From NCBI RefSeq assembly GCF_000189635.1, contig NW_002476519.1:3142-67141 (forward strand): DNA of 64,000 nt, written 5' to 3'. Numbering within the stretch: the first letter of the stretch is position 1; every line of letters starts with the position of its first letter. The DNA comes from Tetrahymena thermophila SB210 (lineage: Eukaryota; Ciliophora; Oligohymenophorea; Hymenostomatida; Tetrahymenidae). Position numbers and translations under genes: made by a program. The notes below the pieces were generated by a model, which did no database searches, was not told where the DNA came from, and saw only the letters and a list, made by a program, of their open reading frames with translations. Shown piece after piece: positions 1 through 64,000 of the stretch.

Positions 1-1044
1 ATATAATTTTTTTTTAATGTGGTATTATAAATTTTAAAATGCTTATCTTATTTTATATAAAAAAATGTTCTCTAAATATTCTAGAAAAATGCAAATCGTT
101 TAATTAATTAATTTCCTTTTTTTTTTATGTATGAATTAAAAAATATGAAAAAATAAATTTAAAGGAAGCTTAAAAAATATTTTTAAATATGTTAGTAAAG
201 ATTGTTGAAATTAGAATTTTAAATAAATTAAAATAAATAAAAATATAATTTTTTATTAAACATACATAAATAATATTATTTAATGTAATTAAGATTTAAT
301 AAATATATTTAAATATTATTAAAGTTATTTAGTGTAAATTAAAAGTTAAGGCTAACTGAAATTTGAAATTTGAAATTTTGATTAATACCCAGACTAAATG
401 AGTACTAAATGTTAATTAAGTGAATTTAAATGAGAAAAAAAAGATATTTTAATGAATATTGCTGATATAACTGCTTAAATAACTAAAGTAATTCAAATTA
501 AAATAAAATTTATGTCAGAATAAATTGTTTATAATTCATTTTTGGGTAATTTTAAAATAAAATAATTCCCTTTATAATTGATTGATTGATTGTTAATAAA
601 TAGCTAGCTTAAAATGATAACAACAAATAAAATATAAACAGAAAAAAGGACTTAAATTTCTATCGTAGTGCAAAAAATTTGAAGGAATGGGTATGCATGC
701 ACATATAAATAAATAGATAGATATTGATATAGTTTTTGAAAGAAGGAATAAAGAGTACGTATGAGATTAGTTATAGAGATATGTGATATTTATTTACTTA
801 TTTAATATTTGATTTTGTATGGTGATGGGAGTAAAAGATAGGAAAGAATTAATAAATGTTATGAGCTAATAAGAAAATTTACTAATAATTTTACAAATAA
901 AAATTGATATAAAAGATAATTAACAAATAATTAGGTTTGAATAAATAAAAGGAAATATTAACAAATCAAAATAATAGATTTGATTAATATAGTCATTCAC
1001 TCACTCATTTAATAAATCAAAGCAAAGCAAATTAGTTAATAATT
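1..1044. other. AT-rich intergenic, 5' flank of kinase gene
   Basis: No supported gene. The stretch is A+T-rich with short simple repeats (an ATTG run near 574-592, a TAGA run near 712-722). The last few hundred bases are presumably the promoter and leader of the kinase gene. No defined motif was recognised. Confidence 0.6.
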
Positions 1045-3563
<2,519 letters not shown>

Positions 3564-3940
3564 AAGAAAGTGCTTTAATTATTTAATAACTTCCATCTAT
3601 AATTTTCCATTTAATTAGGCAGAATGAAAAATACAAATTTAATTTGAACCTCCAGCAATCTAGCAAGCAAACAAACAAATAAAGTCTACTCCATTTTAAC
3701 TCACAAATAAACAAAAACAATAAAATAAAATTATGTACAAATAAATTTATTAAAAAAATTATAAAATATTTACATAAAATTAATATAAATTATCTATCAC
3801 TCACTCTCTTTTTCACATTTAATTAAAAATGTTATCAATTATATATCTTCATATACTTATAATTAATTACATTTAATCCATTTATTTCAATAACCAAATA
3901 ATATTTTCCATTTTTATTTTTTTCAAAATTAAATGAATAA
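3564..3940. other. Intergenic, 3' flank of kinase gene
   Basis: AT-rich sequence with no gene seen. It separates the kinase gene from the repeat array and presumably holds the kinase 3' UTR. Confidence 0.5.
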
Positions 3941-6900
3941 GGAAAAGCTTATATAAAGCCTAAAGTTTTTATTTTTCTTTGAAAAATGAATAAATTCATA
4001 TATTGAAGATATTAAATCTTTAGGATATTACAACTAAAAAAGTAATAAAAATTTATATTTATTTTATTAAATAAAATTGCAAATAATTTAAAAATAATAA
4101 AAATTATTCTCAAAAAGTTTGTTAAAATTTTATCAAACCAATTATTTTATTTAGTTAGTATCTATCTGTAAAATTTACATCCAGAGCATTTTATTTTTAG
4201 ACAGTAAGTTAAAAAATTAAGATACTTAGAAATTAATCAAAAGATATTTAATAAAAGCAAATAATGAAAAGTCCATTCTTAATTTAATACAGCAGTAAAA
4301 GAGTGGATATCTTATTCAAGCATTCAAGGATACAAAATAAAATTTATAAATAAAATATATAATAATTTTTCATTATTAGTACAATTATATATTTATTTTT
4401 ATTACTCTTGTAAAGAGTAGAATTAAAATTTGTGTATTTTTATAAAATAATCCTTGTATTTATTTGAAATGTAGCTTTATTTGATTTAATGGAGTTGATT
4501 ACTATGGTTATTTTAGTTATGGAAATGAAGTTAATTTAAATATTAAATTAGAAAAAAATTTTGCTTTTCTTGTTTTTCATTTCGTGCGTTTGACTAAATG
4601 CTAAGAAGGCGTTTTAATTATTTTTCTGTAAAAAAATAGGATAAAATACCACAAATTTATTTAAAAAGCTTCGTACATAAATATTAATACAAACCTTAAA
4701 TCTTACAATATTAAATTTTAATCATAAACAGTTTTAAATAGAATGATATTATATTACATACATATTGATTGAAAATGTGTGAAAATATAAAAGATTTTAA
4801 TTTTTAAAAAAGCCATAATTTTAATGGTTTATATGATAATTGATTTTTAAAATAGCTTAAAATATAAAATTATAAAATATATAAATTTAAGTGACTTTAT
4901 TTTGTTTAAGCAGTTTAAATTTTGATGAGAAAAGACAAAAGTATAAATTATTTTACTTTCTAAAGAATTTGTGAGTATCAAAGAGAAGACGAAATTTATT
5001 TTATAGAGTTAATATTAAAATTCTTGAAGTTGAATTATAAATTAAAAATATGAAGTATGTATTTGTCTTCAGACTTTCATATAAAGAAAATAGTTAAAAT
5101 GATCTAAAAAATATCAAATTATTTACATTTTTCCATTAATTCTACGAAAAATCAAATTTTGTATTTTTTAGTTAAGTATAAATTTTAATTTATACTAATA
5201 TCTCATTATTATGATTTGTCCCCAGTATAAATGAAAAGAAATTAATACTAATTTTTAATCAAATAGTTTAAATTGAAAAATCTTTATAATTTAACTTTAC
5301 AAAATGTGCTTATTAAATATTAAAGAAGATAAAATACAAAATAATAATTTTAACTTTACTAATAAAATAATTTTTAATTTGCTTTATAAAAATTAAAATT
5401 TAATAAATAATTTGTCTTTTAAAATTATATTTGCTAAAAATTGGTTAAAATTTAAACTTAGTTTTTAACATTTTTAATATTTCATTTTTTTTGTTACATT
5501 TTTTTTTAGTAATCTAAATTTGTATTTGTCTGTAATTCAATTTTTTGTATTTGTTTTTTTTTTTCATAGGAAAATAAATTACAATAAATATGATAACTAT
5601 CATTAAAAATACAAAAAAATAAATAGTAAACAAAAAAAGATTCCCCACTTTTAAAAGGTTTTTCATAGCTAAATTTTAGAATAAATGTAAGCATTTGAAA
5701 ATATTCTAAATTAACTAATATGAAATTGAGGAAATTTATGCAGATATATATTTTATAATAATAAAATTGTTTGTTTTTTAGATAGGAATTAATGTTTATT
5801 CTAGCTTAGCCTACTATCTAATATTATTTAAAAGATATGTGTTACAAAATACTACTTGATATTAAAGCTAAATGACAAATAAATAATCTTTTAAATATAA
5901 CAATCCCATGAATTCATTTAGACATAAATCATAAAAAAAAATATAGAAGAAAAAATAATGGACTCAAAATAATAAGATCATTCAAGGATTTTAGTCAAAT
6001 TTTGTTTATATTATAGTCTCTACATTTGATTAATAAATAACATAGTAAGAATAAGGTTATTGGATATTTAGCTTTTTTGTTATAAAAGATTAATCCTTGC
6101 CTATAATTTTTCAAATAAAAAACAAAAATTTCTACCTAAATACATTATTCAATCAGATAAATTTTTGAATTGATTATTTACAATATTAGAACTAAAATAC
6201 ACACTTAGATTAATTATACTAAAAAAATTCAAAAGTAAAAAAAAGCAATTATATTTTTTCCTAATTAGCCAAAGAATCATTTTGAGGGAAAAGGATATTT
6301 TGATTTTTAATCAGTAAAATATTATCCACAAATTTAATTAAATACATTTGCTTTGTCTTGCTAGTTAAGCATTATGTAAAATATTCTACATAAAATTAAA
6401 TTAAAAGATCAATAAGTATAAATGCTGATTTATAATTAACCAATGATAAAAAGCATATTATAGTTAGTACGATGCGATACTCCTTACTCAGTAATTTAAA
6501 AATATTTGTAAAGCAATAATAGAAATTAAAATGAATAATAGATATGTGAGAATTTTAATTGATATCGTATAACCTTTCAATTTCATCTCTCATTGTGCAA
6601 GCTGAATCGGTCCAAAATTATGAAAAGTAAAAATGGCTTTTCTCCTAATAAAAACTTGAAGTAAGTTAAAATCATAAAAAATTAAGGTATGTAATGAAAA
6701 TTTCAAATATTTGAATGCGTTATAAAAATTTTAAATGATTTAGTTTGATCTTTCAAATTAAAAAAATCCACTTTACTTAATTAAAGAATTTAATTAAGAG
6801 TTAATCACTTGAACAACAGATTATAAGTTTTTAATACTTAAGGGATATTCAGATATTAAAGATATGCTTACTTTAATTTTAGGCTGTAATACAAATTAAG

Positions 6901-7021
6901 ATTATTTTTTTCTTAAATAATAAGAAAACAAACTCTGTTTAAAATAAGCAAAATAATCATCTAAAAATTATAATAATTAAATTCAATAATCATTAAATAA
7001 ATAAAAACTTTTAAAAAATAA
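3941..7021 (+). repeat. Upstream element, copy A (precedes gene A)
   Basis: About 3 kb of non-coding sequence that recurs, in the same orientation, upstream of the genes at 12583 and 17974 and in diverged form elsewhere. Shared landmarks: a CTCAAAAAG(T)TTTGTTAAAATTT block near 4110; the box CCACAAATTTATTTAAA at 4649; a GTCCCCAGTATAAATGAAA block near 5219; a GATATTTTGATTTTTAATCA block near 6293 ending in CCACAAATTTAATTAAATAC at 6326; and a conserved leader (about 6870-7020) with TTTTTTTCTTAAATAATAAG. The second box lies about 700 bp before the start codon of gene A. No coding potential was seen. It could be promoter plus 5' leader, an ncRNA locus, or a selfish repeat. Confidence 0.75.
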
Positions 7022-7708
7022 ATGAATAAGACCAAGATATTAATTTTTATTTTACCTTTGATTTTATTAGTTGTGAATGCTAAAAAGTAAATCATTTTAG
7101 GTGCTTAAAAGATAAACCTGTAAAATGCTTAAAATTCTTAAGAAAAGAAACAAGCAGGAGAATTACTCTATGCTAATAAAGAGAGTAGTTTAGTACTTCA
7201 ATTATAAATTGCAAGAGGTAAAGGAAACCAGGTGGGACAAAAAGGAGGCTAAGGAGCTCAAGGAGGAAGTTAAGGAGGCTAATAAGGATATTAAGGAGGT
7301 CAAGGAGGATAATAAGGAGGCCAAGGATCGTAAGGAGGATAAGCTGGTCAATATGGAGGCTAATAAGTACTTTAAGGAGGTCAAGGAGGATAATAAGGAG
7401 GCCAAGGATCATAAGGAGGCTAAGCTGATCAATATGGAAGCTAACAAGTGCTTTAAGGAGGTCAAGGAGGATAATAAGGAGGCCAAGGATCATAAGGAGG
7501 ATAAGCTGGTCAATATGGAGGCTAATAAGTACTTTAAGGAGGTCAAGGAGGATAATAAGGAGGCTAAGGATAATAAGGAGGCCAAGGATCATAAGGAGGC
7601 TAAGCTGGTCAATATGGAAGCTAACAAGTGCTTTAAGGAGGTCAAGGAGGATAATAAGGAGGCCAAGGATCATAAGGAGGCTACTTTGGATATAAAGGAG
7701 TCAATTGA
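7022..7708 (+). CDS. Secreted Gly/Gln-rich tandem-repeat protein A
   Basis: Single exon, 228 aa, TGA stop. Residues 1-20 are a clear signal peptide: basic start (MNKTK), hydrophobic core, ending VNA. A roughly 50-residue unique region follows (…GELLYANKESSL…), then 4.5 copies of a 27-residue Gly/Gln repeat. Each repeat contains GGQGGQQGGQGSQ and a variable GQYGGQQVLQ end, and two sub-variants alternate. The tail is GYFGYKGVN. Most Gln are TAA, so a standard-code gene finder would miss the gene. The frame is fixed by the signal peptide and by paralogues B-D. Function is unknown. Gly/Gln-rich secreted repeat proteins are often structural (matrix, coat, adhesive), but that is inference. It is expected to be translocated into the ER and exported or stored in secretory granules. 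The other two forward frames are also largely open because the repeat lacks TGA. Confidence 0.82.
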
Positions 7709-8680
7709 AGTCATTTTGGAGGCAATAATTATTAGTAAGCTAAAGAGGAAGAAGTCATGGATAATAAGGAGCTTAAGGAAACTTTGCTAGAGGAGATTAA
7801 ACATCCCAAAATATTTTTACTAATAAGTTGCTTGATATTTTATTTTTTATTTTTAAAATATATTCTATATATTTTCATATTGTTTGTATTAATAATTTAA
7901 TCAAGTTATAATTCAAAGCAAATATTCAGAAAATTTTAATATGTTTTGTTCTTTATTTTTTATTTAATAATCAAATACTTTTAATAAATAAATAAATGCT
8001 TGGTAAATTTTTTTAAAAAAAATCTTTTAGATAAATAAACTGAATACTTTTTATTGTAGATTTGATTATTTTTTATAAAAATTATTTAATATAAATTCTC
8101 AATAATAAAAATATTGAACAAAATATTATATCAAAGTATTAAAGATAAAATTAATTCATATTGATAAAATAAAAATTATCTCTATTATTCTTATTTTTTT
8201 CTACTTCTTCATAATATATAAAAATTGATAAATATTGATTGCATATAATTAATATCAAAGATATTAAAAAATTTAATATATTAAACTAACTAACTAACTA
8301 ACAAATAAATATTTAGATTTTCATTATTATTATTTTATAAATAGTTTTTCTTTCTAAAAATTACAATTATATTTTATTTCTATTAAAAAAATATATCAAA
8401 CTGTTTTGTTATTAATATTTACTATTAAAATTCATTAATTATAAATTAATTTAACAGGAAATCTAGAACTTAATTCAATCTTTAAAAATCTTTGTTAAAT
8501 ATTTAAAAAAATAATCTCACTAATAATAATAATAATAAAATAAAAACAAATTAATTTTTTTTAATATGAGCATACAGTTAATTCATAAAATAAAAATAAT
8601 TTTTTTATGTGAGGATAGTAATGCAAGAATTGATAGTTTAGAATTTAATTAAGAATAGAGCTAAATTTAAGTGATTTTTT
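7709..8680. other. 3' flank of gene A
   Basis: About 300 bp after the stop match the 3' flank of gene B (shared ATCCCAAAAT and TTTAATAATCAAATACTTTT), so the duplicated unit includes the 3' UTR. The rest is AT-rich with an (AACT) run at 8284-8301 and a (TAA) run near 8521-8538. No gene seen. Confidence 0.55.
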
Positions 8681-9830
8681 ATTTGTTAAGGTAAGTATAC
8701 TTTATAAAATGGTAACCTAAAATCAAATAAAATTAAAGATAATTAACCTTATTAAATGGAAATTTTAAATAAATTAAAGCTTTAAATATTTTATGAAATT
8801 CAAAATTCATACTTGAGCAAGCAAATTGCTAACTGAATAAAAAATTTAATTTAAAAATTTTTCTCAAATAAATAAATTAAAGCTTTGAATCTGTGTTTAA
8901 AATTCAAAATTAATTTATGAACAAGCAAGCTGTTTAATGAATAAAATTACAAACAATTTAGAAAAAATAAAAATTACTCTCAAAAAGTTTTGTTAAAATT
9001 TGATCAATCCTTAATAAATTTAGCTTTTATCTGAAAAATTTAAATCAATCATCAATAAACATGTAAGTTAAATATTAAGATATTTACATAGAGCAGATAA
9101 ATATTTGATATCTCATTCAAAGATATAAAATAAAATATATACATAAAATAATAATTTTTCATACTTAGTATGATTATCTAAGCATACTTATTTATTTTTA
9201 TTATTCTTGTAAAAAGTAGAATTAAAATTTGTGCATTTTTTGAAATGAGGTTTATTTTATTTAATGATTTATACTTCATTAAGGCAAGTATATTTTAAAA
9301 GATGGTAAAATAAAATCAATAAAATTAAAGATAAAACAATAATTAATTAACATTATTAAATCAGAATTTGGAGGAAATAAATTAGATTTTAAAATAATAC
9401 CTGAAATTCAAAATTAATACTTGAGAAAGCAAATTGCATATTAAATAAATAAATCGAAAATCTATCTGGAGGAAATTAATTTAAGCTTAAAATTTAAGTC
9501 TAAAATTAAAAATTAATACTTGATAAAGCAAATTGTTTATTAAATAAAATTACAAATAATTTAAAAATAATAAAATTATTCTCAAAAATTTTTGTTAAAA
9601 TTTGATTAATCCAATCTATTTAGCTTGGATCTTTAAAATTTACATCCACAGTCTTTTATTTTTAGAAAATAAGTTAAAAAATTAATAAACATACTTAGAA
9701 ATCAATAAAAGTAAATTTAATAAAAGCTAATAATGAAAAGCCCATTCTTTATTTAATACAGTAGTTATAAATATAGCGGATATCTCATTCAAGGAAATAA
9801 ATAAAATTTAAACATAAAATAATTATTTTT
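8680..9830 (+). repeat. Tandem ~0.6 kb duplication at the head of unit B
   Basis: Two adjacent direct copies, about 8680-9250 and 9275-9900. Both carry AAGGCAAGTATA-like starts, TTCAAAATTxATACTTGA, a CTCAAAAA(G)TTTTGTTAAAATTTGAT block, and a TTATTCTTGTAAA(A/G)AGTAGAATTAAAATT block. The second copy is continuous with the upstream element of gene B. The first is an extra partial copy, consistent with unequal crossing-over. Confidence 0.65.
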
Positions 9831-12582
9831 CAATCTTAATACGATTATGGAAGCATATTTATTTTTATTATTCTTGTAAAGAGTAGAATTAAAATTGCGC
9901 ATTTTTATAAAAGGGTCTTTATATTTATTTGAAATGAGGCTTTATTTGATTTAAGACAGTTGATTACAACGGATAATATTGTTATGGAAATGAAGTTAAT
10001 TTAAATGATAAAATAGAAAAAAAATTATGGTTTTCTTCTCTTCTTTTTCATTTAGTGCGTTTGACTTAATGATAAGAAGGCATTTTAATTATTTATTTTT
10101 CTGTAAAAAAATAATAAAATACCACAAATTTATTAAAATACCTTTTACATAAATATTTACCATATAAACAGTAATTAAATAGAACGATATAATATTACTT
10201 ACAAATAGATTGTAAATGCATGAAACTATAACAAGAGTGTTTAATTGTAAATAAATCAGTATTTTTAATGGTTTATATGATCATTTATTAACTAAAATAG
10301 CTTATTATGTACAATGATAATAAGTAGAAATTTATGTGGATTTATTTTGTTCAAGCGATTTAAATTTTCATCAGTAAAGGCAAAAGTATAAATTATTAAA
10401 ATTTTTACTCTCTAAAATTTGGGTATCATCAATACGAAGAAGAGGAAAGATATTTTATTGAATTAAAAATTAAAATTTTTGAAATTAAATGATAAAAAAA
10501 TATGAAGTATTTGTCTTAAGGTTTTCATAAAAAGAAAATAGTTAAAATAATCAAAAAAACATCAAAATATTTACATTTTTTCTTAAATACTTCGAAATCC
10601 AATCAAATTTTGTATTTTTTAGTTAAAAAAATCTTAATTGATAATATCTGATTATAATTTGTCCCCAGTATAATTGAAATTTTGATCAAATACTTTTCTT
10701 CAATTGAAAAATCTTACAATCTAACTTTACAAAATATCTTAAAAAAATTTTGTAAATTTTGAAGAAGATTGAGTACATACAAATAAAATTAACTTCATGA
10801 ATAAAACAATTGTTAATTTGCTTTATAAAAATTAAAATTTTATAAATTATTTGTAATAAATTTTAAAATTATACTTGCTAAATAAAGGTTTATATTTAAA
10901 CTTACTTTTTAACATTTTTTCTATATCATTTTTATAGTATTGTAAACCTGTGTCTGTATAAAATTAAATTTTTTGTATTTTGTTTTTTTCAAATGAAAAT
11001 TTAGAAGTAAAGGTTATTAATATCAGTAAAAATAAATAATAAGCAAAATTAATATAAATTTCCCACTTTTAAAAAAATTTTTCATAAGTGAATAAATGTA
11101 AGTATTCAAAAATATTCCACATAAACTAAAATGAAATTGATGAAATTAATTTATCCAGATATATATTTTGTAATAACAAAATGTTTTTTTTAGATAGGAA
11201 TGAATATTTATTCTAGTTTAACCTACCTTCTAATCTTATTTAAAGATATATATATAAATACTACTTGATATAAAAGTTAAATGGCTAATAAATAATCTTT
11301 TAAATGTAACAATCTCATTTATGCATTTCAACATAAATCAGAAAAAAATATAAAAGAAAAAATAATTAGATCATTCATAGCTTTTAGTCAAATTATGTTT
11401 ATATTAAATCTCTACATTTGATTAATAAATAACATAACAAAAATAAGGTTATCAGATATTTAGCTATTTAATATAAAAGATTAATCCTCGTCTAAAATGT
11501 TTCAAATTACAAACAAATCAAATTTATTTAGTTTAATTTCTACATAGATACATAATTCAATCAGATAAGTTTTTGATTATTTGAATTGAAGAAAATATTT
11601 ACAATTTTAAAAATAAAGCAAAACACTTAAATTAGCTATAATAAGAAAATACAAAAGTAAAAAAACAATGATGGTATTGTCAGTATTTGATTTAAAAAAA
11701 CAAGTGAAAGATAAAGTGATTCATAGATCAAATTATCTTTTTCTTAAAGAATTATTTTGATAAAAAAGGAAATTTTGATTTTTAATCAGAAAGATATAAT
11801 CCACAAATTTAATTAAATACTTTTGTTTTGATGATTTTATCTTGATAGTAATTCATTATTTAAAATATTCTACATAAAATTAAATTAAAAGATCTATAAG
11901 CATAAAAAATAATTGCTGATATGTCATTAACCTTAGGATAAAAAGACTAACATAGTTAATATAATCCTCCTTATTTAGTAATTTAAAAATATTTTTATAG
12001 CAATATTAAAATTAATAGTAGACCTATGAAAATTTTAATTGATATTATATAGTATAACATTTCAACTTTAACTTTTATTTAAAAAGCTGAATCAGTCCAT
12101 GATAATGGTTTCTGAAATTGCTTTTATCCAAGTAAAAACAAACTTGAAGCAATTTAAAATAATGTCAAAATAAAGGTATATAAATGAAAATTTTCAAATA
12201 TTTTGATGCGTAATACACACTTAATTAACATATATTTTGAAAATAACAGCTTTTATATTTTTTTATTGATTAATGAAATAGTTTGATATTTCGAAAGATA
12301 TTAATTGAAAAAACCCAGTTTATTATTTAGAATTTAGTTAAGAGTTAATCATTAAAATGCAATTTTTAATAGGTAATAAGTATTATGGGGTAGGCAGACA
12401 TTAAAGATAAAAATAATAATTTAATGTTTACTTTAATTTAATTTAAGGCTGTAATACAAGTAAAGATTATTTTTTCTTAATAAAAAGAAAACTCTGTTTA
12501 AAAATAGCTAAATAATGATCTGAAAATAATAATATTTAATTCTCAATAATTAAATTAAATAAATATTAAAAATTTTAAAAAA
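9275..12582 (+). repeat. Upstream element, copy B (precedes gene B)
   Basis: Direct counterpart of 3941-7021, recognisable by eye over nearly its whole length. Boxes: CCACAAATTTATTAAAA at 10122 and CCACAAATTTAATTAAATAC at 11801, spaced as in copy A. GTCCCCAGTATAATTGAAA lies near 10663. The second box is about 780 bp before the start codon of gene B. No coding capacity seen. Confidence 0.75.
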
Positions 12583-14007
12583 ATGAATTAGATCAAGACA
12601 TTAATTGTTATTTTATCTTTGACTTTATTGTTTGTTAATGCTTAAACTAAAAACTTTTTAGGTGCTTAAAGCCTAAACCAATAAAATTCTTAAGAAGGGA
12701 AATAATCAGGAGAATTGCTCTATGCAGATAAGGAAAGTAGTTTAGAACGTCAATTACAAAATACAAGAGGTAATGGAGGCCAGGTATCACAATAAGGAGC
12801 CTAAGGAGGCCAAGGACCATAAGGTGGCCAATAAGGACAATAAGGAGGTCAAAGAGGTTAATAAGGAGGCTAACAATAAGGTGGCCAATAAGGAGGCTAA
12901 CAATAAGGAGGCTAATAATAAGGTGGCCAATAAGGAGGCTAATAACAAGGAGGCTAACAATAAGGAGGCTAATAATAAGGTGGCCAATAAGGACAATAAG
13001 GAGGTCAAAGAGGTTAATAAGGTGGCTAATAAGGAGGCCAATAAGGAGGCTAGTAATAAGGAGGCTAACAATAAGGTGGCCAATAAGGGCAGTAAGGAGG
13101 CTAGTAATAAGGAGGCTAATAATAAGGTGGCCAATAAGGACAATAAGGAGGTCAAAGAGGTTAATAAGGTGGCTAATAAGGAGGCCAATAAGGAGGCTAG
13201 TAATAAGGAGGCCAATAATAAGGAGGTCAATAAGGAGGCTAACAATAAGGTGGCCAATAAGGGCAGTAAGGAGGCTAGTAATAAGGAGGCTAATAATAAG
13301 GTGACCAATAAGGAGGTCAAAGAGGTTAATAAGGAGGCTAACAATAAGGAGGCCAATAATAAGGAGGCTAACAATAAGGTGGCCAATAAGGACAATAAGG
13401 AGGCTAATAAGGATAATAAGGAGGCCAATAAGGACAATAAGGAGGTCAAAGAGGTTAATAAGGTGGCTAATAAGGAGGCCAATAAGGAGGCTAGTAATTA
13501 GGAGGCTAACAATAAGGAGGCCAATAATAAGGAGGTCAATAAGGAGGCTAACAATAAGGTGGCCAATAAGGGCAGTAAGGAGGTTAGTAATAAGGAGGCT
13601 AATAATAAGGTGGCCAATAAGGAGGTCAAAGAGGTTAATAAGGAGGCCAATAATAAGGAGGTCAATAAGGAGGCTAACAATAAGGTGGCCAATAAGGACA
13701 ATAAGGAGGCTAGTAATAAGGAGGCTAACAATAAGGAGGCTAATAATAAGGTGACCAATAAGGAGGCTAATAAGGACAATAAGGAGGTTAATAAGGAGGC
13801 CAATAAGGAGGCTAACAATAAGGAGGTCAATAAGGGCAATAAGGAGGCTAACAATAAGGAGGCTAACAATAAGGAGGCTAGTAATAAGGAGGCTAGTAAT
13901 AAGGAGGCTAACAATAAGGTGGCTAGCAATAAGGAGGCTAACAATAAGGTGGCTAATAAGGAGGCTAACAATAAGGAGGCTAATAAGGACATTAAGGAGG
14001 TAATTGA
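12583..14007 (+). CDS. Secreted Gly/Gln-rich tandem-repeat protein B
   Basis: Single exon, 474 aa, TGA stop. The signal peptide (about 1-20) starts MNQIKT and ends VNA. The conserved pro-region NFLGAQSLNQQNSQEG and ELLYADKESSLERQLQNTRG matches genes A and C. Nearly all of residues 75-470 is GGQQ, GGQQQ and GGQRGQQ units with almost no other residues, ending GGN just before TGA. It is the largest and most homogeneous of the four paralogues. The unit boundaries suggest expansion by slippage or unequal exchange. Because the repeat is built from GGAGGC(T/C)AATAA-like units without TGA, several other frames are open too, including a Lys/Asn/Glu/Ala-rich one free of all three standard stops. Those lack a signal peptide and I treat them as shadows. 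Function unknown; a secreted structural protein is inferred. Confidence 0.82.
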
Positions 14008-14960
14008 AGTTAATTTTGAGGCAAGGACCATAAGTAAGCAAGTGGAGGAGATTATTGATATTAAAAAGATTAAGAAAACTTAGTTGGAAGAGATTAAATA
14101 TCCCAAAATTCTTACTAATAAAATCCTTGATATTTAGTTTTTTTATAATTAAAATATATTTTATTTTATATAGTTTGATATTATTTTTATAAATAATTTA
14201 ATCAATGTATAATTCAAATCAAATATTCAGAAAATAATAATATTTTATGTTCCTAATTTTTTATTTAATAATCAAATACTTTTAATAAATAATTAAATGC
14301 TTGGATGATAGTTATTATGATTAGAAATTTTTTTATTAAAAATTTATAAGATAAATATACTAAGAATAATTAAATTAGTAGTTAAGTAAGTGTATCATAA
14401 TTTTAAAATTTATTAAAAAAATTAAATTTCACTTGATTTTTTCAACTTATTATCTATAGCTTTCCTGTGTAAAGATTGTAATTTAATTTTAGTTATAAAA
14501 TAATAATAGCCTGCATTTTTTTAAACTTAATTCTTTCTTTTTTTAGATATTATTTGAAATACCAATGATTAATACTGTATTCTAAGAATAAAATTTTACA
14601 TGATGGCCTTGCCTGAAATAATAATATAATTCACAAAAATCTAATTGGTAAATATCTTAAATTAACAATGATGCTAATATTAATTTCACTCTTTCAACCA
14701 TTAATTTGGGTCGAAAACATTCTTCAATGAAAATCACTTAATTGTATTTGAGCATTCAATATTAATTAACAATATAATTCTTCATTTTGAAAAGAATAAG
14801 GGCTACGCTCAAAAAAAATTTTTTTAATAATAATTCACCTCTCGGATACACGGAAATCCGTAATTCCAAATGCCGAATTATCAAGGAATTATGGTAATTT
14901 TTTTTTCTTTCTAAATTTCTTTAATTAAATATTCATTAGTTTTGATAGCCTATCCAAAAT
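14008..14960. other. 3' flank of gene B and unique spacer
   Basis: 14008-14350 resembles the 3' flank of gene A. The spacer 14400-14900 has no counterpart seen in the other units. It includes a locally GC-richer patch (about 14800-14895) with GGGCTACGCTC and an imperfect CGGAT/ATCCG inverted repeat near 14847-14864. No gene recognised. Confidence 0.5.
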
Positions 14961-17900
14961 TAAAAAGGCATTTAACTCTAAAATTATAACATAAAATAAT
15001 AATTTTCCATTTTTTGTACGATTATTCTTGTAAAGAGGAGAATTAAATTTTTTGCATTTTTTATAAAAGAATCTTTGTATTAATTTGAAATAATGACTCA
15101 TTATTTTATTTAAGGAGGTTGATTGACTAAATGGGGTATTTTATTTTCAATTTTTAGGTTGAAATGAAAGTTGATCTTTCACTTCCTCGACTTATAAAAT
15201 AACAATAATAATAAAAGTAGAAAATAAAAAAGAAATTGAAGTTAATATTTGGTAATAGTTAGCAACATCATTTTAAATCAAATTTAATTAATTTATCTTT
15301 GCAAAATTGTTCTAGTCTTTTTCTTACCATGATTTAATTAATTGTAAATTAACAATTTATCCAACATAATCTACTTTCTATTTTAAAAAAAATATTTCTA
15401 TAAAAATCATTACTAAAATGGTCAATACCATAACATAAAAATAGTTTCTAAATTATAAATATTAAGCCCAATAGCCAAAAGAGAGTGATGGAAAAGAAGC
15501 TAATTAAAATATTAAATTAGAAAAAATTTTGGTTTTCCCTTTTTCATTTAGTGCGTTGATTAAATGTTAAGAAGGTATTTTAACAAATGTAAAGTAAGAA
15601 TAGGATAAAATACCACATATTTAATTAAAAAAGCTTGAATATAAATATTTAAACAAATCTAAAATATCTTTAAGTATAAATATGATGTTACTCTTAAAAG
15701 GTATTTATATAGAAAGATAAATAAAGTTTTTCTTACAAATTTATTGAAAGTGTAAGAAAACATGAAATTGAGTGTTCAACGATATATAATATTTTTAATG
15801 TCTTTATAAGATAATTGATTTATTAAAATAGCTTATAATGTAGAGTAATATGTGTGTGGATTTATGTTTGTTAAAACAATTTAAACTTTCATAAGCAAAT
15901 ACTAATATAAATTATAGAAAGTTTACTCTCTAAAAAACTTGATGAAGAAGAAAGTCATTAATTGAATTTAATATTAAAATTTTTTATATTTAATTATAAA
16001 TTAAAAAGATGAAGTATTTGGCTTCATGTTTTCATAAAAAGAATATAGTTCGAATTTATTTAAATTTTGAACCTAAAAAATATAAAATTATTTGCATATC
16101 TACTATAAGTTCGAAATCCTATCCACTTTTGTATCTTTTAGTTAAATCTAAATCTATCTTAATTAATATTAACATCTCATTGTGATTTACCCACAGTATA
16201 AATGAAAATAAATTAAATTTTAAGTTTTAATCAAATACTTTTCTTAAATTGAAAAAATCTTTCAAGTTTAACTTTACAAAATATCCTTATTAAATTTTGA
16301 AGAAAGAAGAAGAAGATTTAGATTGAATTCAAACAAATAATTGTGACTTTTTGAATAAATCAATCAATCAATCAATTTTTAATCTTTAATTTACTTTATA
16401 AAAATCAAAATTTAATTAATCATTTGCTTTATCTTTTTTTTATATTTGCTAAATATTGATTAATAATTAGGCTTAATTTTTAGCATTTCTTCTAGTAATC
16501 TAAGCTTGTATCTATAATTGATTTTAATCATTGATTTTTTTTTCATACGAAAATTAAAAAAAAGTGATAATCATCATTAAAAATACAAAAAGATAAATAG
16601 TAAGCAAAATAAATATAATTTCCCCACTTTTAATTAATTTTCTTAACAACATTTTAAGTAAATGTAAGCATATGAAAATATTCTACATTAACTAATATGA
16701 AATTAAGGCAATTTATACAGATATATATTTAGTAGTAACAAAAATGTTTTAATATTTTAGAAAAGAATAAATGAATGAATGTTTACTCTATTTTAACAAT
16801 CATCTAATATTATTTAAAGATACATATTTAAAAATACTAGATATTAAAGCTAAATAACAAATGAATAATTTTTTTAATTTAATGACTCGCTAATGCATTA
16901 ATATGTAAGCCAAAAAAAAAATATAAAGAAAAATAACTACCATTTTTTTTATTAAACCTCAAAATAATTTGTTCGTTTCTTATTTTTAGTCAAATTTTGC
17001 TTATATTTTAGACTCAATATAAGATTAATAAATAGCATAGCAAGAAGAACGACAGGATATTTAGCTTTTTTTTGTAATAAAAGAATCAGTCCGTGTTTGT
17101 CTGTTTAATCTAACAAATATTTATAAAATAAATCAAATTGGTTTTAATTACACATTTTTATATAACCATTTCAAGGACAAAGCATTTCATAAATAAAGTT
17201 ACTTTTTTTCTAATTAATTAAGGAATTTTTTGAGAAAAGGTGATATTTTGATTTTTAATCAGTAAAATATAATCCACAAATTTAATTAAATACATAAAAA
17301 GGTTATGATGATTTTATCTTGCTAGTACTATTTCGCAAAATATTCAACTTAAAATTGAATTAAAAGATAATTAAGCAAGCATAAATACATTATTGCTGAT
17401 ACGTCACTTACCTTAAGATAAAAAGACTAACATAGTTAGTATGCTCCTTATTCTGTAATTTAAAAATATTTTTATAGCTATTACTGAAATTACAATGAAT
17501 AATAGAGGTATGAGGATTTTTATTGATACCATATGACCTTTCAACTTTTAACTTTTGTTGAAAAACTAAATCGGTCCATGAAAGTTGTTTTTAAATTTTT
17601 AAAAGTAAAATTTTATCAAAGTCAAAACTTGAAGTAAGTTGGCAAAATTAAGGTTTATTGAATAAGTTTGATTTTTCAAAAACCTATTAATTGAAAATAT
17701 CCAATTTACATTATTTGAGAATTTAACGAAAAGTTAATTATTAAAAATGATATATTTAATAGATTATAAGTTTTTACTACTTGATGGGTAAGAAGACATA
17801 AAAATAAAAATTTAATGTTTAGTTTAATTTAATTTAAGCTTTTATACAAATAAAGATTATTTTTTCTTAAATAATAGAAAAACTTTGTTTAAAACAAGTT

Positions 17901-17973
17901 AAATAATGATCTGAAAATAATAATATTTAATTATAAATAAATAAATAAAAATAAATATTAAAAACTTCTAAAA
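14960..17973 (+). repeat. Upstream element, copy C (precedes gene C)
   Basis: Third full copy. Landmarks: a TTATTCTTGTAAAGAGGAG block near 15024, CCACATATTTAATTAAA at 15613, CCCACAGTATAAATGAAA near 16190, and CCACAAATTTAATTAAATAC at 17274, about 700 bp before the start codon of gene C. The order and spacing match copies A and B. No coding potential seen. Confidence 0.75.
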
Positions 17974-19620
17974 ATGAATTAGACCAAGATATTAATTGCT
18001 ATTTTATCTTTGACTTTATTGATTGTTAAAGCTTAAACTAGAAACTTTTTAGGTACTTAAATTCGAAACCAGCAAAGCACTTAAAATTCTTATGGAGAGA
18101 AAGAAGCAGGAGATTTATTCTATGTAGATAAAGAAAGTAGTTTAGAACGTCATCTATAAAACACAAGAGGTAATGGAGGTCAGGTGGGACAATAAGGAGG
18201 CTAATAAGGACCTTAAAGAGGTTTAGAAGGTCAATAATAACAAGGCTAAGGTAGTCAATAAGGAGACTAATAAGGATTTTAAGAATTCCAAGGAACATAA
18301 GGAGGATAAGATGGTCAATAATAAGGAGGCTAATAGGGTTCTTAAGGAGGTCAATAATAAGGTGACTAATAAGGTTCTAAAGGAGGCTAATAAGGACCTT
18401 AAGGAGGTTTAGGAGGTCAATAATAACGAGGCTAAGGTAGTCAATAAGGATTTTAAGAATTCCAAGGAAGATAAGGAGGATAAGATAGTTAATAATAAGG
18501 AGGCTAGTAGGGTTCTTAAGGAGGTCAATCATAAGGTGACTAATAAGGTTCTAAAGGAGGCTAATAGAGAGGGTAGTAAGGAAAACAAGGAAAAAGTAGT
18601 CAATAAGGAGGCTAATAAGGTTCCTAAGGAGGTAAATAATAGGATCACTAATAAGATTCTTAAGGAGGTTAATTATAGGGCAACTAATAAGGTTCTTAAG
18701 TAGGTCGATAATAAGGTGACTAATAAGGTTCTTAAGGAAGTCAATAATAAGGTGAGTAATAAGATTCTTAAGGAGGTCAACAGTAAGGAGGCTAATAAAT
18801 AGGATAGTAAGGACAATAAGAAGGCTAATAAGGTTTTTAAGCAGGTTAATAATAAGGAGGCTAATAGGGTTCTTAAGGAGGCTAGTAAGGTTCATAAGGA
18901 GGTCAATAATAGGATGACTAATAAAGTTCTTAAGGAGGTCAATAATAAGGAGGCTAATCAAGAGGGTAGCAAATACAATAAGGCGGCTAATAAGGTTCTT
19001 AAGGAAGTCAGTAATAAGGTGACTAATAAAGTTCTTAAATAGGTCAGTAATAAGGTGGCTAATAAGGTTCCTAAGGAGGTCAATAATAGGGTGACTAATA
19101 AGGTTCTTAAGGATGTCAATAATAAGGAGGTTAATAAAACTCTTAAGGAGGTCAAAAATAAGGAGATTAATAAAGAGGGTAGTAAGGAAAAGGAGGAAAA
19201 GGTAGTCAATAACAGGGTGACTAATAAGGTTCTAAAGGAGGTCAATAATAAGGAGGCTAATAAAAAGGATAGTAAGAAAAAGGAGGAAAAGGTGGTCAAT
19301 AAGGAGGCTAATAAGGTTCCTAAAGAGGTCAATAATAGGATGACTAATAAGATTCTTAAGGATTAGAAATTTTAATATTTTATATTGTTTATTTTTTTTA
19401 TTTAATAATTAAATACTTTTAATAAATAATTGATTGGATGATAATAATAATAATAATTATTATTATTATTATTAGAAATTTTTTTGAAAAAATTTAATTG
19501 TTAAATAAATATAATAAAACTAATTAAATTAGTAGTTAAGTCAAAAATACTTTGTATCAAAGTTTTGATTATTATTTATTCAAATTATTTAACGTAGATT
19601 CTTAATAATTAAAATATTGA
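17974..19620 (+). CDS. Secreted Gly/Gln-rich tandem-repeat protein C, with aberrant 3' end
   Basis: Signal peptide (about 1-20, starts MNQTKI, ends VKA), pro-region NFLGTQIRNQQSTQ and ESSLERHLQNTRGNGGQ, then a degenerate repeat region. Units such as GGQQQGGQ, QQGSQGGQ and QQGDQQGS are more diverged than in A or B, with Lys, Ser, Asp and Leu substitutions. The repeat region ends at about 19365. The C-terminal tail, TGA and immediate 3' flank that A and B share are absent. The sequence jumps to the AATACTTTTAATAAATAATTG block that is 3' UTR in the paralogues. The frame therefore stays open through a former UTR to the first TGA at 19618-19620 (548 codons), adding about 80 Asn/Ile/Phe-rich residues. 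Either it is translated with this tail or it is decaying. The N-terminal part is confident; the end is not. Confidence 0.65.
19439..19475. repeat. ATA/ATT palindromic triplet run
   Basis: An ATA run followed directly by an ATT run, so the two halves are self-complementary and could form a hairpin or cruciform. It sits where gene C and its 3' flank differ from the paralogues. Confidence 0.6.
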
Positions 19621-19649
19621 AAAAATTTTATATTGATATTCTCTGATAA

Positions 19650-21680
19650 TTTTTTTTTTCTTTAATTAAGAAATCTTTTTTTTTTTTATATCTGGATTTA
19701 TTTAGTTAAACAGTTTGTAAAAACAAATAAATATAAATTACAGAAATTTTATTGACTTAAAAACTTGAGCATCAATATGAAGAAGAAAAATATTCAAATC
19801 AATTAAAGAAAACTCTTAAATTGAATTAAACACCAAAAAGATGGTGAAGTATTTTGCTGATTTCAGATTTTATAAAATGAAAAATGATAAATATTTAGAA
19901 TTTATTTAAATCTGTAACCTAAAAAATATCAAACTATTTACATTTCTTTCCTCAAGTTGGAGATCTCATCAAATTTTGTATTTTTTAGTTAAATCTAAAT
20001 CTTAATTAATATTAATATCTATCAATCTCTTTGTGATTTTCCCCCAGTATAAATGAAAATAAATTGAATCAAATTTTTGATCAAATACTTTTATTTAATT
20101 GTAAATCCTTTCTAATTTAACTTTACAAAATATCCTGATTACATTTGAAGAAATAATAAGATTGAATTCAAACAAATAAATTTAACTTTTTTAATAAAAC
20201 AATTTTTTTATATTGAATTTACTTTATCAAAATTACGATTTAATAAATTATTTTTTTTATCTTTTAAATTAGTAATGGCTAAATATTAATTTTTTTTATT
20301 TAAACTTAGTTTTTAATAACTATCAGAATTTTTTATAATGCCATTTTTTGAGATCTAAACTTGTATTTGATTTTTCGTCTTTGGTTCTATTTTACATAGA
20401 AAAATTAAAAAAAAGGTTATCATTATCATTAAAAATACAAAAAATAAAGAGTAACAAAAAATAAATTTCCCACTTTTAATTAATTTTTCAAAACTGCTGT
20501 TTGAATAAATGCAAGTTTACTAAAATATTCTTCTTTAATTAATATGAAATCAATCGAGGCAATTTATTCAGAAAGATATTTTGTAATAACAAAGATATTT
20601 TAGCACACATATCTAAAAGGTATTTATTACAAAATACTTGATATTAAAGCTAAATGACAAATAAATAATATTTTAAATTTTATTATCTCAATAAAACATT
20701 TTGAAATAAATTAGAAATTTAGTCAAGTTTTATTTACATTATAAAAAGAATAAAGCTGAGACTATTTAGCTTGCTTTTTTTGTAATAAAAACAAATCAAA
20801 TATAGATGAATTTATTTTTTATCTTGATAGATTATTCAATCAAATATGTTTTTGGTTATTTGAATTGAAAAATATATTTATAAATTTTTAACTTAATTAA
20901 ACACTTAAGTTAACCATAATAAAGATGGATTTTTTAATACAAAATTAAGAAAAAGCAATGATTGGTATTGTCTCTCTGTCTGTATGTTTTTATTTTATCT
21001 TACAGATTTTTAAAATATAGTCAAATAGGTTTGAATTTACATGTTTTTATATAATATTTTCACTGATAAAATAATTCATAAATTAAATACATTTTTCCTA
21101 GCTAGCTAAACAATTTTGAAGAGAAAAGAGGGTATATTTATTTTAATTCAGTTAAATATATTCCACAAATTTAAATAAATAAATAGATACATTTATTTTG
21201 ATGATTTTGTCTTGATAGTTAACTATTTAGTAAAAATATTCTATATCAAATTCAATTGGAAGAAGATCATTCATTATAAATATATTATATCTAATAGATA
21301 ATTTTGTCTTGATAGTTAACAATTTAGTAAAAATATTCTATATCAAATTCAATTGGAAGAATATCATTCATTATAAATATATTATATACAATATATCATT
21401 AAACTGAAGATGAAAATACTACCATAATAAGTATGATGTTCCTTAGTTAATAATTTAAAATATTTTTATAGTTATAATAGAAATTAAAATGAATAATAAA
21501 ATTATGAGGATTTAAATTGATTTCAGTATAACCATAATTCAATCTCTTTCTTAAATTAGAAAAATAAATTGGTTCATGATAATGATTTCTGATCATTTAA
21601 ATTAGATAGAACTTTCTTAATTGTCAACCAACAAATAGAGTTTGATATTTATTTTTATTTTTAAGAGGGTGTTATCCATT
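19650..21680 (+). repeat. Orphan upstream element (copy 4)
   Basis: Matches the second two-thirds of copy C in order: ATTATCTATTTAGTTAAA-like start, CCCCCAGTATAAATGAAAAT near 20041, a TTTCCCACTTTTAATTAATT block near 20465, and TTCCACAAATTTAAATAAAT at 21161. It breaks off about 500 bp after the second box, before any signal-peptide gene would begin, and runs into the next unit. A local duplication of about 90 bp (ATTTTGTCTTGATAGTTAAC) lies at 21207-21390. Confidence 0.65.
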
Positions 21681-21689
21681 TTTTTGACT

Positions 21690-24150
21690 CATAAAATGAA
21701 ATTTTGGAGGGGTTTTAAATGAAGTTTATTTAGATATTGAATAAGAAATAATTTAGATTTATATCCTCATAATTTTCATCATTCAAATTAAAATAGTTTG
21801 CCTAAATAATAAAAATCTAATTTTATCAGTAATCTTTAAATTAAAAGTATAAAACGCCACAAATTTAATTAAAAAATATATCTATCAGAAATCATATTTT
21901 GATAGACAAATTCTTCAAAATTTTGTTAAATTCTTTCGAAGAGCAATTAATTTTTTTTTGATAATCTTACACTTAAAAATGTGATCTGAGATGATATTTA
22001 ATGTTAAATAGTATTTATATAGATAGATATTTATTTACAGGCTAAATGATTGAAAATATGTAAAAAAGCAGATCTTATCCAAAGCAGAAAAATCTTATTT
22101 TTACTTTATCAATCTTTTATATATAAATTAAAATAATTTGATTTGTTATAAAAATTATATTACAATTTTTAAATTATATTAAAATTATTTTTTGTTAGCT
22201 CATTAACTAATCAGTATTCAGTTAATAAATTGTTTGTCAATTAAATGTAGTGTCAATAGATATGAAATAATTTTTATTTTTAATCAATTGTTAATATGAT
22301 GAATGGATGGATGAAGTACTTGATTTAATATTTTCATAATATTTCTATCATTTATGAACAAAATAGATTAATATATTTAGGATTTACTAAATCCAATTAA
22401 AGGATAGTAAAATAACAAACAGTTTACATTTCTTTACTTTAATTCAAAAATCAATATTTTGTTACTTTTAATTAGATCAGAAAATTGCTTTAATACAAAC
22501 TAACATCTAATTTTTATTAGCACCCAGTAATAAAGAAAAATAAATTAATACCATATTTTAATCAAATATTTGTGTTTCCTATGAGAAACATTTTTAAAAT
22601 TTGAATTGATAAAATATTCTACTTAATTGTAAGTAAAGATAATAAATAAACAATATTGATTTCTAGCAAACAAAATTATATTTTTAAATAAAAAAATCAT
22701 GATTTTACTTTACTAAAAGTTATTCCATAAAAAATTAGATAATTCTTTCAAATTGATATTCACTATTTCAAAATGTCTTATATTTGAATTTAACATTACA
22801 ATCAATCTAATTCATTTTTTAGAAGTTAGTTATCTTATATTTAGAATGTTATGATCATTAATTATCAAAAATGAATTAATTTTTAGTGTTAAAGTTAATT
22901 AATATTACAAAAATCCCCATTTTAATATATCTTTATTAACTAAAATTTGAATAACTCAAATAAAATAATCTACATACATTAATTCATGTTAAAACCAGAG
23001 AAATTATGTATTAAAATAAATATTTTTTCATTTTAATAAGAAAAAAGAGGTGAATATATATCTTGTGGTAAAATTTTAAAATTTACTTTAATTTAGAAAT
23101 GAATAAATATAAAGTAGAATTTTTCTAAAAATAATATCTAAAAGCAATGTTTTATATTAGAGTAATTTCAATATATGGTAACATCAAATACATGTTTTAT
23201 ATATCTTTATTTAATAGAATAATGGGAACTTGAAAAGAAACTTCAATTTGAGATAAATTGATACAATTAATTTAAAAAGAATTAAAAGTAAATAAAACTT
23301 AAGCTCAAATTATTCTTTTCTTTCAAGAAATTAATTGACTAAGTTACAATTGAAGAACATTGTAAAGTATATTATATCAAATTTGTGAACATGAATTTAT
23401 TTTAGTTTTCTTTGATAGCAATATATTTTCTCATCTGCTAAATATAAAATATATAAGAATAACAAGTAGATTTTATGAAAAATATTCTTACTTATATAGA
23501 TTTAATGAATATATTAGTTAAATAAATGAAAAATACCATACATTAACTTAAATTCATTCTATAGAAGTAAAAAAGTAAAAATGATTATCCTTTTTTTGAA
23601 TATATTTTCTTTTTAATTAGGACTTTGTATAATATTCTATTTAAATTTAATTAAATGTGGAAATTTAGATTTATTCTTTTACATAGTTTCATTCTAAAGT
23701 GTAGTTTTTTAATAATAAAAGAAAATAAAAATAGCAAAATCATTGAAAAGGTTGTGTTTACTTTATCAATGTTTGCTATTCTCATAAATTTTATTTATTA
23801 ATTTCATTTGAATAAATACTATGATAATATAATTCTTTTAAAAAAGTTGTAGGTTGTCATGAAAATATAAACATGCTTGCTATTTGGCTAATGGAATTTG
23901 AGAAAAAAGATATTTTGATTGTTAGTTAATCAGTAAAATAAAAACCACAACTTTAATTAAATAAATAAATATCTTTTGAAGATTTTATCTTTTGATTAAA
24001 TCTTTATAAAACATTCCTTGTTTTTCAACTAAAGTACTTTAAAGTGTAAATTAATACCTACTTTCTACTAATTAATATTAAGGATAAAAACTTTTTTAGC
24101 TATATCTTGAAAAAGGGGATATTCAGCTGAATTAAAAATATGACAGAATA
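21690..24150 (+). repeat. Diverged orphan upstream element R1
   Basis: Carries the same series of landmarks in diverged form: CCACAAATTTAATTAAAA at 21857, CACCCAGTAATAAAGAAAAA near 22521, a TCCCCATTTTAATATATCTT block near 22914, AAAGATATTTTGATTGTTAG near 23906 and CCACAACTTTAATTAAATA at 23945. Closely matches R4 (30340-32840), and R2 and R3 in part. No gene follows it; the next unit begins within about 200 bp of its end. Confidence 0.65.
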
Positions 24151-24175
24151 TAATAATAATTACCTTAATACTTCT

Positions 24176-24224
24176 AACCTCTAACCTCGAAATAGTTATT
24201 TTTTTGGAGTCGAGGTAAGAGGTT
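24176..24224. repeat. 15-bp hairpin at the R1/R2 junction
   Basis: The arm AACCTCTAACCTCGA (24176-24190) pairs with TCGAGGTAAGAGGTT (24210-24224) at 14 of 15 positions around a 19-nt loop. It is conspicuously GC-richer than its surroundings and sits exactly between two repeat units. It could be a fold-back left by rearrangement, a terminator-like structure or a breakpoint hotspot. Confidence 0.7.
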
Positions 24225-26270
24225 ATTTTAGATATTAAATAAGAAAAAAAATTTGATTAATCCTAATAGTTTTCATTCAAATTACAGTGTTTAGAATAAT
24301 ACAAATCTAATTTAATTAGTAATCAGCAAAAATTAAAAGTATAAAATGCCACAAATTTAATTAAAAAATTTAGCTATATGATATCATTTTTTGAGGTAAA
24401 TTATTCAAATTTTCAAAATACTTTCTATCACTTATGAACAAAATAGATACAAATATTTATATAATATATTATTGTTTTACAGAATAGCAAGATAACAAAC
24501 TGTTTACATTTTTTTTCTTGATTTCAAAATTGAATCTAATCTTTTTACTTTTATTTAAATCGAAAATTGTTTTGATACAAACTAACAACTAATTTTTATT
24601 AGCATGAGTAAAAAAGAAAAATAAATGAAAACAAATATTTTAATCAAAAATTTGTTTTTCGTATTAGAGACATTTTTCTAATTCAAATTAATAAAATATT
24701 CTACTTAATTGTAAAATTTATTTATAAACTGGATTTAGCTCAAGCAAACAAAATTATCTTTTTAAGTAAAAAAACCTACTATATTGATATTCACTATTTT
24801 AAATAATCTTAGATTTAAATTTTGTTTTTAAACCTATCTAATTCCCATACTTTAAAAGTTAATTATCTGAGATTGACTGTGATGAAAATTAATTATCAAA
24901 AATAAATTAATTTTTAGTAAAAGTAAATTAATATTACAAAATTTCCCCATTTTAATTTATCTTTCTTAACTGAATTATTAAAGAATTCAAATAAAATAAT
25001 CTAGATTTATTTACTTTAAAATGAAAGAGATGATGTATTAAGTTTGATATTTTTTGATTTTAATAAGAATAAGGAGGTGAATATATTGTGATAAAATTTT
25101 ATCATCAATTTTAGTTTTGAAATGTATAAATATATAGTATTATTATTATTGTAAAAATTATTTTAAAAAGAAGGTTTTGTTTAAGAATAATTTTGGTATA
25201 AAATTACTTCAAATACATGTTTTATACATTTTTTTAAATAGATTAATAGGAACTTGAAACAAAACTTTAGTTTGAGATAAATTGATACAATAAATTAAAA
25301 AAAAATAAATCATCGCTTCGAATTTATTCTTATTTTCCACATAATTAATTGAATAAATTACAGTTGAAGAACATTGTAAAGTATATCATATCAAATTTAA
25401 TTAGCTTGAATTTATTAATTTTAGTTTTCTCTACTTAAACTGTTAAACATGTTTGATAGAATATACAACATATTTTAAGTATATTTTTAACACACTATTT
25501 TCTCTCATCTGTTAAATATAAAATATATATGGTAATAACAAGTATATTTTATGAAAGAAATTCTTACTTATATAGATTTTATACATATATAAGTTAAATA
25601 AAATCAAATATGAGATATTAACTTAAATTAATTCAGTAAAAGTAAATAGATAAAAATTATGATCCTTTTTTTGAGTATATTTTCTTATTAATTAGATCTT
25701 TGTATAATATTCTATTTAAAATTTAATTAAAATGTGGCTAATCTAGACTTAAAGTATTCATATCCAATACTTCATTCTAAAGAATAAATTTTTAATAAAT
25801 TAAAGAACATAGAAATAACAAAATAATTGAACAGGTAGTATTTGATTGATCTATGCTTGCTATTGGCATAAATTTTATTTGAAAAAATCCTTTTAAAAAA
25901 GAAGTATATTACAATAAAAATTTAAACAAACTTGTTTTTTTTCTAAATTAAATGAATTCGAGAAAAAAGATATTTTGATTGTTAGCATAATAAAAACCCC
26001 AATTTTAATTAAATAAATATCTTTTGAAGATTTTATCTTTTAATTAAATCTTCTTAAAATATTCTCTTTGTTTTTCAATTAAAATACTTTAAAGTGAAAA
26101 AAATTAATACCTACTTTTTACTGATTAATTTTAAGAATAAAAACTTTATTTACTTTTTATTAAAAAAAGGAATATTCAGAAGAAGCAAAAATAACCTTTA
26201 ATTTACAAGCCAATATAATCCACCGCAATATTATAATCACATTAACTACAATAAATAACTATAGATCACG
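24225..26270 (+). repeat. Diverged orphan upstream element R2
   Basis: Second copy of the diverged element: CCACAAATTTAATTAAAA at 24349, a TTCCCCATTTTAATTTATCT block near 24943, AAAGATATTTTGATTGTTAG near 25967, and the degenerate box CCCCAATTTTAATTAAATA near 25997. Shorter than R1. No gene follows. Confidence 0.6.
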
Positions 26271-26279
26271 ATACCCCTT

Positions 26280-27415
26280 CAAATTTTGAAATGTATAAAT
26301 ATAAAGTAGAATTTTTCTAAAAATAATATCTAAAAACAAGGTTTTACATAAGAGTAATTTAAATAAATGATAACTTCAAATACGCATTTTATATATCTCT
26401 ATTTAATATAATAATAGGAACTTGAAGAGAAACTTCATTTGAGATAAATTGATACAATTAATTTAAAAAGATTTAAAAATTAAATAAAACTTAAGATCAA
26501 ATTATTCTTTTCTTTCAAGAAATTAATTGACTAAATTACAGTTGAAGAATATTGTAAACTATATCATATCAAATTTATGAGCTTGAATTTATTAATTTTA
26601 GTTTTCTTTACTGAAACCTTTAATCATTTTTGAATAAAAAGTACAAGATATTTTAAAAATATATTTTCTCATCCGCTAAATATAAAATATAGAGGATCAA
26701 AAAGTAGGTTTTATGAAAAATATATTTATTTCTTTAGATTTAATGAGTTTATAAGTTAAATAAAATCAAAAATGTGATATTAACTTAAATTAATTCAATA
26801 AAAGTAAAAAAGTAAAAATGCTGATCCTTCTTTTGAATATATTTTCTTATTAATTAGGATTTTGTATAATATTCTATTTAAAATCAAATAAAAAATGACT
26901 AATTTAGATTTTATTCTTTTACCTAGCTTCATTCTAAAGAATAATTTTTCAAAATAAAAGAAAATAAAAATAACAAAATCATTAAAATAGTTGTATTTTT
27001 TTGATCCATGTTTGCTATTCTCATAAATTTTAATTATAAGTTTTATTTGAATAAATGCTATGATATTATAATTCTTTTAAAAAAGTATTAGGTTGTCATA
27101 AAAATATAAACATGCTTGCTATTTGGCTAATGGAATTTGATTAAAAAGATATTTTGATTGTTAGTTAATCAGTAAAATAAAAACCACAACTTTAATTAAA
27201 TTAATATCTTTTGAAGATTTTATCTTTTAATTAAATCTTTATAAAATATTCTCTTTGTTTTTCAATTAAAATACTTTAAAGTGAAAATTAAAACCTAATT
27301 TCTACTAATTAATATTATGGATAAAAAACATTATAAGCTATATATTGAAAAAGGGGATATTTAGCTGAATTAAAAATAATTCCTTAGTTACACATTTATA
27401 TAATCTACACAAAAA
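26280..27415 (+). repeat. Partial orphan upstream element R3
   Basis: Corresponds to the distal half of R1 and R4. It is near-identical by eye to 31725-32845: GGAACTTGAAGAGAAACTTC at 26416, AAAGATATTTTGATTGTTAG near 27146, CCACAACTTTAATTAAATT at 27184, and TTAGTTACACATTTATATAA near 27383. The proximal half is missing. It abuts the element of gene D. Confidence 0.65.
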
Positions 27416-29103
27416 TTTACCATAAATAAAAATTAATTAAAAAAAAATGACTTAGAACAAACAATTTCAAATATATTTTTATTTAATTTTAAACTCATTA
27501 ATAGATACCCAAACCATTAGATTTTAATTAGGTGTTTGGTTATATTATGAATTAAATAATTAAAAAAAACTAAAAATTCAAAACCGATTAATTCTTTTCT
27601 TCAAAGAAATTAATTGATTTAATTACAGTTTGATAATATTGTAAACTGTATATTTTCAAATTTAATAAAATTTAATTTGTTAATATATTTTAGCTAAATT
27701 TACAAAAGCTTTTAAAAATGTTTGATAAGAAATGTAAAATATTTTAAAGTATAGTTATAACACACTATATTCTCTTATTTGATAAATTTAAATGAATGGA
27801 GGGAGATTACAAGCAGATTTTTGAAATATTTTATTATTTATGTAAATTTAATGAATTTCTTAATTAAATAGAATGAAAAATGTCATATGTTTTAGAATAA
27901 GGTCATTTATTAATAATAAAATAAAAATATTGCTACATATTTTGAAGATTTTCTTGTTAATAACCACTTTTTAAATTATTCTACTTAAAATTTAATTTCA
28001 AATTCAATTAATTTCCTAACTGACTGACTCATCAATCGCTAATTTTTAGAATTTTGTATTAAAATATTTATATTGAATTAAGCTGTGATACAGTAAAAAA
28101 AGCTTTTTAATGATAAAATAAAAAAGGGAATAAAGTAAATTAATTATATGGTTGGATTAATTTGATCATTTGACTATTTATTTTAATTCGATTGATTATA
28201 GTTATAAATTTTACTTTATTAATTGCTATCATAAAATGAATTGTTATCAAAATGTAGAAAATCTGAAAAAAATTCAACATTAAATTGGTTTTTTTTCTAA
28301 TTTAAACAAATTTGAGATAAAAAGATATTTTGACTATGAGTCAGTAAAATAAAGACTAAATTTTAGCTAAATAAATATCTTAATTTTTTTAATTAAAATT
28401 TCATAAAATATTCTACTTACAATGAAATAGAAATCCTATTAAGTTTAAACATACCAACTTTCAAAATTGATATTTTGATTAAAAGCGCCATTAACTAAAT
28501 TAAGATGATATTCAAAATAATTTTTATTCAAACAAATGAAATTCTATTGATAGGTTAAATTGAGAGTATTTTAATTGATATTTGTATTTAACTTTAATAA
28601 TTTATACATACCATCAAACCTCTAATTTAAATTTTTCTTAATATTATTTTTGCTATAGAAATAATTAGTATAACAAAATTTTAATCAAATTTAAAATATA
28701 AATGTTATAATTTATACTTTTGGAAAGTATGGTATATATTTAATTAATAATTGTGTTTCATATCTATAATATTCTCTTTATTTAAAATCACATATTAATT
28801 TTATCTTTCGAAAAATGATTAATTGAAAAAATCAAATTTAGTATTACTATTTTAAAGAATTTAATTAATTTAATTGTTTAAAATTAAAATTGATAGATTA
28901 TTTAATTTTAATATTTATTTAAGGGGTAGGCAGAAATGAAAATAAAAATATGATTTAATTTTAATTTTATTTTAAATATCTAATATTTATAACTTCTTTT
29001 TTAAGTGAGCTAAATTTTTTATTTAAATAGGTGTTCTATCCATGATATGAAATTTAAAATATTAAATTAATAAATTAATAACTAAATAAAAACTACCAAA
29101 AAA
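27415..29103 (+). repeat. Upstream element of gene D
   Basis: Diverged upstream element leading into gene D. Its first 1.3 kb (to about 28690) is duplicated at 40445-41705, sharing AAAAGCGCCATTAACTAAAT and TTTTTGCTATAGAAATAATT. The GATATTTTGACTATGAGTCA block near 28326 is the counterpart of the second-box region and lies about 780 bp before the start codon of gene D, as in units A-C. Confidence 0.65.
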
Positions 29104-29865
29104 ATGAAATAAGTTAAGATATTAATACTTATTTTCTCTTTAACTCTATTAATTGCTTATGCTTAACCTAACAACTTTTTAGGTCATCATAAAAATCAAT
29201 AAAATGACCTAAATTCTTAAGAAATTAGCGAATAAAAATCAGCACAAGAAGTTCCTTCACCTATAAAACCAAACTTAAATAGCTAATAAGAGGGTTAAGA
29301 TGATTAATTAGGAGCAGAAGGCTAAGTAAATGAAAGAAATCTCTAAGGAGGATAATAAGGAGGTAGGCCAGTACAAAAAGCCTCAGAGGGAAAAGGAGCT
29401 AGATCAGGCTAAGGAAGTCAAGAAGGCTAAGGAGGATAATAAGGTCCAGGAGGCTTCGGAGGTTCAGGAGGATAAGGAGGTCCTGGAGGATAGGTTGGAT
29501 AATAAGGTCCAGGAGGCTTCGGAGGTTAAGGTGGATAAAGAGGATAATAAGGTCTAGGAGAATAAGGATAATAATAAGGTTCAGTAGGTGAAGGACTTGA
29601 ACAAGGAGACTTAGGAAATATACCAGATTCAGAAGATCCAAGAAACTAAGGAGGCATACCAGAGCAGTAAGGTCCAGGAGAATAAAGGGGTAGATAAGGA
29701 GGCAATGCAGGAAGACCAGGACAATAAGGTGTAGGAGGTAGACCATAGTAAGGAGGTGTAGGAAGTGAAAAATCTAGACCAGGACAAGGAGGTCCAGAAG
29801 GCTAAAGAGGCATACCAGGATAATAACCAGGAGGATAAGGAACACCATAAGGACAAATGCCTTGA
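29104..29865 (+). CDS. Secreted Gly/Gln/Pro-rich protein D
   Basis: Single exon, 253 aa, TGA stop. The signal peptide (about 1-20) starts MKQVKI and ends AYA, and the shared NNFLG and NSQE motifs mark it as a paralogue of A-C. The spacer (about residues 25-85) is more acidic and unique (EVPSPIKPNLNSQQEGQDDQ). The repeat half has imperfect GGQGGQQGPGGFGG, GPGEQ, GRPGQQG and GIPGQQPGG units. These are richer in Pro, Arg and Phe and reminiscent of, but not regular enough for, collagen G-x-y triplets. It ends in GTPQGQMP. It is the most diverged member. Function unknown; a secreted structural role is inferred. Confidence 0.8.
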
Positions 29866-30340
29866 AGATATAGCATAGGACCTGAAAATTATGGCTTTTG
29901 ATAAAATCTTAACATATCCTTATACTATTTTTATATTATGCTTAACTTTATATTATTTTATATTATTTGTATTAATAATTTGATAAAATTATTTTTTAAA
30001 TCAAATAATTTGAAACTTTTTCTAAAAAAATAAATTAATGAAAAATCAGTTTTAGTTGCTAAATCAAAAAAAGTTAAAATTTATAAAACTGTTAATTCTC
30101 ATTAATTAATGGAAAATACTCCTCAAATTAAATTTTTGTGTGAAAAATTCATCTTAATTAAAAAAAATTTGTTACTTAAAGTAACCTTAATTTATTGAAA
30201 GTGTTTCCTTAACAAAAAATTTTCAAAAAAATTTACTTTTTTTCATATTTTGTATTAATATAACTTGGGGGTTTTTTTACTCAGCTGTAGCTAAATAGAT
30301 GTTAAGGTAAATGTTTTAATAACAAAAATAAAACCAAATT
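29866..30340. other. 3' flank of gene D
   Basis: AT-rich; no gene seen. It lies between gene D and repeat R4. Confidence 0.5.
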
Positions 30341-32880
30341 TCCTATCTTTAAATGAAGTTGATTTAAATATTAAATAATAAAATTTAGATTTTTATCCTC
30401 ATAATTTTAATTAAATTAATAGAGTTTAGCTAAATAATAAAAACCTAATTTTATCAGAAATCTTAAATTAAAAGTATAAAATGCCACAAATTTAATTAAA
30501 AAATATATCTATCAGAAATCATATTTTGATAGATAAATTCTTCAAAATACAGTTAAATTCTTCCGAAGGGCAATTAATTTAGATTTTGATAATCTTACAC
30601 TTAAAAAATGTGATCTGAGATGACAATTAATATTAAATAGTATTAATATAGATAGATTTATTTAAAGGCTAAATGATTAACAATATATAAAAACATAGAT
30701 CTGATTCAAAACAGAAAAATCTTATTTTTACATTATCAATCATATAAATATTAATTAAAATAATTAAAAATTTAAAATAATTTGATTTGATAAAAATTAT
30801 ATTAGAATATTTAAATCAAATTAAAATTATTCTTTATTAACTCATTAACTAAATCAGTAGTGAGTTAATAAATTGTTTGTCTATTAAATTTAGTATCAAT
30901 AGATATGAAATCATTTTTATTTTTAATCAATTGTTAATATGATGAATTGATGGATTACGTACTTGATTAAATATTTTCATAATATTTCTATCATTTATGA
31001 ACAAAATAGATAAATATTTTTAGAATTTATCAAATCAAATTAAAAAATAGTTAAATAACAAACAGTTTACATTTCTTTATTTTATTAAAAATCAATCAAA
31101 TTTTTGTTACTTTTTGTTAGATCAAAAAATTGCTTTAATACAAACTAACATCTAATTTTATTTAGCACTCAGTAATAAAGAATTATAAATTAATACCAAT
31201 ATTTCAATCAGATATTTGCTTTTCCTATTAGAAATATTTTTCAAATTCAAATTGATAAAATATTCTACTTAATTGTAAAGATAATAAATAACCAACATTG
31301 ATTTCTAGCAAGTAAAATTATTTTTTTAAATAAAAAAACCATGATTTTACTTCACTAAAAGTTGTTTAATAAAAAATTAGATAATTCTTTTCAATTGATA
31401 TTCAATATTTTAAAATATATTAGATTTGAATTTAGCTTTCTAAATCTTATTTTTTAGAAGTTAATTATCTTACATTTATAATGTTATGATAATTAATTAT
31501 CAAAAATTAATTAATTATTAGTATTAAAGTTAATTAATATTACAAAAATCCCCATTTCAATATATCTTTATTAACGAATTATTGAAGAATTCACATAAAA
31601 TAATCTACATTAACTTATTTTAAAATGAAAGATATTATGTATTAAAATAAATATTTTTTCATTTTAATAAGAAGAAAGAGGTGAATATATATCTTGCTGT
31701 AAAATTTTATAATTACTTTAATTTTGAAATGTATAAATATAAAGTAGAATTTTTCTAAAAATAATATCTAAAAACAAGGTTTTATATAAGAGTAATTTAA
31801 ATATATGATAACTTCAAATAATCATTTTATATATCTCTATTTAATATAATAATAGGAACTTGAAGAGAAACTTCATTTGAGATAAATTGATACAATTAAT
31901 TTAAAAAGATTTAAAAATTAAATAAAACTTAAGATCAAATTATTCTTTTCTTTCAAGAAATTAATTGACTAAATTACAGTTGAAGAATATTGTAAACTAT
32001 ATCATATCAAATTTATGAGCTTGAATTTATTAATTTTAGTTTTCTTTACTGAAAATTTTTTTCATTATTGATAAAAAGTACAAGATATTTTAAAAATATA
32101 CTTTTTCATCTATTAAATAAAAAAATATAGAGGATTTAAAAGTAGGTTTTATGAAAAATATACTTATTTCTTTAGATTTAATGATTTTATAAGTTAAATA
32201 AAATGAAAAATTTGATATTAACTTAAATTCATTCAATAAAAGTAAAAATGATGATCCTTCATTTGAATATATTTTCTTATTAATTAGGACTTTGTATAAT
32301 ATTCTATTTAAAATCAAATTAAAAATGACTAATTTAGATTTTATTCTTTTACCTAGCTTCATTCTAAAGAATAATTTTTTAATATTAAAAGAAAATAGAA
32401 ATTACAAAATCATTAAAATGGTTGTATTTGTTTGATCCATGTTTGCTATTCTCATAAATTTTAATTAGAAGTTTTATTTGAATAAATGCTATGATAATAT
32501 AATTCTTTTAAAAAAGTAGCAGGTTGTCATAAAAATATAAATATGCTTGCTATTTGGCTAATGGTATTGAGAAAAAAGATATTTTGATTGTGAGTTAATC
32601 AGAAAATAAAAACCACAACTTTATTTAAATAAATAAATATCTTTTAAAGATTTTATCATTTAATTAAATCTTTATAAAATATTCTCTTTGTTTTTCAATT
32701 AAAATACTTTAAAGTCGAAATTAAAACCTACTTTCTACTAATTAATATTATGGATAAAAACATTATAAGCTATATATTGAAAAAGGGGATATTCAGTTGA
32801 ATTAAAAATACTTCTTTAGTTACACATTTATATAATCTACTACATCATAATCAAATTACTTAAAATCGATAACTATAGAC
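30340..32880 (+). repeat. Diverged orphan upstream element R4
   Basis: Full-length diverged element. Its first half matches R1 (CCACAAATTTAATTAAAA at 30484; CCCCATTTCAATATATCTTT near 31550). Its second half is near-identical by eye to R3 (GGAACTTGAAGAGAAACTTC at 31854, CCACAACTTTATTTAAAT at 32613, TTAGTTACACATTTATATAA at 32816). The next gene downstream is the unrelated LRR gene, so this copy is also an orphan. Confidence 0.65.
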
Positions 32881-33481
32881 CTCAATACCCCCTCAACACC
32901 ATAAAAATTCATCAAATTAAAATTTTTGATTAAAAATTATGGAGGAGGGAGGGATATATATTTTATAAAAAAATATTAATTAACTTTTAAAAAAATAATT
33001 TAAAAAATATTGCAAAAATTCAGAAAGAAAAAAATTAAATAAATAGATAGATTTTGGCCTTATTTATAGTCTGAATTTTTTATATAAAACATTTGAAATT
33101 GAATAAAATTTAGATATATTTAGATAAAATAAATTACAATCAATAAATAGAAAATTCAATTATATTTGCTTTTTTTCAATAACTGCTCTAAAATAAATTT
33201 GAATTCAAAATTGAAAGCTAAAATAGAACAGTAATCAATAATTTATAAAAGCTGAGTAAAAAGACTATTTATTTAAAATAATTAATAGCTACTTCTAAGT
33301 AAAGATATACATCATGTTAATTAATAGGTGGTTATGTATATTTTTATCTTGCTTTTTGAGGGTTTTTATTATTTAAGACTAACTAACTGTGTTTTTGCTT
33401 TTCTATAAAAATAACTTTTTTATTATTTATTAATTTTAAAAACTTTATTTTTTTAATAAGTAATAACTTAATTGAAAAAAA

Positions 33482-35120
33482 ATGGGAATGTGTAGTTCAA
33501 AATCTAAAGAAACTAAAAATAATAAATATAAGTATTTAAAAGAAGTAATTAAAAAATATATCTTTATTTAAGTTTGAATTTATTTTATTAATAGTTTCTA
33601 AGGTCTAATCTTTAAAATTAAAAAAGTGTTACAATTGATCTTAGGTAATTAATTATTTTAATTCAGATATAAATCAATTTGTCTTATTTTTCATAGGTAA
33701 TCCTATATTCAAACTTATCATCATATAATACTAATTTAATAAAAAAATTATTTTTTAGATATTCTTTTATTTAAACAATCATTTTATAAAAAATTATTCT
33801 TTTTAAAAAAACTTAATTTTATATAAGTGAAAGGTATATTAGCGAGAAAGACATCTTAGATCTAAATGTAGCTCTATCATAATGCCAAAATCTTAATATT
33901 TTATCTTTGTCATTAAAGTATATTAAAGAATTATCTTCACTTATTTTAATTATATAAATTATTAAAAGAAAATATCTTCAATTATTTAATTAGCTAAGTA
34001 AATTATTATATTTAAACAAAAAGTGGATATGGTGTAGTCAAATAATTCATAAAACTAGTTTAGATACTGGAAAATTTATAAAATCTTATTAGACTAGAGT
34101 TAAATTTAGAGTTTGATATTTTATTTATTTACTTATTATTTTGAAATTGAGATTTTATTTATTTCATTTTAAGTTTCCATTTTTTATTTATTTGCTGACA
34201 TTTATAAAAAAATAAAAGATACAATTAAATTAATGATAGCCAATGTTAAAGTTTAGCTAATAGCTTATAAAAATCTCTGAATATTTAATATCTAGAGCTA
34301 GCACTGAAGTAATTATCTAAATTATCATTTACTTGCTTACCAAAAATTTATTATTTTAGATAAATAATCATTTTTATATTAAATAAACCATAACATTAAA
34401 ATAAGTTTAAGAAATAAATTTTATTAATTATAAATATTTTATAATATTTTTTGTATTTAAAATAAGAAATAACAAAATATCAGACGAAGGATTTAGCTAG
34501 ATATTTTGCGCACTAGAAAAGTTAACAAATTTAAAAGCTTTAATACTTTAATTAGGGTAAAATAATTTTTATTCGAATGTTACTAAATTATTTAAATTTG
34601 ATTTAAAACATTTTCGAATATAATTTAAAGAAATAATTACTACAGTAAAAAAATGAACTATTTACTATCCATTGAATTATTGTTTTGTGTAACTATTAAA
34701 ATAATATCTTACACAAAAAATCAAATTAAATTAGTTATTCATTAAATTAGACACTAAAATTTTTTTAAACAGAATATTTGATAGTTACAAAATTAATTTT
34801 TATGATTTAATTTTAATTAAACTTTATTAAATTTCTAAAAACTTAAAAGATGGAATAAAATAAATTTGAACGACCTATCCTTATTTTAGATTAGATTTTA
34901 AAACTGTTCTAAACTGATTATTTTCAATCTTGATTTAAGGTAATAATTTTTTCTTCAGTTTTTGCATTTATTTTCTAAAAATATAAAAATAACTAATAAA
35001 TTTAAGTTATTTATTTAATAAAAAAGATAGAACTAAATTAATGACAGAATACAATAATAATTAGCATCAAAAATAAGTAAGCAGAAACGTCTAGTACTCA
35101 AATAAGTTGTGCTTAAATGA
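33482..35120 (+). CDS. Small leucine-rich-repeat protein, one repeat per exon
   Basis: Eight exons: 33482-33544, 33595-33644, 33828-33917, 34024-34110, 34219-34308, 34467-34556, 34850-34939 and 35027-35120. All introns are GT..AG. The exons sum to 218 codons (217 aa) and the TGA is at 35118-35120. From intron 2 on, every intron is phase 2, and exons 3, 5, 6 and 7 are exactly 90 nt (exon 4 is 87). Each encodes one repeat of about 30 residues, e.g. NNKISDEGFSQIFCALEKL then TNLKALILQLG, and NQINDSQCQSLANSL. This resembles the RNI-type LRRs common in ciliates. The N terminus MGMCSSKSK fits N-myristoylation (Gly2) with a nearby palmitoylatable Cys4, suggesting a membrane-tethered protein (inference). 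LRRs mediate protein binding; the partner is unknown. It is short, so it may be a relic of a longer family member. Confidence 0.72.
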
Positions 35121-35439
35121 TATCATGAAGCAAAATTATCTATAATAAAATATCCAAAAAATAAAAATATTGAAATTAAATTAAATTTTATGTTTAAGTA
35201 AAAAAATTTAAATAGAAAAATTATTATTAAAACAGACTTTTTAAAGAATGATTTTTAAAAAAATGCTTTGATTAAAAATTTTTTTAAAGAATTTTATTAC
35301 TTTTATTAAAAAAAGAGACATTAATAAAAAAATACAAATAATACCAAAATAAAATTAGTATAAAACTATTCAAAATAATTAAAATATCTTCTTTTAAATT
35401 TAAAAATAACTTTTGTTATTACTTTTCATTTTTTTTAAT

Positions 35440-37265
35440 TCAATTTTTAAATTCATTCACTATTTATGCTTCTTTTAAAACTATTTTAGTTTCTTATTGA
35501 CATAAACCAAGGTAAAATCTTAAATCCTCATTTTCTGTAAGTTTTTTTTTATATTTATCATCTAATCCTAGCTTATACTAATAATTAGGATAGTCTACTA
35601 CTTCTAAAATCTAATCTTTTAAGCAAACTCTTAATTCTATTACATTCTCTTTACTTAACTTAAAATTGTCTCCTTTTAATTTTTTATCTATGCCTAAATT
35701 ACTATAGCCATTATTTTAAGGATCTGATTTTTCTATAAATTCATTTAAAAATATAAATTGGCTGCATAAATTATCACAATATCCTTAAATTTTATTAGAA
35801 TCTGATTCCTTCATTAGACCTATCATGAATTAGTTTTTTTCTTTAATATTTTCAACTTATATTCTAAAAATATATTTTAAATCTTTTTATAAATACATAT
35901 TTGAGATACAATTCACCCAGCTACTGTGATGTAACTAATAAATTTCATATTCGCTATTTTCTTTTTTATTTATAATGCAGTGTTTTTATCCATCATTAAA
36001 TTAGGTTGTTAACATTTAAAAATTTTATTTGAAAAAATTAGCTTCATAAATAAATCTCATCTATTGATCTTTCAAGTTTCTGAAGAAATTAAATTTATTT
36101 TAGTCATAAATATTAGAAAAGTTAATATGCTTTAAAAAAGGTTTTACATCAATTAAAAATTATTCAAATTGAAATATGAATTAACTGTTTAAGAAACTCA
36201 TTTGAGAATTTGTAATTAAATTAATTTATTTTATTTCTAAACTATCTTTTACTATATTTTAATACTACTGCTGAGTTGTTAAAAGTATTTAATGTTTAAC
36301 ATAATCTTCTATTTAACATTACTTTTCTTCACTAATTTTTGAAAAATCAATAGCTTATTTATTTTCTGTATGAATAATATTGAAATTATACTCTTAAAGA
36401 AGATGATTAAGCCCTTAAAGGATTTAATCCAATTCATAAAGGAATTAGTCAGAGCAAAAATTAGATTTATTTGAAACAAGTTTCATTATTAATTCTGCAC
36501 TCAATTTCTAGCCTCTGTTATTATTTTAATTGGTAGTATTAGATTATAGATGTCTTTCCCTATTTTGATTTATCATGCCTTAAGATAAATCACTTTTAAA
36601 GAAAGAGATTTTATCTATACAAGCAAATATTTATTATTTCATCAAATTTGGAAGGTTTAAATTGAAATTTGTTTCTAATTGATTAGCTTAACATAGTAGG
36701 TTCTACAATAATTCAGTATTTTTATCTTTTTAGGACTCAATTTGTGAAACAAATTCTCTGCAGAGAGTTGAATATTCTTCTATACTACTTGCTTCTTAGT
36801 TTTTGTTTAGAATCTACTTAAATTATTTTATTTTTGATATTTCTTAATATCTTTCAATAATTTGTTAGTTAGTAGGATATTTTAAAGTTTCATTGATCAT
36901 ATTTTTTTAGATGATGTCTATTTTTGCTAAAAATTCTCCTTTGAATTGATTAAAGAAATTTGTGATTTACTTTAAGTATTCGCATTAAGATTCATTTGAT
37001 GTGAACTCAATGAGATCTTAAATGACATAGTAGTCATTGACAGGTGCCATTTTGAGATAATTTTACTATCTGCTTCTTAAATAATGTCATCTATCATTAA
37101 ATAGTTAATTGTTTTGAATTCAAAATCATTATTAACACAAGAACAACAATAGAAAAGAGGCTTTTTGGAGCAGGATTGTAATAATAGATCATTAACTTAG
37201 ACAAATTAAATATCTCTATTTGAATGTGTAGGACATTTTAGATTTTTAGTTGTAATTTTTTCCAT
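35440..37265 (-). pseudogene. CxxH/CxxC-finger family, copy 1 (frameshifted)
   Basis: Colinear over its whole length with the intact copies at 37691-39523 and 41845-43677. The start is MEKITTKNLKCPTH, the CxxC is at FYCCSC, and the end is AQIVNEFKN then TGA. One G is missing from the GGTGGCCATTTT context near 37044-37046, so the frame breaks after about residue 73 and would stop after roughly 120 residues. The rest is open in the restored register, so the lesion looks recent unless it is a sequencing error. An intact start and normal 5' flank suggest it may still be transcribed. Confidence 0.72.
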
Positions 37266-37690
37266 TTTAAAACTTTGACAATCAAAGGTTGTTGAGAAAG
37301 AATATGTTTTTAATATTTTGTTTAGATTAGTATTTTTTTACTATTATTTTTGTTGAAAGTTTATAAAGAAAAGTATCGTAATATCATATAAACACAACTA
37401 TATCAATATTCTAATAAATATTTTATTTAATTGCAAAACATATTGTATTTTTTTAATTTTGAGATCTATTTTTTTTATACATTAAAAATTAAAATTATTT
37501 ATATTTCTTAATGTAGAAATTAAAAATTTTTAAAAAGGGTTTAGAAAAATATGATAAATTACATTAAAAAAAGACATTAATAAAAATACAACTACAATCT
37601 ATTTTAATACAATTCATATATAATTATTCATAGCAATTAAAATATCTTTCTTTTATTATATTTATTTTTGTTATTATTTTTTTTTTTATT

Positions 37691-39523
37691 TCAATTTTTA
37701 AACTCATTCACAATTTATGCTTCTCTCAAAACTATTTTAATCCCCTCGCTTTTTAAACCAATGTAAAGTTTTAGATCCTGATTTTTTGTGAGTAAATATT
37801 TATAAGAATCATCTAATCCTAGCTTATACTAATAATTAGGATAATCTACCACTTCTAAAATTTAATTTTGTAAGCAAACTCTTAATTCTATTATTTTCTC
37901 TCTAGTTAACTTAAAACAGTCTCCTTTTAATATTTTATCAATGCCATAATTAGAAGAACCTGTTCTAGGATCAGATTTTTCTATAAATTAATTTATATAT
38001 CTAAAATGGCAGCTTAAATAATCTTTATATCCATCAAATTTATTAGAATTTAAATTTGTCATTAGACCTATCATGAAATGAGCACCTTCTTAAATATCTT
38101 TAATTTGTATTCTAAAAATATATTTCAAATCTTTAATTAAATTAATTTCTGAAACACAATTCACCCATTTATTACCTTCAAACTTCTTAATTTTTTATTG
38201 ACCATTTTATTTTTTTTTTACTTAGCAACTTAGTTATCCATTATTATGTTAAGTTATTAATAGTTAAAAATTATAACTGAATAAATTTTGTAAATAATTA
38301 TTTCTTATCCATTCATCATTAATGTTTAGGTTTCTGAATAAAAAAAATTTATTTTAGTCAGAAAAAATATTTGAAAAATTAATGTGCTTTAAAAAAGGTT
38401 TTACATCAATTAAAAATTTTTCAAACTGAACTGTGAATTAACCATTTAAGAAATTCATTTGAGAATTTATGATTAAATTAATTTATTTTATTTCTAAGCT
38501 ATCCTTAACTTTATTTTCGTAAGACTGCTGAGTTGTTAAAAGTGTTTAATGTTTAACATAATCTTCTATTTAATTTAACTTTTATCCACTAATTTTCGAA
38601 AAATCAATAGCTTCTTTATTTTCTGTATGAACTTTTTTAAAATTATACTATTAAAAAAGAGGATTAAGCCTTTAAAGAATTAAGTTCAATTCTTAAAGGA
38701 ATTAGTCAGAGCAAAAATTAGATTTATTTGAAACAAGCTTCATTATTAATTCAGCACTCAATGTCTAGTCTCTGTTATTATTTTAATTGGTAGTATTAGA
38801 TTATAGCTGTCTTTCCCTATTTTGATTTATCAAGTCTTAAGATAAATCGCTTTTAAAGAAAGAAATATTATCCATACAAGCAAATATATATTCTTTCATT
38901 ATATTTGGAAGGTTAAAATTTACATCTTTTTCTATTTGTTTAGCTTAATTTATTAGGTTCTTAAATAATTCAGTATTTTGATCTTTCTATGACTCAATTT
39001 ATGAGATGAATTCCCTGCAGAGAGTTGAATTTTCTTCTATACTAGATTTTTTGTTATTATTGTCTAGAAACTACTTAAATTATTATATTTTTGATATTTC
39101 TTAATATGTTTCAATTATTGTTTAGCGCGTCGGATATTTTAAAGTTTAATTGATCATCTTTTTTTAGATGATGTCTATTTTTGCTAAAAACTCTCCTTTG
39201 AATTGATTAAAGAAATTTGTGATTTAATTTACGTATTCGCATTAAGATTTATTTGATGTGAACTCAATGAGATCTTAAATGACTTGCTAGTCATTGACAG
39301 GTGGCCATTTTGGGATAATTTTACTATCTGTTTCTTAAATAATGTCATCTATCATTAAATAGTTGATTGTTTTGAATTCAAGATCATTATTAATACAAGA
39401 ACAACAGTAGAAAAGAGGCTTTTTGGAGCTGGGTAGAGACATTACATCATTGATTTAGACAAACAAAAAATCTTTATTTGAATGTTTAGGACATTTTAGA
39501 TTTTTAGTTGCAATTTTTTCCAT
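37691..39523 (-). CDS. CxxH/CxxC-finger protein with coiled middle and C-terminal SPRY-like domain, copy 2
   Basis: Single exon, 610 aa, TGA stop. N terminus: C11-x2-H14 and C40-x2-C43 (LKCPKH, FYCCSC), a compact zinc-ribbon/B-box-like site. The pair is C40/C43, because copy 3 has CSSC. Residues about 90-400 are hydrophilic, Lys/Glu/Gln/Asn-rich and probably helical (QITNFFNQFKGEFLAKIDII, QINLIINSQMNFLNGQF). The C-terminal third (about 430-610) looks like a divergent SPRY/B30.2-type sandwich: KKFEGNKWVNCV, LKYIFRIQIKDI, ELRVCLQNQILEVVDYPNYQ, then LYIGLKSEGIKIVLREAQIV. A finger, coil and SPRY order recalls TRIM-like proteins, but no RING is present and homology is not proven. Cytoplasmic or nuclear (no signal peptide). 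One of four tandem minus-strand copies. Confidence 0.8.
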
Positions 39524-40440
39524 TTTGAAACTTAAACAAAGGAAAGTTGTTGAGAAAGAATATTTTGTTTAGATTATTATTTTTTACTTTTATTTTTGTT
39601 AAGAGTTAATTAGAAAAGTATAGTATCACAATATCGTATAAGCACAACTTTTTCAATATTCTATTAGATATTTGATTTAATTAGAAAGAATATTTTATTT
39701 TTCTAATTTTGAATTTTATTTTTTAAATACATTAAAAATTGTTTAAAGTGAAATAAATCATTTAGACCAAACCCATAAATTCTTAAAATCAAAAAAATCT
39801 TTATTTTGATTGGATAAATTTTAGGTGCATTTTTAAAATACACTAATCCACCTAAATAAAAACTCGGTATTTGTATATAAAATACTTATCAATTATAAAA
39901 AGTCTTCTGTGTTTCCTTTAATTACCTAATTATCGATCATTTTTCATCACTGTTCATAACATAACTATTAGTACTTAATTGATATTGAAAGAATTATCAT
40001 CTATTCAAAATTTGAATTAAGTCTAAGTTACATGAGTCATATAAATCTATAATAAAAAATCCAGATTCATTCATATGAAAACATAAATGATGTAAGCATA
40101 TTTTTTATTATTTTCATTTTTTATGATAAAAAATCTCCTTTACTGCACTTATGAGTATTTCTTAAGTGATATTTTCCTTTTAGTAGAGTTTGTCACTAAT
40201 TTTTAATTTATTCATGATCCAATATCTACCCTATTAGATACACAAATAAATATTTCAATTTTTTTCTTCTTGAGAAAATTTCTTTTTTAACCTGATGTAT
40301 GGCAGAAGGTCAATTCTTGCTGATATTTAAATTATCTTATTTTTTTTATACCAAATTCACAAAAAGCAATATCTAATATATCTGTTTAGCTTTGATAATT
40401 CAACTTACTTGTGACTATTTTTTTTTTTAAATAGAAAATA
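39524..40440. other. 5' flank of copy 2 (shared with other copies)
   Basis: The first about 200 bp (GTTGAGAAAGAATATTTTG) match the 5' flanks of copies 1, 3 and 4, so the promoter was duplicated with the gene. 39950-40120 (TAACTATTAGTACTTAATTG, TTCATTCATATGAAAACATA) matches 44140-44320 upstream of copy 3. No gene seen. Confidence 0.5.
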
Positions 40441-40444
40441 ATTC

Positions 40445-41705
40445 ACCAAAATTTATCATAAATAAAAATGAATTAAAAAAAAATGGCTTAGAACTAACAA
40501 TTTCAAATATATTTTTTTTAATTTTAAACTCATTAATACCCAAACGCTAGATTTTAATTAGGAGTTTGGCTATATTATGAATTAAATAATTAAAAAGAAA
40601 CTAAAACTTCAAAACCGATTAATTCTTTTCTTCAAAGAAATTAATTGATTTAATTGCAGATTGATAATATTGTAAACTGTTAATTTTCATATTTAATAAG
40701 ATTTAATTTGTTAATGTATTTTAGCTAAATTTAAAAAATGTTCGATGAGAAATGTAATATATTTTAAAATATAGTTATAACAAACTATCCTCTCTTATTT
40801 CTTAAATTTTAAATGAATGGAGATTATAAGCAGATTTTTGAAATATTTTATCATTTATGTAAATTTAATGGATTTCTAAATTAAATAGAATGAAAATGTC
40901 ATATGTTTTAGAGTAAGGTCATTTATTAATAACAAAATTAAAATATTGCTACATATTTTGAAATTTTTCTTGTTAATAACCACTTTTTAAATTATTCTAC
41001 TTAAAATTTAATTTCAAATTCAATTGATTTCATAACTGACTAATCAATCTACTTATTTTTAAAATTTTGTATTCAAATATTTATATTAAATTATGCTGTG
41101 ATACTGTAAAAAAAACTTTTTAATGACAAAATAAAAAAAGGAATAAAGTAAATTATATGGCGGATTAATTTGATCATTTATTTATTTTAATTCTATTGAT
41201 TTTATTTATAAATTTTAATTGAGTAATTGCTACTATAAAACGAATTTTTATCAAAATGTAGAAAATCTTTAAAAAAATCTAAATTAACTTGGTGTTTTTC
41301 TAATTTAAAGAAATTTGAGATAAAAAGATATTTTTATTTTTAGTCATTAAATAAAAGACTCAATTTGAACTAAATAAATATCTTTATTTTTTTAATTAAA
41401 AATTTGATAAAAAATTCTATTTATAATGAAATATCAATCCAATTAAGTTTAAACACACCAACTTTCAAAATTGATTTTTTTATTAAAAGCGCCATTAACT
41501 AAATTAAGATAATTCAATAATTCAAAATAATTTTTATTAAAACAAAACAAATGAAATTCTATTGATATGTAGAATTAAGAGTATTTTAATTGATATTTGA
41601 ATAATAAAATATTTAGCTTTAATATTTTATACATACCATTGCACCTCTGATTTAAATATTTCTTAATAGTATTTTTGCTATAGAAATAATTAGTATATGA
41701 TAAAT
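40445..41705 (+). repeat. Orphan upstream element E inside the finger-gene array
   Basis: A 1.3-kb copy of the first part of gene D's upstream element (27415-28690), same orientation, colinear by eye from TTATCATAAATAAAAATGAA at about 40456 to TTTTTGCTATAGAAATAATT near 41674. It ends about 140 bp before the 3' end of finger-gene copy 3. It carries none of gene D. Confidence 0.7.
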
Positions 41706-41844
41706 TTTATTAAAAAAATAAACATTAATAAAAAAATTCAACAACAACTAAAACACAATTTATATTAAATTATTCAAAGCTATTAAAATATCTTCTATTA
41801 AATTTAAAGAGTAGCTTTTGTTATTATTTTTCATTTATTTTAAT

Positions 41845-43677
41845 TCAATTTTTAAATTCATTCACTATTTATGCTTCTTTCAAAACTATTTTAATTCCCG
41901 AATCTTTTAAACCAAGGTAAAATTTTAAATCCTCAATTTTTGTAAGATTTTCTTTATATGTATCATCTAATCCTAGCTTATACTAATAATTAGGATAGTC
42001 TACTACTTCTAAAATCTAATCTTTTAAGCAAACTCTTAATTCTATCATATTGTCTTTACTTACCTTAAATTAGTCTCCTTTTAATTTTTTATTAATGGTT
42101 GAAGAACGGTCAAATAACCCTTTATTTTATTATACTACTATAAATTCATTTGAAAATATAAAATTTATGAATAAATTTTAATTTCCTTCAAATACATTAT
42201 TACAATTTGAGTTGCTTATTAGACCTATTTCTAATTGACTATCTTTTTCAAAATTTTCTAATTATATTCTAAAAATATATTTTAAATCTTTTTGTAAATT
42301 CATATTTGAAAAGCAAAACATCCAACCTCTATTTAAAAAATAGATTAAATATTCACCATTTTATATTTTCTTTATAATGCAATTTTAGTATCCATATTAA
42401 TTTTTGGATATTAACAGTTAAAAATTTTATTTGAAAAAATGTTTTTCATAAAAATCTCTCATCTTTTCATCTTTCAGGTTTCTGAAGAAATCAAATTTAT
42501 TTTAGTCATTAAAAATATTTGAAAAATTTATATGATGCAAAAAAGGTTTTACATCAATTAAAAATTTTTCAAATTATAATGTGAATTAATTGTTTAAGAA
42601 ACTCATTTTAGAATTTGTAATTAAATTAATTTATTTTATTTCTAAACTATTTTTTACTTCATTTTCATACAAAAACTGATTTGTTAAAAGTATTTAATGC
42701 TTAACATAGTCTTCTATTTAATTTAACTTTTCTTCACTAATTTTTGAAAAATCAATAGCTTTTTTATTTTCTGTATGAATAATTTTGAAATTATATTCTT
42801 AAAGAAGATGATTAAGCCCTTAAAGAACTTACTCCAATTCTTTAAGGAATTAGTCAGAGCAAAAATTAGATTTATTCGAAACAAGTTTCATTATTAATTC
42901 AGCACTCATTTTCTAGGCTCTGTTATTATTTTAATTATTAATGTTCGCTTATTAATTGTTTTCACTATTTTTATTTATCATATCTTAAGATAAATCATTT
43001 TTAAAGAAAGAAATATTATCTATACATGCAAATATTTATTATTTCATGATATTTGGTCTGTTTAAATTAAAATTTTTTTCTAAAAAATTGGCTTAACTAA
43101 GTAGGTTCTACAATTATTCAGTATTTTAATCTTTCTAAGACTCAATTTATGAGATGAATTCTCTGAATAGAGTTAAATTTTCTTCTATAATACTAGTTTC
43201 TTAGTTGTTGTTGTTGTTTAGAAGCTACTTAAATTCTGATATTTTTGATATTTCTTAATATCTTTCAATAACTTAGCTATGATTAGGATATTTTAGAGCT
43301 TCATTGATCATATTTTTTTAGATTATGTCTATTTTTGCTAAAATCTCTTCTTTGAACTGATTAAAGAAATCTGTTATTTATTTTACGTAGTCACATTAAG
43401 ATTAATTTGACGTGAACTCGATGAGATCTTAAATGATATGGTAGTCATTGACGGGTGGCCATTTTGGGATAATTTTACTGTCTGTTTCTTAAATAATCTG
43501 ATCTATTAATAAATAGTTGATTGCTTTGAATTCAAAATCATCATTGATACAAGAAGAACAGTAGAAAAGAGGCTTTTTGGAGCTGGATTGAGATATTACA
43601 TCATTAATTTAGACAAACTAAAAATCTTTATTTGAATGTTTAGTGCATTTTAGATTTTAGGTTGTAATTTTATCCAT
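41845..43677 (-). CDS. CxxH/CxxC-finger protein, copy 3
   Basis: Single exon, 610 aa, the same length as copy 2, TGA stop. C11-x2-H14 (LKCTKH) and C40-x2-C43 (FYCSSC) are conserved. The helical middle is well conserved (MSAELIMKLVSNKSNFCSDQ, NQIEDYVKHQILLTNQ). The C-terminal domain keeps IELRVCLKDQILEVVDYPNY and KFYLGLKDSGIKIVLKEAQI, but the segment about 430-530 is more diverged (MFCFSNMNLQKD; LFDRSSTINKKLKG). It is intact and probably functional. Function unknown beyond the inferred zinc site and protein-interaction domain. Confidence 0.8.
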
Positions 43678-44530
43678 TTAAAAATCTTAAGAGAGAAAAG
43701 TTTTTGAGAAAGAATTTTCTTTTAATATTTTGTTTAGATTGTATTTTTTTTACTATTATTTTTATCATGAGTTAAGAAGAAAAGTATTAGAATATGAAAA
43801 CTGCATTAATATTCAATTGAGAGTTTATATAATTACAAAGGATATTTTATTACAAATTTTATTTTATTAATATTTAATTCTTGCTTATAAATACAATAAA
43901 AAGTATTTAATGTGACCGCCATCTAAACTAAAATTTTTAGTCAAAATACATAGGAGCAAGGAGAGTTATCAATGTTTTATATAGGTTATTTTTTATTTTT
44001 TTTTTTTAAATCTGCAAATAATAAGTGAGTACTCTTATTATTAAGGTGGTGACAAATGAAGGTTTGATTCTATATAAAAACTCCTTGATTTTAACAAAAT
44101 TATCATTTTTATTATTTTGAATTTGATACCATATCTTCATAACCTAACTATTAGTATTTAATAAATATATTAATTAATCAAAATAATTATTATCTATTAA
44201 ATATTTGAAAGTAAATGTTAGTTAAATCAATCATATAAATCTGCAATACAAAATCAAATATTCATTCATATGCAAACATAAAAGAAACAATACAAGCATA
44301 TTTTTTATTATTTAAGGTTTGGAATATAAGAGATTTTTTTTATCTAAAAAAATTTGATGATCTTCTTGGGTTTACATTATATTGAGTACTTTATATGAAA
44401 ATATGTATTTCAAATCAATAAACTAATATTAATATATATATATTCATCAATAATTAACAATTATTTCTTTATCATTCAAAAAGTAGGTTCAATTAAAAAT
44501 ATCAATAAGCAGTTAGAAATTATCCTCATT
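43678..44530. other. 5' flank of copy 3
   Basis: Shares the promoter-proximal block with the other copies and a block at 44140-44320 with copy 2. AT-rich; no gene seen. Confidence 0.45.
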
Positions 44531-44534
44531 TTTA

Positions 44535-45004
44535 TGCTGTAGCCTCCAGCATAATCATTAACAGCGTGCTGCACTTATTCTATAGTAGTAAAAACCAGCC
44601 TCTATCAAAATTACCTATCTTTTTTAGTTAGCTCCACAAGGTTTCTATGTGATCGGTAGTATCACAGATGGTAAAACCTTAAGAATGGTTAATGATGCAC
44701 CTTTTTCATACCCTTAACACTATAAAAATAAATAAAAAAATAGAACCATTTGCATACAAAATAGTTCTTTTTCCTTGCTAATTCTATATAGTTATAAGGC
44801 TTATGAAAATATGATCTATGTTTTCTGCAGTTCTATTATTTCGTATAGCCACAGAGCAAAATTTCCCTGTATTTATTTATATTACACCCAAAATCCCAAC
44901 AATAAGAATCCTGACTGGTTCGATATGATGGATCTCGGAGGTAAGTATAAAGTGGTTCATCCACTTCTACCACTTCTGGATGTTTTCAATGAGGTTACAT
45001 AACT
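44535..45004 (+). pseudogene. Unrecognised gene remnant or exons
   Basis: A locally GC-richer island in a very AT-rich gap, open in one frame (TAA/TAG as Gln). Protein-like segments are LAPQGFYVIGSITDGKTLRM then VNDAPFSYPQHY, and NPNNKNPDWFDMMDLGGKYK then VVHPLLPLLDVFNEV, separated by low-complexity sequence that may be an intron (AATAG-like acceptors). A good 5' splice consensus, GTAAGTAT, directly follows DLGG-coding sequence at about 44940. I do not recognise the family. There is no clear start and no conserved end, so it could be a fragment left by rearrangement or internal exons of an unusual gene. Confidence 0.35.
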
Positions 45005-46183
45005 GCTAAAGGGGAATTTTCGAGTATTCTTTCTTAATAAATTGATATTTAATATTTAAAAAAGCGATAAATCCTTTTAAAAGTTTTTTCTGGTAACAAA
45101 CTTATTTCTATTGCTTAAATAATAGAAGTGTTTTAGATAAAACTTAAAAATATGCATGTATAAATTGATATTAAAGGATGTCTAGCACAGTTAAAAATTG
45201 AATCTGTACTTATGAAAGCATTTAAAACACTTAAAAACACAATCAATTATGCATTAGTCTTTTATTTAATTCTTAGGTTACTGGTTAGGGATACAAAATT
45301 ATTTTGTGCATCTAAAGTGCGAAGCTAATATTATTTGTTTCAGATCTTTGTTAGATAAGAAATTTAGTTTTTAATTTTTATAATTTTCTTTGACAACACC
45401 AAATAGATTTTTCAAAAGGATTTTTTTGTATAAATTTCTATCCTTATTCTCTTTAATGATGAATACTTTTACTTTTAAATTTAAAGGGAATAAATAGCTC
45501 CTCAAACATGAAGTTTTATGGATTTTTGGGTTTCATACCTTGTTTTCTTTATCCAAATTAAAAATTTATTTAGTGGAAACTGGAAAAGATAGAATCAAGA
45601 AGAATTAGGCTTGTTAAGAATAATTATTTAGACTCTATTGGAAATATTAAATAGCTAAGTTTTACAAATTTTATAAGGGTACCATGTTGAAAAAGATTTA
45701 GAAAATCGTATTTGAGACTAATATCAAAAAAAATCAAAAATATATAATTTATTCAAAATAATAATATTTTGAACCTACCTTTCTTGTCTTTATTGATAAA
45801 CTAAATTTTAATAATATATTAATTTTATATATCTGATAATGATTTTGAAAAAATGATATGAAACAAATAAAAAATCGTTTAAGAATCATCAACACTGATT
45901 CTTATCATTTAATCACTAATTTTAGAAAAATCCACACCTTCATTTTTATTGAGTGTATATTTTTAGAGTACTTCTCAAATTGTGATTTTACTGAATTAAG
46001 AAATTATAAATAATATCACTCTTTAAATAGAAAGAAATAATTTTAATTAATATTGAGTAAAATAAAATGAAAAAAAACACTAAATTATATAAGTATGTTT
46101 TTTATTTTAATAAATTAAGTTTATCCTTTCAAATGTTATTCTCCTTTTTTCTTAAGAATTTTATTAACTAAAAACTAAAAAAT

Positions 46184-47431
46184 TCATCCAAAAAAACCTT
46201 CCATCAAATCAATTTCACTTTCCTCCTCATCTTTATGGTCTCTGAACAAATCAAATTAATTTTAGTCATTAAAAATACTTGAAAAATTAATATGCTGTAA
46301 AAAAGGTTTTACATCAATTAAAAATTTTTCAAACTATAATATGAATTAATTGTTTAACAAACTCATTTAAGAATTTGTAATGAAATTAATTTGTTTTATT
46401 TATAAACAATCTTTTACTTCATTTTCATACTACTTTTGAGTTTTTAAAAGTATTTAATGTTTAACATAGTCTTCTATTTAATTTAACTTTTCTTCACTTA
46501 TTTTCGAAAAATCAATAGCTTCTTTATTTTCTTTTTGAACTATATTAAAATTAAACTCTTAAAGAAGATGATTAAGCCCTTAAAGAATTTAATCCAATTC
46601 TTAAAGAAATTAGTCAGAGCAAAAATTAGATTTATTTGAAACAAGTTTCATTATTAATTCAGCACTCATTTTCTAGCCTCTGTTATTATTTTAATTATTA
46701 ATGTTAGCTTATAGATGGCTTTCACTATTTTGATTTCTCACGCCTTATGATAAATCGTTTTTAAAGAAAGAAATATTATCTATACAAGCAAATATTTATT
46801 ATTTCATGATATTTGGATGGTTTGTATTGAAATTTATTTTTAATTAATTAGCTAAACTCTACAATAATTCAGTATTTTTATCTTTCTATAGCTCAAATTG
46901 TGAGATAAATTCTCTGCAGAGATTTGAATGTTCTTCTATATTACTTGTTTCTTAGTTGTTTTTGTTGTTTAGAAGCTACTTAAATTATGATATTTTTGAT
47001 ATTTCTTAATATCTTTCAATAATTTGCTATCTATCAGTTGGATATTTTAGAGCTTCATTGATCATATTTTTTTAGATTATGTCTATTTTTGCTAAAAACT
47101 CTTCTTTGAATTGATTAAAGAAATCTGTGATTTACTTGATGTAGTTAACTTTAGATTAATTTAATGTGAGCTCGATGAGATCTTAAATGATATGGTAGTC
47201 GTCGACTGGTGGCCATTTTGGTATAATTTTACTGTCTGCTTCTTAAATAATCTGATCTATCAATATATAATTGATTGGTTTAAATTCAAAGTCTTCATTT
47301 ATACAAGAACAACAGTAGAAAAGAGGCTTTTTAGAGCTGGATTGAGATATTACGTCATTAATTTAGATAAACTAGCAATCTTTATTTGAATGTTTAGTAC
47401 ATTTTAAATTTTAGGTAGTAAATTTATCCAT
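46184..47431 (-). CDS. CxxH/CxxC-finger protein, copy 4 (lacks C-terminal domain)
   Basis: Intact frame of 415 aa from MDKFTTQNLKCTKH, with CxxC in FYCCSC, a helical middle like copies 2-3 (three residues fewer near residue 220), then a break at DQNQFDLFRDHKDEEESEID and a stop 8 codons later. The last about 195 residues (the SPRY-like part) are missing. The downstream DNA does not match the family, so the 3' end was lost by deletion or rearrangement. It would make a finger-plus-coil protein without the presumed recognition domain: possibly a dominant partner of its paralogues, possibly decaying. Confidence 0.68.
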
Positions 47432-48013
47432 TTTAAATTTTTTGAGAAAGGAAAGTTGTTGAGATAGAATATACTTATTATATTTTGTTGATATTTGTAT
47501 TTTTTTTTATAGTTTGTTTCAAGATATATAATTTTCATTCAAAATATTATTATTTATTCACTAATAATTTAATAAAGATATAGATCCTTTAATTAATTAG
47601 AATTTTTTAATTTATTTTCATTCATTTTATTCATATTTTTTTTAATTTTTAAAAATAATAATTTAGGGTTTTGGATATGAATGAGTATTATCCAAATTAT
47701 TTATAAAATAGATAAGTTAAGATTGAATTTAATGAGAAAGTGAAGTTTTAATATTAGAATAAGTGTTATAATAATAAAGCAATCAAATAATATTTATAAT
47801 TAAATTGATAAGTAGGTAATAATTAAGACTGCTTCTTAAGATGAAATTTTACTTAAAAAATCTTTAGATTTTATTTGCTAAACATTTATTTTTGCTTTTT
47901 GATTAAATTCAAATAGATATTTAATATTCGTAACAATCCTGATTGATGATTTCAAAATAAATAGTGTGATATTGAATAAAGTAAATTATCTATGAAAAAA
48001 CAATTTTTAAAAA

Positions 48014-48538
48014 ATGTTTTTTAATATTTAAAGTTAAATAACAGTCATTAAGTATGATTACTCAATACTTAATAAAAAGAAAATTGAATCTTTAATAATT
48101 TAATCAGAAGATGATGGTAAAGATGAGAGTGATAGTAAATGTAATTTAATTTTACGAATTTAATAGAAATTTAATTATAGTTAATTATTTTTATCTAATA
48201 AACACATAATTATTTACTCTTTTTATTTAAATAAAGAATGGATTTATACATAATATTTTATTTTATTAATAGATATGATATTTAATTTAACTATTAAACT
48301 TTGCTAATGTTCAAAATAAATACAAAAATAAAAGTATTAAATTTATAATATGTATGAATACATTTGCTTATTTATTGAATATGTATGTTTCATATTATAT
48401 GATATTATATAAAAAGCATCTTTATTTAATTAAAATGAACATGTAAAAGAGCTTAATTTATTTGGTAAGAAAAAAGAAAATAATTACCTTAAATATGATA
48501 AAATATATTTTTTCTATTAAGATGAAAAGTATATTTGA
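48014..48538 (+). CDS. Doubtful hypothetical ORF
   Basis: Open for 174 codons with TGA as sole stop. Most of it is Ile/Tyr/Asn/Phe/Lys-rich, as expected of random AT-rich DNA. One acidic segment (SEDDGKDESDSK) looks protein-like and is followed by GTAAATG, a possible 5' splice site, so it could be part of a small intron-containing gene. No family recognised. ORFs of this length are expected by chance when only TGA terminates. Confidence 0.2.
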
Positions 48539-49657
48539 TAATTAAGAAAAAGGCAATTATTTATAGTTTAATTTTTATAGACTTTCATTTTATTCTATGT
48601 AAACTAAAAATAAAGAAAGCATTAAATAATTAAAGTAATCGAGAATAATATTATTTACAAATAAGATAAATTTAATATCAGATTTATAATTTAATAAGTA
48701 AGCTAAATTATGATTGAGTAAATAGATGTTAAATTAAATTCTTATTTATATTTAAAATAGTAACTTAAACTTAATATATTTCTTATTAAAATAATTGAGT
48801 TATACTTACTTTCTAAAATATTCCAGATTATTCTGATTATAAAAAAAACGAGTATCAGTTAAATATAATTATATGTATATATAAAATTAAATATTCATTT
48901 ATCCTGATTCTTGATATTTTGTAAATATATGAAAATAAAATTTGGTAAATAAAATTCTTTTTAGTAAAATAACCATAAAAAATAAACTTTCAAATGTTTG
49001 CTTTTTGTCTTTCTTTTAGATTAAGAAATAAATACAAGAAACAAAATGTTTGATATGCTTTTTTGCATGTAATAACAGTTTTAAATTAATATTTTTTCTT
49101 TAAAATTTGTATTTAATTAATTATTATTTTGAGAAAAGATATTTTTAATGAAAATATTTTTAAGGTAATAGAAATAAGTTGTTTTTTAAAAAGAATAAAG
49201 TAGAAATCATTATTAATTTAATATCTAATTCGGATTTATCTAAATATATAAGCAAACCTTTTAAATCTAAAATTCTTTTTAATTCACTTATATAAATTTT
49301 ATTAGTGATGATTTTGATTAAATGCTAATTTATTTATTACTAATAAGATAAAGAGAGATTATTTTATTTTTATAAACTATTAATTAATATTTAATTTTGT
49401 TTTTGAAATAAAATTAGTGGTAGATGTAGAATATACTAGATTAAAATACAAAAACATATCAAAAGTCTAATTCAATGTTATTTAAGCATTTTTCATTAAG
49501 ATAAAATTAATGGGTAAAATAATTTAGAACAAAATTAAGAGCAAGAAAAAATAAAAATAGATTTGATGAGAAATAAATAATTAATTGCTGTTATAAATAT
49601 TTATTAACGAAATATTTTTAAAACAGTTACAAAAAATACAAAAATAAATAATTATTA

Positions 49658-49722
49658 AATTGTTTCGTAACAATTATTTATTTTTTAATTGCACGTTACA
49701 CATCTTTAAATTGTACGTTACA
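49658..49722. promoter_or_regulatory. Palindrome plus CGTTACA direct repeats
   Basis: AATTGTTTCGTAACAATT (49658-49675) has perfect 7-bp arms around TCGT. TTGCACGTTACA (49689-49700) and TTGTACGTTACA (49711-49722) are direct repeats with starts 22 bp apart, about two helical turns. The palindrome half-site GTAAC is the complement of the GTTAC core. This is a compact cluster of related sites in otherwise featureless DNA, suggestive of a protein-binding array. About 0.9 kb upstream of the cyclophilin gene start. Confidence 0.4.
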
Positions 49723-50613
49723 ATCAGAAATATTGGTCACTTAATTTTACAAATAAATATGTGAAATTTTGGTTATTTTAGAAAAAAATTAGATTTAGTT
49801 TTTAACTTTTATTGGTATAAGTTCAATTATAATTTAAATTTAATAAAAAATAAAGAGATTTTATATGTTTATTAAGTTTTATATAATCATCGATCAGAAA
49901 CTCTAAAAAGAAATGTAAGTAATCAAAAATTGTATTCTTTAATTATTTTTTAAGCTTTTCATTAATTTTATTTTGAATTATTTTTGTAGATCGATTTAAA
50001 AGTGATAGGAATATGATAAAATTATTTCTATTTATTCAATTTTTTTATATATTTTCTAATTAAAATGTAATTTCTTATATAAAAAAAAAAGAGTAATTGT
50101 AACTTTTAAAAAATCAGTTTAAAAGTGATCTTTTAACTATTTTAGATTTTTATTTGTCAATTATTTTTGTTTGTTTGTTAATTTTTATATATTTGAAATT
50201 AAAGAACATAACGCAAAGAACTCCAACTCCTATTAAGATTACATACAAAAATTTAATACTATTTGATTTCTAATTCTATGTCTATGCAATGGATTGAATC
50301 TTGAAGTTTAATTGCTTATATATAAATAAATTAATTTATATGTTTTATGTTTGTAAGTATGTATAAATAAATTAATGAATTTGATGAATGTATATATTTA
50401 TGAATGAATGAATGTGTTAATAAGTGAGTGAGTTAGCGAGTGTATATGTTTAATTTAATTGAATAATAATACTTAGAAAGTGAAAAGGTATTTGATATTA
50501 AGATTAATTAAAAGAGTGATTATTATTAAAAAAATAAACTAACTAAAAAGCAAAGGAAGAAAAGCAAAGAAATTGTATTAAAAATTAAGAATAGCAATAG
50601 AGCTAAGAATTTG

Positions 50614-52849
50614 ATGTATTTTTCGAAGGGCAAAACACAGTCTGCTTAGTCGAGCATGACCGACTTGGGAAACCCTAATCCTACTCCAGCTAGACCGCAA
50701 TCTGCTATTTAAAAAAATTTGTTTAACTACAATATTTATTTCAGCGAGCGTAATCAAGCATAGCAATAGTAGTCGTAAGTTGCACAATCTTAATCACAAG
50801 CAAATCTGTTAAATGCATAAATTTAAAATTCGAATTACTCATCTTTGAATAATCAAAATTATTATAATGGATAGCAAGGTAAGAACAACCTTTCTCTCAA
50901 TTAATTTCAAATAAATGCTTCAAATCAAGGATTAGCTTAAATGTAGCATAATTAGCATCGTCATTTGAAGAGTTTAAATAATCGAGGAGCAGGTTAAGGA
51001 GGGATGAGAGTTTTGATGTAGCATTCAAACAATAAGTTTAAGCCTTTATCAATTCCGATTGCTATTCCCAAATAGCTAAATGGAAGTCAATCAGCGCAGA
51101 ATTTTGGTTAAAAGTAAATTTAAGCTTGTATTTAGTGCTATTTATTAACATTTATAATAAAAAATAAGAAGATCAGTGACTCGCATTAAGTTAGTGGGAT
51201 ATTCAGGCGATCCAGAGTTTTAAATGATAAAAGACACTTCTGAAAAGATAATGCAGGCAAATGATGGAATGCTGATAGTAAATACAGATGAAATTGATAA
51301 TGAAATAGATTATGACTTGAAATTAAAGCAGCTTAAAAGGAGTTCTTCTGCATTTTTGCCTGCTTATTAAGCCTTTAAAAGTAGCAATAACATCATCAGC
51401 AACGCTCTTTCTCAGAATAACAATAATGGCAATAGCAGTAATTAAGCTTAACCACCAGCAGGCTCTTTTTAGAATTAGTTAATAAGCGTAAATTCAGCTT
51501 CTAACTTTAAGAGACCATACTATTTCTTGACTGACAAGAATGAGCCTCTATTTTCCTTGAAATAACTGTAAGAAAAATATCCTTTGAAGCACAAGGCCAA
51601 GGAAATTATTGAAATGCACGAAGAATTGCAATAAAATTTTGGGAAATTAGTATTTAATAGAGGCAATATGGGAAGCAGCGATAATTTTATGCCTTCCCTG
51701 CAATCAATTTATCCTAACTTAGGAGATTTGGGACGCTTTAATAATGGAAATGGAAACTCGCATAATAATATGCCTTCTTACAACTCTTTTACTACTTTAT
51801 CTTCTACCCAATCAACAACTAGAACAGCATTTAGTCTTCATCCAAGTTAGAACTAAATTATTGACGATATGAGCGAAAAGAGATATGTGTATCTTTCTAT
51901 CAGAACAGCTTAAAAGTTCTTTGCAAGAGAGTCATCTCTACCTTCGACTTTTTTTCCTTTCGCAGGAAACGAATAATAGTAATAGAATGTAAGCTCTAAA
52001 AAGGGAAATGAGTAATCTAGTTTATAGCTGGAAACTAAAATATCAAACGAGAACTAGTTAGAAAATCTACAACTTTAAAATGAAAATAGCAACAATTAAA
52101 ATAATTAATGGACTCAAAATTAGACTATCCTTTATAATAATGGAGAACCATTTAAGCTGATAATAGAACTTTATACAAAAATAGCTCCAAAAGCATGCGA
52201 AAATTTCATCAAATTATGTGAAGGTTTTATCAGTAACGAAGGAAATTATTTAACTTTTAGAAACACATAAGCGTTGAGAATAAAAAAGAATGGATATATT
52301 CAAATGGGATATGCCAAACCGGGAGTTTCAATTTATAATGGTTACTTCGAAGATGAGTCTTTTGCAATTTAGCACGATAAGCCAGGCATTATTGGTTATT
52401 GTAACAGAGGCGTTCCACACTCTAACAGTAGCTAATTTTATATCACTCTAGGAGAAATGAAATCATTTGATAAAAAAATGGTAGCTTTTGGTAGAGTAAT
52501 CAGCGGATTCAAGCATCTTGAAAAATTGAATAAAATGACACTAAATATTTCTTCAGACATTCCTCCATTCAGCATAAATATATGCGACTCAGGAGTAGTC
52601 GTAGGCCGTCCGTCGACCAATTAATCTAGAAAGTCAACCAGCTCAAATATCTCAGGAATAGGAATGAGATCACCGAAAAGCGGAAGAAATGATCCACTTT
52701 AATTTGGAGTAAATAATTTAGAGAAATTAACTATAACTATTTATTATTCTTTTCAAATAATCGTCAAAATAAATAAAGAAAAAATGTTTAAATCAAAAAT
52801 TTTAATTGATAAAAAATATTCAATTAGTACTACTAATCAATTTCATTGA
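50614..52849 (+). CDS. Cyclophilin-domain protein with long Q/N/S-rich N terminus
   Basis: Two exons, 50614-51113 and 51169-52849 (intron 55 bp, GT..AG), 726 aa, TGA stop. Residues 1 to about 480 are low-complexity, rich in Gln, Asn and Ser, with no recognised domain. The cyclophilin-type PPIase domain spans about 490-648 (PFKLIIELYTKIAPKACENF, NGYIQMGYAKPG, DESFAIQHDKPGIIGYCNRG, SSQFYITLGEMKSF, KKMVAFGRVISGFKHLEKL). Against human CypA, by eye: Arg55, Gln63, Gln111 and Phe113 equivalents are present (Q589 F590), but Trp121 and His126 equivalents are Ser and Met. Prolyl isomerisation and cyclosporin binding may therefore be weakened. The last about 35 residues after the Ser-rich linker are low-complexity. 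Start chosen as the first Met of the open frame; a Met 14 codons downstream is possible. Likely cytosolic or nuclear. Confidence 0.85.
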
Positions 52850-53604
52850 TTTTTACCAATATAAATTAAGAAAAATTAGTTTTCATTCCAATTCAATTAG
52901 AAATAAAATTTAACTACTTTTCAAAACATAAAGAAAGTAACCCAATACGTAAATTTTAAAAGTAAGCTTGATTTAATTTCAAAACCTTCCTTGATTCAAA
53001 CGCAAAAAACCAAATTAGCAAAACCTAAAAATTTACAACTAATCAAATAAATTTTTATTTTAATCTGAAAAAATAAATCAGAATAAGCCATCAATTAATT
53101 AATTAATTCATTATTTATTTATTTATTTATTTTGAACATTTTTAATCAAAATTTATTAATTTCATTTCACTTATTTATTTGATTCAGCTAATCAAATTAA
53201 CATTCGATTTCTTTTTGAAACTAATAATCACTGAATTGATATAGTCTTCTATTTTCTAACATTTATAAAAGAAAATGAGATTAATCAATGAATGATAACT
53301 TATCTTTCGCATTCATTTATTTGTCATACCTTAAACAGCTGGGCGAGTTTTTGAAAATTATAAATTATTTAATTAATTAGATACAAAATTTAATCATGAA
53401 TCTAAATTCATAAGACTTAACCTTTCCAATTTTATCCACAATTAATTTAGCTCTAAATACTTTCAATGATTTAATTTTTCTTCACCTTTAATCTTTAAGA
53501 TCAAATAAATAAATAAAATAATTTTATTAAATTAATTTTAGAAAATAAATATTCGAATTTATTTACTTAATTAATATATATTAAAGTATAAATTTGTTAA
53601 TTAG
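52850..53604. other. Intergenic and probable 5' exon region of the FBPase-like gene
   Basis: AT-rich with TAAT and TTTA runs near 53093-53132. The first coding exon of the FBPase-like gene should lie here, since no in-frame ATG is open into 53605. I could not place it. Confidence 0.45.
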
Positions 53605-54930
53605 GATATTGATCACATCTTAGACGATGACAGTTACAGAGTTGTAAGACCTGATGTTTTCTTCTATAAAGGAGAAAAACCTGTTAAATTGCATACTTAC
53701 GAGTAATATGTTATATAAGAAGCAGATAAACACAAAGAAGTAGCTGCAGTTGAATATATTTCTTTGATGTTAGCTTTTTAGAGCATAGCACTTTAATGCT
53801 AAGAATTATTAACACATTCTTATGCTTATAAAAACATAAATGATTTGAGAGTAGAAATGAAGAATACTTTTGTTAAGCTTCTCAGTGAATGTTAGTCTGT
53901 TGCCTTGCTTTATGATACCAAAGACGATGAAGTTTTCATAGAATCTAATTATGGAAAATTTGTAGTTGCTTTCACTTCCTTAGACGTAGATCACTTATAT
54001 GATTTGAATAATTGCGGATCCCTATTCGTTATTTACAGAAAAACAACTACTTCCTTTAGACCTGCAAAAAGAACAGACTTGTTGCAAAGTGGTGAGAATA
54101 TTTATGGAGCTGGTTATATAATGTATGGCTAGTCAACATAAATTGTATTCCACACAGGTCATCGTCTCAACGGATTTACATATGATCCAGAAGACAACTT
54201 ATTTGTGCTTACACACCCTAGAATCAAAGCATCTAAGAGAGGAGGAATTATCTCATGTGATGAATCAGTACTTCATCTCTCTGACGAAAATATATCTAAA
54301 TTCATAAAAAGAAAGAAAATTTCAAAAGAATCCTATGTTTGCAGGTAAAAATCTTCTAAATTTAAAATAAAATTTAAAGCATTTTTAAAAATTCTTCAAA
54401 TAATTCAAAAAAATATTCTTTTTTTCAAATTCTATTTAAATCTATCTTAAATGTCAAGACAATGTTTTGATTAGCTTTCGATCATTTGAATTTCTTTTTA
54501 AATTAAATTAAATTAATTGTTTGATATTTTTAATGATATGAATAGATATGTTGGAAGTAGAGTTGCTGATTTCCATAGGACTCTTCTTTATGGTGGTATT
54601 GTGATCTTTCCTCAAAATAATGTCAACATTTTTGATGCTTTTACTCTTAGTTATATAATTGATAAGGCTTGGGATAGATCAAGCTGTGGCCAAGATGGTT
54701 AAGTTCTTATCAAAAAGCCTAATGAACTAACAGATTAGATTTAACTTTATATTGGATTCAGCTAAGATGTTTTGGAAATAGATAACTTGTATCTATCGAT
54801 CAGGAGAAAGAATTCACTTTACAAAATACATGAAATACCTTCTTCAAAAACAATAAAATCATCCTACTCAATACATAAATCATCTATAAACTCTCCATCT
54901 AAAAATTAATAACCCATGTTGTTTTAATGA
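53605..54930 (+). CDS. Fructose-1,6-bisphosphatase-like protein, probable pseudoenzyme (5' exon not found)
   Basis: Exons 53605-54344 and 54546-54930 (phase-2 intron of 201 bp), about 374 residues, TGA stop. An acceptor (AATTAG) ends at 53604. FBPase features by eye: YEQYVIQEADKHKEVAA helix, CGSLFVIYRK, DLLQSGENIYGAGYIMYG, FTYDPEDNLFVLTHPRIK, and RYVGSRVADFHRTLLYGG joined across the intron. The metal/phosphate site is lost: the family DPLDGSS loop reads TSLDVDH (Asp118 replaced; GSS absent), the SEED segment with Glu97/98 reads YDTKDD, and the Glu280 region is NIFDAFTLSY. The C terminus has a Ser/Lys extension of about 60 residues. The fold is probably kept but bisphosphatase activity is unlikely, suggesting a regulatory or structural role. 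No disabling lesions seen, so it is under coding constraint. Confidence 0.83.
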
Positions 54931-55960
54931 TTTAAGTTAAGCAACAAAATAAATTATCATCATGCATGCATGAAATGATGAAATCATATTGAAAAATAAA
55001 AATAATTTAATCATATTAAAATTTTTCCTAACAAAAACACACATTTGTAAAGTAAAAAAGAAAGACTTAATTTTTTATCAACACATTAAATAAAAAAAAA
55101 TGTATTTTTAATTTATTCTTGAAATATAAAACCATAACTATTCAGATCCGTCCGATCCATTCGATTCGACTTATCAACTATTTACTTAATTACTTAATTA
55201 ATCTACATACATAACTATCGTTTATGCTCTTAACAACCAACTAAACTGCTCTTTTACATTTTAAACACGCATTGATACATAGCATACCTACCTACATACA
55301 TAAATACACACATATATAATGAATGAATGAGTCTGTGAGTTTGTTTGTTCTATTAATTTGCTCAAACACCTTCTTTGTTAATGGCATTTATTTTTTATTG
55401 CTAAAATTATTATAGAAATAAACACAAATAAGAATATTATTTCATTTTGAAATGGATGAACTTTTTAACATTTTTATATTTAGTATAATACAAATAAATC
55501 ATAATTTAATTACAATTTTATTTATCTTCTTTACAGATCTAAAAAATGCTTAATAATCTTTATTATTTTATTTTCTCTTTCTTATCTCCTTTCTGTTCGT
55601 TTTAGTTTTTTTTCATTCTAAAGTAGATATTTTTGATAATCTATGTTCACACAAATTGAAAATACAAAAATAATATTTATTTATTTATTGTTTGAATTGA
55701 TAATTTTGTGTTTTAACAATTAATAAAAATATAAAAAAAGAAAGAAAGATACATATTTAGTATAACTTAGGATACTTTTTGCATGTGAAAAGTCTTAAAA
55801 ATAGTAAATGGATATCACTATCTCAAAACGATAGAACCAATTATTTATTTGTGACGGGGAAGTGGTATTTATCGATTATTAATTATTATCTCAATTTAAT
55901 CTTTAGTAATTTATCAAAAAAAAAAAAAAAGTAAAAAAGCATAAGTAGAAATATACAAAA
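54931..55960. other. Intergenic between FBPase-like and carrier genes
   Basis: AT-rich, with an ATGCATGCATG run near 54963, a short TCCGTCCGATCCATTCGATT patch near 55147, and an A-run just before the carrier gene. No gene seen. Confidence 0.5.
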
Positions 55961-57550
55961 ATGTCTTCAGAAGTTAGCAATAACAATTAGCAAGCTCAAA
56001 TTAAGAAGCCACAAGATGACCATTTCAAGGCAATCCTTAAAGATTTAACAGCAGGTTCTATCGCAGGACTTGCAATTTGCTTGACTGGTCATCCATTTGA
56101 TACTTTAAAGGTACGTTTGTAGATGGGTAATGGTGAGTCACTTTTAAAATGCATCAAAGAAATGTACGTAAAAGAGGGTGTTCTATCTTATTTCAAGGGT
56201 ATGGAATCTCCTCTTGTCACTGTACCTCTAGTTAATGCTATTGTCTTCGGAGCTTATGAATTATACAAAAAAATCACTCACACAGAAAATTAAGAAAGAT
56301 TCACATTTTTTGGAGGACTTTGTGCAGGAATGTTTGCAGGTTTTGTTAACTGCATTGTTATTGGACCAATCGAACTCGCAAAATGCAGATTATAAATGTA
56401 GAAAGAAACAGTAATTCATATTCCAATTCGTTTTTTTTTAGAGATTGATTAATATTTTCGATTTTTTGATATTTCATTTTTATTGTGCCATAGCCAAAAA
56501 GTGTAAAATTCTTTTGCAAGAAATAAAAAATAAGATTTTAAAAGATTTAAAAGTTAAGCTTTTTTTTTCCTTACAAGAAAATGAAATTTGTTACTGAAAT
56601 TTATCAAAATCAATAAGCTAGATTTTATGTCTGCATTTTACTTAATTTTTACCTTACTGTGCACAAAAAAATACTTTGAAAATAGCATTTAAAGCAAGTA
56701 AAAAGTAGATCATTTGAGGAATTAAATATTTTAGCGAAAATTTATAAATGATTTTTATTTATTTCGACTTTTGCTAAGGATAAAAAAAGAAAATGTTGCT
56801 CATTTTAAAATTTCGAAAAAGGTAGATTGAAAATTTTGAAATACTTTATGAAGAAATATCAATGAAAAGTAGCTAATTTTAAATGATCTAAATTATGTTT
56901 ACTAGATCTTAACTATTTTGAATAAGCCAAAAATTTAAGAATTTAAAACTTAAGTAATTGAATAATAAAACTAGAACATAAATTAATTAATTACTTTATG
57001 ACGTATTTATACATTTATATGACAAATTATTCTTATCACAATATTTAAATAAAAATAGATTCTCTACAAAGGTCCCTTTGATTGCTTTGCTTAAATTTAT
57101 AGAAATGAAGGTATAAAAGGTATTTACAGAGGTATGGTAGCAACCTAATTTAGAGAAATTCCAGCATACGGCGCTCAATTTGCTAGTTATGAACTTTATA
57201 AAAGCTCTGTTATGAAATACATTAACCATGGCAAAGACCTCTCTCACCTTTAAACATTAATAGGAGGTGGATTCGGAGGTATCATGTGCTGGGTCTTTTC
57301 CTACCCCTAAGATATTATTAAAACTAAGCTTTAATGCGAAACTGGTCCCATCAAAGGAATGGATGGTGGTTTTTTTAAAGTTGGCAGATAAATAATAAGA
57401 GAAGATGGCGTTAAAGGATTGTGGAAAGGTTTTAGTGCCTGTCTCACAAGAGCATTTTACGCCAACAGTATAGGTTTTGTTGCTTACGAATACTCTAAAA
57501 AAATGTTATAAGATGATTTACATGTTGCTGAAGTTGCACATTCCCATTGA
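55961..57550 (+). CDS. Mitochondrial carrier family (SLC25) protein
   Basis: Exons 55961-56410 and 57059-57550 around a 648-bp phase-0 intron, 313 aa, TGA stop. Three tandem carrier repeats, each with the PX[DE]XX[KR] signature: PFDTLK 45-50, PIELAK 136-141 and PQDIIK 233-238. Glycine-rich second-half motifs follow (EGIKGIYRGM; EDGVKGLWKGF). Six transmembrane helices are expected in the mitochondrial inner membrane. The second signature context (GPIELAKCRLQMQ) and overall length resemble the acylcarnitine/basic-amino-acid carriers (SLC25A20/29/45 group), but the substrate cannot be fixed by eye. The intron falls directly after repeat 2's first helix. Likely an antiporter of metabolites across the inner membrane. 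Confidence 0.92.
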
Positions 57551-58020
57551 ACTTCTCTGTTTATTGTATATATATTTCAATCTATACCAGTATTTATAAT
57601 AAATTATAGTTAATTAATCAATCTTTAAAATATTCTAACTTACTTCTACATAAATGCCTTCAATTAAATTAAAAAATTTCAATTCTTATTCAAAATATTA
57701 ATTTTTATAAAAAATTTAATTTTATTGAGTGGTATACTTATTTGTTTGTTTAATTATTTAGATTTATTTTTTAGAAAAATTTTAAAAAATTGTGAAGAAA
57801 AAAGAAATAAAAAGCTTTTTTATTAATAAATTCTAAATAATTTAATTAAAATTTATTATTTTATATTAAATCACTTTTTTATATTCTTAAGTAAGTAAAA
57901 ATTATTAGTTACGTCTTATAAAATGAATTTCTTTGATATTTTAGCAAAAAAATTTAAATAATTATAATTTAATATGGATTTAGTAAAAGTCTATGGTTGT
58001 CATTTAGTAATTCACCGAAA
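57551..58020. other. Intergenic between carrier gene and tRNA
   Basis: AT-rich; no gene seen. Contains the carrier gene's 3' UTR. Confidence 0.5.
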
Positions 58021-58091
58021 GCACCGATGGTTTAGTGGTAGAATAGAGCGTTGCCATCGCTTTGACCCGGGTTCGATTCCCGGTCGGTGCA
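58021..58091 (+). tRNA. tRNA-Gly(GCC)
   Basis: Full cloverleaf. Acceptor GCACCGA pairs with TCGGTGC; the anticodon stem GAGCG/CGCTT holds loop TTGCCAT with anticodon GCC at 58053-58055; the T arm is CCGGG/CCCGG around TTCGATT. B box GGTTCGATTCC at 58070-58080. Discriminator A at 58091. No intron; CCA is not encoded. The only strongly GC-rich stretch in the window. Confidence 0.97.
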
Positions 58092-58098
58092 TTTTTTT
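58092..58098 (+). terminator. RNA polymerase III T-tract terminator
   Basis: Seven T directly after the tRNA discriminator base, a standard Pol III stop. Confidence 0.85.
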
Positions 58099-61000
58099 AA
58101 TATCTACATGCTTATTTAATTATTATTAATTACTTCTCCTTAGATAATTAAAACATTCTTTATTAACTAAATTATTTACTTTTTACAAAAAAAAATATGA
58201 CAAATAAATAATTTTTTTAAATTTTGTCGTTAAGATAAATACTGAGTAAATAAATAAAAGAAAGCTGATAAATAAATAATATTATTTTTTAAATGAAATT
58301 TAAATTTAAAAAAATTATCAGAATCGAAAAGAAAATATCTATTTTTACTTAATTTAGAGAATCAAATTTGAGATAATAATATATTTTGTAAAGAAGAGCT
58401 TAAATAAAATGCACTATTATCATTCATTCATTTAACTTTAACTTTTTATATATTGAACAAAATATTTTTATTAAGAAGGAAAAAACAAAGAAAAATTACA
58501 AAGAGTTATTTATTATTATTTATAAATGAAAGAAGAATAAAATATAAAAAGATAAGCATGAAAAAATAAAAAAATGAGTAATTTTAACAGAAAAATCAAG
58601 ATAATTGGAATAATAATTTTATAATTAAAGACAATATCTTTCACTGTAATAAAATCTAATTTACTTTTGAAAAATATTGAGATGAGTTTGAGATTCCAGA
58701 GATTAATATAAAAAATATTTTAATGCTTATAATATGTATTTAACAATAATTAATTACATCTCCTAGTTTGTTTTTGAAGTTATTTATTTTATTATATCGT
58801 TTGTTGAATTTAATCAAATTAAAATATTAAGAAATTCATTCATTTTTAATACCAATAAAATTTTTGATAGAAAAATTTAGATTAAAAAATTTACAAAGAA
58901 AATGTTGAGTAATTAGCATAATTAGCTAAACCATTCCATTTTTATATAAACTATTTTTATTTATATTGCTTAAATCTAAAATTTTATGTTTATCCTTAAA
59001 AGCAAAAGCAATCGAATTTTTTTTAATATTAATTTATTTCATAATTTTTACTATGTTGAGATAATAAATAGATGAGATCTTTTTTAAAAACCGTTTGATG
59101 ATAAATAAATGATACTGAATTATAAAAGGATTTAAATTAATTTTGTTTGATTTATTATTATTTAAATAAAGCTTGCTTTTCCTAATTTTGTAATATCACC
59201 AAATGCATTTTTTTTGTAGATTTATAAATAAGTTTGTTTTTCGGTTTGTTTCAATATTATTTATAAAATTATTAAATAAGTTAATATTATATATCAATTA
59301 AAATCAATCATAAAGATTTAAAATAATTTAAATTTAAAATATTTTGAAAATAAATCCTTTTGCTTAATTAAACAAAATAAATACTAAAAGTAAGCATAAA
59401 TAAATAAATTAATATTTGTAAACAAAATTCACTTATAATTTGCACAAATTGTATTATTTATAAATATGAAATATTATTGAAAAGTATTTTTAGAATATTA
59501 AATAAACAAGAATATTCAAAAATAATAAGAAGCCAAATTCAAAAATTAATAAATTTTGTAAAGAAGAAAATTGTATGTCTGAAATAAATATACTAAAAAT
59601 ATTATTTATTAATTTATTTATTCCTTACCTTCATTTATTTTTTTGCTATATATTTGTAAATATTTTAGAGAGTTGGAATTTAACATCTAAAAATTTGAAG
59701 ATTTGAGATTTAAGGTCTAAGTTCTGAAGTATTCTGAACTACCCATCATCATGTATTGAGGTAAGAAAATTTTATATATAGCTCTATGATTGTATTAGTT
59801 CAAATATCTATCTATGGGAAAATTCGAGTATGTAATAAATAAATGAAGATTTAGAGTAATTTATAAAAATAGTATAATTAATCAATATCTTTAGACTTAA
59901 AACATTTCAATAGAACTTTAATAATTAATTGTATAATAATAATTTGTGTTTATAAATTAGTTTTCTCAAAAATTATAATTTTATCTAGATTATTTTTTAT
60001 TGTTTGTTAAGAAAATAGAATTATTTTGTAAATTTTTAAAGAAATGTAAACAATCTTAATTATACAAATAACACATAACTTCAAGAATTACTTTTTTTTT
60101 ATTTATTAACTTTATTAATTAATTTAATTTTAACTTTTAATTTTGTTCTAAAAATAATGAATTCAAGTTACTTAATTATTTTTTTCGATTAGTAAATTTA
60201 TTTGATTAATTTTTGATCCAATTTATTATTTTCTTTATTTATTTATTAAACCAGTATTTATTTTACTTGATATAAATAGTATAGAAAAAATATGTAAACA
60301 TTTTTAAATTTTTAATTTCTACACCATAAAAATGTAAATGAATAAGTAAATGTGTTTGGTATCTATCTATTAGTTCATATTTTTAAACAAATTTAATAAA
60401 ATTTATGGATCAAATATTAGCATATTAAATAAAACGAAACTATTTTGAATTATATTTAAAATGAAGCGAGAAGTGAGAAAAGTAGAACATTTGTATATTT
60501 TATTAAATCAATAAAAATAATAATTAAATGGAAAATATTACATAGCTTACATTCTATTTTGGTATTTAATTTACTTTAATACTACCTATAAAGTGTGTAG
60601 GTCGATAAATTTATAAATTATTCAGAGAAATACTGATAGCCATAGTAAATAACTTAGTCATTTAATATTAAGTAAAGGGTAGTCAGTTAAGTATCTATGT
60701 AGATACATGCATTCTTACTTACTTATTTACTTAGAAAAATTTATTCACATTTAAAAGCTAAGCATAATCAAAAAGATAATTTTATTTTTCTTGCTCAAAT
60801 ATACTCAAATTTTAGTGCGCAGTTGAAATAATTTTAGTTCTTTAGATAGTTTCTTAGTAACATTAATGTGATAATCTAAATATATAAATTAAATTTTACA
60901 ACTAAAGCAGTCAGTATTACAAAATGTGTAAGACTAAAAATAGAGTGAATTGTAATATTTTCTATGTTTTTTCTAATTTATTTACTAAAATCCTTAGTAA

Positions 61001-63448
61001 ATGTATGTTTACATATGGGAGATATTTTTATCTTTATTTTGCAAATGCAATAAATAAATAAGTAAATTGCAGAAAATAATTTTAATAGAAATTTGTTAAA
61101 ATTAATTTGAAAGTAAAGAACAAACAAACAAATATTTTATTCATTTGAAAACTGAGAAGTTTTGAAAAACAAAAAGATTTAAAAACAAATAATATATATT
61201 TCATTTTTATTAAAATTTTTAATTTTTTTGAAAATTTAAACTTAAATACTTCAGTTTTAATCCAATTTTCGAAGCACGTTTAGACAAAATTTAAACTAAA
61301 TTTTTTTGATTTATATAATTAGATTAAAAATTATAGATGATTTATTGCACCAGTAAGAAAATTTCTTAAATATTTTGATTACTTAAAATACTTATTTACA
61401 AACTTACAGTTTTTAATGTTCTAATGTTAATTAATATTTAACATAAATTCATTTAAAAAATAATCCTATTTAACTTTTTTTCAGCTTTAAAGTAGAGTTT
61501 AAACAAAAATTTTTACTAAAAATGTTTGGCTAAAATGATAAACATTAATTTTGATAATTAGAGCTATATATCTATCTATCTATTTATATATATTTATTTA
61601 TATTTCTGACATAATTAATTTAACAAGTAGAATTACTGAAGAAAAGAACCAAACTAAACAAACATATATATTTTAAGTAAGAATTTTATTAATTAAATCA
61701 AATGAACTATTTTTAAAATTATATTTAAAAAGCAAAGTTAAGATTTTAATAGAAAATATCCTTTTTTAGATAAAGCATTAAATGCAAATGTTTTAGAAAA
61801 TTTTATTTGATTCCAGATTTAATTTATTTTATTTTATTTTAAATGATTAAAATTATTTTTAGTTAAAATTGACTTAATAATAAATAATTGAGTTGATTAT
61901 GAAATTTTAAACATGCGTGGCTTTTTTAAAGTTTCATAATTTGATAGATTATTCAGACAAAATTATTGAGTCATCTATAATTTTTAAATTAGATGATGAC
62001 TGAATGAATATGTTAAATTAATTATTTGAGATTTCTTTAAATTAACAAAGGATAAGTTTGTATGAGAACTGTTCTACTAAATTATTAGATTTTATAAATA
62101 TTTTAAATTTACAATAAATTTACTTGAAGTTATAGACGAAATTATTATTTGAGAGATTTTTATAGCTAAAATTAGATCATCTGAAAAGGCTTCAGAAATT
62201 GCATTACTTTCATTAAAATTAAAAATAGAACATCAAAAAAAGTATTTTTGGGTATTTGTATCAAAAAACTCGCTTCTTTCTTATTAATTTTTTGATATCT
62301 TGCTTGCTTGCTGGTTGACAAAAAATTAAATATCTTAATAATACTTCTTGGTAAATATAAATGAAATAATACCAAAATAATTATTCTAGCTATCTTGTAT
62401 TTTGATGAGTTATTCGCTCAATTTGAGGAGATTAAATTATTTCTAGGTTAATACTTCTCTTCTAACTAAGTACATTTAGACGATTTTCTTATTTATAAGT
62501 AGAAATTTAAAATATTTTGTTAAAAGACAAGAAAACCAATAATTTATTTGCTAAATACTTACTATTAATTGCTTTTAATTTTTTTGGTTCTTTACTTTTT
62601 TAATTATTGCTTAAAAGGCGTGAAGATAACAAGTTTTAATTTGGAACAAATTTGAATTTTTTAGTTCTCCTTGATTATGGAGTAAGAAAAAAAAGGTAAA
62701 TTACTGAATAAAATATGCTTAAAATAACCAATTTACAATAAATTCTTCAACTAACGTTATTATCATAGAATATTAGTTCATTATATAAATAGTTTTTTAT
62801 TTAAGTCAGTTTGTTTAGCATGTATGATTTTTATGCAAATTTGTTCAAAATGATTATTTGAAATTATTTATTAATTTAGGATTTAGTTATTTTCTTTAAA
62901 AGTAGCGATTAGATTATCTATCTTGCTTATTGAATACTACTAGTGGTTCTTCTTATTTTTTCTCTCAAATTTAATATAAAGTTTAAAAATAATTATGTTT
63001 TTAATTAGTTCTATTACCTGCTCGAGTAAGGAAGGATAACAACGACATGACTGATAGATGAGCTAACTAAGTTACTTTGAAACGTTACAAAAGATAATGA
63101 TATTATTAAATAATTGTAAGAAAATAGAATGAATAATTAGAGTTTTCCATTTCAAGATAATATAGTAGAAGAAAAAATAATCCTATTTAATAAATTTTGT
63201 ATTTTTGAGATTCAAGCAAGTGAGTGTGACGTGATATTTGAAGGAATTTTTTAAAAGCAAATTTAGGGCACAAAATAATGATGTAAATTAATTACTTAAC
63301 TCTTTTGTTTATCATTTTTAATAGAATAATTTGTTTGCAAGTGAATGTATGTGTTTTTTTGTTTGTTTGTATATGTGTGATTTTTGGGAATCAAAATAGA
63401 TAGCAGTACTGAATTATTTTAAAATGATCCTGACTATGAAAAAATGTT
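58099..63448. other. Long AT-rich intergenic region
   Basis: No gene supported on either strand. Simple repeats include an ATCT run near 61569. The region could hold a promoter or leader of a gene beyond the right edge. Confidence 0.5.
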
Positions 63449-63913
63449 ATGATTTGGAATACAAATTTGATAGTGGGTCTAAATGTGGATACCCAAAAAT
63501 ACAAAAGACTCAAGGAGAAACTTATTGGTTATGAGTGTAAATGTCTGCAAAGAAGAAAGAAATTTATCGAGAAATGTGCAAAATGCATAGTGTTTGAAAG
63601 ATTCAGAATTGGTAAGAATTAAAAATAAAATAGAAAGCACTGTTTCGCTAAGAAAATTCTATATGTATGTCGATTATATCTTTCGCATATAAAGGCAAGA
63701 TGCTAATCATTACAAAAGAAGAATAATTATAGACTGTATTATTTTAAGAAATCATCAGAATTTATATGTTTGGGTGCTTCATTTAATATTTCTAATTTTT
63801 AAACTAATCCTTTAAAGCACTTACTTAGACATCAGGGTTTTTTTTGTTCGGATATAATTTTTCTTCTCTTTTAAAATTAGATTAGATTAGCGAATTAGTT
63901 GCTATTTATTTGA
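63449..63913 (+). CDS. Doubtful hypothetical ORF near the right edge
   Basis: Open for 154 codons. The first 60 codons are GC-richer than the surroundings and Lys/Cys-rich (ECKCLQRRKKFIEKCAKCIV), giving CxC...CxxC spacing. The rest is low-complexity. No family recognised. A GGTAAGAAT at about 63610 could be a 5' splice site, in which case only the first part is coding. It may also be chance or the leader of a gene beyond the window. Confidence 0.22.
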
Positions 63914-64000
63914 GTATTTGCTAAGTATGTTCATTTATTAGAATTTTAAAAGATTTTACTTAGATTTGAGATGATTTTTAGTTAATTTCATTTTTCAAAG

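Follow-up and report, generated by a model that had tools for sequence, protein, structure and literature searches.

Introduction

Tandemly duplicated, fast-evolving genes, with local paralogues standing in tandem, are described for Tetrahymena in the part of PMC6564038 considered here. The array that we analyse, which lies in a 64-kb window (the whole stretch of DNA studied), also has local tandem paralogues. Unlike in those genes, however, six of its ten copied units are gene-less, and the non-coding part outnumbers the gene; such gene-less upstream copies find no mention in that part of PMC6564038. A second related case is a putative transposon sequence retained in the somatic genome of Tetrahymena thermophila (PMC5182062, likewise in the part considered). 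A dispersed ~133-bp repeat, which borders two of our copies (D and E6) on the left, resembles that sequence in being short, scattered and present in an assembly that appears to be somatic. In contrast to it, our ten-copy element is local, and the ~133-bp repeat was matched to no named transposon here. The assembly holds telomere-like GGGGTT runs (seen on contig C4; no telomere was observed at the ends of contig C54), from which we infer that it represents the somatic genome and that the copies are retained there. A germline-limited sequence, removed by DNA elimination, would be expected to be missing from such a genome.

Results

Layout of the array

Self-BLAST of the window revealed ten colinear, same-strand copies of a non-coding stretch at 4.06-41.7 kb, four of which run up to Gly/Gln-rich genes (A-D), the other six being gene-less orphans. 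At E<=1e-10 we obtained 139 non-self HSPs, 138 of them on the plus strand; the single exception is a local palindrome (19388-19518). This window-wide count takes in a minus-strand gene family at 35-47 kb, and 133 of the 139 HSPs lie wholly inside 3.9-41.8 kb. A sequence-only reading had proposed about ten same-strand copies, more numerous than the genes, and the long colinear diagonals, which are not merely short AT-rich similarity, bear this out; its six orphan positions coincide with copies Or, E1, E2, E3, E5 and E6.

All genes and copies given here are on the plus strand. Copy A (4063-7021; self-BLAST and profile search) precedes gene A (7022-7708), which encodes 228 amino acids (translation table 6) with Gly/Gln-rich repeats and a start that, judged by eye, is signal peptide-like. 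Copy B (9536-12582, its left end partly repeated at 8933-9240) precedes gene B (12583-14007, 474 amino acids), and copy C (15484-17973, with a further left piece at 14980-15146) precedes gene C (17974-19620), the frame of which continues into what corresponds to the 3' flank of A and B. Copy D (27408-29103), which is left-truncated, precedes gene D (29104-29865, 253 amino acids). Pfam assigned no family to P0005 and P0006, which are the Gly/Gln-rich reading frames of genes C and D. Orphan Or (19717-21592) belongs with A, B and C and holds blocks II and III of the three landmark blocks described below. All three blocks are present in E1 (21714-24140), in E5 (30348-32896; 86% to E1) and in E2 (24219-26193), which has an internal deletion and has lost half of the block III dyad, while E3 (26282-27408) is a right half only, with block III. 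The ectopic copy E6 (40444-41715) matches 27408-28689 at 87%. When the starts of genes C and D were compared by tblastn with the stretch after each of the six orphans, no gene relic was seen (best E 3.0).

The landmarks are unevenly kept. Block I (the first box; 4523-4669 in copy A) occurs in six copies (A, B, C, E1, E2 and E5) and block II (the CCCAGT region; ~5080-5740 in copy A) in seven (the same six and Or), whereas block III (the GATATTTTGATT block; 6281-6420 in copy A, 28311-28449 in D) is the only landmark shared by all ten. Truncation on the left affects D, E3 and E6. The proposal that the landmarks stand before all four genes thus holds for block III; the full set precedes only A, B and C, because D is left-truncated. 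With shuffled versions of the window as reference, matches to the box (up to 3 mismatches) are in excess, at 20 versus 5.3 expected, as are those to AAAGATATTTTGATTNTTA (up to 3 mismatches; 17 versus 6.2) and CCCAGTATAAATGAAA (up to 3 mismatches; 6 versus 1.7, with 1 of 100 shuffles reaching 6). CCCCAYTTTTAAT (up to 2 mismatches) is at chance level, with 10 matches versus 7.8 and 32 of 100 shuffles reaching 10. Of the 7 exact matches to the box in the genome, 6 are inside this cluster, as are all 4 exact matches to GATATTTTGATTN{2,10}TCAGTAAAATA.

The copies are adjacent, colinear, in the same orientation and at the same locus, as local tandem (segmental) duplication produces. A tree of block III separates three classes: A, B, C and Or (98/97), E1, E2, E3 and E5 (100/99), and D and E6 (95/93).

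Divergence of the copies

The stretch upstream of genes A, B and C diverges about as fast as the synonymous sites of the adjoining genes, of which there are few. Upstream mismatch is 0.194, 0.244 and 0.231 for A-B, A-C and B-C, and the synonymous p-distance of the genes is 0.231, 0.220 and 0.262, each over only 43-46 synonymous sites; this yardstick exists for A, B and C, there being none for the gene-less E class. The A/B duplication also covers the sequence that precedes the element (identical in 370 of 438 aligned columns) and the 3' flank (393 of 528; 74.4%). It therefore overruns both ends of the element, and in A/B nothing sets the element off from its surroundings. Coding, upstream and 3'-flanking sequence appear to be of one age, the flank being compared for A/B only, over 528 columns, and the synonymous sites being few. 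What looks like 2.5 kb of conservation may thus shrink to short blocks once it is compared with neighbouring synonymous sites, and a striking 'element' can prove to be that portion of a tandem gene array on which selection largely does not act.

The lengths of alignment gaps agree with the earlier view that the element lacks coding capacity. Multiples of three make up 15 of 52 gaps in A-B, 3 of 26 in E1-E5 and 3 of 15 in D-E6, compared with 4/4, 2/2 and 1/1 in coding controls, and the stretch thus has no coding signature by this measure. The phase of substitutions gave no consistent signal (the most uneven pair, E3-E5, has 24/18/10), and the coding controls themselves gave only 123/130/88 and 55/31/41. 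Phase is therefore uninformative, and the non-coding assignment rests on the gap lengths.

Between the A and E classes, profiles align only around blocks I, II and III. This profile search took the place of six global A-class/E-class alignments, which we dropped because they were at background (rest 0.55-0.59, island 0.56-0.62) and probably out of register; taken at face value, they give block III no extra conservation. A lax BLAST scoring, which matched AT-rich sequence contig-wide on both strands, served as background level only, and its chance rows have ~53-63% identity among the matches listed.

Conservation of block III

The core of block III is a TGATT/AATCA dyad with an AT-rich box; in copy A (6285-6345, plus strand) it reads as a TGATTtttAATCA dyad and then a CCACAAATTTAATTAAA box. 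There GATATTTTGATT begins at 6294, 728 bases upstream of the start codon, and block III lies 728-814 bases (0.73-0.81 kb) upstream of all four start codons. We compared it with its surroundings in 21 pairwise alignments (3 of gene-bearing copies, 8 with orphans and 10 between classes, the last including the six A-class/E-class alignments that we dropped), which have sequences in common and are not independent. In the A-B, A-C and B-C pairs the core is identical at 0.885, 0.902 and 0.885 and the rest at 0.798, 0.722 and 0.741 (p 0.061, 0.0007 and 0.006). Within A/B/C, conservation above the rest is not clearly evident for block I (p 0.043, 0.077 and 0.21) or block II (p 0.094, 0.00007 and 0.16). 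In the four alignments of D or E6 against E copies, block III gave p 0.0015, 0.027, 0.044 and 0.12. Since the stretch is non-coding, recurs without the gene and holds conserved blocks, the word 'regulatory' in the earlier suggestion of a regulatory or silencing cassette fits the blocks. Judged from its conservation and position, block III is probably a cis-regulatory site and may act as a gene switch, and short conserved blocks of this kind are candidate cis-regulatory sites in a ciliate.

Are the orphans, then, kept as working DNA? They might serve the gene cluster as extra enhancers, decoys or silencing targets, which we regard as unlikely. The dyad is kept in E1, E3 and E5, and four of the eight comparisons that contain an orphan show higher identity in block III than around it (p<0.05: E1-E5, E1-E2, E2-E5 and E1-E3), so some function of orphans has to be reckoned with. 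The other four (E3-E5, D-E6, A-Or and C-Or) show no extra identity, however, and the absence of protection in D-E6 and E3-E5 speaks against such a role. Three of six orphans (Or, E2 and E6) have a broken or deleted dyad and all four gene-linked copies an intact one, a difference that is not significant (probability 0.17). A more specific version, in which the gene-less units would form an enhancer-like or decoy array, each site made up of the dyad and box of block III, that controls how strongly the neighbouring Gly/Gln-rich genes are expressed, and in which selection would act on the number of non-coding units and not on the number of genes, seems similarly improbable.

That every one of the ten copies has block III could also reflect a non-coding RNA locus within the element, for example around this block, and block III of E1 alone is indeed more stably folded than 199 of 200 shuffles (z -3.35). 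Those of A and D, however, do not stand out from their shuffles in this way (z -0.12 to -0.38). RNAalifold predicted 0 pairs on block III, and the double change in the dyad was reached by 96 of 500 shuffles, so block III, where we looked, gave no conserved pairing with covariation beyond chance. At the gathering level, the sole Rfam match in the window is a tRNA, and no family was found over the ten copies; at a laxer level, 21600-28700 gave two sub-threshold matches (E 0.81 and 0.93). Despite the stable fold of E1, we consider the non-coding RNA previously proposed for this locus very unlikely.

The colinear copies show local duplication on one strand. It is probable that this was an ordinary local array in which the gene was copied together with its upstream region, that gene-less units were recopied, and that most of the sequence drifts neutrally, block III being cis-regulatory. 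The element would then be the long 5' region of a small family of Gly/Gln-rich protein genes, its gene-plus-upstream segments having been duplicated in the same orientation, presumably by unequal crossing-over in the germline. Some units lack the gene, and such gene-less units would have been copied again (E1, E2, E3 and E5). Outside the A/B/C class too, the copied sequence would mostly drift neutrally; block III, and perhaps also the last ~300 bp, would be cis-regulatory, and most orphan copies would be non-functional leftovers.

The ectopic copy and the dispersed repeat

The copy that departs from the tandem order is E6. A distance of 13 kb separates it from its nearest relative, and a minus-strand gene flanks it on each side, the two being paralogues. 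Like D, it starts with the dispersed ~133-bp repeat (27408-27545 in D). This placement, and the excess of copies over genes, are what a selfish mobile repeat moving without the gene might produce, as the sequence-only reading had suggested. All copies found, however, occupy one 37.7-kb span on one strand, with ragged ends and starts that differ between copies, and the A/B duplication overruns both ends of the element; the ten-copy element is thus local and lacks the dispersed copies and fixed ends of a transposable element. Outside this locus, genome searches, which score the best candidates only and skip very common words, so that absence is not strict, found only short AT-rich matches, one match on contig C107 and the ~133-bp repeat. 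A selfish repeat is therefore extremely unlikely. What looked like spread without the gene is best understood as tandem duplication of already gene-less units, plus one ectopic copy. On the duplication model, a D-type upstream piece would have been copied 13 kb away to give E6, with the dispersed repeat as its left border, and copying of this sort may have proceeded by way of that repeat.

For the ~133-bp repeat itself, we looked for target-site duplications of 4 bp or more: of the 20 loci (out of 30) that had usable ends, 1 carried such a duplication (mean of shuffles, 0.9), and with the right end shifted by 1-4 bases the counts were 2, 1, 1 and 0, versus 1.1, 0.4, 0.6 and 0.1 in shuffles. 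Its fold showed no compensatory change in 18 pairs (19 of 30 loci). A search of the genome with the D upstream region returned 49 rows, of which 12 fall in the cluster, 34 in the dispersed repeat and 3 on C107. The last fall at one place, a ~90-bp match to 28171-28260 and 41178-41264 (81-84%), and the site of this match is a 188-bp, three-copy tandem repeat.

A local array of colinear copies

Self-comparison of the window revealed ten colinear copies of the element, with 138 of the 139 HSPs on one strand. Four copies (A, B, C and D) directly precede plus-strand genes with Gly/Gln-rich repeats, at 7022-7708 (gene A), 12583-14007 (gene B), 17974-19620 (gene C) and 29104-29865 (gene D), while the other six (Or, E1, E2, E3, E5 and E6) are gene-less orphans. 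Among the best-scoring candidates of genome searches, off-cluster rows were short and scored at most 65.3 bits with E1 (6 of 21) and A (12 of 25) as queries. With D they made up 37 of 49 rows, 34 to a dispersed repeat at the left edge of D and three to a 188-bp, three-copy tandem repeat on another contig (C107), matched over ~90 bp at 81-84% and at most 94 bits by 28171-28260 and 41178-41264 of the D/E6 class. With at most one mismatch, the box occurs at 50 places in the genome, of which 11 are in the cluster, all on the plus strand there, and 39 outside it, against 30 for a reversed control pattern; the GATATTTTGATT...TCAGTAAAATA pattern has four genome places, all within the cluster. The sequence-only reading had proposed colinear repeated copies, and these are indeed present. 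Given this colinearity, the short off-cluster matches and the box and pattern counts, we found neither a lack of colinear diagonals nor landmarks spread genome-wide as generic AT-rich DNA. The element array is real, but an ordinary local duplication array.

The genome searched is an assembly of 101 Mb in 445 contigs, in which the window corresponds to C54:3142-67141. Within the window, reading TAA and TAG as Gln gives sensible reading frames and GC content is 0.155-0.333 per 2 kb; GGGGTT runs are found at C4:3-314 and C4:465614-465937 among the matches listed (3,960 forward and 4,409 reverse matches overall). From these features we infer that the assembly is somatic and comes from a Tetrahymena-like ciliate. 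Bases 1-3,141 of the window's contig are N, and no telomere was found at its right end.

It had also been claimed that all landmarks occur in every copy. Their order does recur, but a profile search showed some to be missing from some copies. The E-class profile (E1, E2, E3, E5) was recovered in A at 4-157 (block I, the first box) and 2216-2289 (block III, a dyad plus box), in B at 2217-2336, in C at 720-973 and 2210-2336, and in Or at 646-1301 (block II, the CCCAGT region); it is common to D over 1539-2423 only and to E6 over 1549-2336 only. The A-class profile (A, B, C, Or) recovered blocks II and III in both E1 and E2, block II and a stretch of block III in E5, and block III in E3. BLAST of A against E1 gave the same order, plus an extra 70-bp piece. 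Start points vary among copies, and the repeat is therefore one without fixed ends.

Constraint and coding capacity

For the pairs A-B, A-C and B-C, synonymous p-distances from the non-repetitive start of the genes are 0.231, 0.220 and 0.262 (43-46 sites each), and upstream mismatch is 0.194, 0.244 and 0.231 (2,272-2,351 aligned columns); this yardstick covers A, B and C only, the E class being without genes to provide one. The A/B duplication also takes in the left extension, where 370 of 438 columns are identical, and the 3′ flank, where 393 of 528 are. The plain reading of these alignments is that A, B and C represent one duplicated segment with the gene inside, and that overall constraint on the 2.5 kb would be small. 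The 3′ end of gene C seems shortened (19367-19620), its frame continuing into DNA that corresponds to the 3′ flank in A and B.

The proposed lack of coding capacity was borne out: gap lengths are mostly not multiples of three (divisible in 15/52 for A-B, 9/54 for A-C, 8/58 for B-C, 3/26 for E1-E5, 0/8 for E3-E5, 3/29 for E1-E2 and 3/15 for D-E6), whereas all are in coding controls (4/4, 2/2 and 1/1). Substitution phase was uninformative for the element and for the coding controls too. Judged by its gaps, the element is non-coding.

Block III as a candidate regulatory site

The core of block III is 0.885 (A-B), 0.902 (A-C) and 0.885 (B-C) identical, against 0.798, 0.722 and 0.741 for the remainder (one-sided Fisher p = 0.061, 0.0007 and 0.006, the comparisons not being independent); blocks I and II exceed the remainder in some A/B/C comparisons only. 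The start of GATATTTTGATT (GAAATTTTGATT in B, GATATTTTGACT in D) lies upstream of the start codon by 728 bases in A, 814 in B, 732 in C and 780 in D, and the core contains TGATTtttAATCA in A-C and TGACTatgAGTCA in D. Gene D is distant from A-C (synonymous p 0.51-0.61), yet its block III can be aligned to the others; the final 310 bases upstream of D are 0.639, 0.613 and 0.685 identical to A, B and C, modestly above an AT-rich alignment background of roughly 0.55. Of the large regulatory cassette suggested earlier, block III stands as a plausible conserved regulatory block; we infer that the block is a transcription-factor site.

The dyad is intact in all four gene-linked copies and in three of the six orphans. 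As a structured RNA, block III found no support in folding, covariation or consensus-fold tests, the single double change in the dyad being matched by 96 of 500 shuffles, though E1 block III alone folds well (z -3.35).

Orphan copies and the E6 border

No gene relic was detected in the DNA following each of the six orphans (tblastn with the starts of genes C and D, best E 3.0). In the block III tree Or groups with A-C, and the E copies lie beside D and E6, which places gene-less units in both lineages, with the E units copied in tandem afterwards. Block III identity exceeds that of the remainder at p<0.05 in four of eight orphan-including comparisons and does not in the other four; the orphans may be functional, but the explanation does not require it.

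E6, the ectopic copy, matches 27408-28689 at 87% identity. The left edges of D and E6 (27408-27545 and 40444-40578) consist of a dispersed ~133-bp repeat, identified by genome search at no fewer than 38 places on 30 contigs (18 oriented as the query, 20 opposite; several partial). The common left border of D and E6 would follow from recombination, or from break repair, involving a pair of such repeat copies. Of the 30 loci read, 20 show both ends clearly, and no target-site duplication was detected at these. PMC5182062 describes putative transposon sequence, amounting to about 1 Mb, in the T. thermophila somatic genome, sometimes biased to element ends; the ~133-bp repeat may belong to this class. 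Among the 30 loci, L039, L051, L052, L054 and partly L050 have an extra common upstream stretch like TGACATATTTATTATTTTTGTCA.

Other features in the window

Four minus-strand paralogues (35288-47507; at 35.3, 37.5, 41.7 and 46.2 kb) belong to a large family with 72 matched genome stretches, many clustered on C24, C73, C5, C111, C180 and C227; Pfam gave no family at cut-off for two of the four, and the 46.2-kb frame is shortened. The E1-E2 linker (24170-24225), which matched none of the other linkers and flanks tested, contains by eye a short inverted repeat, CCTCTAACCTCGA ... TCGAGGTAAGAGG. A tRNA-Gly (GCC) gene lies at 58021-58091.
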